Shown piece after piece: positions 1 through 64,000 of a DNA stretch of 64,000 nucleotides (position 1 is its first letter; each line of letters opens with the position of its first letter). The notes below the pieces were generated by a model. That model made no database searches and was not told where the DNA came from. It was given only the letters and a program-made list of their open reading frames with translations. The DNA comes from Dechloromonas denitrificans (GTDB lineage: Bacteria; Pseudomonadota; Gammaproteobacteria; Burkholderiales; Rhodocyclaceae). Where the stretch lies: NCBI RefSeq assembly GCF_020510665.1, contig NZ_CP075187.1:3231001-3295000 (forward strand), given 5' to 3'. Position numbers and translations under genes: made by a program.

Positions 1-1789
1 CACCGAACCAGGCCCCAAGGTGATCCAGCGTCACACCCAGATTGGCCGTTCGCGAGACAGCCCCCGGAATGTCGTTACCCAGCGCATCGGGGTCAATGAA
101 GCGGGCTTGCGACCAGGAAAAGTCGGCATCGAAGGCAAGCCAGTCGGCGGGTCGGTAAAAATTGGTCCACTCCACGCCACGTCGGCGGGAAGGACGAGAT
201 GCTTCGGTCGTACCGGCATCTCCGACAAAAACCAATTCAGATGCAGCCTCCAGTTGCCAGAGTGCCACGGTCGACTGCCAGCCGGAGACGATTTCGGAAC
301 GCACGCCTGCTTCGTAACCCTTGGTACGCACCAGAGGTTTGACTTTATCGACGGCATCGCCGCTCGCCGGATCACGCGAAATCGTCGTTCCACGAGCATC
401 GTTCGAATGAAAACCATGGCCATAATTGGCGTACAGCTCGGTCTTTTTCCACGGGCCGAATACCAGCGCCAGCTTGGGCGTCAGCATCTGATCGCCGGCC
501 TTGCCCGAATTGGCGGCCTGATTGGCGTCGACCGCAAAATCGTAGGCATCGGCCCGCAATCCCTGGACCGAACGAAACCATGGCGTCCAGCGAACTTCAT
601 TTTGAGCCCAGAGCGCCAGGCTGCGCTGGGTTACGCGATCCTCACGCACGGTATTCCAGACCTCGCGCTGCCGGGTGTTATATAGCCCGACCGGACTCAA
701 GCGGTCGATCCGCCCCTGCCAGCCGACGGCATTGCTGACATCAAAATCACCCCAGCGATCAAAAACCGTCTGCGTCAGAGCAAAGCCCCCCGCCTGGCGC
801 CGCTCGCTTTGCTTGAACTGGTCGCCACTGGCACAGCCGCCGGTGGCGGCGATGTCATTCAGGCAATACTGAAAGTTGGACCACAAATCGAGTCCCGATT
901 TGAGCCACCAGAGATTGGCCTTGCGCTGGCTGTTTTCACCGCGTACCGCCCAATCACCGGACAGGCTGTAGCGGAATGTCCGCCCACCCGTCGTCGAATC
1001 GAGCGTCCCGAAGCGGTCGACCGCACCACGATCAATCGCCCGCTGGGCAACCTGGTCAGTCGAGGTCCACTGGCCCTGATACGCCATGCCGGTCAGCGAC
1101 CAGCCATCGTGACGCGTTCCCTGGCTGTAACGCAACACCCCATTGAGTTTCCGGTAATGTTCATCAACCTGCCATGGGCCGTCATTGTGGAAAACTTCGA
1201 GGCCATACAACAGGCGCCCAGCCCACAAGTCGGGCGATCCAGCCAGCAATGTCCGGGCATATCCATTCGGCCCTACCGTGACCTGGACCAGAGAACGGTC
1301 GAGGTGGTGAAAATAGTCGATATGCGCCGCGCCGGCCGATGAAAAATCCCCTTCGTCGGCGTAATACGGGCCTTTCCTGAAAATGATGCGATCGACCAGT
1401 TCAGGAATCAGAAAATTGAGGTCGGTATAGCCTTGGCCGTGCGCGTGAGCGGGCATATTGACCGGCACGCCGGCAACCGTCGTCGCAAAATCGGTGCCGT
1501 GATCAAGGTTGAAGCCCCGCAAAAAATACTGATTGGCCTTGCCGTCACCCGCATGCTGGGTAACGATCATGCCGGGCACCATTTCAAGCACTTCGCCGGG
1601 GCGCAACAAGGGGACCGCCGTCAGGCGCTGGCTTGAAACCACGCCCTCACTGCCGGCCTGGGCAAGCCCCTGCAGGTTTTCGGCATTGGCGCGCACCTCA
1701 ACCACCGAAAGCTCCGTTGCTTCATGCCCGTGGGCAGCCCCCAGCGCCCCCAAAAAATAGGAATAAATTATTTTTTGTCTTATTTTCAT
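1..1789 (-). CDS. TonB-dependent outer-membrane receptor, probably for nickel (3' end cut off)
   Basis: The frame is open from an ATG at 1789 to the left edge (596 codons), so the C-terminal barrel end is missing. A short signal-like N-terminus is followed by a His-containing AHGHEATE patch. A plug-type region comes next (roughly residues 30-130, with QYFLRGF, a TonB-receptor plug signature, and HAHGQGYTDLNFL). Aromatic-rich alternating strands typical of a beta-barrel follow. TonB receptors import scarce metal chelates or siderophores using ExbBD/TonB. The substrate is inferred as nickel because the gene lies 47 nt downstream of a NiCoT nickel permease, behind a NikR-type operator and close to nikR. 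No strong ribosome-binding site lies directly before the ATG; a GGAGG is about 25 nt upstream, on the far side of a hairpin. Another metal or a cobalamin-like ligand remains possible. Confidence 0.8.
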   Translation of the reverse strand, partial: MKIRQKIIYSYFLGALGAAHGHEATELSVVEVRANAENLQGLAQAGSEGVVSSQRLTAVPLLRPGEVLEMVPGMIVTQHAGDGKANQYFLRGFNLDHGTDFATTVAGVPVNMPAHAHGQGYTDLNFLIPELVDRIIFRKGPYYADEGDFSSAGAAHIDYFHHLDRSLVQVTVGPNGYARTLLAGSPDLWAGRLLYGLEVFHNDGPWQVDEHYRKLNGVLRYSQGTRHDGWSLTGMAYQGQWTSTDQVAQRAIDRGAVDRFGTLDSTTGGRTFRYSLSGDWAVRGENSQRKANLWWLKSGLDLWSNFQYCLNDIAATGGCASGDQFKQSERRQAGGFALTQTVFDRWGDFDVSNAVGWQGRIDRLSPVGLYNTRQREVWNTVREDRVTQRSLALWAQNEVRWTPWFRSVQGLRADAYDFAVDANQAANSGKAGDQMLTPKLALVFGPWKKTELYANYGHGFHSNDARGTTISRDPASGDAVDKVKPLVRTKGYEAGVRSEIVSGWQSTVALWQLEAASELVFVGDAGTTEASRPSRRRGVEWTNFYRPADWLAFDADFSWSQARFIDPDALGNDIPGAVSRTANLGVTLDHLGAWFG

Positions 1790-1794
1790 CGATT

Positions 1795-1815
1795 AAAAAA
1801 GCCGGCGCACCGGCC
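1795..1815 (-). terminator. Hairpin plus T-run between nickel permease and TonB receptor
   Basis: Read on the minus strand, GCCGG-TGCG-CCGGC forms a short GC-rich stem followed by six T residues. It sits between the permease stop (1837) and the receptor ATG (1789). It looks like a weak intrinsic terminator or attenuator. A GGAGG lies just upstream of the stem, so folding could instead bring that sequence nearer to the receptor start codon. Function not demonstrated. Confidence 0.5.
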
Positions 1816-1836
1816 AGCCTCCTTTCGGCAGCGCCA

Positions 1837-2646
1837 TCAGGTCGCTGCCGGACGCCGCGTCAGCCGCAACGCAGCAATGAAGCTGAGGACAATGAGGGCA
1901 ACCAGCGAGAACCCGAAAACCAGTTCCTTCCCCTCGCTCCAGGCGTCGATCGCCGGCGACAGCATCTTTGCCGCCCCGAAGGCAGCCACCAGCAAGCTGA
2001 TCCCCGAAACGACCAATCCCATCACGCGCGACGCAACCAGCGCCACCTGATCGGCCCGGGCGATCAAGCGGGCGATCCACAAACCATTGATCCCGTCTGT
2101 GAGCAGCATGCCGAGCATGAACAGCACCGCGAGCAACAAGGCATGTTCCCAGCCGCCGAAGCGGGTTGCCGTCAAGGCAAAAAAAGCGGCCTGGGACAAG
2201 GTGTCGAACGACAAGGCAAAGAGCGCACCGACCAGCGCCACCAGAACGGGGTGCGATGCATGTCGCAAATTACCAAGCAAACGCCCTTTAAGCCCGACAG
2301 GCTGGACGATTTCGTCCGGCCCCGCGCGCAGCACTGCAGCCAGGTTGAGGCTGCCAAGCGCCACAAGAAATGCGATCGAGATGAGCGAACCCAGCGTACC
2401 GAACCAGTCCGGCACATCCCACTGCCCGGCAACCGCCGAAACACCGAGCGCAATCGCAATGACCACTGCCCCGTGCCCGAGTGAAAACAAAGTGCCGCAG
2501 TAACGCGCCATGGCTGGCTGGCAACGCAGGTTGTAGCGGGTCAAGCCATCGATCGTCGCCAGATGATCGGCATCGAAGCCATGCTTCATGCCCAGCACAA
2601 AGGTGAGGATCAGCAGGGACAGCCAGTCGGAGGGGAGGTTTTCCAT
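1837..2646 (-). CDS. NiCoT-family nickel/cobalt permease (HoxN/NixA type)
   Basis: A 269-residue polytopic inner-membrane protein. It carries the NiCoT signatures: HGFDADH in the second helix (the HX4DH metal motif), TLFSLGHGAVV, LFALSFDTLSQAAFF and LGMLLTDGINGLWI. The family transports Ni2+ or Co2+ with high affinity. It is shorter than HoxN of Ralstonia eutropha (about 350 residues). The ATG at 2646 gives an N-terminus matching the family; an in-frame ATG at 2679 lies inside the operator palindrome and is less likely. No clear Shine-Dalgarno sequence precedes 2646. It is followed by the TonB receptor, forming a probable outer/inner membrane nickel uptake pair serving the [NiFe]-hydrogenases. 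Confidence 0.9.
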   Translation of the reverse strand: MENLPSDWLSLLILTFVLGMKHGFDADHLATIDGLTRYNLRCQPAMARYCGTLFSLGHGAVVIAIALGVSAVAGQWDVPDWFGTLGSLISIAFLVALGSLNLAAVLRAGPDEIVQPVGLKGRLLGNLRHASHPVLVALVGALFALSFDTLSQAAFFALTATRFGGWEHALLLAVLFMLGMLLTDGINGLWIARLIARADQVALVASRVMGLVVSGISLLVAAFGAAKMLSPAIDAWSEGKELVFGFSLVALIVLSFIAALRLTRRPAAT

Positions 2647-2654
2647 GGCACAAG

Positions 2655-2681
2655 GTATGAAGGATTTTAAAATCCTCATAC
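2655..2681. promoter_or_regulatory. NikR-type operator before the nickel uptake genes
   Basis: GTATGA, 15 bases, then TCATAC. The E. coli NikR site is GTATGA-N16-TCATAC. The inner bases (AGGATTTT/AAAATCC) extend the dyad, so the whole element is an almost perfect inverted repeat with one extra base in one arm. It lies 8 nt upstream of the permease ATG and would overlap the -10 region or start of transcription, as expected for repression by Ni-NikR. nikR itself is 1.4 kb away. Confidence 0.75.
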
Positions 2682-2760
2682 AAATACCATGCCAATTCAG
2701 TAACTCGTTGTTCGCATTGTTTTATTCACGCCGGGCCGGCAGAACCAAAGCGTCAAGTGA

Positions 2761-4098
2761 TCAGATACTTTCCACCGGCAGTGCAAGAATAAATTCCGCT
2801 CCGCCTTCAGGCCGGTTGGCCGCACTCAGTTTGCCGCCATGCCGCTCGACGATGCCGTAGCTGATCGACAAACCCAGCCCGGTTCCCTGGCCGACCGGCT
2901 TGGTCGTAAAAAACGGTTCGAACAGGCGCCCCAGATTCTCGGCCGGGATACCCGGTCCGTTGTCACTGAATATCAAGCAGAGCTGGCCCGAAGCAACCGA
3001 GCCGCGAATGAGCAGACGGGCATCGCCGACATGGAGCGTTGCGTCGCAGGCATTCTGTATCAAATTCATCACTACCTGCTGCAACTGGCCAGAGGAGCCG
3101 GAACAGCGCAAATCAGGCGGTAAATCAACGTCGACCGCGAAACGGGCTGAAGCACTTTGCACCACCCAGCGCACCGAGCGCTCGATCACGTCATTGAGAC
3201 AAACCTGCTCCGGGAGCGTCTTGTCGACTGCAGAAAAACGCTTCAGGGCATCGACAATATCGCGTGTCCGTTCCGCGCCTTCAATCATCCCGTCGATCAA
3301 CAACGGCATGTCGGCCAGAATGCGATCGATGCGCAGGGACTGGCGCAACTCGATCAGTGCGGCATCGTCTGCCACACTGGTGGCATGCACCGCGCCCAGG
3401 TAGCTTTCAAGACGGCTGGCGTAACGCTGCAATGACAGCACGTTGCCCAGGACAAAGCTGATCGGATTATTCAATTCGTGCGCCACCCCGGCCACCAGGC
3501 GACCCAGCGACACCATTTTCTCGGCGTGCAACAACTGGCCCTGGGTTCGCTTCAGGTCGTCATGCGCTTGTCGCAAAGCCTGATAAGCCCGGCGCAATTC
3601 ACCGACCGGCCGACCGGTCACCACCATCCCCATCAGTTTGCCCGTCTGCGAAACGCGCGGCGTGCAATTCATCGAGACCGGCACGGTCGACCCATCGCCG
3701 GCCCGCAAAAAGAATTCGCAGTCATGCACGCCTTCGCGCCCAAAACGGGCAAATACTTCGCGCGCCCTGGCACGTTCGATTTCATCGGCAAAAAGATCGA
3801 ATACCGGCGTTTTTTCAAGTTCCTGCGCACTTTTCCCGGAGAAGTGCAGCAACGAGGAATTGACCTCGATGATGCTGCCCTGACGGTCGCAGACAATCAA
3901 AATGTCGGATATCGACGTCAGTACACTTTCGATGAACTGGTGAGACTCCTCCAGCGCAGCATTTTTTTCTTCAAGGGCAACTTCGTACTGGAGCAGGTCG
4001 TTGTAGACCTCGTCCATCTTCTGGATGACCTCGATCCAGGCCTGTTCGCCCAGCCCTTCGCCGGCAGCCGGATCAGCGGACGGGACGGTAATGGACAT
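2761..4098 (-). CDS. hoxJ: PAS-containing sensor histidine kinase, HoxJ/HupT-like
   Basis: 445 residues with no membrane segment, so cytoplasmic. A coiled-coil N-terminus (about 25-55) leads into a PAS domain (about 55-165) and a second linker helix. The dimerisation/phosphoacceptor box is AHELNNPISFVLGN (His about 207), followed by an HATPase with N box NLIQNACDA, DNGPGIP, FFTTKPVGQGTGLGLS. The HELNNPISFV box and overall layout match HoxJ/HupT, the kinase that receives the H2 signal from the regulatory hydrogenase HoxBC and acts on HoxA. The ATG at 4098 has a GCAGGG at suitable distance and overlaps the end of nikR by 26 nt. Assignment to HoxJ rests on the H-box and on the presence of HoxA, HoxB and HoxC 7-11 kb away. 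A generic PAS kinase is the alternative. Confidence 0.75.
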   Translation of the reverse strand: MSITVPSADPAAGEGLGEQAWIEVIQKMDEVYNDLLQYEVALEEKNAALEESHQFIESVLTSISDILIVCDRQGSIIEVNSSLLHFSGKSAQELEKTPVFDLFADEIERARAREVFARFGREGVHDCEFFLRAGDGSTVPVSMNCTPRVSQTGKLMGMVVTGRPVGELRRAYQALRQAHDDLKRTQGQLLHAEKMVSLGRLVAGVAHELNNPISFVLGNVLSLQRYASRLESYLGAVHATSVADDAALIELRQSLRIDRILADMPLLIDGMIEGAERTRDIVDALKRFSAVDKTLPEQVCLNDVIERSVRWVVQSASARFAVDVDLPPDLRCSGSSGQLQQVVMNLIQNACDATLHVGDARLLIRGSVASGQLCLIFSDNGPGIPAENLGRLFEPFFTTKPVGQGTGLGLSISYGIVERHGGKLSAANRPEGGAEFILALPVESI

Positions 4099-4537
4099 GG
4101 GCATCACCCTGCTCGTCGTGGGCATGGTGATGCTCCGCTTCCAGCGCAATCACGTTCAGCTTGCCGTGCCGCACACCACGCTCGGCCATCAGGGCATCGG
4201 CAAAATGCCGCACTTCCACGGTCAACCCTTTGAGAATGACCGATTCCAGGCAGTGATCGTGATCCAGATGACTATGCATCGCCGCCACTGTCAGGTCATG
4301 ATGATCATGCTGCAAACCCATCAACCGCTCGGCCAGCTCACGCTCATGGTGGTTGTAGACGTAGGACAGATTGGCCACGCAATGCCCGGCTGGCACATCG
4401 CGCTGCCTGTCCCCTTCGATCGCCCCGCGAATCAGGTCGCGCACCGCCTCGGAACGGTTTTTATAGCCGCGCGCGGAAATCAACTGGTCAAACTGGCTGG
4501 CCAGCGACTCATCCAGGGAGATGGTGAAGCGTTCCAT
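4073..4537 (-). CDS. nikR: Nickel-responsive regulator NikR
   Basis: 154 residues. The ribbon-helix-helix DNA-binding domain covers 1-45 (ERFTISLDESLASQFDQLI, then NRSEAVRDLIRG). The C-terminal ACT-like nickel domain carries the known ligand set shifted by one residue from E. coli: His77, His88, His90 and Cys96 in MHSHLDHDHCLES. NikR represses nickel-import genes when nickel is plentiful. A matching operator lies in front of the nickel permease at 2655-2681. The tail after residue 135 is unusually His-rich (EHHHAHDEQGDAHVH), which could bind extra metal. The start lies only 9 nt after the pilE stop, so some transcription may come from the pilin operon; the 3' end overlaps the kinase gene. Confidence 0.95.
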   Translation of the reverse strand: MERFTISLDESLASQFDQLISARGYKNRSEAVRDLIRGAIEGDRQRDVPAGHCVANLSYVYNHHERELAERLMGLQHDHHDLTVAAMHSHLDHDHCLESVILKGLTVEVRHFADALMAERGVRHGKLNVIALEAEHHHAHDEQGDAHVHYRPVR

Positions 4538-4546
4538 GCTGAAAAA

Positions 4547-4942
4547 TCACTCGGCCCACTTGCCTGTACGCACACCTGCATTGGTTAAAACCTGATTGCC
4601 GTCGGATGCTTGCGAGCTTCCGGAAACGACAGTGGACGTCACGATAAAAGTAGTCGCGGTACAACGCGTCCCCACCGTATAACCCGTTGTTGTCGCAGGA
4701 TCAGCCACCCCGCAAGCAGTCCCTGCCGCATTAAGGTAAGTGCCATTTGTCGAAAACCAGCGCTCCAGGCTTTGGGCATGAGAAACCAGCACCCGCTGCG
4801 TATCAGTTCGCCGGGATTTGACAATCTGCCCTTGATACGCAGGCAGGGCTACGCCTGCCAGCAAAGCAATGATAACGACGGTAATCATCACCTCGATCAA
4901 GGTAAAACCAGCCTCCCGGCGCTTTTTTACTGACATGCACAT
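4547..4942 (-). CDS. pilE: Type IV minor pilin PilE
   Basis: 131 residues. A short basic leader ends in Gly before the methylated Phe of the mature pilin (EAG/FTLIEVM, with the conserved Glu at +5), followed by one hydrophobic alpha-1 helix. The periplasmic part has paired cysteines, as in PilE/PilA-like minor pilins (GTACG and GTRCT). Cleaved by PilD, it joins the tip complex that primes type IV pilus assembly. Last gene of the pilY1-fimT-pilV-pilW-pilX-pilE unit, starting 11 nt after pilX. ATG 4942 and ATG 4936 are both served by the AAGGATAGGA stretch; I take the first. Confidence 0.85.
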   Translation of the reverse strand: MCMSVKKRREAGFTLIEVMITVVIIALLAGVALPAYQGQIVKSRRTDTQRVLVSHAQSLERWFSTNGTYLNAAGTACGVADPATTTGYTVGTRCTATTFIVTSTVVSGSSQASDGNQVLTNAGVRTGKWAE

Positions 4943-4953
4943 TTTCCTATCCT

Positions 4954-5469
4954 TCAAATCGAGCACACGAATGCAACGGTCTGCAAAACCACCACCGAAC
5001 GGGAGTCGAAACCCTGGCCGCGCCCCATGATACTGTAAGCCCTGCAACCATCACGACAATAAGTGGTTCCGGTACACCCCGTCGTAGTCGACGGAACAAA
5101 AGTATCGGCCAGCCGGGAAACCTGGTATTTGCCAGACGTTTTCTGCCCGGAGGCTGTTGCTGCTGTCGCCGCATTCGTATCCACCCAGGCAGTCGGTACT
5201 GCATTGAGCGTTGTCGTTGAAGCAGCAACCGCCCCATTTGTTACGGCACACCCTGAAAGGCACAAATCCCCATTGGCGACCAACAGGGCCTCTCCTTGTC
5301 GAAGCGCTTGCTCTGCGGCCAAAAGGGCGTTGGTACGATCCATGTAATTGCCGGCCATCTTTTCGTTCAACGTCGTATTGCGTACCGCATTGACCACCAG
5401 GATCGTCAGGACAAGCAAGATCAACATTGAGGTGACCAGCACAAAACCACGTTCATTTCTTGCAGACAT
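4954..5469 (-). CDS. pilX: Type IV pilus assembly protein PilX
   Basis: 171 residues. The N-terminus is PilX-like: MSARNERGFVLVTSMLILLVLTI, a basic leader then a hydrophobic helix. As is usual for PilX, the cleavage context RG/FVLV is less canonical, and the Glu at +5 is replaced (FVLVTS). A conserved NEKMAGNYMDR segment follows. The C-terminal half has several cysteines (LCLSGC, TGCTGTTYC, CRAYS). A minor pilin of the initiating tip complex, between pilW (11 nt upstream) and pilE. Confidence 0.85.
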   Translation of the reverse strand: MSARNERGFVLVTSMLILLVLTILVVNAVRNTTLNEKMAGNYMDRTNALLAAEQALRQGEALLVANGDLCLSGCAVTNGAVAASTTTLNAVPTAWVDTNAATAATASGQKTSGKYQVSRLADTFVPSTTTGCTGTTYCRDGCRAYSIMGRGQGFDSRSVVVLQTVAFVCSI

Positions 5470-5480
5470 TTTCGACTCCC

Positions 5481-6272
5481 TTACTGGTTCCGCAACATGA
5501 CGGTCGAGCGGAAGGTGCGATAAAGCTTCTTGTCCGTCTGCGAGTTAGCGATAGCAGTTCCTCCGCAATCACTGACTGCCGCATTTTTACTGATGCTGCC
5601 ATCGGTAGACTCCGTCCTCAGGACAAGGCATACCTTGACGGAGACAATCGCAGTCGGGGCAGCAGTTGCACTGGCTTGTGCATAGGTATCGGCCACACAG
5701 TCACGCGACTTCTGGGTTGCATTGCTGTCAGCACCACAGCCAAATTCCTTCAAAGTTGCCGGACCGGTATCGGTGCCGTACAAAATCTTGAAATCAACCA
5801 GTTCCGTTCCTGTGCCACTTCCTGCTGAAGCAGGAGCAATCCAGTCCACCGTACCGCACTGCAGCTTGCTGCCACTTTTTGCAATCGTCAGCGTTTGCTG
5901 TGAATTGGCTGCAGCCAGCGAGCCATCACAGACCATCATGTTGGTTCCATCCGCGATAAAACGGACAGTTACCGACTCGTTTGAGGTCGGAGTCAGATAC
6001 GTACCATTTGCTACGGACATGAATCCGGCAGTCGGGATCATCGGCGTCACAGGACTGGGACGATAACCCGCCTGAGCGATCACTCGCTGCAGCATCGACA
6101 AGGCAAAGCGCCCATCCTCCGAAAGCCGCGTCTGCATGCCTTGCAAACGATAGGTCTGCCGGGTGCTGGCATAGAGTTGGGTGGCAGCAAGCATGGCGAC
6201 CAACGCCAGCGTGACGGCAATCATGAGTTCGATCAGGGAAAAACCCTGCTGCGCTTTATTGGCTTTCATCAT
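5481..6272 (-). CDS. pilW: Type IV pilus assembly protein PilW
   Basis: 263 residues. The prepilin leader QQG/FSLIELMIAVTLAL carries the +5 Glu. A long, mostly beta globular region typical of PilW (LQGMQTRLSEDGRFALSML) follows, with scattered cysteines. Two consecutive ATG codons start the gene, and the first overlaps the pilV stop (ATGA). It is the largest minor pilin of the tip complex and is thought to link PilV/PilX with PilY1. Confidence 0.87.
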   Translation of the reverse strand: MMKANKAQQGFSLIELMIAVTLALVAMLAATQLYASTRQTYRLQGMQTRLSEDGRFALSMLQRVIAQAGYRPSPVTPMIPTAGFMSVANGTYLTPTSNESVTVRFIADGTNMMVCDGSLAAANSQQTLTIAKSGSKLQCGTVDWIAPASAGSGTGTELVDFKILYGTDTGPATLKEFGCGADSNATQKSRDCVADTYAQASATAAPTAIVSVKVCLVLRTESTDGSISKNAAVSDCGGTAIANSQTDKKLYRTFRSTVMLRNQ

Positions 6273-6775
6273 TCGATGACCGTCACATATGAAGTATCGG
6301 GATTGGCATTGCCACGATCATCGGCCCAAGTAATTGTCAGGGTATAACGATAAAAAGCAGCTGAACTGGCCGCTACCTGGGCGAGGTTATACCTGGCATT
6401 TGGCAACTGGCCACGCAAACTGGTATTCCACTCGGACATTTCAGTCGCCACCAGATAGCTTTGATGGCCATTGACTGCAGTGCAGGTCGGTGCGCTATCC
6501 GGCGTCGAAGTGTTTTGGGGGCAATTGGCGAAATTGGGTGGCAAAGGCAGGTCAGCCTGCAAAATATTGCCGTCCATGGCGAAATACGGGGAACGATTTG
6601 CCCTGATTCGGTCGGCCAGATCAGCCGCCAGATCAGCCGCAACACTCCGGTAATGCGCACTTTGATTCATGACGATAGAGCGTGACTGCAGGGCAGCCAG
6701 ACCGAGCAGGCCGGAAGCCAGAATAGCCACCGAAACCATGACCTCTATCAGTGACATCCCTTGTTGTTGTTTCAT
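6269..6775 (-). CDS. pilV: Type IV pilus modification protein PilV
   Basis: 168 residues beginning MKQQQGMSLIEVMVSVAILASG, a class III prepilin leader with cleavage after Gly and Glu at +5. The Met at +1 replaces the usual Phe. The family segment LLGLAALQSRSI and a periplasmic domain with one cysteine pair (ANCPQ, APTC) follow. The ATG at 6775 is preferred over one at 6790 because it alone has an AAAGG at proper spacing. Overlaps pilW by four bases. Confidence 0.85.
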   Translation of the reverse strand: MKQQQGMSLIEVMVSVAILASGLLGLAALQSRSIVMNQSAHYRSVAADLAADLADRIRANRSPYFAMDGNILQADLPLPPNFANCPQNTSTPDSAPTCTAVNGHQSYLVATEMSEWNTSLRGQLPNARYNLAQVAASSAAFYRYTLTITWADDRGNANPDTSYVTVIE

Positions 6776-6807
6776 CACAACGCCTTTCATGGCAGAGCTA
6801 GCTGCAA

Positions 6808-7302
6808 TCAACCGCACACCGTTGCATTGGTTCGTTTACTGACATGACCTGACAATGAAACATCCACCTGCTGCTGCTTACGTCCCGTTGTACACAAGGT
6901 AAAACTACTGGCGGCAGAAGCACTCCCCAGCGTCCCGCTGAAAACGACCGATGTGGCTGCCGTAGTCACCGTCAAGCCCGTCTTTGACTGAAGCCGCTGG
7001 GTCACGGCGGCACCATCCCAAATGACAATCCCTTTGGCCCAGTCACTCGCATTCGCAGAACAAGCTGCCGCAGTGTTGGCATCCGTTGCCACCGGGCAAA
7101 CGGTGATATTGGTTCGACGCTTGATGGCTTCGAGCCGGGCGGTATTCAAGGTACTGACCAGAAGATCCGTCTGGGTCGAAAGCCGTGCATCACGAACCAG
7201 ATCCGTCATGCCGGGCACTGCAATCATCGTCAATGCACCGACGATCACGACAGTGACCAGCAACTCTATCATCGTGAAACCTGCGGCCTTTAGTCCAAAC
7301 AT
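6808..7302 (-). CDS. fimT: Type IV minor pilin of the FimT/FimU (GspH) family
   Basis: 164 residues. The leader KAAG/FTMIELLVTVVIVGALTMIAVP carries the +5 Glu. The GspH/FimT signature follows (RDARLSTQTDLLVSTLNTARLEAIKRR, then TVCP), with the C-terminal STLCTTGR-like strand (SSFTLCTTGRKQQQV). Such pseudopilins sit in the tip complex. In some bacteria FimT-family proteins bind DNA during natural transformation, which gives the dispersed motif in this window some added interest. Starts 20 nt after the pilY1 stop; a second stretch of basic residues near the C-terminus (GRKQQQV, SKRTN) is visible. Confidence 0.82.
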   Translation of the reverse strand: MFGLKAAGFTMIELLVTVVIVGALTMIAVPGMTDLVRDARLSTQTDLLVSTLNTARLEAIKRRTNITVCPVATDANTAAACSANASDWAKGIVIWDGAAVTQRLQSKTGLTVTTAATSVVFSGTLGSASAASSFTLCTTGRKQQQVDVSLSGHVSKRTNATVCG

Positions 7303-7322
7303 GGTGCAACGCTTCTCAGGTC

Positions 7323-10300
7323 TCACTTGATTTCCCGCCAAGTCGAGGTTTCAACCTTGATCCCTGAGGATGGAGGAGGCCCCTCATCGGACTTGACCTC
7401 ATCGCTACCAACCTTTCCGCTAATGATCTTGCCCCCACCATATGGCGCGGGACGACCAATCGGATTACCTGTCTTGACGCCATCAGCAGCGTTCCCGGTA
7501 TAAACCGCCATCGAATTGGCCTCTTTCATGGCGATAACGGCACCGGCATCACCAAAGCCGCTATCGGCAGTTCCCGTCGTGACAATGCGACTTCCATTCG
7601 CCACATAGGTCAGCTCGGTAGGAATGCCGTCCTTCGAGAAACCACTGACAAACGCTGTCCCGGTCGCAAAAGTAACCTTGTCTGCGTCATTGGATTTACC
7701 GTCCATCTTGACATCAACAAAGCTGAACTCCTTCCCACGCGAACTTTTGGTAACGGAACCCGTCATCGGATTAAGCCCCATGACCCAGCCCTTGCCACCA
7801 GGCAGACATTTTTCACTGGCCAGCGGAATACCCGTGCCAAACAGCAACTTGTCATCGACCAGCAGCGGAGAGGTCACAAGACGCTCTGACGAGGCCGGGA
7901 AGTCGAGATACCAGCCTTTCCAGTTATCCACTGCAGAAGAAGTCAGATCGATTTCAGTATCGGTGTCTGGCGTGACCGAAATTTTTCGATAATCACCACC
8001 GCGATATTCGGTCGTGGCAATGACTGTCTTTTCATCAACGACCGTACGTTGTTTCAATTTTGTTTTCAGTACGGTAGTCGGGGAAGGTGCCATGGTATCC
8101 AGCACGGCATAGAAGCTTTGCGTTGTCGTACTTGAGCGATCAGTATCCGTCAGCAACTTGCCTGTTCCGAACAACACCAGATTACCAATCGATGTACCGT
8201 CATAGCGGGTTACCGGCTTGATTGCCGGACGAATCGTGATCGGTTGATTCACCCCTGCATCGAAAATCGGATTGGTCGCCACCGAGAACTGAGCCGGATC
8301 ATCATTGGTCAGATCGAAACGCCAGAGCTTGCCGTTCATGTCGCCCGCATAAACATAATCGAGAATGCCATCCTGACCGAAATCCACACCGGCCGGTGAT
8401 GACAACCCAACACCGCCCGTAACACTGATTTTCTTGATCAATGCACCGGTATTGGCATTCACAACATACAAAGCCGATGAGTTGGCCGTGGTTTTCTGGC
8501 CGCCGCTTCCAGCCCCCGTATCATCCCAGCTATTTTCGTAACCATTGGCCAGGATGACTGCAGGCACGACGGTCGTTGAAGACATCCGAACGTTATATAT
8601 CAGCGGTGTCGGGACACTGTAGCCCATCTCGCTGTCACTGATATCCGTCCATTCCCACATGACCGGTGACGAATCAGCCAGTGAGTTCTTATTCGTTGCA
8701 TTGATCACATGGTAGCCCTGCCCCCCCTGCCCCAAGGCCCCAGCAAATACAGTCTTCCATGTCCCGCCAGCACCGTTGACCACCCCGAGCTTGACGTCAG
8801 CTTGGCGCGCAGCACCATTGACATGATAGGCATGCGGCGTACCTGTTGGCTCACCATAATTTGTCTCTTTCAATGCTTTCAGGCGGGGATATACAGCGGA
8901 AGGAATATAAGCCATCACTTCCGTCATATTCGCAATGTCGAAGGCATGCAACATCCCGTCATTTGCTCCGATCAATGCAATACTGCGTGTTGAATTATCG
9001 GTTTTGAATGTCTGGTAGGCTTTATCAGGCGTCTCACCGGATGGCGCACTGATAACCGTTGGCTGCCCATCGATGATATCGCCGAGCAATCCGTTGGGAC
9101 GGCGCCTGAAACCATCGATTGTTTCATCGCCACGTAAGAAATTAATCACATTCTTTTGCTCAGTGAGCGTTGAGCCCAGAGCAACTTTTTGTGATGTCGT
9201 CATTTCATTGATGTGGGCAGTATCAAACTCGAACGAGGTTGTCGTCGTCACATAGGGAGGGGTGGCCAAATTGCCAACGCGATTTGACCAAATCTTACGC
9301 TCTCCATAAGCAGGAATAACCGCCTTTGCATTGGGCGTACAGGCATCGCCAATCCCGTTCGTCGCAGCGGTGTTCAGCGTGTAGCAACGCAATTCACCGT
9401 ACCAGCCATTCGGGTTAAAAACTGGCTGGAATATTTTGTTACCTGCAACGCTAAACTCACTGAGCGCCGCCACACCGCCAGCATTGGATGTCGATGCGGC
9501 AATACTGGCAAAAGCATTAGCCAAGGCATCACTTAACTGCTGTTTTGTCTGTGTCGTATAGTTTTTTCCGCCGCCGACAGTCGCTGCTGCCGGCAAAACA
9601 TCATTGACGACACCAAAAGCAATTGTGTAGGTCGTAAGATTCTGTAGTGCAAACTTGGGATCATCATATGATTCTTGATCGCCATCCAATCCACCAATCT
9701 TCAAATCGGCAATTCGGGCATATTTGGCAACATCACGTAGCGCTCTAAACCGATTTGTTCCATCGCCGAATCCCGCATCAGCAGCAGCCCCTTCAAGGCG
9801 AGCAGGGCAATTTACTGAAATATTATTGGCTGCAGTCGTGTTAGCCGCTGTGCAAACAGAAAATGACTGATTGGGAATCGCTCCACCATTTTCACCTCTG
9901 GCTGTGTAGGTCAATGCATTTTTGCCACTACCTGGCAAATTATCCTCACCCGTTGCATCACCATCGGTCAAAACAACTACAAAATTTTTCTGACAACGGT
10001 ACTGAATAGGGCTCTTATACACAGCACCATTCGACAGTTTGCCGTACATCGAGCTTTTCCCCTCAAAGTATCGGGTAATTTCCAGCAAACCTTCACCTAA
10101 CGGAGTAGCCGTGCGCCCCCAAACATTACTGATCGCATTTTTCAAATCGAGACGATTAGCACTGACATTCATATCATTGATTTCGTACCTTAATTTTGCA
10201 CCTTCGGCCCGCTCACCATTGCCCACATCAGCTTTATTATCATGGAAGGTAAACAAACCCATACGCAACCCATAGTTATTAGGGTTATCAACCAATTCTT

Positions 10301-10625
10301 TGGCAATTCCCTTCGCAATATTCATTTTTGTATTCGGCGACAGGGTTTCGCTATCAATCGTATTGCGATAATTGGTATTGTTATTTACACAATTTGACCA
10401 GTTTGCATTTGAGTTACACAAATCCAGGCGCATCCACTGATTATTTTCATCCTGCAACATGCTCCCCGACGTATCGATGTACAGCATCACGTTTGGTGCT
10501 ACAGAGGTCGATAGCGTTGGCGGTAATGCCGGGTAAGGTTCGGCGGCGATGGCCGGCAGGGCGAACATCGGGAAGGCAATGCACAACGCCTGGCTGATGG
10601 TCTTGAGTCTGAAGCCTGTTTCCAT
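7323..10625 (-). CDS. pilY1: PilY1, pilus-tip adhesin with von Willebrand A domain
   Basis: 1100 residues with a signal peptide (FPMFALPAIAA). A von Willebrand A domain contains the MIDAS motif DTSGSM at residues 51-56 and a later VLTDGDATGED. The C-terminal half is a PilY1 beta-propeller with LIGANDGMLHAFD and the calcium loop DFGQDGILDYVYAGD near residue 745. PilY1 sits at the pilus tip, controls extension/retraction and mediates adhesion or surface sensing. An AGGGGTG at good spacing supports the ATG at 10625. First gene of the minor-pilin operon. The N-terminal third (about 9.4-10.4 kb) is clearly AT-richer than the rest of the window, suggesting exchange or rapid divergence of the exposed domain. 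Confidence 0.93.
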   Translation of the reverse strand: METGFRLKTISQALCIAFPMFALPAIAAEPYPALPPTLSTSVAPNVMLYIDTSGSMLQDENNQWMRLDLCNSNANWSNCVNNNTNYRNTIDSETLSPNTKMNIAKGIAKELVDNPNNYGLRMGLFTFHDNKADVGNGERAEGAKLRYEINDMNVSANRLDLKNAISNVWGRTATPLGEGLLEITRYFEGKSSMYGKLSNGAVYKSPIQYRCQKNFVVVLTDGDATGEDNLPGSGKNALTYTARGENGGAIPNQSFSVCTAANTTAANNISVNCPARLEGAAADAGFGDGTNRFRALRDVAKYARIADLKIGGLDGDQESYDDPKFALQNLTTYTIAFGVVNDVLPAAATVGGGKNYTTQTKQQLSDALANAFASIAASTSNAGGVAALSEFSVAGNKIFQPVFNPNGWYGELRCYTLNTAATNGIGDACTPNAKAVIPAYGERKIWSNRVGNLATPPYVTTTTSFEFDTAHINEMTTSQKVALGSTLTEQKNVINFLRGDETIDGFRRRPNGLLGDIIDGQPTVISAPSGETPDKAYQTFKTDNSTRSIALIGANDGMLHAFDIANMTEVMAYIPSAVYPRLKALKETNYGEPTGTPHAYHVNGAARQADVKLGVVNGAGGTWKTVFAGALGQGGQGYHVINATNKNSLADSSPVMWEWTDISDSEMGYSVPTPLIYNVRMSSTTVVPAVILANGYENSWDDTGAGSGGQKTTANSSALYVVNANTGALIKKISVTGGVGLSSPAGVDFGQDGILDYVYAGDMNGKLWRFDLTNDDPAQFSVATNPIFDAGVNQPITIRPAIKPVTRYDGTSIGNLVLFGTGKLLTDTDRSSTTTQSFYAVLDTMAPSPTTVLKTKLKQRTVVDEKTVIATTEYRGGDYRKISVTPDTDTEIDLTSSAVDNWKGWYLDFPASSERLVTSPLLVDDKLLFGTGIPLASEKCLPGGKGWVMGLNPMTGSVTKSSRGKEFSFVDVKMDGKSNDADKVTFATGTAFVSGFSKDGIPTELTYVANGSRIVTTGTADSGFGDAGAVIAMKEANSMAVYTGNAADGVKTGNPIGRPAPYGGGKIISGKVGSDEVKSDEGPPPSSGIKVETSTWREIK

Positions 10626-10810
10626 GATGACACCCCTGTAAGACTGGTTTTGCCGGCCGAGACGCCGGAATGACAACCACAGACGGACAAATTGCCTGGG
10701 CGGTATTTTGATGCTTAATTTAGTCCACAGCTGGCGCAAGGAAAACAACGGAGCGACGAGCGGCAGTATTTCGGGCACGGAAGGGACGTCGACCGCGCCA
10801 TTCGATGAAC

Positions 10811-11647
10811 TCAGACGCGCAAGGCTGCCGCCAGGGAGGCGACTTCTTCTGCCGACGCCGCCAGGACGCTACTGAGTGTTGCGTCGTCGATCAGCAAATC
10901 GAGATCAACCGCGATGTCTTGATGGCTCATCCCGAGCAACTCGGCGAGAGGCGACTCGACGGGAGACAGCTGATCGGCGAGTAGCAAGGTGTCCCCCAGG
11001 GATTCGGGCGGCATGGTCAGGTAGCCGGCCCACAGGGTTTCAAGAGCCGGATTGAGATTGGCTGGTACGCCCAGTGCCTTGCTGACCGCGCGCCCCAATC
11101 GGGCCTCGCCTTGCTCGAACCAGTTTTCGAGATGATTTTCAAGCAGCCCGGGATAATGGCTGGCCCGGGCGAGCAGATAGAACGCCCCCAGTTCATGGAC
11201 AATACCGGCGAAAAAAGCTGCTTCCGGGTCCTGTTTCGTCACCCGCTTAGCAATCACACGGGCCAATGCGGCGACATGGGCTGAATGCTCCCACAGGCGG
11301 GCGGCAAGTGCGCGATGCTCGGGCAAGGGTGACATTTCCTGCATCTGGCGCACAATCAACGCGGTTACAAGCGTGTACAGAGTCTTGAAACCCAATCGGG
11401 AAATGGCGCTATTAACATCGCCAATAGCCCGGCCGGACGGGTTATGGCTGACTGAATTGGCCATGCCGACCACCCTTGCGGCGAGCATCGGTTCGGCCGA
11501 AATCAACTTGGCGAGTTGCTCAACCGAACAATCGGGGTCGTCGAGCGCCTGCTGGACGCGCAGGGCAACCTCGGCATGCGTCGGAAAAACCATATCGCCA
11601 CGTTCGGCATCTGCCACAGCGGCATCCAGCATTGCTTGAATATCCAT
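10811..11647 (-). CDS. HDOD-domain signalling protein
   Basis: 278 residues, predicted cytoplasmic. The HDOD core is recognisable from about 20 to 230: SVEQLAKLISAEPMLAARVVGMANS, then INSAISRLGF-like DVNSAISRLGFKTLYTLV, and the degenerate HD region HSAHVAALARVIAK with GIVHELGAFYLLA. HDOD proteins lack the full phosphohydrolase metal site and act as signalling scaffolds, often linked to c-di-GMP, motility or chemotaxis. It lies between hoxC (104 nt upstream) and the pilin operon. Start 11647 follows AGGAAGGGA; a second ATG sits directly in front of it. Its partner is unknown, but the position next to the pil operon suggests a role in pilus or surface behaviour. Confidence 0.82.
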   Translation of the reverse strand: MDIQAMLDAAVADAERGDMVFPTHAEVALRVQQALDDPDCSVEQLAKLISAEPMLAARVVGMANSVSHNPSGRAIGDVNSAISRLGFKTLYTLVTALIVRQMQEMSPLPEHRALAARLWEHSAHVAALARVIAKRVTKQDPEAAFFAGIVHELGAFYLLARASHYPGLLENHLENWFEQGEARLGRAVSKALGVPANLNPALETLWAGYLTMPPESLGDTLLLADQLSPVESPLAELLGMSHQDIAVDLDLLIDDATLSSVLAASAEEVASLAAALRV

Positions 11648-11751
11648 CATTCCCTTCCTCACGGCCGCCAGAATTTGATTCGAACGCACTTTGCCACTGA
11701 TTATTGCCACCCGTCCAGCAACAATCGGACAAGCCTGTGCCGCTGGCGTGC

Positions 11752-13185
11752 CTAATGCACAGTACACACCATGCACGGATCAAACGAACGTACAACGTGC
11801 TGGATTGTAGGCGCGGCCTCTTCCCCGGCGGGCAGGCCGATCAGCGCCTGTTCGAGCGGGCCGGGCTGGCCGCTGCCGTCGTGCGGCGAGAAATTCCAGG
11901 TGGTCGGCGCGATGATCTGGTAGCGATCTATTCGGCCGCGCCTGAACGACAACCAGTGCCCGAGGCTGCCACGGGCGGCCTCAACCAGCCCGACACCCTC
12001 GCCGGAATCCGGCAAGACAAGTTGATTGCAAAACGGATCACCCGGCACGATGGCTTTCACCCAATGCTCCATTGCCGGAACGACCGTCGCCAGCTCGATC
12101 ATCCGCGCAACGACTCGTGCGGTGACGCTGGCGCCATGCCGGCAGACCAGATCGCGGGCCAATGGCTGCCCGGCCACAACCTGGCGAGCCAATGCGCCTG
12201 TTTCGGCGACCTGGCCGGCATAGCGCGGCGCCTTGCACCAGGTATATGCCGCGGCCTTGTTGGCATCGACCACGGTTTCACCCAAGGCCGGCGGCAAGGG
12301 CTCGCCCTGAGCCAGCCACGCATGGCTGACATCTTCCGCAATTTTGGCCGGATCAAGGCGGTCGACCGCAGCAGTCTCGCCGTATTCCGGTGACCAGACG
12401 CCGCCGGCAAACAAGTCGTAGGCCCCGTAGGACAAAAACAGGTCCTTCGCCCGCCCCACGCTTTCCAGCCGAAGATCGTAAGCCGCATTCAGGAAAGCGG
12501 GAAAATCGCCCGCCCTGCCGGCAGCCCAGTCGCGCAATGCCGACTCGGAAGCCAATGCACTGAATTGCTCAAGGCTGCCGCCCAGCAAGGTCGTTTCAAG
12601 AAAACCCCGAAACTCGCGCAATAGCGCCAGCACGCGGATGCGCTCTGCGGCGGTCATCGCCTTGGTGCTGCCGCCAGGCTGCAATGCCAGCGAATGCGGC
12701 CAGCGCCCGGCAAGAAAACCGATCAGTTTGAAGAACCCGGCGCGCGCACCCAGTGCAGCCGGCGCCGCACTCCCCTTGATGGCGGCAAAACGGCTGGCTA
12801 CATCGGGGTACCAACTGCGGTCGACATAGCTCGCACGGGCAAAATCCGGCATGAAAAAAAGATAAAAATGGGTCAGATGATCGGCCAGATTCTCGGTCGC
12901 CAGGATCAGGCTTTGCGCCAGTTTTCCGTTGGCCGGCATCTGAACGCCACTGGCACTGGCTAGCGCGGCCGCTGCGGCAGCCGACTGGGCAATCGAGCAG
13001 ATTCCGCAGATACGCGGCACGATGGCCAATGCATCCTGGGCAACCCGGCCGACCAGCAATTGTTCGAAACCGCGAAACAGCGGCGAATTGACGCGCGCCG
13101 CAACAACCTGGCCGGCGTCGACATCGAGACTGACCTCAAGATCGCCCTCGACGCGATTGAACGGCCCGACCAGAACGCGCTTCAT
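11752..13185 (-). CDS. hoxC: Regulatory (H2-sensing) [NiFe]-hydrogenase large subunit HoxC/HupV
   Basis: 477 residues. The N-terminal nickel motif is RICGICSIAQS (Cys60, Cys63), where Gln67 stands in place of the His of catalytic enzymes. The C-terminal motif DPCMVCTVH is the very end of the protein, so there is no extension for a maturation protease to remove. Both are hallmarks of the sensory HoxC/HupV group. With HoxB it forms a cytoplasmic H2 sensor that signals through the HoxJ kinase to HoxA. Overlaps hoxB by four bases (ATGA); cotranscription with hoxX-hoxA-hoxB is very likely. Confidence 0.95.
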   Translation of the reverse strand: MKRVLVGPFNRVEGDLEVSLDVDAGQVVAARVNSPLFRGFEQLLVGRVAQDALAIVPRICGICSIAQSAAAAAALASASGVQMPANGKLAQSLILATENLADHLTHFYLFFMPDFARASYVDRSWYPDVASRFAAIKGSAAPAALGARAGFFKLIGFLAGRWPHSLALQPGGSTKAMTAAERIRVLALLREFRGFLETTLLGGSLEQFSALASESALRDWAAGRAGDFPAFLNAAYDLRLESVGRAKDLFLSYGAYDLFAGGVWSPEYGETAAVDRLDPAKIAEDVSHAWLAQGEPLPPALGETVVDANKAAAYTWCKAPRYAGQVAETGALARQVVAGQPLARDLVCRHGASVTARVVARMIELATVVPAMEHWVKAIVPGDPFCNQLVLPDSGEGVGLVEAARGSLGHWLSFRRGRIDRYQIIAPTTWNFSPHDGSGQPGPLEQALIGLPAGEEAAPTIQHVVRSFDPCMVCTVH

Positions 13186-14177
13186 TTCCCTGCCTTCTTG
13201 ACGGCCGGACGAATCACCGGATGATCGACCACGGCATTCTCCCGCACCCGTTTCGGTGTCGCCGATTTGGACAATGCGGCCAGCGCGACAAACCAGGCTT
13301 TCGGCATGTCGGTCGGCAAACCGATCGGAATCCCGGCCAGCTTGGGCGTTTCCTGGAAAGGATGGCCCGGCGCTTCAAACCCCGGTTCGGTACAGGCAAT
13401 GCAGGCAAAACCACCGCGCAGACAGGAGCCGCTGCCGTTCCAGGGGCGGATATTGCAATCGGCATGCGCCTGCGTCCCCTTGCACCCCAGGTTCTCCATC
13501 AAACAGCCCAGGTCGGACTGCTTTTCGGCACTCGCCTTGAATTCGTAGAATTCATTGCGCGAACAACCGTGATGAACCAGTTGATCGGCATAGAGCAGCG
13601 GACGCCCGTAAGCATCGAGATCGCTCGCGGCCAGCCCTTCAAACGCCAGCTTTTCCAGCGTATCGACGACCCAACCGGGGTGCACCGGACAACCGGCAAT
13701 ATTGACCACCGGCAAGCCGCCATTTGACTGAAAACCCTTGCCGAGCAAGCCGCCCGGCTCATCGGTATCGAACTGCAGGCCGCAGGCCTCAAGCGGATTC
13801 CCCGGCGTACTGGCCGAAAACCCGCCGTAGGCCGTGCACGAACCAATGGCGAAAACCCAGCGGGCGTGGCGCGCCAGGCGCTCGACCCACTCGGTCATCG
13901 GCCGGCCGCTCCCGGCCATCAGATGAAACTTTCCACTCCCGTTCGGGCCGCGCAACATCGCCCCTTCAATGCACAGGACATCGAAGGACAAGCGCCCTTC
14001 TGCGCAGTCTTCAAGAATCTGCAAGGCCGCATCGCCGCTCTCCAGCGACAAAGCCGGATGCCAGACAAACTCGATACCGGCGTCACGCAACTCATCGAAC
14101 AACGGTCGCGGCTCGGCGCACAGCAGCGACTGCGTACAACCGCCACAGCCGCCGCTTTGCAACCAGAGCAGCTTCAT
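13182..14177 (-). CDS. hoxB: Regulatory [NiFe]-hydrogenase small subunit HoxB/HupU
   Basis: 331 residues, starting directly with the proximal-cluster region LWLQSGGCGGCTQSLLC and with no Tat signal peptide, so the protein stays in the cytoplasm. Further iron-sulfur ligands appear in AIGSCTAYGG, NIAGCPVHPGW, HHGCSRNEFYE, GCLMENLGCKGT, ADCNIRPWNGSGSCLRGGFACIACTEPGF. Only the standard cysteines occur around the proximal cluster (GGCGGCTQS), unlike the oxygen-tolerant HoxK elsewhere in this window. Electron-transfer subunit of the H2 sensor; four-base overlaps tie it to hoxA and hoxC. Confidence 0.95.
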   Translation of the reverse strand: MKLLWLQSGGCGGCTQSLLCAEPRPLFDELRDAGIEFVWHPALSLESGDAALQILEDCAEGRLSFDVLCIEGAMLRGPNGSGKFHLMAGSGRPMTEWVERLARHARWVFAIGSCTAYGGFSASTPGNPLEACGLQFDTDEPGGLLGKGFQSNGGLPVVNIAGCPVHPGWVVDTLEKLAFEGLAASDLDAYGRPLLYADQLVHHGCSRNEFYEFKASAEKQSDLGCLMENLGCKGTQAHADCNIRPWNGSGSCLRGGFACIACTEPGFEAPGHPFQETPKLAGIPIGLPTDMPKAWFVALAALSKSATPKRVRENAVVDHPVIRPAVKKAGK

Positions 14178-15652
14178 TCGCCCTGCTCCAGCCCATAGCG
14201 CACCAGCTTGGCGCGCAAGCCGACGCGCGATAGGCCCAGCTCCCGCGCGGCACGCGATTTATTGCCGTGATGACGCAACATGGCCTGGCGCAAGACCCGT
14301 ACTTCAAGCTGCGCCATGCGTTCCTTCAACCCGCCGCTCAATCCGTCAGTCAGGTCTTCCTGCCGCTCCCGGCCGCGCTCAAGCGCCGGTTCGCGCAGGA
14401 CCCGCGGCGAAAGCAGCGCCGCAGACAGGCTGGGCGATTCGCTCAACGCCACCATGCGCAGAATTTCATTCTGCAATTCGCGCACATTACCCGGCCAGCG
14501 ATAGGCGGCCATGCGTTCAAGCACCTCGGGCATGAAACCCTGCACCGCACAGCCAAGGTGACGATTGCTGCTATCGAGCAGATGCTGGGCGAGCAACGGC
14601 AGGTCCATCGGTCGGTCGCGCAAGGGCGGCACATGCAGGGCAATCGTTGCCAGACGGTAGTAAAGATCCTCGCGGAAGCGCCCGGTCCGGACATCTTCTT
14701 CAAGATCCCGGTTGGTCGCGGCAATGACCCGAACATCGACGTTGACCGAGCGGTTGCTGCCGAGCGGACGGAACTCGCCTTCCTGCAGGACACGCAGCAG
14801 CTTGACCTGGAAAGCCGGGCTGGTTTCACCGATTTCATCGAGAAACAGCGTACCGCCATCGGCTTGCTGGAACAGGCCGACCCGGTCCTCGACCGCGCCG
14901 GTAAAGGCACCGCGCTTGTAGCCGAAGAGTTCGGACTCAAGCAGCGTATCCGGCAATGCACCGCAATTTTCAGTGATGAACGGACGCTCGGCCCGCCGGC
15001 TCTCGTAGTGAATGGCCCGGGCGACCATTTCCTTGCCGGTGCCCGATTCCCCGGTGACCAGCACGGCCAGGTCGAAGGGAGCGACACGCTCGATCATTTC
15101 GCAGATATCGTTGAGCGGACTGCCGCGCTGGCGAATGAAACTGCTCAGCCCGAACGCATGCCTGGCCTTGTCGAACTTGCTCTGGACACGCTTCTTGAGC
15201 ACTGGCTCGGCGGTACGCAGATCGAGCGAAAGACGCTGGTTTTCCTGCTGCAGACGCCATACCTCGGCGGCCCGTTGCAAGGTCAACAGCAATTGTTCCG
15301 GCTGCCAGGGCTTGAGCAGGTATTGCCAGATGCCGGCTTCGTTGACCCCGGTGATGATGTCCTCGGCGTCGGTATAACCGGACAGGATGATACGCACGAC
15401 ATCCGGCCAGCGATGGCGCACTTCCTTGAGAAACTGGACGCCGGTCATGCCCGGCATGCGCTGGTCGCACAGAACGATGCGGACTGCCGCGGTCGACATC
15501 TCACGTTCGAGGATTTCCATGCCTTCAGCGGCGCTCGACGCGCAAAGCACATCGAAATCCTCTTCCAGCGTACGACGCAAGGCTTCCTGCGAACGGACCT
15601 CGTCATCGACAACCAGCACGGCGGGCAGTTTTCGCAGACTGGGCGGGCTCAT
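14174..15652 (-). CDS. hoxA: Hydrogenase transcriptional activator HoxA (NtrC family)
   Basis: 492 residues. The receiver domain (about 10-130) has an acidic pocket VVDDE and phosphoacceptor Asp63 (LCDQRMPGM). The AAA+ sigma-54 interaction domain carries Walker A GESGTGKE, the sigma-54 contact loop GAFTGA and Walker [12 protein letters not shown]. The C-terminal Fis-type helix-turn-helix ([20 protein letters not shown]) is present. In Ralstonia HoxA activates the sigma-54 promoter of the hydrogenase genes, and the kinase HoxJ keeps it inactive without H2. A clear sigma-54 promoter is found upstream of hoxK at 31990-32004. Overlaps hoxX and hoxB by four bases each. Confidence 0.95.
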
Positions 15653-17325
15653 TCGGGAATTATCCAGTTCAGGTCTCGATGCTTGGCTAAATGGCGCGGC
15701 GTCCAGGAATGCGGCGAACGCTCGACAAAATGATAGCGCGCCACATGGTAGGACGGATCGAATCCATAGAAATTGCGCTGCATTTCGTGCAACTCGGCCG
15801 CCCGGTAAGCGGCCAGCGGTCGCAACGCTTCATCGGCCCGACGTTTGGCCTGCTTGGCCGCCACGCGTTCTGAAAAATCACCGGCCGCCGCCAATTCGGC
15901 AGCTCGCCGGGCAACATCAACGGCAAATCCGGGGGCCGGCAAACAGGCATCGTAGAAACCCAGGCGAACCGACTCGGCCGCCGTCATCGGCAAGCGGTGG
16001 CGCATGATCGCACGGGCACCGTCTTCGCCGACGCGCGGCGGCAACAGGTAAGTCCAGAACTCGGAGCCGAACAGGTTGCCCATGTTCTTGTAATGCGGGT
16101 TGAGCATCACCCCGTCGCGGACCCAGACAAAATCGGTGGCGCGCGCCAGAAAGCAACCGCCCGCCCCGCTATTGGCCCCGACGGCTGCCACGGTCAACTG
16201 GGTTTCGCAGCGCAAAATGGCTTCGGCCAGATCGTCGATCGCATTGATGTTGGCCCAGGACTCATCGGCCGGGCTGGCCGCCGCTTCGATGGTGTTGAGG
16301 TGAATGCCGTTCGACCAGAAATCGCTACCGCCACGCAGGACGATAACCCGCGTCGGCTGCCCGGCCGCCCAGTTGAAGGCCTCGGTCAGACGCCGGCATT
16401 GCCCGCTGCTCATTGCACCGTTGTAGAACTCGAAACTGAGGAAACCAACGCCACCGGCAGCTTCGTAGCTGATGTCCTGCCAGGTGGGCTGCGTCGATTT
16501 CAAATAGCCGGCCAACGGCATCTCGGGCAATTCAGCCGCCTCGGGGAAGGCCTGCGTCGCCGGCAACTTGATGCCGCCCTGGCGTTTGACATGGCCGATC
16601 CACACGGCACCATCAAGCGTCGCCCGACAGATGGCCGTTTCACGCCGGGCAATCAGGCTGCCCGGCGCACCGCGCAACACCGCTTCCGGCCAGGCATCAA
16701 ACAAGTGGCAGGGTTGGCCGAACAGCTGATCGGCCACACCGGGGAAACCATCGGCAGCGTTGATCCGGGCCAGCACGGCAGCACTGTCCTGACTTGCCCA
16801 GTCGATCGCCCGTTCAGCCTGACGCAGGGTTGAATGCGCCTGCCCGGCAATGCGTTGCGGTTTGAAATCGGGCTGCTGGCAACGGGCGACCGCAGCAAGG
16901 ACGGCACGCACTGCCGCTTCGGTCACTTCATTGCGGTAGATCGACGATTTCTTGGCCCGGCGCATCGGGAATTCAGCCGAGGCCCAGACCGGGCCGGCAT
17001 CCATTTCGGCCTCAGCCTGCAGCACCGTCACACCCCAGGTCGGCAGATCCTTCTGGATCGCCCAATCGAGCGCCGACGGACCACGGTCGCCCGGTACGCC
17101 CGGGTGAACGACGAGGCAGCGATGCCGGGACCAGATCGATGCCGGAATCGCCCGTTTGAGAAAAGGCGCCAGGATCAGATCGGGACGGAACAGACGCACG
17201 GCTTCTTCACTGACCGAATCGGCAATATCGAACTCAATGCTGATTTCATGGCCGATTTGACTCAATTCGCAAAAGAGCCGTTGAGCGAGACTGTTGAAGC
17301 TGTGGGTCAGGAAGAGAATTCGCAT
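15649..17325 (-). CDS. hoxX: Hydrogenase maturation factor HoxX/HypX (CO-ligand synthesis)
   Basis: 558 residues with two domains. The N-terminal formyl-tetrahydrofolate transferase-like half (about 1-270) has HPGVPGDRGPSALDWAI and a late AGQAHSTLRQAERAIDW. The C-terminal enoyl-CoA hydratase-like half (about 280-540) has LRGGSDFWSNGIHLNTIE and VGANSGAGGCFLA. HypX makes the carbon monoxide ligand of the NiFe active site from formyl-THF when oxygen is present, in line with an oxygen-tolerant enzyme here. The ATG at 17325 matches the family N-terminus (MRILFLTHSF). First gene of the hoxX-A-B-C unit, with a 169-bp gap to the opposite-strand small gene. Confidence 0.93.
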   Translation of the reverse strand: MRILFLTHSFNSLAQRLFCELSQIGHEISIEFDIADSVSEEAVRLFRPDLILAPFLKRAIPASIWSRHRCLVVHPGVPGDRGPSALDWAIQKDLPTWGVTVLQAEAEMDAGPVWASAEFPMRRAKKSSIYRNEVTEAAVRAVLAAVARCQQPDFKPQRIAGQAHSTLRQAERAIDWASQDSAAVLARINAADGFPGVADQLFGQPCHLFDAWPEAVLRGAPGSLIARRETAICRATLDGAVWIGHVKRQGGIKLPATQAFPEAAELPEMPLAGYLKSTQPTWQDISYEAAGGVGFLSFEFYNGAMSSGQCRRLTEAFNWAAGQPTRVIVLRGGSDFWSNGIHLNTIEAAASPADESWANINAIDDLAEAILRCETQLTVAAVGANSGAGGCFLARATDFVWVRDGVMLNPHYKNMGNLFGSEFWTYLLPPRVGEDGARAIMRHRLPMTAAESVRLGFYDACLPAPGFAVDVARRAAELAAAGDFSERVAAKQAKRRADEALRPLAAYRAAELHEMQRNFYGFDPSYHVARYHFVERSPHSWTPRHLAKHRDLNWIIPE

Positions 17326-17410
17326 ACCGTCCGGATATTTACAAGAAATTACATGCACATAAAGCGCGGCGCGACGCTGGCTGGCAGACCACCAGTTTTA
17401 CATGCGCATA

Positions 17411-17438
17411 TTTCTATGACTTTCGCGCTATTTTTCAA
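17411..17438 (-). promoter_or_regulatory. Possible sigma-70 promoter for hoxX-hoxA-hoxB-hoxC
   Basis: On the minus strand TTGAAA (17438-17433) and TAGAAA (17416-17411) are separated by 16 bases, about 85 nt upstream of the hoxX start. A constitutive, weak promoter would suit the sensor and activator genes. The match is imperfect and no sigma-54 element is seen here. Tentative. Confidence 0.25.
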
Positions 17439-17494
17439 TCACTTGGCTTTCTTTACGATGCCTTCCAACAAGAAAATGTTTGGGGGAAAAGAAA

Positions 17495-17707
17495 ATGCAG
17501 GCACAACGAAAGCGCAACACATCACGCAGCACGGCGATCACTTCGACACCAGGCACACGCCCGGAGTACACCGCCGCAGTCCGCTATCTGGACGGCCGTC
17601 GCGACATTTTCCATGTCCGCTACGCCGACAATATGGCTGACGCACGGGCCGTCGTCCTGGCCGAACTCGACGATGTCCAATCGCTGCTGATCGCACTGCG
17701 CCACTGA
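17495..17707 (+). CDS. Small uncharacterised protein between hypE and hoxX
   Basis: 70 residues on the strand opposite to the hydrogenase genes. A strong purine-rich leader (GGGGGAAAAGAAA) precedes the ATG. The basic, Ser/Thr-rich N-terminus (first 25 residues) is followed by a compact segment, EYTAAVRYLDGRRDIFHVRYAD, and an acidic helix ending IALRH. I do not recognise a family. It stops 6 nt before the hypE stop (convergent). In Ralstonia the hyp and hypX genes are adjacent, so this is an insertion into that order. Coding status is supported by the good ribosome-binding site and by protein-like composition of the second half. Confidence 0.6.
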   Translation: MQAQRKRNTSRSTAITSTPGTRPEYTAAVRYLDGRRDIFHVRYADNMADARAVVLAELDDVQSLLIALRH

Positions 17708-17713
17708 ATTCTC

Positions 17714-18778
17714 CTAGCAGATTCGCGGCAACTGCTCGCCGGACAACCAGTCCACAATCCGCTTGCCGCCAAAAGCCGTGGTCATCTGAACAAAATGGTG
17801 TGCATCTTCATGCACCGTACCAATGATCGCCGCTTGACTACCGAGCGGATGGGCGCGCATCGCTGCCAATAGCTTTTCGGCATCATTTTCAGCGCAAATC
17901 GCTACCAGTTTGCCTTCATTGGCGACATAAAGCGGGTCAAGCCCCAGAAACTCACAAGCTGCGTTGACCGCTGGATTGACCGGCAAAGCCTTCTCTTGCA
18001 GCATCATGCCGACGCCGGACTGACGGGCGATTTCATTCAATGTCGTGGCCAGGCCACCGCGCGTCGGATCGCGCAAGACATGAAGATCGGCACCGCTCGC
18101 CCGCATCGCGGCAATCAGGCCGTGCAGCGCGGCGGTATCCGAAACAATCGGCGACTCGAAGCCCAGGCTTTCGCGCTCAGCCATGATCGCCATGCCATGA
18201 TCACCGAGCGTGCCGGACACCAGAATGACATCGCCGGGCCGCGCGCTGCGCCCGGACAATGCCTGACCCGGCGCAACCACCCCGACGCCGGTTGTCGTGA
18301 TGAACACACCGTCCCCCTTGCCGCGCTCGACCACTTTCGTATCGCCAGTCACCACCGGCACGCCAGCCGCTTTGGCCGCCGCCGCCATGCTTTGCACGAT
18401 GCGCGCCAAATCGGCGAGTTTGAACCCTTCTTCAAGGATGAAGCCGGCCGATAACCACAATGGCTTCGCGCCCATCATGGCCACATCGTTGATCGTGCCA
18501 TGCACCGACAAACAGCCGATATCGCCACCGGGAAAGAACAGCGGCGAAACGACATGCGAGTCAGTTGCCATGACCAGCCGACCTTCGCCTTGCGCCGGCA
18601 ACAGCGCCCCGTCATCGCCCTGGGCCAGGTATTCGTTGCCGAGGTAGCGGGCAAACAGCTCTTCGATCAGTTGCGCCATCGCCCGGCCGCCGGCGCCATG
18701 CGCCATGTCGACCTGGCCGTGCTTGATGTCGAGCGGTCGAACGTAGTTCTTGCGAGGCGTTGCGGAAGACTCAGACAT
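17714..18778 (-). CDS. hypE: Hydrogenase maturation protein HypE
   Basis: 354 residues of the PurM/ThiL-like ATP-dependent dehydratase family. Visible are MAHGAGGRAM, the ATP-binding QGDDGALLPA and ATDSHVVSPLFFPGGDIG, DPTRGGLA, and the C-terminal PRIC. The last Cys carries the carbamoyl group that HypE dehydrates to thiocyanate for the Fe-CN ligands. Start 18778 overlaps the hypD stop by 8 bases. Last gene of the hyp block before the convergent small gene. Confidence 0.96.
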   Translation of the reverse strand: MSESSATPRKNYVRPLDIKHGQVDMAHGAGGRAMAQLIEELFARYLGNEYLAQGDDGALLPAQGEGRLVMATDSHVVSPLFFPGGDIGCLSVHGTINDVAMMGAKPLWLSAGFILEEGFKLADLARIVQSMAAAAKAAGVPVVTGDTKVVERGKGDGVFITTTGVGVVAPGQALSGRSARPGDVILVSGTLGDHGMAIMAERESLGFESPIVSDTAALHGLIAAMRASGADLHVLRDPTRGGLATTLNEIARQSGVGMMLQEKALPVNPAVNAACEFLGLDPLYVANEGKLVAICAENDAEKLLAAMRAHPLGSQAAIIGTVHEDAHHFVQMTTAFGGKRIVDWLSGEQLPRIC

Positions 18779-19895
18779 CCTTGTAGCGTCCATAGGTGTA
18801 GTGGGCGGCGCAAGCGCCTTCGGAGGAAACCATGCACGAGCCAACCGGATTTTCCGGCGTGCACACCGTGCCGAAAATCTTGCAGTCCTGCGGCCGTTTG
18901 ACGCCGCGCAGGATGGCGCCGCATTCGCAAGCCTTGTGATCGGGCACCGACGCATAGCCGAGCGGAAAGCGTTTTTCGGCATCAAATTCGGCGAACTGGC
19001 TGCGAATGCGCAGCGCCGAGTAAGGCAGCACATTCAAACCGCGCCATTCGAAGTGCTTGCGCATTTCAAAGACGTCGGCGACCAGTTGCTGGGCCTTCTT
19101 GTTGCCGTCGCGGTCGACGGCCCGCGAGAACTCGTTTTCGACTTCGGCCCGACCTTCATTGACTTGACGGATCAGCATCTTGATTGCCTGCATCACGTCG
19201 AGCGGCTCGAAACCGGCGATGACCACCGGCTTGCGGTATTCCTCGGCAAAGAATTCGTACGGTCGACTGCCGATAATGGTCGAAACGTGCGCCGGGCCAA
19301 TAAAACCGTCGAGCGGCACGGTGCCCCACTGGCGCACTTCCGGCGATTCGAGAATGCTGGAAATGGCCGACGGCGTCAGCACGTGGCAACACAGCACGGA
19401 AAAGTTCTTCAGGCCGAGCGCCGCCGCCTGCTTGATCGCCACCGCCGTCGGCGGCGTCGTCGTTTCGAAGCCGATGGCGAAAAAAACCACCTGCTTGTCC
19501 GGATTTTTTTGCGCCAGCAGCACCGCATCGGCGCTCGAATAAACCATGCGGATGTCGCCGCCGCGCGCCTTGGCTTTCATCAGCGACAGGCCGTCGGAAG
19601 CCGGCACGCGCAGGCAGTCACCGTAAGTGCACAACATCACGCCCTGTTCGACGGCCAGTCGGATCGCCTGATCGACCCGACCGATCGGCAGCACGCAGAC
19701 CGGGCAACCCGGCCCGTGAATCATCTTGACGTTGGCCGGCAACAAGTCGGATACGCCGTAACGCGAAATGGCGTGGGTGTGGCCGCCGCAGAACTCCATG
19801 AAATGGTAGTTGCGCGCTGGGTTGGCTTCGCGGCGAATGGCCTCGGCCAGCCCTTTGGCGACCTCGCCGTCGCGAAATTCGTCGATGTATTTCAT
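18771..19895 (-). CDS. hypD: Hydrogenase maturation protein HypD
   Basis: 374 residues. The HypD hallmarks are FMEFCGGHTHAISRYG, GPGCPVCVLP, FAIGFETTTPPTA, and the C-terminal iron-sulfur cysteines (ACECGAILRG, DCKIFGTVCTPENPVGSCMVS, ACAAHY). With HypC it forms the scaffold on which Fe(CN)2CO is assembled; its 4Fe-4S cluster and redox thiols transfer cyanide. The hypC stop and hypD ATG overlap. Confidence 0.97.
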   Translation of the reverse strand: MKYIDEFRDGEVAKGLAEAIRREANPARNYHFMEFCGGHTHAISRYGVSDLLPANVKMIHGPGCPVCVLPIGRVDQAIRLAVEQGVMLCTYGDCLRVPASDGLSLMKAKARGGDIRMVYSSADAVLLAQKNPDKQVVFFAIGFETTTPPTAVAIKQAAALGLKNFSVLCCHVLTPSAISSILESPEVRQWGTVPLDGFIGPAHVSTIIGSRPYEFFAEEYRKPVVIAGFEPLDVMQAIKMLIRQVNEGRAEVENEFSRAVDRDGNKKAQQLVADVFEMRKHFEWRGLNVLPYSALRIRSQFAEFDAEKRFPLGYASVPDHKACECGAILRGVKRPQDCKIFGTVCTPENPVGSCMVSSEGACAAHYTYGRYKDV

Positions 19896-20143
19896 CAGTG
19901 CACGGTCGGATCGTCGGCGGAGAAAGCCGCATCGCCAAGTTCGGCGAATAGCTTGAGGGTTTTGGCCGCTTCGTCGGGGTCGAGCTTGTTCAGCGCGTAA
20001 CCGACATGCACGATGACGTAATCGCCAACCGCAACGTTTTCGACCAGCGCGAGCGATATTTCCTTGCGCACGCCGGCCAGATCAACCAGCGCATTGTCGC
20101 CATCGCGCAACTCAACCACCTGTGCGGGAATTGCCAGACACAT
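19895..20143 (-). CDS. hypC: Hydrogenase maturation chaperone HypC
   Basis: 82 residues starting with the invariant MCLAIPAQV; the Cys2 binds the iron precursor after removal of Met. An OB-like beta core (VGDYVIVHVGYAL) and the usual C-terminal helix (LDPDEAAKTLKLF) follow. It shuttles the Fe(CN)2CO unit between HypD and the large-subunit precursor. A second HypC-type protein, HoxL, is encoded at 27340-27645. Confidence 0.97.
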   Translation of the reverse strand: MCLAIPAQVVELRDGDNALVDLAGVRKEISLALVENVAVGDYVIVHVGYALNKLDPDEAAKTLKLFAELGDAAFSADDPTVH

Positions 20144-20162
20144 CAGTCATTCTCCTTGGGCA

Positions 20163-20660
20163 TCATGGGCGCTTGCCGGCCAGACGCCGGAAAAAGCCGC
20201 GCCGCGTCACTTCGGGGGCGGCTTCGGCAGGCACCACCGGCAACTGTTCGGGCAAATGCCCGGTGGCCAGACGCAGACCGTCCAGCGCCAGCAAGCGGGC
20301 GCTCGTCATGTCGGTCAGCACAGCCGCGGAATCGACCAGCGCGGCCCATTGATACGGACCGATCGCCGCTGATTCCTCGGCAAAAAAAGTGTGGGTGCCG
20401 CCGGCCAGTTCGAGATAACGCCGCTGCCCCGCCGGAATGTCGCCCCACAGGGAACCGCCGCCCGGCAAAAGCAGCAGACGGACAAAATCGGGCGTCACGA
20501 CAACCCCCAGCCAGTCACCCAGATACTGCGAAAAACCGATGGCTTCGACTTGAAGACGCGGATTGAGCGGCGCGTTTTGTCCAGCCATCCACCGGAAATG
20601 CTCTTCCAGCAAAAGCGCAGGATCCTGCGCGTGAATCGGGGTCATTTGTTGCTCAACCAT
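20163..20660 (-). CDS. HybE/HoxT-family hydrogenase chaperone, extra copy with Tat-like C-terminus
   Basis: 165 residues with the HybE-family core NPRLQVEAIGFSQYLGDWLGVVVTPDFVRLLLLPGG, then GTHTFFAEE and SARLLALDGLRLATGHL. It is a paralogue of the protein at 25345-25818 and sits between hypF and hypC, where Ralstonia has no such gene. After a Pro/Ala linker the protein ends TRRGFFRRLAGKRP, resembling the twin-arginine stretch of the HoxK signal peptide (TRRSFLKF). HybE-type proteins assist assembly and export of the hydrogenase. ATG 20660 is chosen because it lies just after the hypF stop (17 nt); an in-frame ATG at 20645 is possible. Role inferred from family. Confidence 0.8.
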   Translation of the reverse strand: MVEQQMTPIHAQDPALLLEEHFRWMAGQNAPLNPRLQVEAIGFSQYLGDWLGVVVTPDFVRLLLLPGGGSLWGDIPAGQRRYLELAGGTHTFFAEESAAIGPYQWAALVDSAAVLTDMTSARLLALDGLRLATGHLPEQLPVVPAEAAPEVTRRGFFRRLAGKRP

Positions 20661-20676
20661 GGGCCTGTCATTCCAC

Positions 20677-23010
20677 TCAACATTGCTTTTCCTTGAACAT
20701 GCGCCGTGCCACCCAGGCCTGACCAAGCGCCAAACCACCATCGTTCGGCGGCGCCTGACGGGCTTCAAGCAGGGTCAATCCGGCCGCAGCGAGCAGCGGG
20801 CGCAAGGCATCGAGCAGCACTGCATTCATTGCGCAGCCGCCAGCGAGCGCGATTTTCCCTGATTTTTCGCGGTCGACCGCAGCAAACGGGGTATTTTCGA
20901 TGATCACCCATTGTGCCAGCCCGGCGGCCAGCGTGGCGTGGAACAGCGCGGCACCGTAGGCCGGATCGGGGCAATCGAGCAAAGCGGTCAGTAGCGGCGT
21001 CAAATCGAGTACGCCATCGCTGATCAAAAAGCCGTCCGCCAAGGCGTCGACCGGGCCATGCCCGGCGGCCAGCCCTTCCAGCGCCATCGCCGCCTGCCCC
21101 TCATAACGCACTTCACCATGCAAGCCGAGCAAGGCAGCAGCGGCATCGAACCAGCGCCCGAGACTGCTGGTCGGCGGACAGCGCAACTGGCGGTCGAGCA
21201 TGGTCAGCAGCAGTCCGGCATCGCGCCCCGGATGGCAACGCGCCAGCCAGTCGGGAATGCGTTCGGCCAGACCCGCGCCGTGCAGGAAGGAAACCGCCAT
21301 CCGCCACGGCTCGCGCGCCGCACGATCGCCTCCGGGCAAACACAGCGTCTTGAGGTGACCGAGGCGCTGAGCGGAAACGCCGTCCAGACGCAGCAACTCA
21401 CCACCCCACAAGCCCCCCTCCGGCCCCAGCCCGACGCCGTCGATGGCCAAACCGGTTAGCGGCGGGTTGGCGCCATGTTCGGCACAGATCGCCGCCAGAT
21501 GCGCCTGATGATGCCCGACAGCCAGCGCCGGAACGCCGAACTCGTCAGCCAAAGCCAGAGCCAGCCGGGTCGAGGCGAAATCGGGGTGCAAATCATGGGC
21601 AATCAATTCGGGACGCACATCGAGAATGGCCAGCAGATGCCTGACCGTTTCTTCCAGGAAACCGATGGCCGCGACATTGTCGAGGCTGCCGACATGCTGC
21701 GACAGGTAGGCTTCGCCGCCTTTCATGACGCAAACCGTGTTTTTCAGGTAGCCGCCCAGCGCCAGCACCGTCGGGCCGCTCTCGGCCAGGTGAATCGGCT
21801 GCGGCACATAGCCGCGCGCCCGGCGAATGAAGTGTGTCCCCTGTGGCCCGGCGCGCAGCACCGAGTCATCGCAGCGCATGACGATTGCCCGGTCATGGAC
21901 CAGCAAGGCATCGGCAATCCCGGCCAGACGCTCGACGGCCTCGGCATTGTCGATGACCAGCGGCTCGCCGTGCGGGTTGGCGCTGGTCATGATCAGCAGC
22001 ATTTCGGCCGGCTCATCCAGCCACGCCGTGCCAGCCGGCCGACCGGCCGCTTCATGCCAGAGCAGCAAATGCAATGGCGTGGACGGCAACATCACGCCGA
22101 GCCAGGCCAGTTCCGGGGCAATGCCGGGCAATTCGTCAGCCGCCTTGGGGCAAAGCACGATCGGCGCCGCCGGCGAGCGCAACAGATCAAGTTCGGCCGG
22201 GTTGATCCGGGCATAGGCAGCGAGTGCCGCCGGATTCAGGCCCATCACCGCAAAGGGCTTGGCTTCGCGCTGTTTGCGTCGGCGCAGTTCGGCGACGGCC
22301 GCCGCATTGCGCGCATCGCAGGCCAGATGAAAACCGCCCAGCCCCTTGAGCGCGACGATCTTTCCGGCTTGCAGCAAAGCCAGGCTTGCAGCCAGCGGAT
22401 CGCCGGCCAGTGCCTTGCCCGTCGCATCGAGCAAGGCGAGTCGCGGCCCGCAGGCCGGGCAGCAGGTGGTTTCGGCATGAAAACGGCGGTCGACCGTGAA
22501 ATTTGTCGCATCCGTCGCCGGCAGTTCGCCATATTCCTCGGCGCAGACAGGGCACAGCGGGAATTCCGCCAGACTGGTTTGCGCCCGGTCATAGGGAATG
22601 CCGCGGCTGACCGTGAAACGCGGACCGCAATGCGTGCAGGTGGTGAAGGCGTAGCGCCAGCGCCGACTCTGCGGATTGCAGATATCGGCGATGCAGGCCG
22701 GGCAGATGGCCGCATCCGGCCCGATGGCGGTGCGAATCTCGCCGGGCGCGCTGTCCAGAATGCTGAAACCTTCGCCGAGCACTTCGATCGGTTCGATATC
22801 GATCCCGTCGATGCGCGCCAGCGGCGGCTTGTCGCGCTGCAGCCGGGCGACGAATTCGGCCACGCCGGGACCGTCGACCGCGACGCTGACACCGCCGCCA
22901 TCGTTGCGCACCCAGCCGCGCAAACCCAGTTCCCTGGCCAGCCGCCAGACGCAGGGACGAAACCCGACGCCTTGAACGAGACCGCGAATGCGGATCAGCT
23001 GGCCGCTCAT
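20677..23010 (-). CDS. hypF: Carbamoyltransferase HypF
   Basis: 777 residues. The acylphosphatase-like domain (about 3-90) shows RIRGLVQGVGFRPCVWRLA. Two zinc fingers are CPACIADICN...CTHCGPRF and CPVCAEEYGE...CCPACGPR. The YrdC-like domain contains LKGLGGFHLACDA and KPFAVM. The C-terminal Kae1-like domain carries HHQAHLAAICAEHG and ALAGGCAMNAVL. It transfers the carbamoyl group from carbamoyl phosphate to the C-terminal Cys of HypE, the first step of cyanide ligand synthesis. ATG 23010 lies 7 nt after the hypB stop. Confidence 0.97.
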   Translation of the reverse strand: MSGQLIRIRGLVQGVGFRPCVWRLARELGLRGWVRNDGGGVSVAVDGPGVAEFVARLQRDKPPLARIDGIDIEPIEVLGEGFSILDSAPGEIRTAIGPDAAICPACIADICNPQSRRWRYAFTTCTHCGPRFTVSRGIPYDRAQTSLAEFPLCPVCAEEYGELPATDATNFTVDRRFHAETTCCPACGPRLALLDATGKALAGDPLAASLALLQAGKIVALKGLGGFHLACDARNAAAVAELRRRKQREAKPFAVMGLNPAALAAYARINPAELDLLRSPAAPIVLCPKAADELPGIAPELAWLGVMLPSTPLHLLLWHEAAGRPAGTAWLDEPAEMLLIMTSANPHGEPLVIDNAEAVERLAGIADALLVHDRAIVMRCDDSVLRAGPQGTHFIRRARGYVPQPIHLAESGPTVLALGGYLKNTVCVMKGGEAYLSQHVGSLDNVAAIGFLEETVRHLLAILDVRPELIAHDLHPDFASTRLALALADEFGVPALAVGHHQAHLAAICAEHGANPPLTGLAIDGVGLGPEGGLWGGELLRLDGVSAQRLGHLKTLCLPGGDRAAREPWRMAVSFLHGAGLAERIPDWLARCHPGRDAGLLLTMLDRQLRCPPTSSLGRWFDAAAALLGLHGEVRYEGQAAMALEGLAAGHGPVDALADGFLISDGVLDLTPLLTALLDCPDPAYGAALFHATLAAGLAQWVIIENTPFAAVDREKSGKIALAGGCAMNAVLLDALRPLLAAAGLTLLEARQAPPNDGGLALGQAWVARRMFKEKQC

Positions 23011-23017
23011 CGAGCCG

Positions 23018-24106
23018 TCAGCGCGCCGCCAACTGGCGCTCCAGCTCGGCAACCCGTGCCTTCAGCGCATCGACGCTGGCCGCCCGCTTGGTACGCTGGG
23101 CGGCCAGCCCGGACCGAACCCAGTCCAGCCAGGCGGCCATGCCCTCGCCGCTCTTCGCCGAAACGCGGAAGACGACCAGCGCGGGGTTGACCCGGCGGGC
23201 ATTGGCCTCGGCCAGATCGGCATCGAAATCGAGATGCGGCAGCAGATCGCACTTGTTGAGCAGCATCACATCGGCGGCGCGGAACATGTCGGGATATTTC
23301 AGCGGCTTGTCCTCACCCTCGGTCACCGAAAGAATCGCCACCTTGTGGTGTTCGCCGAGATCGAAAGCTGCCGGGCAGACCAGATTGCCGACGTTTTCGA
23401 TCAGGAACAGCGATTCATCGGCCGGCTTCATGCGCTGCACGGCGTGGCCCACCATGTGACCATCGAGATGGCAGCCCTTGCCGGTGTTGATCTGCAGCGC
23501 CGCGACGCCGGTGGCGCGAATCCGCTCGGCATCGTTCGAGGTTTGCTGGTCGCCTTCGACGACGCTGATCGTCACGCTGTTCTTGAGCAATTCGATGCTC
23601 TTGACGAGCAAGGTCGTCTTGCCGGAACCGGGGCTGGAGACGAGATTGAGCGCAAAAATACCGCGCTCATCGAACCAGCTGCGATTGGCCGTCGCGTAGG
23701 TATTGTTCTTCGACAGGATGTCCTGCTCGATCTGCACCATGCGCGACTGGCTCAACCCCGGCACATGGGCACGGGCCGGGCCGGTGCCGTAATCGAGATC
23801 GCCGGACACCGGGTGTTCGTGGTGATGATGGTTGTCGCCGTGATGGTGATGATGGCTGTGTTCATGGCCATGATCGTGCGCGTGCTCGCCGGCATGCACG
23901 TGTTCATGAACATGCGTGCTGCCATCGGCGTGGACATGGCTGTGACTGTGCGTCCCGGCCGGTTCAGCCCCGTGCTCGTGGGCGTGATCATGATGATGCT
24001 CGTGACCATGGCTGTGAACCGTGCCGTCGGCATGAACATGGGTATGTTCGTGACCATCGCCTTCCATGCGGGTCTCGCCCGCCGCGCATCCGCAAACTGT
24101 GCACAT
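23018..24106 (-). CDS. hypB: Nickel-inserting GTPase HypB with a very long His-rich region
   Basis: 362 residues. The N-terminal MCTVCGC metal motif is followed by about 85 residues containing 36 histidines, with internal repeats (HVHADG occurs twice). The G domain has P-loop [11 protein letters not shown] near residue 160, [14 protein letters not shown], the metal-site segment [11 protein letters not shown] and NKCDLLP. HypB and HypA deliver Ni2+ to the large subunit; His-rich forms also store nickel. A C-terminal coiled-coil-like tail ([16 protein letters not shown]) is present. AGGAGA supports the ATG at 24106, 11 nt after hypA. Confidence 0.97.
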
Positions 24107-24117
24107 GATCTTGTCTC

Positions 24118-24459
24118 CTAGTCGATTTCGATTTCTTTGACGCGCATTTCGGTGCCACTGGTCGGCTGCACCTGATGGCTGCCGCACGTCGGGCAGGCAC
24201 CGAAAAGTTCTTCCATCGGCACGGTCGCGGCACAGACCATGCACCACCCCGCCCCCGGTACGCTGACGATTTCCAGCGCCGCACCTTCAGCCAGGCTGCC
24301 GTGCGTCACCGCTTCAAAACAGAATTTCAAGGCCTCCGGCTCGACCGAGGACATCCGGCCAATTTCCAGCACGACGGTCGTGACCCGCTTGGCGCCCTCG
24401 CGCCGGGCGGTATCTTCGACCAGTTGCAACACACCTTCGGCCAGCGACATTTCATGCAT
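24118..24459 (-). CDS. hypA: Nickel chaperone HypA
   Basis: 113 residues. The N-terminus [13 protein letters not shown] contains the nickel ligand His2. The zinc domain has two CxxC pairs, CMVC and CPTC. It works with HypB to insert nickel into the hydrogenase large subunits. It overlaps the end of hoxV by 8 bases and precedes hypB, so maturation genes for this enzyme and the general hyp genes form one unit. Confidence 0.97.
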
Positions 24460-25348
24460 GATTCAATTCCACGCTATACGGCACACAGGGATCGAGCGCC
24501 AGAATGGCCTGATCGAGCGCCAGACGCGCCTCGGCTGCATGAGCAAAGGTCCGCCCGGCCAGTAACGCGGTCAACGCGCCGGCATCGGCAAAAAGCGCAT
24601 CGGTCGGCGCATCGACACGGTAATTGAGCACCCGTCCATCGACAAGGTGCACCGCATGGGTCAGCACACCGCGCGCCGTCAGCGTCTGCCCGACGCCCCA
24701 AGCCGCCTGACCGGCAGCCGCAATCGGAAAGGGGGCACCGGCAGCCAGCGCCTGCCCGGCCCGTTCAACCTCAGCCAGACGGGCACGATATGCGGCGACG
24801 ACCGTTGCCGGACGATGTACGGCCGGCGGCGATGCGGCATTGCCCTGCCAGAAAGCCAGCCAGTCCTCGGCATTCAGCAAGGGGCTGGAGCAATCCACCG
24901 GCGCGGCGCGGTCGACCAGCTTTTCAAGGCATTTTTCACTGACATCGAGCAAGGCCGTATCGAGCAAATGCCGGGTCGCGCTGATGCACTCACTGCCCTG
25001 TCGCCCCCGCCAGGCGACAAAAGCTTCCTTGGCCGGCGCCAGGCCGAGGGCCAGCGGCCAGTCGAGCAACAGACGCCAGAGATTCTCGTGCAGTACCTCG
25101 ATCCACAACTCGGCATCATCGACCGGCCGGCGCGACTCGCCCTGTGCTGCGGCCAGCGCTGCCTGTGCCGCCGCACGCTGGGCATGGGCACACAAGGTAT
25201 AAAGATAGGGAACCGTCTTGACCACCGCCTCGGGAATCTGGTCGATGAACAAGCGGGTCACGGCCGGTCGCCGGAGCTCGACGTCAATCGCGGCCAGATG
25301 CGCGCCCTGCAGCTGCGCCCGAACTGTCAGCAAACCGGTTGAGGTCAC
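24452..25348 (-). CDS. hoxV: Hydrogenase assembly scaffold HoxV/HupK
   Basis: 298 residues. A shortened relative of the large subunit: a remnant of the first nickel motif (YLYTLCAHAQRAA) and a C-terminal [13 protein letters not shown] in which the second Cys of DPCxxC is lost. HoxV/HupK is thought to carry the iron cofactor to the large subunit of the membrane-bound enzyme. It begins with GTG inside a four-base overlap with hoxT and ends overlapping hypA. The order hoxR-hoxT-hoxV matches Ralstonia. Confidence 0.88.
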   Translation of the reverse strand: MTSTGLLTVRAQLQGAHLAAIDVELRRPAVTRLFIDQIPEAVVKTVPYLYTLCAHAQRAAAQAALAAAQGESRRPVDDAELWIEVLHENLWRLLLDWPLALGLAPAKEAFVAWRGRQGSECISATRHLLDTALLDVSEKCLEKLVDRAAPVDCSSPLLNAEDWLAFWQGNAASPPAVHRPATVVAAYRARLAEVERAGQALAAGAPFPIAAAGQAAWGVGQTLTARGVLTHAVHLVDGRVLNYRVDAPTDALFADAGALTALLAGRTFAHAAEARLALDQAILALDPCVPYSVELNHA

Positions 25349-25818
25349 CCGCGCAATCCCAGAAAAGCGCGCCGTGTCGGGGCCGGTGCCGTACCCTCCG
25401 CCGGTACAGCGATCGGCCCGGAAAACAGGGCCTGGGCCGCAGCCAGCGCCGTCAGGCGCGCGGCTTCGTGGCTCTCGAATTCGAGGGCCGGCGAAAACAG
25501 TGAACAGAGGTGGTAGTTACCCAGACGATCTTCCTGCGTCACGGTGAATTCGTAATTGCCGGATGGAAACTGCCAATCATACTTGCTGCATGCCGCCAAC
25601 TGGGGCCAGCCTTCGGCCTGACCGGGCAGGCACAGCAGATTGATCGCCCAGGGCGTCACCATGGCGCCGGCCCAATGCCCGGAAGCCGTCTGCCGGAAGC
25701 CGAGCGCCTCGACTTCCAGCCGGGCATTGCAGATCGGCAAGCCGGCCATGCGCGTCCGGGCAATTTCGCTGAATACCTCGACCAGCTCCGACGACGGGTC
25801 GGTCGCCCGGACTTTCAT
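25345..25818 (-). CDS. hoxT: HybE-family hydrogenase chaperone HoxT
   Basis: 157 residues with the HybE core: ICNARLEVEALGFRQTASGHWAGAMVTPWAINLLCLPG, then FPSGNYEFTV and LCSLFSPALEFESHEAARLTALAAAQALF. A low-complexity Pro/Ala linker leads to the terminus TRRAFLGLRG, again similar to the twin-arginine motif of HoxK. Position between hoxR and hoxV equals that of hoxT in Ralstonia. HybE-type proteins bind hydrogenase precursors before Tat export. Four-base overlaps on both sides show tight translational coupling. Confidence 0.86.
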   Translation of the reverse strand: MKVRATDPSSELVEVFSEIARTRMAGLPICNARLEVEALGFRQTASGHWAGAMVTPWAINLLCLPGQAEGWPQLAACSKYDWQFPSGNYEFTVTQEDRLGNYHLCSLFSPALEFESHEAARLTALAAAQALFSGPIAVPAEGTAPAPTRRAFLGLRG

Positions 25819-26015
25819 TCGCCGAGCACCATGAATTTATGCGGTGGTGCATCGCAGCCGGGGCAACACCAGTCATCCGGCAAATCGGCGAACGGCGTGC
25901 CAGGGGGAATGCCACGCACGTCGTCACCTTCGGACGGGTCGTACACCCACCAGCAAATGCCGCACTCCAGCTTGTCTTCCGGCTTGACGCCGAGAAATGA
26001 ACCTTCGAATCGCAT
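25815..26015 (-). CDS. hoxR: Rubredoxin-type protein HoxR
   Basis: 66 residues with the rubredoxin iron site LECGICWWVYDP and WCCPGCDAP (two CxxC pairs; an extra Cys precedes the second) and the usual acidic aromatic core. In oxygen-tolerant hydrogenase operons HoxR/HupI supports assembly of the proximal 4Fe-3S cluster of the small subunit under oxygen. This agrees with the six-cysteine proximal site in HoxK. Located between hoxQ (9 nt) and hoxT (overlap). Confidence 0.95.
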   Translation of the reverse strand: MRFEGSFLGVKPEDKLECGICWWVYDPSEGDDVRGIPPGTPFADLPDDWCCPGCDAPPHKFMVLGE

Positions 26016-26024
26016 GATCGATAC

Positions 26025-26888
26025 TTACAGCGGATCGGCCATCATGGCCAGGTATTCGCGCAGGCGCTCGATCGAGTCGCTGAAATCCTCATCGGAAGCC
26101 AGCGCTACTTCAGGCATGCCGATCACTTCGATCGAGTTGAGAATCAGCGTATCCATGCTGTTGAAATACTGCACCCACCAGACATTCTTCAGCCGCGTGC
26201 TGGTAATCCGGCAATTGCCGTAGCCGCGCGACAGGATGGAAACCTCGCGATGCCCCAGCCAGTGGTACAGGGTATCGAGATCGGCATCGCTGACCGGCAG
26301 CAAGGTCAGGTTGATGATGTGCGCCGCGCTCCCCGGCCGCCAGGCCGCCGCCTGCTGGCGAAGCTCCTCGACCAGGGCCGGCGCATTCATCGTGCCGGCC
26401 GGATAGTCCGGGGCCGGCAGCTCATCCGTCGTCGTCGCCAGCATGGCATCGATCAGAACGGCCGGCACGACGCCGGTTTCCAGGCGGTCGACCAGCATTA
26501 CGCCGTCATCGGCCACTTTCAGGACGCGCCACAGCCCAGCGAAAGCCGTTTCCTGGACGCGCCAATGTTCCGGTGCCGTCGTGAAGGCGCTGACTTCGCC
26601 AAATCCCATCGACTGATTGATGACTTCGCGCACCGGCGCATCCAGTCCGAGCAAATCAAGCTTGGCGCCCCCGGCAAAGCCGACTTCGGCCGCGCCATCG
26701 ACAAAAAAACGGAGCAGGCGCTCGGCGCGGACGACCACGTCGGGCGGCGCGTCATAGGGCAGGCTAGGGGCCGAAAAGGTTTCCATGCCTTTCGGCATCG
26801 GCAGGTATTCCGGGGCTTCCTCACCTTGCGATCCGGGGCCCATGGTGACCACGGAAATCGGGAAAGGCCGCATCGTGGACGGGTTCAT
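26025..26888 (-). CDS. hoxQ: Hydrogenase small-subunit assembly factor HoxQ/HupH
   Basis: 287 residues of the HoxQ/HupH/HyaF family: GPGSQGEEAPEYLPMPKGM near the N-terminus and the late segment YHWLGHREVSILSRGYGNCRITSTRLKNVWWVQYFNSMDTLILNSIEV. With HoxO it binds the Tat signal of the HoxK precursor and protects it until it is loaded and matured. ATG 26888 overlaps the hoxO stop as ATGA and is favoured over a start two codons upstream. Confidence 0.93.
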   Translation of the reverse strand: MNPSTMRPFPISVVTMGPGSQGEEAPEYLPMPKGMETFSAPSLPYDAPPDVVVRAERLLRFFVDGAAEVGFAGGAKLDLLGLDAPVREVINQSMGFGEVSAFTTAPEHWRVQETAFAGLWRVLKVADDGVMLVDRLETGVVPAVLIDAMLATTTDELPAPDYPAGTMNAPALVEELRQQAAAWRPGSAAHIINLTLLPVSDADLDTLYHWLGHREVSILSRGYGNCRITSTRLKNVWWVQYFNSMDTLILNSIEVIGMPEVALASDEDFSDSIERLREYLAMMADPL

Positions 26889-27343
26889 GCGCAAGCTCCT
26901 GGCTGATCGGCCGAACGAACGGGGATGCCGATGGGTTTGGGTTGAGCCGGCCCGGTCAGCAGGCGGGTCACTTCATTCTGGTATTCGAACCAGTCACGGA
27001 TGCCGTTGAGCATGCCGACAAACTGGCCATCACGCAGAAAGACGACGGCAGGCGCACGAGCCACGCCGTATTGCTTCATCAACCCGGCGCTGACCAGATG
27101 ATCGGCGACCCGGCGGGAAATCTGTTCGCCAAGCGGCTTCAGGGCTTCCGGCAGGATGACGCAGGCGTCGAGCACTTCCAGGTTGCGCTGCGGATCATCG
27201 GTCAGCAGCAAGGCGGTCAGCCCGGCAGGAAAATCGGGGTTGCTGCGGTCGACACGTTGAAAACCGTGTTTCTGGACCATCCGGCTGATTGAAGTATCAA
27301 GCCGGTCGAGCGAAGTCAGCCCGGGGGCAAGTTGCAGCGTCAT
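26885..27343 (-). CDS. hoxO: Thioredoxin-like hydrogenase chaperone HoxO/HupG
   Basis: 152 residues of the HyaE/HoxO family. A thioredoxin-like fold without the redox CxxC: LTALLLTDDPQRNLEVLD, VILPEAL, then YGVARAPAVVFLRDGQFVGMLNGIRDWFEY. It binds the Tat signal peptide of the small subunit together with HoxQ to prevent premature export. Overlaps hoxL and hoxQ by four bases each. Confidence 0.92.
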   Translation of the reverse strand: MTLQLAPGLTSLDRLDTSISRMVQKHGFQRVDRSNPDFPAGLTALLLTDDPQRNLEVLDACVILPEALKPLGEQISRRVADHLVSAGLMKQYGVARAPAVVFLRDGQFVGMLNGIRDWFEYQNEVTRLLTGPAQPKPIGIPVRSADQPGACA

Positions 27344-27645
27344 GATTTGTTCGTCCTCAGGAATTCGGGGAGTTGGGGTTCGCGATTCAGATCAGCGAAA
27401 AAAGCATCAAAATTGGTTTCTCCGGCGCCGACGGCTTCCAATGCGGCAAGCGCCGCACCGATCGCCTCGGCCCGCTCGGCCGGAATCACTTCGCGGGCGG
27501 CATCGAGAAAACAGAGCAGCCAGGTGCCCGGCGCCTGCTGGCCGACCAGGCTGAGGTCGATCCTCAGCTCGTCGCCATGCCGCCCCTGGCAGCGGGCGAA
27601 GTGTTCGCCGCACTCGATGACTTGAACCGGAATGCCGAGGCACAT
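27340..27645 (-). CDS. hoxL: HypC-like chaperone HoxL specific for the membrane-bound hydrogenase
   Basis: 101 residues starting MCLGIPVQV, the HypC-family signature with the iron-binding Cys2, followed by an OB-like core (GTWLLCFLDAAREVI) and a long C-terminal extension relative to HypC. HoxL replaces HypC for cofactor delivery to HoxG. Its start is one base after the hoxM stop; there is no good ribosome-binding site, so translation is probably coupled to hoxM. Confidence 0.93.
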   Translation of the reverse strand: MCLGIPVQVIECGEHFARCQGRHGDELRIDLSLVGQQAPGTWLLCFLDAAREVIPAERAEAIGAALAALEAVGAGETNFDAFFADLNREPQLPEFLRTNKS

Positions 27646-27646
27646 C

Positions 27647-28261
27647 TCAGGAGGCTTCCATGTTGAGGAAACGCGCGTCGCCGAGCCGGTAAGCCTGATC
27701 GGCCGCCGGCCTTTCACCTTCATACAGATCGATGGCCAGCGCCGGGTTGTTGATCCGCTCGGCCAGACCGGTGCGTGCTTCGGGCGCAGCGCCCCAGCGC
27801 TCCAGCCATTTGAAAGCGATCTCCAGCGCGGCCGGCATCTGGGCCTTGACTGCATCGCGCAGGCTGCCGCCGTAATCTTCGAGTTCGACCGGCTGAACGC
27901 CGACCAGTACCAACTCGGCCGGCAGCTTGCCGGTCAGCTCGGCAGCCATCAGGACTTCCTGGAAACCGGTCTGGTGCAGGCTCATTTTCTTGACCCCCAT
28001 GAAACGCGGCACCTGATCGCCAACCACTTCGCGCAGCGTTCCCGGCTCATCGCCATAGTCGACCGCGTCAAAGACGAGCAAACAGTCGGCTTCTTGAACA
28101 TAGGGCAGCAAGTAGAGGCCCTGCGTTCCGCCATCCATCAGCTCGACTTGTGGCGGGAATACCCAGCCGGCGTTAAGCGCCTCGACACAGCGCACGCCAA
28201 AACCTTCATCGGCCCATAGCAGGTTGCCGATACCAAGGACCAGAATGCGTTTGGAATTCAT
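27647..28261 (-). CDS. hoxM: Hydrogenase maturation protease HoxM/HupD
   Basis: 204 residues of the HyaD/HybD endopeptidase family: ILVLGIGNLLWADEGFGVRCVEAL with the nickel-binding Glu/Asp, MDGGTQGLYLLPYV, VFDAVDYGDEPGT, and KKMSLHQTGFQEVL with the conserved His. It removes the C-terminal peptide of HoxG after nickel insertion; HoxG here has a 15-residue extension behind its last His. ATG 28261 has AGGGG at 6-7 nt spacing. A strong terminator-like hairpin lies immediately upstream. Confidence 0.95.
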   Translation of the reverse strand: MNSKRILVLGIGNLLWADEGFGVRCVEALNAGWVFPPQVELMDGGTQGLYLLPYVQEADCLLVFDAVDYGDEPGTLREVVGDQVPRFMGVKKMSLHQTGFQEVLMAAELTGKLPAELVLVGVQPVELEDYGGSLRDAVKAQMPAALEIAFKWLERWGAAPEARTGLAERINNPALAIDLYEGERPAADQAYRLGDARFLNMEAS

Positions 28262-28271
28262 TGCCATCCCC

Positions 28272-28310
28272 TGAAAAAAATGCCCCGGGCGCACTCGCAT
28301 GCCCCGGGGC
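28272..28310 (-). terminator. Strong intrinsic terminator-like hairpin between hoxZ and hoxM
   Basis: On the minus strand GCCCCGGG (28310-28303) pairs with CCCGGGGC (28289-28282). An inner GCAT/GTGC helix closes a GCGA tetraloop, and seven T residues follow at once. It separates the structural genes hoxKGZ from the maturation genes hoxMLOQRTV-hyp. Since no promoter is obvious after it, partial read-through or 3'-end stabilisation of the hoxKGZ message is the likely role, giving more structural protein than chaperone. Confidence 0.75.
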
Positions 28311-28327
28311 CAACGCAAGGTAAATCG

Positions 28328-29032
28328 TCAGTCCTTGAACATCCGCCAGCCGGAAATCATCGTCGAAATCAGACTCTGGCGGCTCATGATGTCTTCGCGG
28401 ATCGCGGCGTAGATATGGATGACGGCAAAACTCATCATGATCCACATCCCCAGACGATGCAGGTTATGCACCTGCATCGAACCGCCGAGCATCGGCAACA
28501 CCCAGCCGAAGACACGGTCACTCCAGCTACCCAGACCTGTGCCTTCGCCATACAGCGCAAAACCGGTAAAGACCATGCCGACGGCCAGCACGGTGAAGAA
28601 AAAGAACATCATCAACTGCGCCATCGGGTTGTGACCGACATATTTCTTCGGCGTCTTTTCGAGGAAAAGATACCAGCGCAATTCGAAGAACACTTCACTC
28701 CACCAATGCTTGTTGCTGAGCGGCAGCATGAAAATCTGCCGGGCATGGTGATTGCCAACGAAGGCCCAGTAAATGCGCGCCGCCAGCCCGATGGCAAAAA
28801 TATAGGCAGCCGCAAAATGAGCAAAGCGGATGTAACCCATCAGAAAATGGGTCGCCGCCTCGCCCGGCTGGGTTGGCAATGGCGTGCCGATGAAATAGCC
28901 GGTCACCGCCAGCACCACCATGGCCAGCGCATTGAGCCAGTGCCACAGGCGGACCGGCGCTTCGTAGACATAGATCGAACGGACTTGTTTACCGTGCCGC
29001 TCGGCCTCGAGCATGTCCTGTTGAGAGAGCAT
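28328..29032 (-). CDS. hoxZ: Hydrogenase cytochrome b subunit HoxZ/HupC
   Basis: 234 residues with four hydrophobic helices. Haem-ligand histidines are visible in VRLWHWLNALAMVVLAVTG, IRFAHFAAAYIF, MQVHNLHRLGMWIM and FAVIHIYAAI. HoxZ anchors the hydrogenase dimer to the periplasmic face of the membrane and passes electrons from H2 to quinone. It follows hoxG by 22 nt. Confidence 0.96.
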   Translation of the reverse strand: MLSQQDMLEAERHGKQVRSIYVYEAPVRLWHWLNALAMVVLAVTGYFIGTPLPTQPGEAATHFLMGYIRFAHFAAAYIFAIGLAARIYWAFVGNHHARQIFMLPLSNKHWWSEVFFELRWYLFLEKTPKKYVGHNPMAQLMMFFFFTVLAVGMVFTGFALYGEGTGLGSWSDRVFGWVLPMLGGSMQVHNLHRLGMWIMMSFAVIHIYAAIREDIMSRQSLISTMISGWRMFKD

Positions 29033-29054
29033 GATTGCCTCCTTTCCGGACCGC

Positions 29055-30851
29055 TCAGCGGACCTTGACCGTCGTCATTTCCTGTCCATCCGGGCTCATC
29101 ACGTGCGTCGAGCAGGCCAGGCAGGGATCGAAGGAATGCAGCGTACGCAGGATTTCCAGCGGCTCGTCGGCCTTGGCAACCGGCGTGTTCATCAGCGCTG
29201 CCTCGAAGGCACCGATCTGGCCCTTGTGGTCGCGCGGACCGCCGTTCCAGGTGGTCGGCACAACGCACTGGTAGTTGTCGATCTTGGTATCCTTGATGCG
29301 GATCCAGTGACCGAGCGCACCGCGCGGGGCTTCGGTGAAACCTGCACCCATGGCTTCCTTCGGCCAGGTGCTCGGCTCCCACTTCTCGATATTCGCCGTG
29401 TTCAGATCGCCGGCCTTGAGGTTGGCCATCAGCTTGTCGAATTGCTGGCTCTGCAGCTTGACGCAGTACGCCGTCTCCAGACCGCGCGCCGCCGTCCGAC
29501 CCAGTGTCGAGAACAACGCGGTGACCGGGATATCGAGCTTTTTCAGCGCGCCTTCGACCAGACCATGGATTTCCGGATACTGCTTCGGTTGCAGGTAGCC
29601 GAGCACCATGCGCGGCAGACAGCCGACTTCCATGGCATGACCACGCCAGCGCGGTGCCTTGATCCACGAATACTTCCCGCCCTCGTCGAGTTCCTTGATA
29701 TTGGTCTTGGTCCCCTTGGTGTTCGGGCCAAGCACGAAGCTCGGTTCGGTCACGCCGTCGAAGGGGTGCAGGCCCTTGGTTTCATCCGGGTATTTGTACC
29801 AGGAGTGGGCAACGAATTCCTGCACCTGTTCGGGATCCTTCAGATCAACCGGGTGAATCTCGTCGAGTTTGCCGTTGATGATCGCGCCACGCGGCAGCAG
29901 CAGGTTGCCGGACGAGTAGTCATTGGCGATCTGCGGAATGTCACCGTAGGACAGCATGTTTTTGGACGACAGGCCGCCGCCGTAGCCCCAGCCTTTGTAG
30001 AAGGAACCGATGGCCAGCAGATCCGGCACATAGACCTGCTCGACGAACTCGGTGCAGCGGTCGATGATGCTCTTGACCAGGTTCAGGCGCTCCATGTTGA
30101 TCGCGCCCACCGCGCCGACGCCTTCAAGGTTGATCGCGCAGGGCACCCCACCGACCAGCCAGTTCGGGTGCGGGTTCTTGCCGCCGAAAATGGTGTGCAC
30201 CTTGACGATTTCCTTCTGAAAATCGAGCGCTTCGAGGTAGTGCGCGACGGCCATCAGGTTGGCTTCTGGCGGCAGCTTGTAGGCCGGGTTGCCCCAGTAG
30301 CCGTTCATGAATGGGCCGAGCTGGCCGGATTCGACAAATTTCTTCAGGCGGTTCTGGATGTCGCGGAAGTAACCCGGCGACGACAGCGGCCAGGACGAAA
30401 TGCTCTGGGCCAGCGCCGAAGTCGCTTTCGGATCGGCCTTCAATGCCGAGACGACATCGACCCAGTCGAGCGCATGCAGATGATAGAAATGCACCAGATG
30501 GTCGTGAATATAGAGATTCAGCTGCATCAGGTTGCGGATGGTATTGGCGTTTTCCGGAATCTTGATCGACAACGCATCTTCCACGGCACGCACCGAAGTC
30601 AGCGCGTGGGTACCGGTACAAACACCACAGATACGCTCGGTGAAGGCCCAGGCATCGCGCGGATCGCGGCCCTTGAGAATGACTTCCAGACCGCGCCACA
30701 TAGTGCCGGTCGAGACGGCGTTACGAATCACGTTGTTGCTGTCGAGATTGACCTCGACACGCATGTGACCTTCGATGCGGCAGACTGGATCGACAACGAC
30801 GCGTTTGCCGGAGTTATCGACCTTGAAGCCTTGGGTTTCGTAGGCGCTCAT
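29055..30851 (-). CDS. hoxG: Membrane-bound uptake [NiFe]-hydrogenase large subunit HoxG/HupL
   Basis: 598 residues. Nickel ligands lie in [10 protein letters not shown] (Cys75, Cys78) and DPCLACSTH (Cys577, Cys580). A 15-residue extension after the final His ([15 protein letters not shown]) is removed by HoxM on maturation. [11 protein letters not shown] near the N-terminus is the family signature around the active site. It oxidises H2 and, with HoxK, is exported folded through the Tat system as a complex. GGGAG precedes the ATG at 30851; one base separates it from hoxK. Confidence 0.98.
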
Positions 30852-30852
30852 C

Positions 30853-31959
30853 TTATTTTTCTCCCTTTTGTTCTTCAGTCTCGCCCACCTTCTGACGAGC
30901 ACGAGCCAGTGCCGTCACGGCAGCGTGGGCAGCAATCGCCGCCCCGACGGTGCCGGCAGTTGCCTTACCAATCGAATCGGCGTTGGCTTCAACCCCAAAG
31001 GCTTTGATATCGGTAACGCGGTCGTAGAACGAACCCTTGTCCCAGAAACCATCTTCCGAACAACCGATACAGCCGTGGCCGGACTGCACCGGCCAGCTGA
31101 CGCCGCCGTTCCAGCGCATCGACGAACAGGCGTTGTAAGTGGTTGGCCCCTTGCAACCCATCTTGTACAGGCAGTAACCCTTGCGCGAACCTTCGTCGTC
31201 CCAGGCTTCGGCAAACTGGCCGGCATCGAAGTGGCCGCGGCGATAACACTTGTCGTGGATACGTTGACCGTAGAACATCTTCGGACGGCCCTGGCGGTCG
31301 AGCTCAGGGATGCGGTCGAAAGTCAGCATGTAGGTCACGACGCCGGTCATCACTTCGGCAATCGGCGGGCAGCCCGGTACATTGATGATCGGCTTGCCGG
31401 TGATCACCTTGTGCACCGGCGTGGCGCGGGTCGGGTTTGGCTTGGCAGCCTGCACGCAACCGTAGGAAGCGCAGGCCCCCCAGGAAATGATCGCCTTGGC
31501 ATCAGCGCAGGTTTCGCGCAGCTTCTCGATAAAGGGGCGGCCGCCCTGAATGCAGAACATGCCGTCTTCGTTAAGCGGCGGATTGCCTTCAACGGCAACG
31601 ATGTAGTTGCCCTTGTATTTCTTCTTGACCTCGTCGAGGATCGCCTCGGCCTGGTGGCCGGCGGCGGCCATCAGCGTGTCGTCGTAATCGAGCGACAGCA
31701 TCGACAGCACGACATCCTTGGTCAGCGGATGTGCCGAGCGAATGAAGGATTCAGAGCAGCAGGTGCACTCCAGACCATGCAGCCAGAGCACAGGAGTGCG
31801 CGGTTTGTTTTCCAGCGCATGGGCGATGGTTGGCGCAGCGGCACTGCCCAGACCCAGCGAGGTGGCAGTCAGGCTGCAGAATTTGAGAAAACTGCGACGG
31901 GTAATCCCCTGGCGACGCAGCACTTCGTAGAATGTCTCGCTCACTTGTGACTCCCCCAT
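30853..31959 (-). CDS. hoxK: Membrane-bound uptake [NiFe]-hydrogenase small subunit HoxK/HupS, oxygen-tolerant type
   Basis: 368 residues. Tat signal peptide with ITRRSFLKF at 19-27 and a predicted cut after AHA (about residue 47). The proximal-cluster segment ECTCCSES holds two supernumerary Cys positions (Cys67/Cys68 region). With those in [12 protein letters not shown] and NVPGCPP, this gives the six-cysteine 4Fe-3S site known from oxygen-tolerant enzymes. A C-terminal helix ([20 protein letters not shown]) anchors it to the membrane. The ATG at 31959 lies about 19 nt downstream of the transcription start predicted from the sigma-54 promoter; an upstream GTG at 31986 would precede that start. 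Confidence 0.97.
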
Positions 31960-31989
31960 TTTTGTGTAGCGTGAAGTGGACAACACGGT

Positions 31990-32004
31990 GCAAGGCCTGT
32001 GCCA
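31990..32004 (-). promoter_or_regulatory. Sigma-54 (-24/-12) promoter of the hydrogenase operon
   Basis: On the minus strand TGGCAC (32004-31999), five bases, then TTGC (31993-31990), followed by A. This matches the consensus TGGCACG-N4-TTGC in every conserved position except the less constrained G after TGGCAC. Counting the last C as -12 places the start of transcription near 31978, 19 nt before the hoxK ATG. It is the expected target of the NtrC-type activator HoxA encoded in this window. Confidence 0.85.
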
Positions 32005-32223
32005 GCTTCACTGGACAGACAACTAAACGAAACAAATCAAGGCTCTTGGGGTATTTGACCGGATGACAGGTGGGGCGCAGAGAGACAGCAAGCGCATACA
32101 AAACATCCACCTATGAAAAGAAAGCTTCCACAGCAACTGTCGACACATTCTGATGATGTATTGACTTCGATCGGCACCAAGGCATCATCCAGCCTTAAAA
32201 CTGGCTGAGCCAAGGAAAAACAG

Positions 32224-35200
32224 ATGCCCCGAATAGTCGACCTGATCACCCCGCACACAGCCCAGGTGGCGCTACACGCCAGCCTTGGCGAGGCGGCTGC
32301 GCTGATGGTCGAGTTGCGCATTTCATCGGTCATCGTGGTCGATACCGACGGGGTCCACGGCATCGTCACCGAGGGCGACATGATGCAGGCCATGCGCCAG
32401 CATCGCACGCTTGACCAGGCGGTTCGGGAAGTCATGACCGCACCCGTACACACTGTGCCGGCCGAGATGGATTTTCGTCATGCATATCGCGAAGCCAGCC
32501 AGCTCGGCATTCGCCACCTGGTCGTCATCGACACGGACGGGAAGCCGCTTGGCATCGCATCTGAAACCGATTTCCGCCACCACCTGGGACCCGACTTCTT
32601 TCGCCATCTGAACGATGTCGACACATTGATGGAGCGGACCTTCCCGCGCCTGCCAGCCACCACCCGCCTCGACGATGCCATTTCCGCCATGGCTGCCGTG
32701 CGCGCTACCTGCGTGGTCGTGGTCGATGGCCGAAAGCCGCTCGGCATCGTCACCGAGCGCGACGTCGTCCGGCTTTTTCTGGGAGCCAACTTCAATCCCG
32801 AACTAGGCAGCGTGATGACCCAGCCGGTCGTCACGGTCGAAGAAACCTCTTCGCTGGCCGATGCTGCCGAGCGCATGGTCGAACACAGAATTCGGCATCT
32901 GGTGATCGTCGACCGCAGCGGCCAGGTGTCCGGGCTGCTCTCTGAACACACCTTGATGCGTCCGCTCGAACTCGACCTGCTCGATGATGCGATGGCCGAA
33001 CGCATGGCCTTGATGCGTTCGCGGGATGCTGCGGTCGAACAGTCGCTGCGCAATGAACGCTACCAGCGCGCCCTGCTCGACAACTTCCCCTTCCTGGTCT
33101 GGCTGAAAGACACGGAATCGCGCTTCCTGACCGCCAATCGCGCCTTGGCCGACGCCCTTGAACTCGATTCGGTCAATGCACTGATCGGCAAGCGAGACAC
33201 CGATTTCTCTCCTGCTGAGCTCGCCGATCGCTACCGTGCCGACGATGCGGAAGTGATGCAAACCCGGCAGCAAAAAACAGTGCTCGAACCCGTCATCAAG
33301 CATGGGTTGCAGATCTGGCACGAGACATTCAAGGCGCCGGTATTCGGCGATAACGGCACGCTGCTCGGCACGGTCGGCTTCGCCCAGGACATTTCTGCCC
33401 GCAAGCGCAGCGATGAAGCCATGCTACTGCGCAATGCAACGCTCGCCGGCCTGATTCGCGGCGAACCGCTGATCGGCATTCTCGAATTGCTGATTCTTTC
33501 GATCGAAGCTGAGAACCCAGCCTGGATGTGCTCGATCCTGCTGGCCGAAAAAGATGGCCAGCACCTGTATCACGGTGCCTCGCCCCGCCTGCCGGACGAC
33601 TACATTGCCGCCACCGGACGCATTCCCGTTGCCGACGGCGTCGGCTCCTGCAGCACGGCAGCCTACCGGCGCCAACAAACCATCGTCAGCAACGTACACA
33701 ACGACCCGCTGTGGCAACCCTGCCTGCATCTGGCACAACTCGGCGGCTTCTCCGCCTGCTGGTCGGACCCGATCATCGGACCGCAAGGCGAATTGCTCGG
33801 CACTTTTGCCTGCTATCAGAAAAACCCTGCCACACCGAGCGAACAGGACCTGAACCAGCTCAACCAGGCCAGCCAGTTGGCGGCACTGGTCCTGACCAAC
33901 CAGCGCAATACCGACAATCTGCAGGAAAGCCTGGAAACCTTCCGGGGAATTTTCGACAGCATCAGTGAAGCCATTTTCATCCAGGCCGAAGATGGCTGCT
34001 TCCTTGATGCCAACCTCGGTGCCGAACGCCTCTCGGGCCACACCCGCGACTACCTGCTTGGCAAGCACTACAGTGAATTTGGCGCCACCGGCCTGAACGA
34101 CCCGGAGGTCATGAAGGCGCAGGTCAGCGAGGCCTTTGCCGGCCGCCCCCGGCTACTCGAATTCTGGGGGCAGAACGCTGCCGGCAAGATATTCCCCGTC
34201 GAAGCCCACCTGCATGCCGGCACCTATTTCGGCCGCAAAGCGCTGATCATCTCGATTCAGGACATCAGCGAGCGCAAAAATGCCAAATTGCGTCTCGATA
34301 TCGAACATGACCTGGCCTTGGCCCTGGCCGCCGGCATGGCCCGCGAAGAAGTACTGGCCACCATCCTGCATGCGGCCCTGCGCTTTCCCGAACTCGATTC
34401 GGGCGGGATTTACTGGCGCCAGCCGAATGGCCGCTATCATCTTTTCGCCCATGAAGGACTATCACCCGAGTTCATTGCCCAGGTCGGCGAAATTGCCGGC
34501 GACTCACCGCAAGCCGGCATCGTCCAGGATGGCAAACCGGTCTGCAACTGCACACCCGCCTGCGAGCACTGCAACAACACCGAACTGATCAACAGCCCAC
34601 TGATGCAGGATGAAGGATTGCGCTGCCTGGTCATCCTGCCCATCGCCGTTGCCGGCCAGCCGGTTGCCTGCCTGAATCTGGCCGGGCACCGGACACGACA
34701 AATCACCCATGCAACCTTGCTGGCCCTGGAAACCCTGGCCGGCAATTTCAGCCAGACGCTTTCCCGCCTGCAAGCCCAGGAAGAAGCCCAACGCCTCCAA
34801 CAGAATCTGAACGGCCTGTTCGACACCCTGGCCGACTATATTTTCATTTTCGACATGCAGGGTCACATCCTGCACTACAACCGCTCGGTGGCAGAAAACC
34901 TGGGCTACGGCCCGGATGCCTTGCGTGGCCAACCGGTTACTGCGGTCCACCCGGCCAAGGCACATGAAATGGCCGGAAAAATGGTCGAGGAGATGATCAG
35001 CGGCACGCGTTCGACCTGCACCTTGCCGATCCTGCACGTCGACGGGCATGAAATCATGGTCGAAACCCGGATTACTCAGGGCTACTGGAATAGCCAGCCG
35101 GCGTTATTCGGCATTTCCCAGAACATCAGCGAGCGCCTGGCGGCAGAAGAGCGCCAGAAACTGGCCGCCAGTGTTTTCGACAATGCTCACGAAGGCATCA

Positions 35201-37230
35201 TGATCACCGATGCACGAGGGCAGATCATCGAAGTTAACGCGACGTTCAGCGAGCTGACCGGCTATGCGCGTGACGAAGCGATTGGCCAGACAGCCGATCT
35301 GCTCAAATCCGGCCACCACGACCCGGTGTTTTATCAGGAAATGTGGCAGACCATTCGCCAGGAAGGCTTCTGGCGCGGCGAGGTCTGGAACCGCAAGAAA
35401 ACCGGCGAAATTTTCGTCGAACAATTGACCATCTCGACCGTTCGCAACCGAAATGGCGAAATATCGCAATTTGTCGGCATTTTTTCCGACATCACGCTGA
35501 TCAAGGAACATCAGCGCCGTCTCGAACACCAAGCCCACTTCGATGCCCTGACCCAGCTCCCCAACCGGATGCTGCTCGGCGACCGCATGCAACTGGCGAT
35601 GGCCCAGACCGAGCGCAGCGGCAAGACGCTGGCCGTCTGCTATCTCGATCTCGACAATTTCAAACCGGTCAACGATGCCTACGGCCACGCCACCGGCGAC
35701 CGTCTGCTGATCGAGGTGGCGCAACGCCTGAAAATTTGTGTCCGGGCCGGCGATACGGTGTCCCGACTGGGCGGCGACGAATTCGTCCTGCTCCTGGCCG
35801 GCCTCGAAGATGTGCATGAATGCGACCACGCAATCGCCCGGATCATTGCCGCGCTGACCCAGCCGTTCATCATCAGCAATCATGCCGTCACGATATCGGC
35901 CAGTATCGGCGTCACGCTCTACCCGGAAGATGGCGCCGATTCGGACACTCTGCTGCGCCACGCCGACCAGGCGATGTACGCCGCCAAGCAGGCCGGCCGC
36001 AATCGCTACCACTTGTTCGACCCGGAAAATGACCGGCGTGCCCGTGTACGGCGTGATGAAATCGCCGCCATCTGCCAGGGCATGGTCAATAATGAATTCG
36101 TGCTGCACTACCAGCCCAAGGTAAACATGCGCGAAGGGCGTGTCGTTGGCGTCGAGGCCCTGATTCGCTGGCAGCATCCCGAACGCGGCCTGCTCGCGCC
36201 GGGCCAGTTCCTCCCCGCTATCGAAGGCAGCGAACTGGCCATCGAACTGGGCGACTGGGTAATCCAGGAAGCTTTGCGCCAGCTTGAACGCTGGCGCAAG
36301 CAATCGCTCGACATCAAAGTCAGTGTGAACATTGCCGGCAACCATTTGCAAAGCCCGAGCTTCGCCCGCCGCCTGAGCGAATTGCTCGCCGCACACCCCA
36401 ACATTCAGCCGCATCGGCTGGAACTTGAAGTCCTCGAAACGGCCGCGCTTGAAGACATCGGACATGCTGCCGAGCTTTTTGCCACCTGCCGACGCCTCGG
36501 TGTCAGCTTCTCGCTGGACGACTTTGGCACCGGCTACTCATCGCTGACTTACTTCCGGCGCCTGCCGGCCGATGTTCTCAAGATCGACCAGTCCTTCGTC
36601 CGCGACATGCTGGATGACCCTGATGATCTGGCCATCGTCGAAGGCGTCATCGGACTGACCAAGGCCTTTCAGCGCGAAGTGATCGCCGAAGGGGTAGAAA
36701 CCGTCGAACACGGCCTGGTTTTACTGCTGCTCGGTTGCGACCTGGCGCAAGGTTTCGGCATCGCCCGCCCGATGCCCGCCGAGCAACTCCCCGACTGGGT
36801 ACGTCAATTCCAGCCGGATGTCCTGTGGAGTTCCGCCACGGCATTTCGCTGGTCACGCGACGACTTACCGCTGCTGATCGCCGAAGTCGACCACAAGCGC
36901 TGGATACGTTCGCTGCACGTCTACCTGGCAAGTCCGAACGGCCCGCACACAGCGCCCCCCAAAGACCCATTTCATTGTCGCTTCGGGCGCTGGTTCTACA
37001 GCGAGGAAAGCAAGCGCTACGCTGCGGTCGACTGCTTTGCTTCGATCGAAAGCATCCACAACCGGATTCATGAACTCGGCCAGGCACTGATCGCCCTGCA
37101 CGATGCGCAGTCCAACGAAGGCAAGGACGAACTGCTGCTTGAACTTGACGCGGCCAGCGCACAATTTGTCGAGTACATCGAACAAATCCAGGCCGAAGTG
37201 CTGATCGGGGATCAGACCAGCAGACGATAG
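32224..37230 (+). CDS. Giant c-di-GMP enzyme: CBS x4, PAS/GAF repeats, GGDEF, EAL, CZB
   Basis: 1668 residues, no membrane helix seen. Order: four CBS modules (about 5-265); PAS (about 285-395); GAF (about 400-555); PAS (about 565-690); GAF (about 690-850) with a Cys cluster VCNCTPACEHC; two PAS (about 855-1105); GGDEF (about 1120-1280); EAL (about 1290-1540); C-terminal CZB zinc-binding domain (about 1550-1665). The cyclase motif RLGGDEF (about 1181-1187) is intact with an inhibitory RAGD site before it. The phosphodiesterase motifs VEALIRW, DDFGTGYSS and EGVET are intact, so both activities are possible. CZB is supported by HKRWIRSLH, HCRFGRWFY, and IHNRIHELG. AAGGA precedes the ATG. It is divergent from hoxK across a 264-bp gap. 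Confidence 0.93.
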   Translation: MPRIVDLITPHTAQVALHASLGEAAALMVELRISSVIVVDTDGVHGIVTEGDMMQAMRQHRTLDQAVREVMTAPVHTVPAEMDFRHAYREASQLGIRHLVVIDTDGKPLGIASETDFRHHLGPDFFRHLNDVDTLMERTFPRLPATTRLDDAISAMAAVRATCVVVVDGRKPLGIVTERDVVRLFLGANFNPELGSVMTQPVVTVEETSSLADAAERMVEHRIRHLVIVDRSGQVSGLLSEHTLMRPLELDLLDDAMAERMALMRSRDAAVEQSLRNERYQRALLDNFPFLVWLKDTESRFLTANRALADALELDSVNALIGKRDTDFSPAELADRYRADDAEVMQTRQQKTVLEPVIKHGLQIWHETFKAPVFGDNGTLLGTVGFAQDISARKRSDEAMLLRNATLAGLIRGEPLIGILELLILSIEAENPAWMCSILLAEKDGQHLYHGASPRLPDDYIAATGRIPVADGVGSCSTAAYRRQQTIVSNVHNDPLWQPCLHLAQLGGFSACWSDPIIGPQGELLGTFACYQKNPATPSEQDLNQLNQASQLAALVLTNQRNTDNLQESLETFRGIFDSISEAIFIQAEDGCFLDANLGAERLSGHTRDYLLGKHYSEFGATGLNDPEVMKAQVSEAFAGRPRLLEFWGQNAAGKIFPVEAHLHAGTYFGRKALIISIQDISERKNAKLRLDIEHDLALALAAGMAREEVLATILHAALRFPELDSGGIYWRQPNGRYHLFAHEGLSPEFIAQVGEIAGDSPQAGIVQDGKPVCNCTPACEHCNNTELINSPLMQDEGLRCLVILPIAVAGQPVACLNLAGHRTRQITHATLLALETLAGNFSQTLSRLQAQEEAQRLQQNLNGLFDTLADYIFIFDMQGHILHYNRSVAENLGYGPDALRGQPVTAVHPAKAHEMAGKMVEEMISGTRSTCTLPILHVDGHEIMVETRITQGYWNSQPALFGISQNISERLAAEERQKLAASVFDNAHEGIMITDARGQIIEVNATFSELTGYARDEAIGQTADLLKSGHHDPVFYQEMWQTIRQEGFWRGEVWNRKKTGEIFVEQLTISTVRNRNGEISQFVGIFSDITLIKEHQRRLEHQAHFDALTQLPNRMLLGDRMQLAMAQTERSGKTLAVCYLDLDNFKPVNDAYGHATGDRLLIEVAQRLKICVRAGDTVSRLGGDEFVLLLAGLEDVHECDHAIARIIAALTQPFIISNHAVTISASIGVTLYPEDGADSDTLLRHADQAMYAAKQAGRNRYHLFDPENDRRARVRRDEIAAICQGMVNNEFVLHYQPKVNMREGRVVGVEALIRWQHPERGLLAPGQFLPAIEGSELAIELGDWVIQEALRQLERWRKQSLDIKVSVNIAGNHLQSPSFARRLSELLAAHPNIQPHRLELEVLETAALEDIGHAAELFATCRRLGVSFSLDDFGTGYSSLTYFRRLPADVLKIDQSFVRDMLDDPDDLAIVEGVIGLTKAFQREVIAEGVETVEHGLVLLLLGCDLAQGFGIARPMPAEQLPDWVRQFQPDVLWSSATAFRWSRDDLPLLIAEVDHKRWIRSLHVYLASPNGPHTAPPKDPFHCRFGRWFYSEESKRYAAVDCFASIESIHNRIHELGQALIALHDAQSNEGKDELLLELDAASAQFVEYIEQIQAEVLIGDQTSRR

Positions 37231-37322
37231 GCGGGTGTATTCGGTGCAGCAACCGCGGCGCCGGATAACGAGCCGGTCATCGCCAGCCAGCAAAGAGCCC
37301 CCGTTTTTCTTGCCCTTTTTGT

Positions 37323-37364
37323 TTGATGATCATCAATCTGTCGGTACACTGGCGCGTTCATAAT
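37323..37364 (+). promoter_or_regulatory. FNR/Anr-type class II promoter of the ccm operon
   Basis: TTGAT-GATC-ATCAA (37323-37336) is a perfect FNR consensus. CATAAT (37359-37364) is a good -10 element placed so that the FNR site centres at about -41.5 from a start near 37371, the standard activating geometry. The ccmA ATG follows at 37397. This predicts cytochrome c maturation genes switched on when oxygen is low. Confidence 0.85.
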
Positions 37365-37396
37365 TTGCGCCTGAATTCTTTCGGTTTTTCCCCTTG

Positions 37397-38005
37397 ATGC
37401 TTGAAGCAGACAACCTCGAATGCGTACGTGGCGAACGCCGCCTGTTCTCAGGCGTCGGGTTTCGTCTGGAGGCCGGCGAATTGCTTTATCTGCAAGGCAA
37501 AAACGGGGCCGGCAAGACCAGTCTGCTGCGCATGCTGATCGGCCTGTTGCCGCCGGAAGCCGGGGAAATCCGCTGGCAGGGCAAGCCGATCGGCAGTGAC
37601 GATTTTCGTGCCGACCTCTGCTACCTCGGCCACCTGAACGCCATCAAGGAAGAATTGACGCCGCTAGAAAACCTGCTCGCGGCAGCACGCCTGGCCGACA
37701 CCTTGTTGTCCGAAGACGATGCCCTCGACGCGCTGGAACAAGTCGGCCTGGCCGGACGCGAAGACCTCGCCTGCAAATATCTTTCGCAAGGCCAGAAACG
37801 TCGGGTCGCACTGGCTCGCCTGGTCACCGAAAAACGCCCCCTGTGGATTCTCGACGAGCCCTTTGTGGCGCTCGATGTTGCTGCGGTCGACTGGCTGGCC
37901 GGCATCATTTCCGGCCACCTCCAGCGCGGCGGACTGGCGGTCATGACAACGCACCAGCTGGTTAGCATTCCGGCCGGGCAGGTTCGCGAATTGCGCCTCG
38001 GTTAA
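37397..38005 (+). CDS. ccmA: Haem-exporter ATP-binding protein CcmA
   Basis: 202-residue ABC ATPase: Walker A GKNGAGKTSLL, signature YLSQGQKRRVALARL, Walker B LWILDEPFVALD. With CcmB, CcmC and CcmD it releases holo-CcmE in System I cytochrome c biogenesis. The ATG at 37397 is preceded by an in-frame TTG. First gene of the ccmABCDEFGHI-napF unit. Confidence 0.96.
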   Translation: MLEADNLECVRGERRLFSGVGFRLEAGELLYLQGKNGAGKTSLLRMLIGLLPPEAGEIRWQGKPIGSDDFRADLCYLGHLNAIKEELTPLENLLAAARLADTLLSEDDALDALEQVGLAGREDLACKYLSQGQKRRVALARLVTEKRPLWILDEPFVALDVAAVDWLAGIISGHLQRGGLAVMTTHQLVSIPAGQVRELRLG

Positions 38006-38015
38006 TGGACTGCTG

Positions 38016-38684
38016 ATGCTGAAGATCGTTACTGCGGTGATTGGCCGCGATCTCAAACTGGCCATGCGGCGACAGGCGGACATCGTTTCGGCCCTGTTCT
38101 TCTTCGTCATCGTCGTCAGCCTGTTCCCGCTCGGGGTTGGCCCCGAGCCCGACCTGTTGCGCAAGCTCGCGCCCGGCGTGTTGTGGGTTGCTGCGCTGCT
38201 CGCCACGATGCTGTCGCTGCCGCGCCTGTTCGCCGACGACCACCGCGACGGCACGCTTGAACAACTGGCGCTGGCCCCACATCCGCTCGGGTTGGTCGTG
38301 ACCGGCAAAGTGATCGCTCACTGGCTGGTTTCCGGCCTGCCGCTAGCGCTGATCGCCCCCGTCCTCGGTATCCAGTTTGACCTCTCCGGCGATGCGCTCA
38401 TCGTCCTGACCGGCGCCATCCTGCTGGGCACGCCTGCCTTGTCCGGCATCGGGGCAATCGGCGCAGCACTGACCCTCGGTTTGCGCGGTGGCGGCGTCCT
38501 GCTTTCCCTGCTTGTCCTCCCGCTCTACATTCCAGTGCTAATATTCGGCGCGGGCGCAGTGGACGCTACGGTGACCGGACTCGGGGGAGAAGGTCACCTG
38601 TCCCTGCTCGCCGCCCTTACTTTTGCGTCACTCGGCTTCGCCCCCTGGGCAACAGCCGCTGCCTTGAAGATCGCCCTCGAATGA
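38016..38684 (+). CDS. ccmB: Haem-exporter membrane protein CcmB
   Basis: 222 residues with six hydrophobic helices and the CcmB features RDLKLAMRRQADIVSALFFF, FADDHRDGTLEQLALAPHPL and the late LPLYIPVLIFGAGAV. Membrane partner of CcmA. Starts 10 nt after ccmA and overlaps ccmC by four bases. Confidence 0.96.
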   Translation: MLKIVTAVIGRDLKLAMRRQADIVSALFFFVIVVSLFPLGVGPEPDLLRKLAPGVLWVAALLATMLSLPRLFADDHRDGTLEQLALAPHPLGLVVTGKVIAHWLVSGLPLALIAPVLGIQFDLSGDALIVLTGAILLGTPALSGIGAIGAALTLGLRGGGVLLSLLVLPLYIPVLIFGAGAVDATVTGLGGEGHLSLLAALTFASLGFAPWATAAALKIALE

Positions 38685-39427
38685 AAGATCGCTTCAATCT
38701 CTATCGTTTTGCCTCACCGGCCACTTTTTATCCGCTGGCCGGGGCATTGATTCCCTGGTTCATCGCCGTTTCAGTCGTCTTCGGGCTGGCCGGGCTATGG
38801 CTTGGCATGCTCGTCGCACCGACCGACTTCCAGCAAGGCGAAGGCTACCGGATCATTTTCATCCACGTCCCGGCCTCCTGGATGTCGATGTTCATCTACC
38901 TGGTGATGGCCTTCTGGGCGGCTATCGGGCTGGCCTTCAACACCCGCCTGTCGGGCATGATGGCCCAGGCACTGGCGCCGACCGGGGCGCTGATGGCCTT
39001 TCTCTCGCTATGGACCGGCGCGCTTTGGGGCAAGCCGATGTGGGGCGCCTGGTGGGTCTGGGATGCGCGCCTGACCTCCGAATTGATCCTGCTCTTCCTT
39101 TATATCGGTTACATGGCGTTGACCGCGGCAATCGACGACCAGCGCCGGGCCGACAAGGCCGGCGGCCTGTTGCTGCTGGTTGGCGTGGTCAATATCCCGA
39201 TCATCTATTTCTCGGTCAAATGGTGGAACACGCTGCACCAGGGATCGAGTATCAACATGACCAAGTCGTCGATGGCTGAAACCATGCTCTGGGGCATGCT
39301 GCTGATGGCCCTGTGTTTCTGGATGTATTCGATTGCCGTCGCGCTGATGCGTGTCCGGACCATCATGCTCGAACGCGAGCGCCATACCGACTGGGTCAAG
39401 GCGGCGTTGGCCGGAGACGAAAAATGA
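38681..39427 (+). CDS. ccmC: Haem-handling membrane protein CcmC
   Basis: 248 residues, six helices. The tryptophan-rich haem motif WGAWWVWDARLTSELILLFLYIGY and the flanking His residues (FIHVPASWMS, WWNTLHQGSS) are visible. CcmC passes haem to CcmE. Four-base overlaps at both ends (ATGA). Confidence 0.97.
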   Translation: MKDRFNLYRFASPATFYPLAGALIPWFIAVSVVFGLAGLWLGMLVAPTDFQQGEGYRIIFIHVPASWMSMFIYLVMAFWAAIGLAFNTRLSGMMAQALAPTGALMAFLSLWTGALWGKPMWGAWWVWDARLTSELILLFLYIGYMALTAAIDDQRRADKAGGLLLLVGVVNIPIIYFSVKWWNTLHQGSSINMTKSSMAETMLWGMLLMALCFWMYSIAVALMRVRTIMLERERHTDWVKAALAGDEK

Positions 39428-39612
39428 TCTACTGGAACAGTTTCTCCGACTTCATTGCCATGGGCGGCTACGGCTTTTACGTCTGGGGCTCCTTCGGCCT
39501 GACCGCTGCCATCATGGCCATTGAACCGATTGCCGTCGTACGCCATCGAAAGAACACCATTGCTCGCCTCAAGCGCCAGTTGCGCGCCGAATCTAGGAAC
39601 ATCGCCTCATGA
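39424..39612 (+). CDS. ccmD: Haem-exporter accessory protein CcmD
   Basis: 62 residues. The conserved N-terminus [25 protein letters not shown] contains a single membrane helix, followed by a basic tail [17 protein letters not shown]. CcmD links CcmC/CcmE with CcmAB. The ATG overlaps the ccmC stop and the stop overlaps ccmE; its small size and overlaps make it easy to miss. Confidence 0.93.
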
Positions 39613-40097
39613 AATCCCGTCACAAGAAACTCGCCCTGATCGGCGGTGCCCTGGCCATCATCGGCATCATCGCCGCGCTGGTCCTGAACGCGCTGAACAG
39701 CAACATCGCGCTCTACATTTCGCCGACCGATGTCGCCGCTGGCAAGGCGCCGCAGGGCAAGGTCTTCCGTATCGGCGGGCTGGTCAAGGAGGGCAGCATC
39801 AAGCGTCAGGCCGATGGTGTGACGATCGCCTTCATCATGACCGACACCGAAAAGGACATCACGGTGAACTACAAGGGCATCCTTCCCGACCTGTTCAAGG
39901 AAGGCAAAGGTGCTGTCGCCCAGGGCAAGATGACCACCGAGGGTGTCTTTGTGGCCAATGAAGTGCTGGCCAAGCACGATGAAAACTACATGCCGCCGGA
40001 AGCCGCCAAGGCAGTCAATGACGCCGGCAACCGCGCTGCCGATAAAAAGGCGTCCGAAACAACCGGTGCACCGGCAAAAACAGGAACGGGTTACTGA
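39609..40097 (+). CDS. ccmE: Periplasmic haem chaperone CcmE
   Basis: 162 residues with one N-terminal signal anchor ([19 protein letters not shown]). The beta-barrel domain carries [25 protein letters not shown], and [13 protein letters not shown]. The His in HDENY binds haem covalently and the Tyr coordinates it. Carries haem from CcmC to the CcmF-H ligase. Confidence 0.97.
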
Positions 40098-40099
40098 GC

Positions 40100-42094
40100 A
40101 TGATTCCAGAAATCGGTAATTTCGCGCTGATCCTCGCGGCGCTCGTCGCCCTGATTCTCGGCATCCTGCCGCTGGTCGGCGCCCACCAGAACCGCATGAC
40201 CTGGGTGGCCGTCGCCCGCCCGGCCACCTCGGCACTGGCCCTGCTCGTCACCTTCTCCTTCGCCTGCCTGATGCAGGCCTTCATCACCAACGACTTTTCC
40301 GTGGTCTACGTTGCCCAGCACTCGAATTCGCTGCTACCGCTGCAATATCGCGTTGCTGCCGTCTGGGGCGGCCACGAAGGCTCCCTGTTGCTGTGGATGC
40401 TGATGCTCGCCTGGTGGGCCTTTGCCGTTCGCCTGCTGTCGGCCCAGTTGCCGGAAACCATGGTAGCTCGCGTGCTCGGCACCCTCGGCCTGGTTTCGTT
40501 CGGTTTCCTGCTGTTCATCCTGATCACCTCGAATCCGTTCGACCGCCTACTGCCGGGCGCTGCGGAAGGACGCGACCTGAACCCGCTGCTGCAGGATTTC
40601 GGTCTGGTCATCCATCCGCCGCTGCTCTACATGGGTTACGTCGGCTTCTCGGTCGCTTTCGCCTTTGCCATCGCCGCACTGCTTTCCGGCCAGCTCGACG
40701 CCGCCTGGGCACGCTGGTCGCGCCCCTGGACGACCGCCGCCTGGTGTTTCCTGACCCTCGGTATCGCCATGGGTTCGTGGTGGGCTTATTACGAACTGGG
40801 CTGGGGCGGCTGGTGGTTCTGGGATCCGGTCGAAAACGCCTCGTTCATGCCGTGGCTGGTCGGTACCGCCCTGGTGCACTCGCTGGCGGTCACCGAAAAA
40901 CGCGGCAGCTTCAAGAACTGGACGGTGCTGCTGGCGATCTCAGCCTTCTCGCTGTCGCTTCTTGGCACCTTCCTGGTCCGTTCCGGCGTGCTGACTTCGG
41001 TGCATGCTTTTGCGACCGATCCGCGACGCGGCATTTTCATCCTGATTTTCCTCGTCGCCGTGATCGGATCGTCCCTCGCCCTGTTCGCCTGGCGCGCCCC
41101 GAAGGTCGGACTGGGCGGACGTTTTGGCCTGGTTTCGCGTGAATCGCTGCTGCTCACCAACAACGTGCTGCTCGCCGTCGCCTGCGCCACCGTGCTGCTC
41201 GGCACGCTCTACCCGCTGCTGATCGATGCGCTCGGTGTTGGCAAAATTTCGGTCGGCCCACCGTATTTCAATGCGGTCTTCGTCCCGGTCATGACGCCAT
41301 TGCTCTTCCTGATGGGCATCGGCCCCTTCGCCCGCTGGAAGGAAGCCTCCGTCCCGGAAATCATCCGCACCGTACGCTGGGCCTTCCTCGCCGCCGTCGT
41401 CGTCGCCATTGCCCTACCGCTGGTTTATGGCCAGTGGAGCGCGTTGACCGCGCTGGGCCTGCTGCTTGCTGCCTGGATCACCTTTACCGCCGGGCTCAAT
41501 TTCGCCCAGCGCGTCCAGCATACCCGCGGCCAGCAGAGCTTCCTGGCGGCATCGTTCAAGCAGCCACGCAGCTTCTTCGGCATGCATTTGGCCCACCTTG
41601 GGATCGCCGTCTTTGTTGTCGGCGTCACCATGGTCAGCAGCTTCCAGGATGAAAAAGACGTCAAGATGGAAGCCGGTGACACAGTCCAGGTGGCTGGTTA
41701 CAGCTTTACCTTCAACGGCGTGAAGGCGGTTGAAGGTCCGAATTATGTTGCCGCGCAGGGCGACTTCGATCTTGCGGTCGACGGTCGTTTCCAGCGCAAA
41801 ATGAATCCTGAAAAGCGCAATTACCATTCGTCCCAAATGCCGATGACCGAAGCCTCGATCGATGCCGGCTTCCTGCGCGACGTCTATGTTTCGCTCGGCG
41901 AACCGATCGACCGCGACAAGCCGGAAGGTGCCTGGGCCGTTCGCGTTTATTACAAACCCTTTGTCGACTGGATCTGGGGTGGCTGTGTGCTGATGGCACT
42001 CGGTGGCCTGCTGGCCATGCTCGACCGCCGTTACCGCGCCAAATCGCGTGTGGCATCTCCCGCTCAAACTCCGGCAGGAACTCAACAAGCATGA
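40100..42094 (+). CDS. ccmF: Cytochrome c haem lyase subunit CcmF
   Basis: 664 residues, about a dozen or more membrane helices. The WWD haem domain GWGGWWFWDPVENASFMPWL and the conserved histidines (VYVAQHSNS, WGGHEGS, VIHPPLLYMGY, LVHSLAV) are present. CcmF attaches haem to apocytochromes with CcmH/CcmI. Starts 2 nt after ccmE and overlaps ccmG. Confidence 0.97.
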   Translation: MIPEIGNFALILAALVALILGILPLVGAHQNRMTWVAVARPATSALALLVTFSFACLMQAFITNDFSVVYVAQHSNSLLPLQYRVAAVWGGHEGSLLLWMLMLAWWAFAVRLLSAQLPETMVARVLGTLGLVSFGFLLFILITSNPFDRLLPGAAEGRDLNPLLQDFGLVIHPPLLYMGYVGFSVAFAFAIAALLSGQLDAAWARWSRPWTTAAWCFLTLGIAMGSWWAYYELGWGGWWFWDPVENASFMPWLVGTALVHSLAVTEKRGSFKNWTVLLAISAFSLSLLGTFLVRSGVLTSVHAFATDPRRGIFILIFLVAVIGSSLALFAWRAPKVGLGGRFGLVSRESLLLTNNVLLAVACATVLLGTLYPLLIDALGVGKISVGPPYFNAVFVPVMTPLLFLMGIGPFARWKEASVPEIIRTVRWAFLAAVVVAIALPLVYGQWSALTALGLLLAAWITFTAGLNFAQRVQHTRGQQSFLAASFKQPRSFFGMHLAHLGIAVFVVGVTMVSSFQDEKDVKMEAGDTVQVAGYSFTFNGVKAVEGPNYVAAQGDFDLAVDGRFQRKMNPEKRNYHSSQMPMTEASIDAGFLRDVYVSLGEPIDRDKPEGAWAVRVYYKPFVDWIWGGCVLMALGGLLAMLDRRYRAKSRVASPAQTPAGTQQA

Positions 42095-42675
42095 ACCGTT
42101 ATTTCTGGATTCTCGGCGGCTTTGCCGCCCTCGTCGCCCTGCTCGCCGTCGGTCTGGGGCTCAACCCGCGCGATGTGCCATCGCCGCTGGTCGGCAAGCC
42201 GGCCCCGACATTCAGCCTGAATGTGCTGGCCAAGCCCGAAACAACGCTCAGCCCGAAAGACATGCAAGGCAAGGTCTGGCTGCTCAACGTCTGGGCCTCG
42301 TGGTGCGTTTCCTGCCGGGCCGAACATCCGATCCTGGTTGAATTCTCGAAAAAAGTGGACGTGCCGCTGATCGGCCTGAACTACAAGGAAGTTCGCGGCG
42401 ATGGCGGTTTCGACATGAGCAAGATGCCAGCCGAGGAAGAGAAAAAACTCGCCTTCCAGCGGGCCAATAAATGGCTGGCCGACCACGGTGACCCGTACAA
42501 GCTGACGGTCATGGACCTCGACGGCCGCGTCGGCATCGACTACGGCGTTTATGGCGTGCCGGAAACCTACGTCATCGACAAGGCGGGCGTCATCCGCATG
42601 AAACACACCGGCCCGATCACGCCTGAAATCCTCGGCAAGAAAATCATGCCACTGCTTGCCGAGTTGAATAAATGA
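42091..42675 (+). CDS. ccmG: Periplasmic thiol reductase CcmG/DsbE
   Basis: 194 residues with an N-terminal membrane anchor and a thioredoxin fold. The redox motif WASWCVSCRAEHP and the cis-Pro region GVPETYVID are seen, with the insert NYKEVRGDGG typical of CcmG. Keeps the apocytochrome CxxCH thiols reduced for haem attachment. Confidence 0.96.
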   Translation: MNRYFWILGGFAALVALLAVGLGLNPRDVPSPLVGKPAPTFSLNVLAKPETTLSPKDMQGKVWLLNVWASWCVSCRAEHPILVEFSKKVDVPLIGLNYKEVRGDGGFDMSKMPAEEEKKLAFQRANKWLADHGDPYKLTVMDLDGRVGIDYGVYGVPETYVIDKAGVIRMKHTGPITPEILGKKIMPLLAELNK

Positions 42676-43160
42676 ACTTCCGCGCCCTGATTGCTGCTTT
42701 CGTTTTTGCCCATTTCATCGGGTCGACCGCCGCCCTTGCCTCGGCAGCCAATGAAGCTGCACTGGCCGCCGATCCGGTTGCCGAAAAGCGTCTGCAAAAA
42801 CTTTCCGAAGAACTCCGCTGCCTGGTCTGCCAAAACCAGACCATCGCCGACTCCAATGCCGAGCTGGCACAGGATCTGCGCCGCGAAGTTCGCAGCATGA
42901 TCAAGGATGGCAAGTCGGATAAGGAAATTGTCGACTTCATGGTCACCCGCTACGGTGATTTCGTCCTCTACCGCCCGCCAGTCAAGGGGATTACGCTGTT
43001 GCTCTGGGGCGGCCCGATTGCCCTGATGCTGTTCGGCATCCTGGCATTGCGCAACTATCTGCGCCGCCGTGCCAGCCGGATTAACGCCGAGGACAAGCCG
43101 CTGTCGGCTGCTGAAGCCAGCCGCGCCGAGGCGCTGCTCAAGGAAATCGATCAAAAATGA
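42672..43160 (+). CDS. ccmH: Cytochrome c biogenesis protein CcmH (CcmL-type)
   Basis: 162 residues with a signal peptide (ending SAALASA-like region), the redox motif LRCLVCQNQTIADSNAELAQDLR, and a C-terminal membrane helix (LLLWGGPIALMLFGILAL). This is the short CcmH type; the TPR part is encoded separately as ccmI. Resolves mixed disulfides with the apocytochrome. Confidence 0.95.
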   Translation: MNFRALIAAFVFAHFIGSTAALASAANEAALAADPVAEKRLQKLSEELRCLVCQNQTIADSNAELAQDLRREVRSMIKDGKSDKEIVDFMVTRYGDFVLYRPPVKGITLLLWGGPIALMLFGILALRNYLRRRASRINAEDKPLSAAEASRAEALLKEIDQK

Positions 43161-43999
43161 CCCAGTTCGCCATTTTCGCCACACTGCTCATCGCCGTTGT
43201 TGCGGCCTTCGTCCTGCCGCCCCTGTGGCTCGGCCTGCGCGCACCGAAATCGACCGAGAGCGAACGCAAGGCGCTCAACCTCAACATTTTCCGGGATCAA
43301 CTGGCCGAGCTCGAACGGGAAAAAACCGAAGGCACGCTATCGGCCAGCGATTTTGACCAGGCTCACCGCGAATTGCAGCGCCGCTTGCTGGAAGAAGTCG
43401 CCCCTGCCGATCTGCCGACACCGCAAACCAGCCACGCTCCCAGCCGCAAGCTGGCGATTGCCATCCTGGTGCTGCTGCCCATTCTGTCCCTTGCGGGCTA
43501 CGGCATTCTCGGCAACACCAAGGCACTCGATCCGACCCAGACTGTCGCCCAGCCGCCGATGACACCGGAACAGATCAACGCCATGGTCGGCAAGCTGGCC
43601 GAGCGGATGCAGGCCAATCCGGGTGACCTGAAAGGCTGGCTGATGCTGGCCCGCTCCTACAAGACGATGGGACGCTACGACGAAGCCGTACAGGCTTTCA
43701 GCAAGGCTGAAACACTGGTCAACGAAGATCCGGATTTGCTCGCCAACTATGCTGAAACCGTCGCCATGGCCAACGGCAAGGGACTCAAGGGCAAACCGCT
43801 AGAACTCGTCCAGCGCGCCCTGAAGCTCGACCCCAAGCATGCGCACTCACTGTTCCTGGCCGGTGCCGCCGCCATGGAAGCCGGTGAAAACAAGAAAGGC
43901 ATCGCTTACTGGGAACAGTTGCTGCCGCAAGTCGAGCCGGGTTCTGAAATCGACCAGATGCTGCGGAGCGGGATCGACAAGATGAAGCAAGGCAAGTAA
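43157..43999 (+). CDS. ccmI: Cytochrome c biogenesis protein CcmI/CycH
   Basis: 280 residues. Two membrane helices (about 1-22 and 95-115) flank a cytoplasmic loop with the CcmI sequence LNIFRDQLAELEREKTEGTLS. The periplasmic part carries TPR repeats (LKGWLMLARSYKTMGRYDEAVQAFSKAE). It presents apocytochrome C-termini to the lyase. Overlaps ccmH by four bases. Confidence 0.94.
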   Translation: MTQFAIFATLLIAVVAAFVLPPLWLGLRAPKSTESERKALNLNIFRDQLAELEREKTEGTLSASDFDQAHRELQRRLLEEVAPADLPTPQTSHAPSRKLAIAILVLLPILSLAGYGILGNTKALDPTQTVAQPPMTPEQINAMVGKLAERMQANPGDLKGWLMLARSYKTMGRYDEAVQAFSKAETLVNEDPDLLANYAETVAMANGKGLKGKPLELVQRALKLDPKHAHSLFLAGAAAMEAGENKKGIAYWEQLLPQVEPGSEIDQMLRSGIDKMKQGK

Positions 44000-44002
44000 G
44001 TC

Positions 44003-44482
44003 ATGGTCGATCTGGCGCGGCGCGGCTTCTTTCGCGGTCGACCGCGCCCAAAGGCCGAAATCCGCCCACCCTGGGCGCTCGCCGAAGCCGCTTTCATCGA
44101 TGCCTGCACCCGCTGCAACGATTGCCTGGGCGCCTGCCCGGAAGCCATTCTGATTGCAGGTGACGGCGGCTACCCGACCGTCGATTTCAGGCGCGGCGAA
44201 TGCACCTTCTGCGGCGACTGTGCCCGTACCTGCCAGCCCATGGCACTGAACCCCGAAACCCAGAGCTCGCCTTGGCCGTACAAGGCAGTCATCAGCCCAG
44301 CCTGTCTGCCGCACAAGGGGGTCGAATGCCGTGTTTGCGGCGACTTCTGTGATGCTCGCGCCATCCGCTTCCAGCCACGCCTCGGCGGCAGCCCTTTACC
44401 GGAAATCGATCACGAACAATGCAGCGGCTGCGGCGCCTGCGTTGCCGCCTGCCCGACACAGGCCATCGCAATTCAGCAATAA
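44003..44482 (+). CDS. napF: Ferredoxin-type protein NapF
   Basis: 159 residues with three 4Fe-4S motifs: CTRCNDCLGACPEAI, CTFCGDCARTCQP and CSGCGACVAACPTQAI, plus a further Cys group CRVCGDFCDA. The basic N-terminus LARRGFFRGRPR is typical of NapF. NapF assists maturation of the periplasmic nitrate reductase NapA in the cytoplasm. It follows ccmI by 3 nt, so it would share the low-oxygen FNR promoter; no other nap gene is in the window. Confidence 0.9.
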   Translation: MVDLARRGFFRGRPRPKAEIRPPWALAEAAFIDACTRCNDCLGACPEAILIAGDGGYPTVDFRRGECTFCGDCARTCQPMALNPETQSSPWPYKAVISPACLPHKGVECRVCGDFCDARAIRFQPRLGGSPLPEIDHEQCSGCGACVAACPTQAIAIQQ

Positions 44483-44562
44483 GTTGTCGCAGCCCGTTCC
44501 GCTGCCAGACCAATGGCGTTATGCTTTGATTCGGACTGCCATTTGCCACCCGGAGACAACCG

Positions 44563-45495
44563 ATGACCCAAGAAAAATTCCGCCTCGTCACCCGCAGCGA
44601 CTTTGACGGCCTGGTTTGCGCCGTACTGCTCAACGAACTGAACCTTATCGACGACATCAAGTTCGTCCATCCGAAAGACATGCAGGATGGCAAGGTCGAC
44701 ATCACCTCGCGCGACATCACGACCAACCTGCCGTATGTGGCTGCTGCCCACCTGGCTTTCGACCATCACCTCTCGGAAACCATCCGCAATACCGGTGAGC
44801 GCAAGAACCACATCATCGAGGCCGACGCTCCTTCGGCGGCACGGGTCGTCTACAACTACTACGGCGGCAAACAGGCTTTCCCGAATATCACCGACGACAT
44901 GATGGATGCGGTCGACAAGGCTGATTCGGCACAATTCAGCCGCGATGAAATCCTCAACCCGACCGACTGGGTACTGCTCAATTATCTGATGGATGCACGT
45001 ACCGGCCTGGGACGTTTCCGCGAATTCCGGATCAGCAACTACGCGCTGATGATGGACCTGATCAAATACTGCCGGAATCACAGCATCGCCGAAATCCTTG
45101 CCCTGCCTGACGTCAAGGAACGGGTCGAACTTTATTTCGACCAGGCCGAGAAGGCCAAGGAACAGCTCCAGCGCTGCACGACCGTACATGGCAACCTCGC
45201 CGTGCTCGATTTGCGTAACGAGGAAACGATCTGGGCGACCAATCGTTTCATGATCTATGCCCTGTTCCCGCAAACCAGCATTTCAATCCACATTCTGTGG
45301 GGCGTTCAGAAGCAGAACACGGTCTTTGCAACCGGCAAGTCGATCCTCGACCGCAGCAGCAAGACCAATGTCGGCGAGCTGATGTTGCAATATGGCGGTG
45401 GCGGGCATCATGCGGCAGGGACCTGCCAAGTCGACAATGATCAGGCAGAAGCCACGCTGCAGGCGCTGATCAAGCGCATCAACGCCGACGGCTGA
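44563..45495 (+). CDS. DHH/DHHA1-family phosphoesterase
   Basis: 310 residues. Metal-binding motifs of the DHH family are RSDFDGLVCA, the DHH triad in AFDHHLSET, and DAVDKADSAQF. The DHHA1 substrate motif is GGGGHHAAGTCQV. Such enzymes cleave short RNAs, pAp, cyclic dinucleotides or polyphosphate; the exact substrate cannot be set from sequence alone. CGGAGA precedes the ATG. Unlike RecJ or GdpP it has no extra domains. Stop codons of this gene and of the opposite-strand gene abut at 45495/45496. Confidence 0.85.
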   Translation: MTQEKFRLVTRSDFDGLVCAVLLNELNLIDDIKFVHPKDMQDGKVDITSRDITTNLPYVAAAHLAFDHHLSETIRNTGERKNHIIEADAPSAARVVYNYYGGKQAFPNITDDMMDAVDKADSAQFSRDEILNPTDWVLLNYLMDARTGLGRFREFRISNYALMMDLIKYCRNHSIAEILALPDVKERVELYFDQAEKAKEQLQRCTTVHGNLAVLDLRNEETIWATNRFMIYALFPQTSISIHILWGVQKQNTVFATGKSILDRSSKTNVGELMLQYGGGGHHAAGTCQVDNDQAEATLQALIKRINADG

Positions 45496-45759
45496 TCAGG
45501 CTTCAACCACGGGAGGCGGGATCAACGGGGTCGGCGTAAAACCCAACTCGATCATCTCCGCCTCCAGCTTGATGCGCAAAATCAGCAAGCCTTTCAACGA
45601 TTGCCGCGCCTTGTCATCAGCCCAATCGGCATGCTCCTCCCGCAGGCAAGCATCCACCTCGTGACGCCTTTCAAGACTCACCCCGCAAATGGCCGCATAG
45701 CGGCGAATTTCGTGATCAAGATCAGCCAGTTCCTGTCCATAGTGTTCGAACCCACTCAT
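45496..45759 (-). CDS. Small uncharacterised protein
   Basis: 87 residues starting MSGFEHYGQELADLDHEIRRY, mostly alpha-helical and acidic, ending in a Pro-rich TPTPLIPPPVVEA tail. No family recognised. GGAGA precedes the ATG at good spacing. It is divergent, across 26 bp, from the 513-residue unknown protein, and converges directly on the DHH gene. Helical content and size would suit a small adaptor or regulator, but that is a guess. Confidence 0.65.
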   Translation of the reverse strand: MSGFEHYGQELADLDHEIRRYAAICGVSLERRHEVDACLREEHADWADDKARQSLKGLLILRIKLEAEMIELGFTPTPLIPPPVVEA

Positions 45760-45785
45760 TTCGTTCTCCGCTGAAAGAGGCAAGT

Positions 45786-47327
45786 ATGCACTGGCTAACC
45801 CTGCCTGAACCAAGCAAAACGATCAGCCCCGCCTTCCACGACAAAATGACCGCCAAACTCTGGCTGGCCGAGCAACTCGATGCCCGGCCGCTCCAGACGC
45901 TGGCTGCCATCAGGCTTCAGATCGAGGCAATCGACGGCGCCATCATGCCGCCAACGCAAGCCATCGAGCTCCTGTCGATCCTGCGTACGGCCGCCGTACC
46001 CTTGCTGGCCGATGTCGCCCCCCGGTTTGTCAGAAAACCCTTGCCCCTGCCGGAAGACGATCAGCGTGCCTTCGAAATCACCCAACTCATCTGGCTTCGA
46101 CTCGGTATTGCCTTTCTCAGGCGGGCACCACATTTTGCCCCGGCCGACAAATGCCTGCATCTGCACCGCGCCGCAACAGCACTCCGTCTGGCGCAGTACG
46201 CACATTTCCAGGCATCGCACGAACTCCCCCCGCTGATCGATCGCCTGCTTTTTTCGGTCCTTGCCCAGGCGGAGCGCCACGGTTTGTTGCGCCAAGCCGT
46301 CAGTGATCCGGATTTCCCTCAACTCGGTACGGCGCATATCGCAGGCATCCTCTCCTGGGCTTACCTGCTGCGACTGTCCGACCCATATCACATGAGTACC
46401 GGTCAACTGACAGTGGCCAATCGTGCCCTCCGCCGCTGGCGCGAACTCCCCGGATTCCAGGTCACCCCGGACCACTCGCCCAAAGCCCAGCTGCTTGATC
46501 TCTCCCCCCTGTTTGGCGGCCCCCTGCCGGAAGGTATTCCGCGCTGGCTCGAAGTGCGCAATGTCAGCCGGAAAATTCGCCAACGCATCGACTCCCTGAA
46601 TGCTGGTGAAACACCGGAAGCACTCAAGCTGGGTAGCGAACTCTCCAGCCAGGCATGCATTGCCGTGCTTGAGCAGATCAACCGCGCCCTTCACAACCCG
46701 TTTAAAACCGAGTCAGAGGAATCCGGGCCCATCGAGCTTGTGTTTGGTGGCGCAGATGCCTTCGCACTGATTCGTGGAGAATTGCTCAGTCCACCGCCCG
46801 GCAAAACAGTCCAGCACACCCCGCTGAGTTACCAGCGGATGGCGATGTTCGGCCATGAACGAGACGGTGACGGACAAGTCAGCAGCGTCGATAAAGAACT
46901 GGTCATTCCCGGCGAACAGTGGATGCTGCAAGCCGGGCGAGCCAGCCGGGTCAATGGGGAAAATCTCGGGCGGCATCTGTCCAACAGCCTGATTGCTGCA
47001 TCGATTCAAGGCAAGGTTCGACTGGGTATTCTGCAAGCCCTGCAAACGGGCCCGGGCGGGCATCTTTCCGCCCGGCTGAAATGGTTCGCGGAACAAGTCG
47101 AAGCTGGAAAACTGAAGCGCACTCCTCAGCACGACCCACGCCAGCCATCGATTCCGGTATTCATCCTGCGCGACGAAAAAACCCTCTCGGCCCTGCTGCC
47201 GATCAGCGCCGGAGCCCGCCTGGGCGTCGGCCTGGTACTCGAATCAACCTCAGTCGAACATTTGCTGCCGACCAGCGTGATCGAACGCGGCGTAGACTTC
47301 ATTCGCTACGCCTGCCAGGCGGCCTGA
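45786..47327 (+). CDS. Uncharacterised 513-residue protein
   Basis: No signal peptide or membrane segment. The N-terminal two thirds are helical (DARPLQTLAAIRLQIEAIDG, LIWLRLGIAFLRRAPHF, HRAATALRLAQYAHFQASHEL). The C-terminal third is beta-rich (SGPIELVFGGADAFALIRGELL, NSLIAASIQGKVRLGILQAL, PVFILRDEKTLSALLPISAG). AGAGG precedes the ATG and a strong terminator follows. I cannot assign a family. The helical-then-beta layout might fit a degenerate PilZ-type sensor, but no RxxxR/DxSxxG motif is visible, so I make no functional call. Coding status is clear from length and codon pattern. Confidence 0.8.
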   Translation: MHWLTLPEPSKTISPAFHDKMTAKLWLAEQLDARPLQTLAAIRLQIEAIDGAIMPPTQAIELLSILRTAAVPLLADVAPRFVRKPLPLPEDDQRAFEITQLIWLRLGIAFLRRAPHFAPADKCLHLHRAATALRLAQYAHFQASHELPPLIDRLLFSVLAQAERHGLLRQAVSDPDFPQLGTAHIAGILSWAYLLRLSDPYHMSTGQLTVANRALRRWRELPGFQVTPDHSPKAQLLDLSPLFGGPLPEGIPRWLEVRNVSRKIRQRIDSLNAGETPEALKLGSELSSQACIAVLEQINRALHNPFKTESEESGPIELVFGGADAFALIRGELLSPPPGKTVQHTPLSYQRMAMFGHERDGDGQVSSVDKELVIPGEQWMLQAGRASRVNGENLGRHLSNSLIAASIQGKVRLGILQALQTGPGGHLSARLKWFAEQVEAGKLKRTPQHDPRQPSIPVFILRDEKTLSALLPISAGARLGVGLVLESTSVEHLLPTSVIERGVDFIRYACQAA

Positions 47328-47363
47328 ATGCAAAAAGCCCGTCTTGCGGCGGGCTTTTTGCAT
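47328..47363. terminator. Bidirectional intrinsic terminator
   Basis: AAAAAGCCCG and CGGGCTTTTT (extended by ATGC/GCAT on the outside) form a perfect stem around TCTTGCGG. It starts at the stop codon of the 513-residue protein and gives a T-run in both directions, so it could also end transcripts from pccA. Confidence 0.92.
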
Positions 47364-47414
47364 CCCAAAAAATGGAATGCTGCGGTCAACCGGCCATAAC
47401 GGCCGGATTCCGGA

Positions 47415-49427
47415 TTACTCGAACTCGATGATGATCTGGTCGACCGTCAGGCTTTCGCCGGCAGCCGCCGAAATCTTCTTCACCTTGCAGTCCTGGTCTG
47501 CCTTGAGGATATTTTCCATCTTCATCGCTTCGATGACCGCCAGCTTCTCACCCGCCTTCACTTCCTGACCGACCTTCACCGACACCTCACGGAGCAGGCC
47601 CGGCATCGGGGAAAGGAGGAACTTCGAGAGATCCGGTGCTTCCTTTTCAGGCATCAGTGCGAGCAATTCGGCAGCACGAGCGCTCATCACCATGAAGTCA
47701 GCACGCGTGCCCCAATGGAACAGGCTGTACTTGGTCTTGTGACGCTCGACCTGCAGCGTGAATTCCTGGCCGTTACAGGTACCGACAAAGAGGGATTCGC
47801 CCAGTTTCCAGCTCGAACGCAGCTCGTAATGCTTGCCCTTGTACTCGATGTCATAGCCACCGGGAACCAGACGCGCCGTGACCGGATGATGCTCGTTACC
47901 CTCGGCATTGAGGCGAACCACCATCCAGTTGTTGCTGACCAGACGCTCGTGACCCTGCAACTGGCCGCTGATCGAGGCAGAACGGTCGGTGAAGGCGCGA
48001 TAGACGTAGGCAGCAACCGAGACCAGCAGCGCCGGATCATCGTGCGGCACCATCGAGGCATCAAAGCCGGTCGGATAGTACTTGGGAATGAAGCCAGTAT
48101 CGAAAATGCCGGAGTGGAAAGCCGGATGCTGCATCAGCGCGGCCTGGAACGGAATGTTCGAGGAAATGCCGCGGATGACGAAGGCGTTCAGCGCATCGCG
48201 CATGCGGGCGATGGCCGTGGCGCGATCCTTACCGTGCACGATCAGCTTGGCAATCATCGAATCGTAGAACATCGAAATCTCGCCACCGTCGTACACGCCG
48301 GTATCGACACGGGTGGTGCCATTGGCGTCGGTCGTTTCCTTGGGCGGCAGGAACTTGACCAGACGACCGGTAGAGGGCAGGAAGCCGCGGAACGGGTCTT
48401 CGGCGTTGATCCGGCACTCCATCGACCAGCCGTTGATCTTCACGTCAGCCTGGGTCAGCGGCAGCTTTTCGCCGTAAGCGACGCGGATCATCTGCTCGAC
48501 GAGGTCGAGGCCGGTGATCAGTTCGGTAACCGGGTGTTCCACCTGAAGGCGGGTGTTCATTTCCAGGAAGTAGAATTCCTTGGTCGCACCGGAGACGACG
48601 AACTCGACCGTACCGGCCGACTCGTAATTCACGGCACGGGCCAGAGCCACGGCCTGTTCGCCCATCGCCTTGCGCATTTCCGGATCGACGAAGGGGCTCG
48701 GCGCCTCTTCAATGACCTTCTGGTGGCGACGCTGGATCGAACAATCGCGCTCGTTCAGGTACACGTAGTTGCCATGGCTGTCGCCGAGCAGCTGGATTTC
48801 GATGTGGCGCGGCTCGAGCACGTACTTTTCGATGAAGACGCGATCGTCGCCGAAGGAGTTGCGCGCTTCGTTGACGCAGGAGGTGAAGCCTTCGTGCGCT
48901 TCGGCATCGTTGTAGGCCACGCGCAGACCCTTGCCACCGCCACCGGCGGAGGCCTTGATCATCACCGGATAGCCGATGCCCTGGGCGATCTTGACGGCTT
49001 CGTCCGGACCAGCGATGGCATCGTTGTAACCGGGGATGGTATTGACCTTGGCTTCGATGGCCAGCTTCTTGGATTCGATCTTGTCGCCCATCTTGGCGAT
49101 GGAGTAATGCTTCGGACCGATGAACTTGATGCCTTCTTCTTCCAGACGACGCGAGAACGCGGCGTTTTCCGACAGGAAGCCGTAGCCCGGATGAACGGCC
49201 TGAGCACCGGTCTGCTTGCAGGCAGCGATGATCTTGTCGGCCACCAGGTAGGACTCTTTCGAGGCGGCCGGGCCAATGCAGACGGCTTCATCAGCCAGAT
49301 CGACGAACAGGGCGTCCTTGTCGGCTTCGGAATAGACGGCGACCGTCTTGATGCCCATCTTGCGGGCGGTCTTGATGACGCGGCAGGCAATTTCGCCGCG
49401 GTTTGCGATCAGAATTTTAGTGAACAT
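47415..49427 (-). CDS. pccA: Propionyl-CoA carboxylase alpha subunit (biotin carboxylase plus biotin carrier)
   Basis: 670 residues. Biotin carboxylase domain (about 1-445): ILIANRGEIACRVIKTARKMG, HPGYGFLSENAAF, ASAGGGGKGLRVA, and MNTRLQVEHPVTE. A PCC-type middle region (about 450-590) is followed by a C-terminal biotinyl domain with EAMKMENIL (biotin Lys near 635). ATP-dependent carboxylation of biotin for conversion of propionyl-CoA to methylmalonyl-CoA. The middle BT region and the company of methylmalonyl-CoA mutase favour propionyl-CoA over acetyl-CoA carboxylase. A 140-bp gap without a visible gene separates it from pccB. Confidence 0.93.
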   Translation of the reverse strand: MFTKILIANRGEIACRVIKTARKMGIKTVAVYSEADKDALFVDLADEAVCIGPAASKESYLVADKIIAACKQTGAQAVHPGYGFLSENAAFSRRLEEEGIKFIGPKHYSIAKMGDKIESKKLAIEAKVNTIPGYNDAIAGPDEAVKIAQGIGYPVMIKASAGGGGKGLRVAYNDAEAHEGFTSCVNEARNSFGDDRVFIEKYVLEPRHIEIQLLGDSHGNYVYLNERDCSIQRRHQKVIEEAPSPFVDPEMRKAMGEQAVALARAVNYESAGTVEFVVSGATKEFYFLEMNTRLQVEHPVTELITGLDLVEQMIRVAYGEKLPLTQADVKINGWSMECRINAEDPFRGFLPSTGRLVKFLPPKETTDANGTTRVDTGVYDGGEISMFYDSMIAKLIVHGKDRATAIARMRDALNAFVIRGISSNIPFQAALMQHPAFHSGIFDTGFIPKYYPTGFDASMVPHDDPALLVSVAAYVYRAFTDRSASISGQLQGHERLVSNNWMVVRLNAEGNEHHPVTARLVPGGYDIEYKGKHYELRSSWKLGESLFVGTCNGQEFTLQVERHKTKYSLFHWGTRADFMVMSARAAELLALMPEKEAPDLSKFLLSPMPGLLREVSVKVGQEVKAGEKLAVIEAMKMENILKADQDCKVKKISAAAGESLTVDQIIIEFE

Positions 49428-49567
49428 GTATAACCCTCAATTCAGAGTGACTGAGCAATTTGGGGCGCGCAGGACGAGGCGACGACGCTGGCTGCAACGA
49501 GACAGTACGCCAGCACGGCGAGGAACAGACGAGGAAGCCAACGAAGTCATGCGCGATGCCAAATTGG

Positions 49568-51103
<1,536 letters not shown>

Positions 51104-51139
51104 AGAAAACTCCCTAAGTGGATCGGGTAATTCGGAACT

Positions 51140-52150
51140 TCAGTGTTTCAGGTAGTCAAGCAAGGCATACGCGGCAGCTGCCGGGGTCGTATGGCCCTGT
51201 TCAACGGAGAGGGTCAGCGCCGGCAGGCTGGCCTGCACGCGCGGATGATGACGAAAATGCTGACGCAGGCCGGAGTCGATCATTTGCCACATCCAGCTCA
51301 GCGCCTGATGCTGGCGCTTGGCAGCAAATTCGCCGGTCGGCTTGAGAGCGGCCTGATATTTCTCGACCTGCTCCCAGAAATCGACGATGCCTTCCTTGTG
51401 CAGGGCGCTCAAGGCGATGACCGGCGGCGACCAGTTGGGCGAGGCCGGGCGCAGCATGTGCAGCGCATTGCGCCACTGGGCGCGGACGACGGCAGTGGCC
51501 TGCTTGTCGATATCGGCCTTGTTGATGACCACCATGTCGGCGATTTCGACAATGCCCTTCTTGATCGCCTGCAGATCGTCACCGGCATTCGGCAATTGCA
51601 GCAGGCAGAACATATCGACCATGCCGGCCACCGTCGTTTCCGACTGGCCGACACCGACGGTCTCGATGATGATCACGTCGTAGCCGGAAGCCTCGCAAAG
51701 CAACATGGCTTCGCGCGATTTTTCGGCCACGCCACCGAGCGAACCAGATGACGGACTTGGACGGATGAAGGCTTCCTCGCGCTGCGAGAGCATTTCCATC
51801 CGCGTCTTGTCGCCGAGAATCGAGCCGCCGGAAACCGACGACGATGGATCAACGGCCAAAACAGCCAGTTTCTTGCCCTGTTCGATCAGCCAGACGCCAA
51901 GTGCCTCGATGAAGGTCGACTTGCCCGCCCCCGGTACGCCGGAAATACCAATGCGAATCGCCTTGCCGGTACTCGGCAACAGCGCATTCAGCACTTGCTG
52001 GGCGCGCTGCTGATGATCAGGCCGCGTCGACTCGATCAACGTGATGGCCTTGGCGAGCGAGCGCCGCTGGCCGGCCAGTACGCCGTCCACCAGCGTCTGG
52101 TCGGCCGGCAAAAGTTGCTGCGCCAACAAGGGAGCCTCGCTCAGGTTCAT
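51140..52150 (-). CDS. meaB: Methylmalonyl-CoA mutase chaperone GTPase MeaB/ArgK
   Basis: 336 residues of the G3E GTPase family: P-loop GISGVPGAGKSTFIEALG, AVDPSSSVSGGSILGDKTRM, IIIETVGVGQSE, and VVINKADID. MeaB guards loading of adenosylcobalamin into methylmalonyl-CoA mutase and protects it from inactivation. It starts 7 nt after the mutase gene. The old name ArgK reflects a disproved transport kinase role. Confidence 0.95.
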   Translation of the reverse strand: MNLSEAPLLAQQLLPADQTLVDGVLAGQRRSLAKAITLIESTRPDHQQRAQQVLNALLPSTGKAIRIGISGVPGAGKSTFIEALGVWLIEQGKKLAVLAVDPSSSVSGGSILGDKTRMEMLSQREEAFIRPSPSSGSLGGVAEKSREAMLLCEASGYDVIIIETVGVGQSETTVAGMVDMFCLLQLPNAGDDLQAIKKGIVEIADMVVINKADIDKQATAVVRAQWRNALHMLRPASPNWSPPVIALSALHKEGIVDFWEQVEKYQAALKPTGEFAAKRQHQALSWMWQMIDSGLRQHFRHHPRVQASLPALTLSVEQGHTTPAAAAYALLDYLKH

Positions 52151-52157
52151 TCAGTAA

Positions 52158-54308
<2,151 letters not shown>

Positions 54309-54381
54309 GACTCACCCTCGCTAATTCGATTTTTTGAGGCCGATGATGCAGAATTCAAAATTCTACGCTTTCGAGCCTAGC

Positions 54382-54430
54382 TTGACATACAAACCAACGC
54401 ATAATACTTTATCCATAATTATGGATGCAA
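54382..54430. promoter_or_regulatory. Divergent overlapping promoters around a 16-bp palindrome (mutase / GntR)
   Basis: Plus strand: TTGACA (54382-54387), 17 bases, TACTTT (54405-54410), pointing to the GntR gene. Minus strand: TTGCAT (54430-54425), 18 bases, TATTAT (54406-54401), pointing to the mutase gene. The perfect palindrome ATCCATAATTATGGAT (54411-54426) lies between them, a plausible operator that could control both directions. Binding by the adjacent GntR protein is an inference. Confidence 0.55.
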
Positions 54431-54477
54431 GTCGGCAATGTATCGACGTGCCCTTAACTTACACACCACACAACACC

Positions 54478-55143
54478 ATGACCCGTATTGTTCCCACCGC
54501 GCTCTACCAGGAAGTTGCCGAACGTTTGCGGCAACGCATCTTTGCGCACGAGCTGACGCCTGGCACCTGGATCGATGAACAGAAGCTGGCCGAGCAATAC
54601 GGTATTTCCCGGACACCGCTGCGCGAAGCCCTCAAGGTTCTCGCCTCCGAGGGGCTGGTCGAGTTGAAGCCACGCCGCGGCTGCTACGTTACGGAAATTT
54701 CCCGCCGCGACCTCGACGACATTTTCCCGCTCATGGCCATGCTGGAGGGACGCTGTGCCTCGGAAGCCGTCCGTCGCGCCAAGGCGGCCGACATGACGGC
54801 CCTGAAGGCCATCCATGAACAACTGGAGTCGGCTGCCCGCGAAGGCAGAATTGATGCTTTTTTTGAAGCCAACCAGGAATTTCACAGGAAAATCCAGGAA
54901 TTGTCCGGCAACCGCTGGCTGCTTTCGGTCATCCAGGATCTTCGCAAGGTGCTCAAGCTTTCTCGCCTGCACTCGCTGTCACTCGAAGGCCGCCTGCAGC
55001 AATCGCTTGATGAACACCGGGTAATCATGGCCGCCCTTGAAGCCGGCGATAGCACCAAGGCCGAAAAGCTGATGCACGACCACCTGCTTTCCGGCCGGGA
55101 AGCGCTGGCAAAGATTCAGGACCCTGCCGTCAAAACAGCCTGA
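54478..55143 (+). CDS. GntR-family regulator (FadR/FCD type)
   Basis: 221 residues. N-terminal winged helix-turn-helix (about 5-75): LYQEVAERLRQRIFAHELTPG, EQYGISRTPLREALKVLASEGLVEL, RGCYV. The C-terminal FCD ligand domain (about 85-210) shows metal-binding FHRKIQELSGNRW and DEHRVIMAALEAGD. FCD regulators sense small organic acids. Being divergent from the propionyl-CoA genes it is a candidate propionate or methylmalonate regulator. ATG 54478 is the start matching the family; upstream in-frame starts would run through the promoter. Confidence 0.88.
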   Translation: MTRIVPTALYQEVAERLRQRIFAHELTPGTWIDEQKLAEQYGISRTPLREALKVLASEGLVELKPRRGCYVTEISRRDLDDIFPLMAMLEGRCASEAVRRAKAADMTALKAIHEQLESAAREGRIDAFFEANQEFHRKIQELSGNRWLLSVIQDLRKVLKLSRLHSLSLEGRLQQSLDEHRVIMAALEAGDSTKAEKLMHDHLLSGREALAKIQDPAVKTA

Positions 55144-55152
55144 TTTCTGGCG

Positions 55153-55171
55153 TTGACCGCAGCACGGTCAA
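55153..55171. terminator. Inverted repeat between convergent genes, built on the dispersed motif
   Basis: TTGACCG-CAGCA-CGGTCAA: a 7-bp stem with a 5-base loop in the 24-bp space between the GntR gene and the chemoreceptor gene, overlapping the latter's stop. No T-run follows, so termination is uncertain. One arm plus loop is a full copy of TTGACCGCAGCA, the motif repeated elsewhere in this window. Confidence 0.4.
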
Positions 55172-56454
55172 TGCATCTGGCCTTCGATGTTGGCAAAAAG
55201 CATCTCGTAAATTTCGATCAACGCCTCGCGGTCCTTGCTGCCTTTGACCCACGTCCGCGACTGGGCGATGGTCAGCGCTTTCTGCTCAAGCTCCGAGAGA
55301 TTGGCAATGTTGACGTTGTCACCGTGCAGGATAGCGGTGACATCGGCGCGCGCCTTCTGGGCCAACGCAACAAGATGCATCGATGCGCCCATGGTCTTTG
55401 CGCCACCACCAATTGACAGGGCCAGTTCGCGCACCTGTGTTGCCGAACCGGCGGCATCCGCCAGATTCAGGCCGAATTCATCGGCCGTCGTTCGTGCGCC
55501 GGAAACCGCCTGTTTCAATGTACCGACCCGGTCGGTCGTCATCACAAGCGCGTGGGTGATTTGCTCGATGGCCGTCGTAATTTCCTCTGCCGAGCGCTGC
55601 GACTGATCCGCCAGTTTGCGGACTTCATCAGCCACAACAGCAAATCCACGCCCGGCCTCACCGGCTCGCGCGGCCTCGATGGCGGCATTGAGCGCCAGCA
55701 GGTTGGTCTGTTTGGCGATGCCGTCGATCCGCCCGGTCAGATCACGGATATCGCTGGTCTTGGCATTCAGTTCATCGAGCGCTGCCGACCCCGCTTCTGC
55801 GGCCTGCTGAGCGCCACCAAGGGCCAGTGACATGCGGTTTGCGGCATCGGCCATGGCACTCGCCGAGTCGGCAAAACTGGCCGACAACTCACCCGACTGA
55901 ACGGCGTTGCCATCCACATCGCCAAGCGCCGAACCGACATGCGTAATGGCCATCGACAAGCCACGCTCCGAACGCAGGAAAATACGCGACAACAAGGCTT
56001 CCCGGGCAATGGATTCCTGGGCGGCATCAAGCTGGTCAAGCACCGTTTGCACTTGCAGCAACACATCTTTGAAGGCACCGTGCAGCCCGGTGGTCTGCAA
56101 ACGACGCCATGTCCTGTTTTCCGACGATGCGCTCATCGCCCCCAGAATTTCGCGAAACGCAGACTCCGTCTGATCGAGCGCCGAATTGAGATTGATCCGG
56201 ATTGATTCCAGCGTGGCATCGTCAAATTGGTTCGGCAAACGTCCAACCAGATTGCCCTGGCCAATTGCCTGCAGCTCGGCATCAAGCGCACTCAGTTGAG
56301 CGTCGCCCGACGTTTTGCCGAGGAGCAGAATCAAGATGGCCGGCAGGATCAGGAAAAAGGGTGCCCATGGGGAATAGAAGCCCGCAGCCAGCCCGGCCAG
56401 CAGCATGCCGACGAGCAGAATTTTGAGCCTAAAGGGCGAAAGCAAGTTCTTCAT
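55168..56454 (-). CDS. Methyl-accepting chemotaxis-type transducer
   Basis: 428 residues. Two close N-terminal hydrophobic segments (about 8-45) and no periplasmic sensor domain. The highly conserved signalling hairpin follows: [43 protein letters not shown] (from about 250). The C-terminal end ([21 protein letters not shown]) differs from a usual CheB/CheR pentapeptide tail. It lacks its own sensor and overlaps by 26 bases the PAS gene before it, so the two probably act together as an Aer-like redox/oxygen receptor. Confidence 0.88.
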
Positions 56455-56947
56455 ATCCAGTTCCAGACTTGTTCAGCAGGTCGACCAGAACCTGCGTTCC
56501 GGCAGCAATCGCATCGCGCGCACCGGCTGCGCGTTCGGCCTGCAGCATTTCACGATAAACCGGCTCGATCTTGCTGATCGCCTCGCGACGCGGGCAACGG
56601 CGTACCGAGGTAAAACCAACGATTTGTCTGTTCGCATCAAAATCAGGTGCGATATGCGTGAAAACCCAGTAAAAACCGCCATCTTTGGACATGTTCTTGA
56701 CGTAACCAAAGAACTCCTTGCCGCCCTGGATCGTATCCCAGGCCAACTTGAATACCGAGCGCGGCATATCCGGATGACGAATGATATTGTGCTGCGACCC
56801 CAGCAACTCCGCTTCGGTATACCCTGAAAATTCGATGAAAATCGGATTGCCGTAGGTGATGATTCCCTTGGCATTCGTTTTCGATACGATGAAATCGTCT
56901 TCGCGCATCGTACGTTCGATGCTGGTCGGCTCAATAGCTCGTTTCAC
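56429..56947 (-). CDS. PAS-domain protein resembling the sensor part of Aer
   Basis: 172 residues. PAS core with the Aer-type sequence [54 protein letters not shown] and [18 protein letters not shown]. In Aer, [13 protein letters not shown] residues surround the FAD cofactor. Initiates at GTG, with GGAGAGG at proper spacing. The C-terminal helix overlaps the downstream transducer. Likely senses redox state and passes it to that transducer. Confidence 0.88.
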
Positions 56948-57083
56948 CTTTGCCTCTCCAATTCAGCAGCTTACCCAGGCCAATAGCCGGACCGGCAACA
57001 ACGAGGCCGGAATTTATTGGGATTTTTGTTAAATATACTATAGCAACGCACCTGGAGTTACGCATTCCAGCCGTACAAAAATG

Positions 57084-57115
57084 AAAAACCCCGGTCGCTT
57101 GCGCGCCGGGGTTTT
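57084..57115 (-). terminator. Intrinsic terminator after the acetate symporter gene
   Basis: On the minus strand AACCCCGG pairs with CCGGGGTT around a GC-rich loop, followed by T residues, 17 nt after the actP stop. The opposite strand also has a T-run, so it may work both ways, though no plus-strand gene ends here. Confidence 0.88.
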
Positions 57116-57131
57116 CAACAGCTGATTCTGC

Positions 57132-58805
57132 TTAGTGGTTGCTGGCGCTTGCGGCACCAAAACCGGTCTGAGCACGAACGTACTGGTCTTCAAATCCACC
57201 CAGATCAACCGCAGCACGGGCGCTGGAATCGGTTTTCGAGAAGATGTAGGCCAGCAGGAAGGCCACCGGCATGGCAAACAGGGCCGGCTGGGTATAGGGG
57301 AAGAGCGGAGCAGCATTGCCCAGCACGTCGACCCACACCGACTTGGAGAAGAGCACGAAGAGCACGGCGGAAACCAGACCACCATAACCACCGAACAGTG
57401 CGCCACGCGTCGTCAGACCACGCCAGTACATCGACAGGATGAGCACCGGGAAGTTGGCGGCGGCGGCAACGCCGAAAGCCAGACCGACCATGAAGGCGAT
57501 GTTCTGCTTTTCGAACAGGATGCCGAGCACGATGGCGACGGCACCGAGACAGATCGTGGCAATCTTGGAGACACGGATTTCCGTGGCTTCGGAAGCCTGC
57601 CCCTTCATGATGACGCGAGCGTAGATGTCATGCGAGATCGCCGAGGCGCCAGCCAGTGCCAGACCGGAAACGACAGCCAGGATGGTGGCGAAAGCCACGG
57701 CAGCCAGGAAGCCGAGCAGCATGTTGCCGCCGACGGCCTTGGCCAGGTGCATGGCAACCATGTTGCCGCCACCGATCAGCTTGCCGCCGACCGTGCCGCC
57801 TTCGAAGAACTCGGGGTTCTGACCGACGACCAGGATGCCGGCGAGGCCCATCAGGAAGATGACGTTGAAGAAGTAAGCCACGAAACCGGATGCGTAAAGC
57901 ACCGACTTGCGCGCTTCCTTGGCATCGGTCACGGTGAAGAAGCGCATCAGGATGTGCGGCAGACCAGCCGTACCGAACATCAGACCCAGACCGAGCGAGA
58001 TCGCAGTAACCGGATCCTTGAGCAGGCTGCCCGGATACATCAGCTTCTCGCCAAGCTTGTGCACCGACATGGCGCGGTCAACCAGCTTGGTAAAGGAGAA
58101 ATCGAACTGGCTCATGGCCAGCACCATGACCAGCGTACCGCCGGCCAGCAGCATGCAGGCCTTGATGATCTGCACCCAGGTCGTGGCCACCATGCCGCCG
58201 AAGGTGACATAGACCATCATCAGGATGCCGACAGCGAAGATGGCGACGTTGTATTCCAGGCCGAAGAGCAGCTTGATCAACTGACCGGCACCGACCATCT
58301 GGGCAATCAGGTAGAAACAAACAACGACCAGCGACGAAATCGCGGCCATGGTCCGCACCTTGCCCTGATCAAGGCGATAAGCCGTGATGTCGGAGAAGGT
58401 GAACTTGCCGAGATTGCGCAGACGTTCGGCCATCAGGAACAGGATGACTGGCCAGCCGGCGAAGAAACACAGCATGTAGATATAGCCGTCGTAGCCCTGG
58501 GTATAAACCATGGCGGTCAGACCGAGCAGCGTGGCGGCGGACATGTAGTCGCCGGCAATCGCCAGACCGTTCTGGAAACCGGTGATACCGCCGCCTGCCG
58601 TGTAGAAGTCAGCCGTCGATTTGGTCCGGCTGGCCGCCCAGTAGGTAATGCCCATCGTCATCGTGACGAAGATGCAGAACATGATGATGGCGTGCCAGTT
58701 GGTCGCCTGCTGTTCGGTTACGCCTTCAAGCGGGCCACCGGCATATGCCGACGCCGCTGCGGCAAAAAGGCCGAGCGCGGAGATAAGTTGAGTCAGGTGA
58801 CGCAT
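57132..58805 (-). CDS. actP: Cation/acetate symporter ActP
   Basis: 557 residues, sodium:solute symporter family with about 13-14 helices and a signal-like N-terminus ([13 protein letters not shown]). Typical segments are [51 protein letters not shown] and [19 protein letters not shown]. Imports acetate and short carboxylates, possibly including products of malonate decarboxylation encoded nearby. It overlaps the DUF485 gene by one base (TAATG-type junction). Confidence 0.94.
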
Positions 58806-59125
58806 TATTTGCTCTCCTTCCAGGCTTCCTTGACGATTTCCTGCGTCAGGGCATCAAACTCGGTATTGGCGCGGCGCACATAAACAGCCGTCAGCACCCA
58901 GAAGAAAATGAACATGAAAAGTTCAACGGCAACCCCGACCGTTACCTTGGAACCCTCGCTGATCGGCTGACCGAGCGAAAGCGGGTTGAAGGCAACAACC
59001 ATCACGAAGCCGTAAAACATGGCCAATACGATGAAGGCCAAGGTCCAGGCAAAGCGGCCGCGTCGTGCGACGAGGTCCTGGAACTTCGGATTGGCCCGCA
59101 TACGCTCATACATCGCGCTGCTCAT
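58805..59125 (-). CDS. DUF485 membrane protein, partner of ActP
   Basis: 106 residues with two membrane helices: [22 protein letters not shown] and [19 protein letters not shown]. The N-terminal [11 protein letters not shown] and C-terminal [14 protein letters not shown] are DUF485 (YjcH) traits. These proteins nearly always precede actP, as here. The role is probably an accessory of the symporter. Confidence 0.92.
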
Positions 59126-59144
59126 GGCTATATCTCCATAATTA

Positions 59145-59213
59145 GTAATTTGTAATTACCGAAAAATCGGCGGCTGTATTATATCTTATATAAGACATTC
59201 ACGATGCGTGAAT
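59145..59213. promoter_or_regulatory. Three palindromes in the DUF485-actP / crotonase intergenic region
   Basis: GTAATT-TGT-AATTAC (59145-59159), TCTTATATAAGA (59184-59195) and ATTCACG-ATG-CGTGAAT (59197-59213) are perfect inverted repeats within 70 bp between two divergent genes. A TATAAT-like element (TTATAAT, 59224-59230) lies downstream for the crotonase gene. At least one is likely to be an operator; which protein binds is unknown. Confidence 0.45.
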
Positions 59214-59260
59214 ATCCCTGGGCTTATAATTCAATCCATTAAAAACAACACTTTGCGCAC

Positions 59261-60037
59261 ATGGCTACGGTCGACCTCTCCACAAACGGCGAAATCGCCA
59301 CCCTGACACTCAACAATCCCGGCAAGCTGAATGCCATCAATCTGGCCATGTGGCAGGACCTGGCGGGCATCATGGGCAAGCTGGCGGTTGACCGCGACAT
59401 CCGCTGCATCGTGCTGCGCGGCGCCGGGCACGATGCCTTTGCCGCGGGCGGCGATCTGGAAGAATTCGTCACGGCACGCGCCACGCTGGAACAAGCCCTG
59501 CACTACCACGAGCAAGTCGCACTGGCCCTGAATGCCATCGCCGATTGCCCGCACCCGACCGTGGCCCTGATCCAGGGAGCCTGCATCGGTGGCGGCCTCG
59601 AAATCGCCGGCGTCTGCGACCTGCGCATCAGCAACGAATCGGCCCGCTTCGGCGCGCCGATCAATCGACTCGGCTTTTCGATGTATCCGGGCGAGATGGA
59701 GGGCTTGCTGAAACTGGCCGGCGCGGCCGTGATGAAGGAGATTCTGCTTGAAGGACGCATTCTCAACGCCACCGAAGCCTATGAAAAAGGGCTGGTGACC
59801 CGCGTTGTTCCTGATCCGCAGGTCGAAGATGAAGCCTATGCCACGGCACGTCGCATCTGTGCCGGCGCCCCGCTGGTAGCCGGCTGGCACAAACAGTGGA
59901 TTCGCCGCCTGCAAAACGGTCGACCGCTGAACGATGAAGAAAAAGCCGCATCGTTCGCCTTCCTCGACACAGAGGACTATAAGGAAGGCCTGAGCGCCTT
60001 CCTTGAAAAACGCAAACCCGCGTTCAAGGCGCAATAA
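59261..60037 (+). CDS. Enoyl-CoA hydratase/isomerase (crotonase) family protein
   Basis: 258 residues with the crotonase fold: LTLNNPGKLNAINLAMWQDL, oxyanion-hole segments AFAAGGDLEEF and GACIGGGLEIAGVCDLRIS, then ARFGAPINRLGF. The first catalytic Glu is present (Glu114). The position of the second Glu of true hydratases (PE motif after FGxP) is Ile134, so plain enoyl-CoA hydration is doubtful. Isomerase, hydrolase or decarboxylase activity are alternatives. Stands alone on the plus strand and converges on mdcH. Confidence 0.85.
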   Translation: MATVDLSTNGEIATLTLNNPGKLNAINLAMWQDLAGIMGKLAVDRDIRCIVLRGAGHDAFAAGGDLEEFVTARATLEQALHYHEQVALALNAIADCPHPTVALIQGACIGGGLEIAGVCDLRISNESARFGAPINRLGFSMYPGEMEGLLKLAGAAVMKEILLEGRILNATEAYEKGLVTRVVPDPQVEDEAYATARRICAGAPLVAGWHKQWIRRLQNGRPLNDEEKAASFAFLDTEDYKEGLSAFLEKRKPAFKAQ

Positions 60038-60041
60038 GGCA

Positions 60042-60062
60042 AGCCGGCGCGATCAGCCGGCT
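60042..60062. terminator. Possible hairpin between crotonase gene and mdcH
   Basis: AGCCGG and CCGGCT form a 6-bp stem in the 15-bp convergent gap and over the mdcH stop codon. There is no T-run, so it is at best a weak terminator. Confidence 0.35.
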
Positions 60063-60994
60063 GATTCGACCCAGCGGACGATACCGTCGACACTGCGAAA
60101 ATCATCGCAGGCCCGGACGGGGATATCGGGAGCCAGTTCGGCAAACAGCCGGCTCAATGCATTGCCCGGGCCAATTTCAAGGACGGCATCGGGCTGCATT
60201 TCAGCCACGGCCTGCAGACAGGCCGCCCAATCAAGCGGCGTGCAGATCTGCCGGGCCAGAGCGGCGAGGGCCGGTCGGACACTGCGGGCCGCCGTTGCGT
60301 CGATCGCGCTGAGCACAGGAAATGCCAGGCGCTGATCGGGCAGCAAATCGAGGCTTTTCGCGAAGTCGACCGCAGCACGCGTCAGTTGCGCCGTATGCGA
60401 CGGCGTGCGCACCGCCAGATGAACCAGCCGGCTGGCACCGGCTGCGGCAAATTGATCCGCCACCGCCAACAAACCGGATCGGGCACCGGCCACCACCAGA
60501 TGACGCGGTGCATTGCGAATGGCGACAGCCAGGCCGGCGGCCACCGCCAATGATTCGACCTGCGCCTCGTCGAGGCCGAGCACGGCGAGCATGCCCTGTT
60601 CGCCAGCGACGGCCGCATCCATCAGTGCAGCACGTTCGGCGCATAAATCCAGCCCCTGACTAACCGAAAAAGCACCGGCCGCACTGCAGGCCGCCATTTC
60701 ACCCAGCGAATAGCCGGCGGCGCAGATCGGCCGCGGCAGACGAGGCTGCAACTGCCGCCAGAGCAGCATTTGCTGGGCGAAGATCAGCGGCTGGGCAATG
60801 CTGTTTTTAGCCAGTTTTTCGGCGTCGCCCCCAGGGCTAGCCGGTGCTTCCAGGCTCGCGGCAAGGGGATCGGCAATACCAGGCAGCACCCGTGACAGCG
60901 CCTCACCCAGCTCACCCGCGACGCCCGCCTGAACCTGTTGCCAGTGGGCTGGGCCTTGCCCGCCCTGGCCGCTGAAGAGGAGGGCAAGGCGCAT
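60053..60994 (-). CDS. mdcH: Malonate decarboxylase malonyl transferase MdcH
   Basis: 313 residues of the FabD-like acyltransferase family: LLFSGQGGQ, the nucleophile in AAGYSLGEMAA (Ser about 97), RNAPRHLVVAG, the His in TPSHTAQL and the late EIGPGNALSRL. It loads malonyl onto the thiol of the malonate decarboxylase acyl carrier. Last gene of the visible mdc unit, 2 nt after mdcB. Confidence 0.93.
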   Translation of the reverse strand: MRLALLFSGQGGQGPAHWQQVQAGVAGELGEALSRVLPGIADPLAASLEAPASPGGDAEKLAKNSIAQPLIFAQQMLLWRQLQPRLPRPICAAGYSLGEMAACSAAGAFSVSQGLDLCAERAALMDAAVAGEQGMLAVLGLDEAQVESLAVAAGLAVAIRNAPRHLVVAGARSGLLAVADQFAAAGASRLVHLAVRTPSHTAQLTRAAVDFAKSLDLLPDQRLAFPVLSAIDATAARSVRPALAALARQICTPLDWAACLQAVAEMQPDAVLEIGPGNALSRLFAELAPDIPVRACDDFRSVDGIVRWVESAG

Positions 60995-60996
60995 GG

Positions 60997-61890
60997 TCAG
61001 GCCGGAGCGTCGAATTCGGCCAGGAAGAGCGTGACGCCGAGCAGGTCGGCACTCCCGCCGGGGCTCAGGCGACGCACCACGAAGTCGCGGTCGATCGCTG
61101 CCGCACGGGCCCGCCAGTCAGCGGCCAGCACACCACCGCCAGCGAGGAAATCTGCCGCGGCACGCCGGCCGTAGTTCAACCCATCTCGCCCGCCACGCCA
61201 CAGCAGGTTGGTATCGTCCAGTTCGGCGATCAAGGCGAACAGCGCCTGCATCGCCGCCAATTCAGCGTCACCGGTTGCTGCCAGCACAGCACGATAGGCC
61301 GGCAAGCCGACGTCAAGCACGGCCGGGAAACCGGTGGCGGCCTGCTGGCGCGCGCCGCCACTGCCGTCGCGCCGGGCGACGATCAGGCCGTGGCTGAGCG
61401 GTGCGTCGGTACTTGCCCCGCTCAGGCCAGCCAGAATTTCAGCCCCCCAGTCGCGATGGACAACAGCACAGGCCGATTCGGCGTCAAGTTCCACGCCCTC
61501 AGCCTGTAAAACGCCGAGTGCCGCACAGAGCAAGCCAAGATTGAAAATCGCCCCGCGATGGGTGTTGACCGCAGCAGTCGCCGCCAGCATCTCGGCTTCG
61601 GCCACGATACCGAGCGCCTGCAATGGGGCGAAGCTTGGCCGCTGCAAACCGCAGGCGGCGATGGCTGGAAAGTAGCCGCGCAAGGCCTGCAGGCTGCGCA
61701 TGAAGGTGGTGAAATCCATGTCGGGATGACTGCCACTGCCGGTCGGTCCGACCAGACCGGGCTTGCCGTCGAGCGCCACTTCGCGGTACAGGCTGCGAAT
61801 CGCCAGCCGGCCGATACGGGCGGCAAACAACTCGCCGACTGGCGCGGCGACCGGCTGTGGACGGGCAAGTAACAGGGCGCGTTCAGGCAT
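60997..61890 (-). CDS. mdcB: Triphosphoribosyl-dephospho-CoA synthase MdcB
   Basis: 297 residues of the CitG/MdcB family: REVALDGKPGLVGPTGSGSHPDMDFTTFMRSL, NTHRGAIFNLGLLCAA, GLSGASTDAPLSHGL, and DTNLLWRGG. It makes the precursor of the 2'-(5''-triphosphoribosyl)-3'-dephospho-CoA prosthetic group of the acyl carrier MdcC. Overlaps mdcG by 8 bases. Confidence 0.94.
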   Translation of the reverse strand: MPERALLLARPQPVAAPVGELFAARIGRLAIRSLYREVALDGKPGLVGPTGSGSHPDMDFTTFMRSLQALRGYFPAIAACGLQRPSFAPLQALGIVAEAEMLAATAAVNTHRGAIFNLGLLCAALGVLQAEGVELDAESACAVVHRDWGAEILAGLSGASTDAPLSHGLIVARRDGSGGARQQAATGFPAVLDVGLPAYRAVLAATGDAELAAMQALFALIAELDDTNLLWRGGRDGLNYGRRAAADFLAGGGVLAADWRARAAAIDRDFVVRRLSPGGSADLLGVTLFLAEFDAPA

Positions 61891-62548
61891 GGCAAGGCTC
61901 CGGTAACAAGCAGGCAGTCAAAGTGTGCAGCGGCCACAGGCCGACCTCATGCTCGCCCTTGACCAGAACCTGGGCATTCGGCCGCGTGAGCTGCCCGGCG
62001 ATTTCGCGCCAGGCAGCTGCATGGCCGCCTGGAAAGCGCAACTCGCCATCCAGCCGGCAGGGCAGTTCGGCAGCGGCCTGCTCCAGGGCCGGCAAGATAG
62101 TGGCCAATTGGCCGACATGCTCGATATCGCAGATCAGGTCGATGTCCGAATCGGGATGACGATAACTTTCCCCACTCAACACCTCCCAGGCCAGCGAACC
62201 ATAGACGCCCAGTCGGAGCGAACAGGCAGCCGCCTGCTCGGCCAGCCTGGCCAGCACGGCAGCTTCTCCGGCCGGCAGGCGAGACAAGCTGTCGGCCAGG
62301 GCGAGCGGCGGCCGAATCTCGTCAATGCTGCTGCGGTCGACACGGATCGACAGCTTTTTTCGCTGCAACCGTGTCGGCAGACTAAGACCGAGCAGCAAGT
62401 TCCCGCCCCCCGGCTGGCGGGCGGCAACCAGCGGATGGCCTGCCGCGATCCACTGCCGTGCTGCCAACCAGTACGCCCCGCCCGGCTCGGCACAGGGCGT
62501 CGCAAAAGCTGCGTCCGGCGCGAGATAGACGAGATCGTGGCGGCGCAT
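61883..62548 (-). CDS. mdcG: Phosphoribosyl-dephospho-CoA transferase MdcG
   Basis: 221 residues, nucleotidyltransferase fold: GVYGSLAWEVLSGESY and the metal motif HPDSDIDLICDI, with an N-terminal MdcG domain (RRHDLVYL, LVAARQPG, LLLGLSLPTRLQRKKLSIRVDRSSI). Attaches the prosthetic group to a Ser of MdcC. ATG 62548 comes 4 nt after the mdcE stop. Confidence 0.92.
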   Translation of the reverse strand: MRRHDLVYLAPDAAFATPCAEPGGAYWLAARQWIAAGHPLVAARQPGGGNLLLGLSLPTRLQRKKLSIRVDRSSIDEIRPPLALADSLSRLPAGEAAVLARLAEQAAACSLRLGVYGSLAWEVLSGESYRHPDSDIDLICDIEHVGQLATILPALEQAAAELPCRLDGELRFPGGHAAAWREIAGQLTRPNAQVLVKGEHEVGLWPLHTLTACLLPEPCHA

Positions 62549-62552
62549 CGGA

Positions 62553-63275
62553 TCAGGCGCCGAGGACGGTGTTCTGAACCATCTTGGCGACGCCGGCTGC
62601 CAGTTGGCGACCGCCACGCGTCAGGCCGCAGCCCATCCGCTGATCGGTCACTGGTGCCGTCTGCAACGCAACAAGCAAGGCCTGTTCGAGCAGTTCGGCC
62701 GAGGCTGTCGGCCAGATCGCCTCGACCCCACCCATCCGGACGTAGCTCTCGGCGCCCGGCGCAAAGATCGGTGACGTCGCCGCCAGCTCGACCAAGCGCT
62801 CATGGGGGATCTTGGTCACCCGCGCCATCGCCCGCAGATCCATGACCCGGACCTGGGCATCGGCCAGCGCATAGGCACGGTCGGCCATCAGTCCAAAAGA
62901 GAGGAAACCGCCGCTGACCGCGTTGGCCGTAACCAGGCTGAACGAAGCGTGGCCTTGGCGGCGGGCCAGATCGACGCAACTGGCAAGATGCGCCAGCGAA
63001 CCGTTCAGGCACAGCAATTCCTGACTGCGCGACAAAGCCTGACCACTGGTATCGACCATGAAAACCAATGGCCGACCGGGGTGCTGTTCGACGGTATCGA
63101 GAATAAAATCGGCCAGCGCCAGCGCCATTGCGTGATCAATCGCCGCCGCATCGGTGGTGCCGAGCACGGCAGCCGTCCCCTGTGCCGTTTCGGCCTGGCC
63201 GGTTATCACCGAATTAGCCACGTCGACCGCATGACCGGCCGGAAACAGACAATCAAGAATGTCAATCAGCTTCAT
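62553..63275 (-). CDS. mdcE: Malonate decarboxylase gamma subunit MdcE
   Basis: 240 residues, carboxyltransferase-like: PLVFMVDTSGQALSRSQELLCLNGSLAHLASCVDLA, TANAVSGGFLSFGLMADRAYALADA, and VTKIPHERLVELAATSPIFAPG. With MdcD it decarboxylates malonyl-S-ACP to acetyl-S-ACP. ATG 63275 overlaps the mdcD stop by four bases. Confidence 0.93.
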   Translation of the reverse strand: MKLIDILDCLFPAGHAVDVANSVITGQAETAQGTAAVLGTTDAAAIDHAMALALADFILDTVEQHPGRPLVFMVDTSGQALSRSQELLCLNGSLAHLASCVDLARRQGHASFSLVTANAVSGGFLSFGLMADRAYALADAQVRVMDLRAMARVTKIPHERLVELAATSPIFAPGAESYVRMGGVEAIWPTASAELLEQALLVALQTAPVTDQRMGCGLTRGGRQLAAGVAKMVQNTVLGA

Positions 63276-64000
63276 GTCGGCAATCCTTCCTTCAAGGCGA
63301 CCAGGCTGTCGCGGTCGAGCAGCGGCACACTTTCCGGCTGGGCAACGCCGAGCGCCGCCCAAATTTGCAAACCGTCGCGCAGCGCACCATAGGCGGCAAG
63401 GCGGTTTTCCAACACCTGCTGCCGGCTACGCAGGCTGGCCAGACTCGGCGCCGACTCGCGCCAGCCGGCGAGAAATTCCGTCGCGCCACGGCGGAAAGCG
63501 GCGAGATCATCATCAACCAGCATCGCGCAGTCGCCCATCAAGTAACGGTGCTTACCGCCGGTAACACGCCAGACCAGCGCCCGGTCCTTGGCATCGAATT
63601 CCTCGACGCCGGCTACTGTTTCGATGACTTCCGGCCCGGACAACGCCAGCCGGCCTTCCTCTGAGATCAGGATGGCCGAACAGAGCTTGGCGACGATGCC
63701 CATGCCACCGAAAGCACCGCAACTACCGCCGACCAGCGCGACAACCGGCACACCGGCCGCACGCGCATCAAGCACGGCACGCATGATTTCGGAAATGGCG
63801 ATCAGGCCGGCATTCGCCTCATGCAAACGGACGCCGCCGGAATCGATCAGCAGCAGCACGGCAGCCGGTTTTTCCTTGACCGCCCGGCGCAGCAGGCCGA
63901 CGATCTTGGCACCGTGGATTTCACCGACAGCGCCGCCCATGAATTGACCTTCCTGAGCCGCGACAAAAACAGTCTTTTCAGCCAGTCGACCGCAACCAAT
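63272..64000 (-). CDS. mdcD: Malonate decarboxylase beta subunit MdcD (5' end cut off)
   Basis: 242 codons are visible; the frame stays open to the right edge (IGCGRLAEKTVFVAAQEGQF before the first internal Met), so the N-terminus lies outside. Carboxyltransferase features: GGAVGEIHGAKIVGLLRRA, LLIDSGGVRLHEANAGLIAISEIMRA and VVALVGGSCGAFGGMGIVAKL. Partner of MdcE in decarboxylation. mdcA and mdcC would be expected further upstream. Confidence 0.93.
   Translation of the reverse strand: MGCGRLAEKTVFVAAQEGQFMGGAVGEIHGAKIVGLLRRAVKEKPAAVLLLIDSGGVRLHEANAGLIAISEIMRAVLDARAAGVPVVALVGGSCGAFGGMGIVAKLCSAILISEEGRLALSGPEVIETVAGVEEFDAKDRALVWRVTGGKHRYLMGDCAMLVDDDLAAFRRGATEFLAGWRESAPSLASLRSRQQVLENRLAAYGALRDGLQIWAALGVAQPESVPLLDRDSLVALKEGLPT

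Follow-up and report, generated by a model that had tools for sequence, protein, structure and literature searches.

A probable genus-specific DNA uptake signal of composite build, with species dialects, in the Azonexus/Dechloromonas group

The window analyzed here, a 64-kb stretch of the Dechloromonas denitrificans genome, carries a minor-pilin operon on its reverse strand (4547..10778), encoding PilY1, FimT/GspH, PilV, PilW, PilX and a PilE/ComP-like pilin, and a short motif repeated on both strands. An earlier note on this DNA had described the motif as an over-represented 10-mer, GACCGCAGCA, and had proposed an uptake or recombination signal. Exact copies were found at all 13 of the positions it gave (13/13), eight on the forward and five on the reverse strand, compared with a mean of 0.34 and a maximum of 2 in 100 dinucleotide shuffles of the window. 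T[C/T] precedes 12 of the 13 copies, as claimed, the exception being the copy at 16888, which follows GC, and the reported near-copies built on GTCGACCGCA are also real, with 16 in the window against 0.57 expected from a second-order Markov model. The over-representation is genuine, but the unit was wrongly drawn: the true unit is a core, GTYGACCG, with AT boxes, and the GACCGCAGCA copies are a subset of this larger composite signal.

The composite spans ~32 bases and can be written [G/C]RWWW-N3-SS-N11-GTYGACCG-tail, where the N11 segment is weakly T-rich. A strong AT box lies 17–19 bases upstream of the core, a weaker T-rich box lies 10 bases nearer, and the tail is variable. In unselected GTYGACCGC sites of the same genome, the frequency of W is 80–88% at positions −19 to −17 and 54–61% at positions −9 to −7. 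The AT box accompanies 158 of 228 such sites (69%), compared with a genomic background of 7%, and disappears upon most single-base changes in the core. The 10-mer contains the commonest single tail of this genome, present at 43 of the 228 sites. Five further species exhibit a similar architecture, although the sites profiled were those with the far AT box (30/63 to 61/85 of each species' sites), so that only the other columns of these profiles provide free evidence. In 46 site contexts, nothing is common outside the ~32 bases, and spread by an insertion sequence or repeat family was therefore rejected.

Within the window, the upstream AT box is found at ten of the 13 exact copies and the whole strict pattern at seven. 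These seven comprise sites at 12342..12373 (forward; AT box, GTCGACCG and tail CAGCA), 60346..60377 (forward), 47378..47409 and 62329..62360 (both reverse), and three forward sites of the GTT form at 52781..52812, 55133..55164 and 61545..61576. Three copies have the AT box in an incomplete setting: 16866..16897 (forward) combines AAT and SS with GGC in place of GTY, while 20853..20884 (forward) and 37879..37910 (reverse) have GTC with the boxes TTT and AAA, respectively, and lack SS. The remaining three are a reverse copy at 27241..27250, which follows GTC and has GAA where the AT box is expected, a reverse copy after TTC at 33027..33036, and a forward copy after CTC at 45349..45358, the last two without an AT box. 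With any tail allowed, the strict pattern occurs at 29 sites between 508 and 63234. The 22 with tails other than that of the 10-mer lie on the forward strand at 508..539 (tail CAAAA), 997..1028, 3111..3142, 10769..10800, 21027..21058, 22854..22885, 32889..32920 (tail CAGCG), 41424..41455, 42703..42734, 59900..59931 and 63203..63234, and on the reverse strand at 3679..3710, 12354..12385, 12813..12844, 16186..16217 (tail TGGCA), 20865..20896, 24563..24594, 24904..24935, 41770..41801, 44030..44061, 44904..44935 and 59263..59294. Two of the latter, 12354..12385 and 20865..20896, are dyad partners that overlap the opposite sites at 12342..12373 and 20853..20884; 30 overlapping dyads were found in a 464-kb sample of the genome.

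Nine of the exact copies fall in called genes. Eight are antisense in a single phase, in which the gene strand reads GCT GCG GTC (Ala-Ala-Val), followed mostly by GAC or AAC, and one, at 45349, is on the sense strand of the gene at 44563..45495. The earlier statement that copies occur in different frames consequently holds only in part for the window; in the 464-kb sample, sense (17) and antisense (18) copies are equally common and are distributed over several phases. The two intergenic copies claimed are most likely those at 47378 and 55155; a 170-aa ORF from a mechanical list overlaps the former. The copies at 27241 and 62329 also lie outside the called genes, yet the ORF list contains larger ORFs at both. 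Intergenic fractions are approximate, because the gene calls rest on a home-made ORF and codon score that gave 79.5% coding sequence, probably too low a value.

Genome-wide, the 10-mer occurs 362 times versus 10 for a reversed control, and the strict composite occurs 975 times versus 23. Codon preference had been judged a poor explanation, and this judgment was upheld by synonymous, protein-preserving shuffles of the 464-kb sample: 35 copies of the 10-mer in genes were reduced to 1.9 and 115 composites to 5.0 (60 shuffles, maximum 10), a 23-fold shortfall, and a third count fell from 176 to 27.1. The refuting conditions set in the earlier note were tested by the genome-wide counts against controls and by these shuffles, and neither refuted the proposal. 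Composite sites are present in 19 of 20 sampled stretches of the chromosome and are spaced at most marginally more evenly than random (P 0.05 to 0.19), a point against an uptake signal. As in known uptake signals, copies number in the hundreds to thousands and occupy both strands without orientation bias (503:472 among the 975 strict sites), and the strand totals over 40 genomes are 17,164 and 16,965. Replication likewise imposes no polarity on the 464-kb sample, with 65 sites in leading and 81 in lagging orientation (summed by hand). Strict sites have a density of about 1 per 3.5 kb (about 0.3 per kb), below that of known USS and DUS, an observation that counts against an uptake signal.

Between two close species, 9 of 570 positions of the core (without Y) and AT box have diverged, compared with 196 of 3,705 in the flanks (p = 2e-5). 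Retention was about equal for core sites lacking the AT box (37/42) and for those having it (49/57), which also counts against an uptake signal.

The comparison with related Rhodocyclales proposed earlier placed rich genomes, among those sampled, in one genus only. Forty of the 76 genus genomes are rich, with 299–1,583 copies each, and the other 36 have sparse sites or none; the finer division into 40 rich, 10 intermediate and 26 poor genomes uses cut-offs of 250 and 60 chosen after the counts were known, in a table compiled by hand. None of 194 sampled genomes from other genera of the family, and none of 368 from the class, exceeds 34 copies, so that bulk presence is limited to one genus among the genomes sampled. 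Within this genus, the tail varies in dialects. Its first base is T at 91% of sites in genome G147 versus 19% in D. denitrificans, and its second base is T at 45% of sites in G299 and G300 versus 1.5%. The inner core varies as well, being GCGG in the C-tail dialect, whereas T-tail genomes (e.g., G147 and G341) have ACGG at most sites. On a ComEC tree, based on one gene, rooted at the midpoint and omitting G302 as too short, the rich state is patchy, supported branches force nine changes of state, and one sister pair joins rich G321 to intermediate G357.

ComEC is encoded in 71 of the 76 genus genomes and does not separate rich from poor, because almost all signal-poor species have it. In rich G201, G322 and G293, and perhaps G345, comEC appears split or broken, and if the signal serves uptake the break would have to be recent. 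The 39 kb around and inside the insert that splits comEC in G322 contain no strict site, where ~6 would be average. TIGR00426, which we take to be a ComEA-type model, matches above its cut-off in 67 of the 76 genomes and below it or not at all in nine, and likewise fails to separate the classes; the rich genomes lacking a match above cut-off are G268, G281, G315, G325 and G340, of which G281 is a single contig with 100% completeness.

Type IV pilins are present in genus genomes, and a PF16732 (ComP_DUS-type) pilin is found in 70 of 76, whether or not the species carries the signal. The earlier note had connected the signal with the minor-pilin operon. The operon with its FimT/GspH member is present as described, but the connection is unsupported in that form, since PF16732 does not discriminate and the operon, compared with its counterparts in 22 other regions (from 20 genomes and two named records), is divergent and decoupled from dialect. 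For example, the close relatives G000 and G222 use a common dialect with strongly divergent minor pilins, only 47–66% identical, while G300, which has the G299 dialect, and poor G316 both carry G000-like operons. The ComP_DUS-type pilin of the window looks more like PilE than ComP, judging from sequence, where PilE ranks far above ComP, and from an AlphaFold model (mean pLDDT 76.6, pTM 0.56), whose fold is matched best by a Shewanella type IV pilin, Neisseria meningitidis PilV and Pseudomonas aeruginosa PilE; ComP is absent from the best 50 of 52 fold matches. A survey of N_methyl pilins in 13 genomes, inspected by eye, revealed no signal-specific pilin among the matches listed. Another pair of pilins, located near 2.736 Mb, was seen in both classes (13 genomes, simple motif scan) and gave no receptor candidate. 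Among the ComP_DUS pilin, the minor pilins, the second pilin pair, ComEC and the ComEA-type protein, no gene was found to track the presence or dialect of the signal.

The composite is probably a DNA uptake signal specific to the Azonexus/Dechloromonas group, which would be the third such signal known, with a build like that of USS and dialects like those of DUS. To our knowledge, DNA self-uptake tags have been known so far only from two other bacterial families. An uptake-type signal, the guess of the earlier note, is the best-supported reading because of the over-representation, the absence of polarity, an architecture resembling a protein-binding site, the restriction to one genus among sampled genomes, the dialects and the patchy spread, although the unit and the pilin link needed revision. 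It is also likely, with somewhat less confidence, that this self-DNA signal evolved independently and was ancestral to the genus, that it diversified into at least three tail dialects and suffered many losses, joining USS-like core-plus-AT-box construction to DUS-like dialect evolution, and that a protein other than the PilE/ComP-like pilin serves as its receptor. Under the proposed mechanism, a protein exposed at the cell surface by the type IV pilus or competence apparatus would bind the core together with the tail; the AT boxes, spaced by about one turn of the helix, might aid bending or melting of the DNA during passage. The cell would thereby favor DNA of its own group, recombination of taken-up fragments would keep refreshing the sites by molecular drive, and species that lose uptake or change specificity would slowly lose their sites. 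The open-access papers listed included no report of natural transformability in Dechloromonas or Azonexus, which counts against an uptake signal although such a report may exist elsewhere, and no paper on an uptake sequence in Rhodocyclales or Rhodocyclaceae; by title, none of the open-access matches listed for the 10-mer (either strand) concerned uptake.

An unlikely alternative is that the composite binds an abundant intracellular protein, such as a nucleoid organizer or a chromosome-structuring or repair factor, with no role in uptake. A core with phased AT boxes could suit any DNA-binding protein that bends its target, and the near-ubiquity of sites along the chromosome (19/20 stretches), the failure of the receptor search and the five rich genomes without a ComEA-type match above cut-off are all compatible with this explanation. 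However, chromosome-organizing sites known so far are few and clustered by ori or ter, unlike the ~1,000 sites spread over this chromosome, and the frequent changes of state among sister species, the tail dialects and the empty insert of G322 fit a signal kept by transformation better, while none of these is decisive.

It is quite improbable that the signal is a highly iterated palindrome, or a repeat tied to methylation, that methylation or repair maintains, be it of the HIP1 kind or a restriction-modification site like GTYRAC. The core includes GTYGAC, which the HincII recognition sequence covers, and the 30 overlapping dyads might seem to favor such a repeat, but the unit is asymmetric, ~32 bases long and has its AT box 17–19 bases off, GTYAACCGC is not enriched (6 vs. 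6.8 and 0 vs. 1.2), and the 6-mers GTCGAC (698 vs. 703) and GTTGAC (219 vs. 255) are near expectation. GTYGAC and GTYAAC contexts are not treated alike, and a methylation site, one of the alternatives offered earlier, was rejected on these data as far as a HincII-type site is concerned. Even less credible is a polar replication or recombination signal, also suggested previously: the motif is short, over-represented and chromosome-wide, as Chi-like and KOPS-like sequences would be, but these classes need strong polarity, and the data oppose it (65:81 with respect to replication and 1:1 by strand in 40 genomes). A preference for Ala-Ala-Val-Asp codons or dipeptides combined with base composition, with which the AAV encoded antisense to eight of the nine genic window copies would agree, can be dismissed, as it is refuted by the synonymous shuffles and faces intergenic copies, an AT box that lies outside the codons concerned and is lost with most single core changes, and no bulk presence in any sampled sister-genus genome.

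If the uptake-signal interpretation is correct, a third lineage would show that self-preference is not peculiar to mucosal commensals and did not arise only twice, as isolates of the Dechloromonas/Azonexus group usually come from water, sludge and soil. With its rich, intermediate and empty species (40/10/26), this one genus offers a natural series for asking why self-preference arises and disappears, and dialect groups together with sister pairs such as G321/G357 permit direct covariation tests for the reader of the signal. Convergence on a core containing GCGG, with AT boxes spaced by one turn of the helix, would, if true, point to a common mechanical need, namely DNA bending or melting at the outer membrane.

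Known USS and DUS occur about once per kb without orientation bias and form dialects, and USS have AT segments. The present signal resembles the USS of Pasteurellaceae in being discontinuous, with a core flanked on a single side by two AT-rich segments spaced by roughly one helical turn, in lacking orientation bias and in having species types. The 9-base USS core of the Hin (AAGTGCGGT) or Apl (ACAAGCGGT) type is absent here, where the consensus is GTYGACCG plus tail, although the main-dialect core includes the inner core of USS, GCGG, when read in reverse (TGCYGCGGTCRAC). Unlike USS, the core extends to GGTCRAC, and T-tail dialects do not preserve GCGG (ACGGTCRAC). Of the two AT boxes, the stronger is the more distant, about 20–24 bases after GCGGT, whereas the USS box lies directly behind its core, the strict pattern reaches only about 0.3 per kb, and the genus is, as we assume from its named relatives, betaproteobacterial. 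Like HIP1 of cyanobacteria, a highly iterated short motif, the signal is patchy and chromosome-wide, but HIP1, a simple short palindrome, has neither AT boxes nor dialect tails. DUS of Neisseriaceae, whose receptor is ComP, are continuous sequences of 10–12 bases with the inner core CTG (GCCGTCTGAA type) and no AT flanks, in contrast to the discontinuous signal described here, and the ComP-like pilin of this genome is nearer PilE. Like uptake signals in general, the signal is taxon-limited among the genomes sampled and has dialects; as with DUS, these follow species groups, and its overlapping dyad pairs recall those of Simonsiella and Kingella.

The 10-mer GACCGCAGCA forms a portion of a longer motif, a genomic signal that is real, strong and limited to one genus and whose formal profile is that of an uptake sequence. 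Its thirteen exact copies in the window, as placed by the earlier note, were all recovered (eight on the forward strand, five on the reverse), against 0.34 in dinucleotide shuffles, and the whole genome (3,457,400 bases, one contig; the window spans 3,231,001–3,295,000) held 189 + 173 = 362 copies, against 4 + 6 for the pattern read backwards. In a 464-kb sample, consisting of 20 stretches of 20 kb spaced evenly over the chromosome plus the window, GTYGACCGC occurred 229 times, with ~36 expected from a fourth-order Markov model; 228 of these sites had usable flanks.

The anatomy of the signal emerged from the flanks of 46 copies of GACCGCAGCA in 30 fetched loci and the window. GTY lies immediately 5' of the 10-mer (G 96%, T 98%, Y 91%) and, counted from the G of GACC, W occurs in 89–98% of copies at -22 to -20, G/C stands at positions -24 and -15, and -12/-11 form a less pronounced T-rich patch. 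In the 464-kb sample, WWW stood at its fixed place in 158 of 228 GTYGACCGC sites (69%; background 7%), followed 3' of the core by variable tails (AGCA 43, GACA 18, GGCA 17, and others). Aligning 299 sites on GTHGACCGY, with numbering from the G of GTY, yields [G/C] R W W W at positions -21 to -17, then C/G at -13/-12, a weak preference for W at -8/-7, and G/C at -3 ahead of GTY GACCG, which is followed by C over T, R, and a preference for C/A at +11/+12. On the opposite strand a TG-Y-Y-GCGGTCRAC-like core comes first, and AT boxes stand roughly one and two helical turns beyond it. Among single-base variants of GTCGACCGC with at least 10 sites, the AT box was retained only in GTTGACCGC, GTAGACCGC and GTCGACCGT, where box and SS accompanied 54% of 71, 55% of 11 and 42% of 36 sites, respectively; the share was just 0–15% in the remaining variants of that size, and the small classes were noisy (GTCCACCGC 40% of 5 sites, GGCGACCGC 22% of 9, two 2-site classes 50%). 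Because the box is mostly gone when one core base changes, it is tied to the exact core, and core and distant box are one composite unit, a tie for which neither codons nor composition account. This strict composite, WWWN3SSN11GTYGACCG with a free tail, occurs 975 times in the genome and 23 times when reversed. Thirty overlapping dyads around GGTCGACC were also present in the 464-kb sample.

Codon preference draws some support from the window, where one antisense phase was common to eight of the nine genic exact copies. The earlier statement that copies lie in different frames holds in part for the window and better for the 464-kb sample, in which genic sites fell in several phases, biased as codons demand, and genic GTYGACCGC sites were 88 sense and 86 antisense. 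The one-phase bias does not account for the excess. In 60 synonymous shuffles of 317 called genes, which preserved protein and codon use, the 10-mer averaged 1.9 copies (maximum 5) against 35 observed, GTYGACCGC 27.1 (maximum 35) against 176, and the strict composite 5.0 (maximum 10) against 115. Replication polarity, another suggestion of the earlier note, was not seen. By GC skew the origin lies near 0 and the terminus near 1.8 Mb; on that basis the leading strand carries 65 of the sampled strict sites and the lagging strand 81, and no strand bias appeared over 40 genomes of the genus rich in the signal (17,164 vs 16,965 strict sites). GTYAAC contexts lacked enrichment, which argues against a HincII-type site. 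Of the 20 sampled stretches, 19 contained strict sites and the other (L035) is AT-rich; the sites were spaced at random or, at most, slightly more evenly (gaps <500 bases 12.7% vs 18.1%, P = 0.047; gaps <1,000 bases, P = 0.19; CV, P = 0.11). Separately, the 12-mers TCAGCAGTCTGA (10 copies) and TTGGAGGCTTTG (8) had near-zero expectation in these stretches (L031–L050) and the window, and CTGGTTCTGGTT had 31 copies in 100 kb of the close relative G222; all three are possibly local repeats.

Comparison with G222 over 152.5 aligned kb (identity 94.9%, codon positions pooled) indicated constraint on the signal. The whole strict pattern was kept at 49 of 57 comparable sites, and divergence was 11/456 in the core, 2/171 in the AT box, 45/798 in the spacer and 196/3,705 in the flanks. 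With codon positions pooled, the core without Y plus the AT box diverged more slowly than the flanks (p = 2e-5, and p = 0.006 for the core by itself); the spacer diverged like the flanks and the tail showed no slowing (16/228). Core 8-mers without the AT box were likewise well kept (37/42), so having the box does not single out the better-conserved sites; retention was lower among unrelated control 8-mers (17/22, 4/8 and 9/12).

Cut-offs of 250 and 60 strict sites divided the 76 genomes of the genus into 40 rich (299–1,583 sites; reversed control 10–37), 10 intermediate (60–142; 17–31) and 26 poor (13–53; 8–35). Outside the genus, none of 194 sampled genomes in the family, or of 368 in the class, exceeded 34 strict sites. 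The 13-mer GTYGACCGCAGCA occurred in 70–326 copies in 8 of 12 sampled genomes of the genus, whereas not one of 285 family members from other genera had more than five. The residual strict matches of G297 were strand-skewed (2 forward, 21 reverse). With a window protein as query, named genomes yielded four loci. The two close matches, at 63% identity in an Azonexus MAG and 59% in Dechloromonas sp. Dech2017, are the reason for the name Azonexus/Dechloromonas group (family Rhodocyclaceae); the pieces of these two records, of 14.7 and 20.4 kb, contained two strict sites each.

At least three dialects, or tail variants that differ between species, exist, as first- and second-tail-base counts differ between genomes. 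The CAGCA 13-mer had at most 21 copies in 8 of the 40 rich genomes. Among 18 chosen genomes, 16 of them rich, T was a minority first tail base in the genome under study (188/975), G222 (206/936), G348 (71/481), G268 (74/577), G343 (95/772), G338 (254/1,486), G345 (346/1,029), G299 (435/1,583) and G300 (404/1,534), and the majority in G147 (827/908), G341 (835/930), G331 (471/518), G322 (581/677), G304 (653/816), G336 (750/936) and G240 (883/1,191). T as second tail base marked G299 (720/1,583) and G300 (685/1,534), compared with 15/975 in the genome under study and at most 5.2% in each of the remaining 13 rich genomes of this set. In five other species profiled, the far box accompanied 24/38 to 61/85 GTYGACCG sites, with 38/76 in G147 and 30/63 in G268, and free columns recurred among the far-box sites (G/C at -21 and -13/-12, T-rich -9 to -7). 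The near T-rich box was faint in G222.

A single-gene, midpoint-rooted tree of ComEC from 22 rich, 7 intermediate and 9 poor genomes (38 in all) placed G299 and G300 as sisters and T-tail G304, G322 and G336 in one clade with G335 and poor G312; T-tail G147 and G240 lay elsewhere. The rich state required 10 changes, nine of them forced by well-supported branches. Label shuffles averaged 12.4 changes and 58 of 500 did as well, so the rich state is barely clustered. Repeated gain or transfer of comEC is an alternative source of this patchiness. Both sides of the deepest split, under the midpoint root, hold rich species, and our reading of this single-gene tree is that the signal was present in the ancestor and repeatedly lost, the intermediate class representing erosion. 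In rich G322, 39 kb around and inside an insert splitting comEC contained no strict site (~6 is average), which is consistent with spread by biased uptake and recombination; the same count in 38.5 kb of like kind in G342 is uninformative, that genome being poor. In several species of the genus the N-terminal part of comEC is absent or lies elsewhere, the break falling at a similar internal position (own residue 236–261): at G342:C1:2218607 and 2251157 (L193, L194), at G322:C33:109525 and 143311 (L198, L199), in L165 (G201) and in L192 (G333). In G342 and G322 two comEC domain pieces lie ~33 kb apart, suggesting that a mobile element has repeatedly inserted into this competence gene; G345, G337, G358 and G359 look similar by domain and frame lengths. 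The gene also looks damaged in signal-poor G312 (L187, matches in two frames) and G302 (L183, longest frame 228 aa).

Much of the transformation machinery is at hand, with ComEC in 71 of the 76 genomes and type IV pilins also found. The ComEA-type model TIGR00426 matched in 75 genomes, above cut-off in 67. Five of the nine genomes without an above-cut-off match are rich (G268, G281, G315, G325 and G340; G281 is a complete single contig), which is a point against the uptake reading; their ComEA is either too divergent for the model or absent. The minor-pilin operon (window 4547–10778, reverse strand), which the earlier note associated with the motif, encodes PilY1, FimT/GspH, PilV, PilW and PilX, together with a PilE-like pilin that matches ComP_DUS (E 2e-13). 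By sequence, this pilin matches Pseudomonas aeruginosa PilE (1e-15) far above ComP (2e-4), and ComP was absent among the best 50 of its 52 fold matches. A simple role is unlikely, since the operon is decoupled from dialect and a PF16732 protein occurs in 70 of the 76 genomes. Operon proteins are 47–66% identical between the genome under study and G222, which share a dialect, with flanking HDOD and NikR at 98% and 97%; G300 has a similar operon (51–61%) yet the dialect of G299, whose operon proteins are 26–44% identical to the window's, and poor G316 has a similar operon too (50–59%). The operon is still a candidate receptor locus, as a few specificity residues could be shared. It is also a hot spot of divergence or replacement (G222 counterpart, L129). 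Outside the pil operon, two kinds of long pilin-like proteins (~210–290 aa) carry an N-methylation motif (L145:8561–9217, relatives in L148–L159); in many species they are neighbours or lie within a few kb of each other, and those scanned had no further Pfam domain.

The earlier guess of an uptake-type signal stands as the best explanation for this candidate: the signal probably works like the Pasteurellaceae uptake signal sequence (USS) and the Neisseriaceae DNA uptake sequence (DUS). A surface receptor would read the core and tail, the AT boxes may ease bending of the DNA, and biased uptake with recombination would spread the site, a model argued for USS and DUS (PMC1626085, PMC3630211, PMC1939737, PMC12616744). 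Listings from the open-access literature yielded no description of this kind of signal for Rhodocyclaceae, Rhodocyclales, Dechloromonas or Azonexus. A 2025 paper confines known discrimination at the uptake step to Neisseriaceae and Pasteurellaceae (PMC12616744), and a 2026 survey of k-mers inside terminators from thousands of genomes, in passages dealing with uptake motifs, names those two families only (PMC13020248). The 2025 paper gives the inner cores as CTG in Neisseriaceae and GCGG in Pasteurellaceae, and describes AT-rich regions in USS (PMC12616744). The present signal differs from both USS and DUS in its core and in the layout of its AT boxes, and membership in neither class is claimed.
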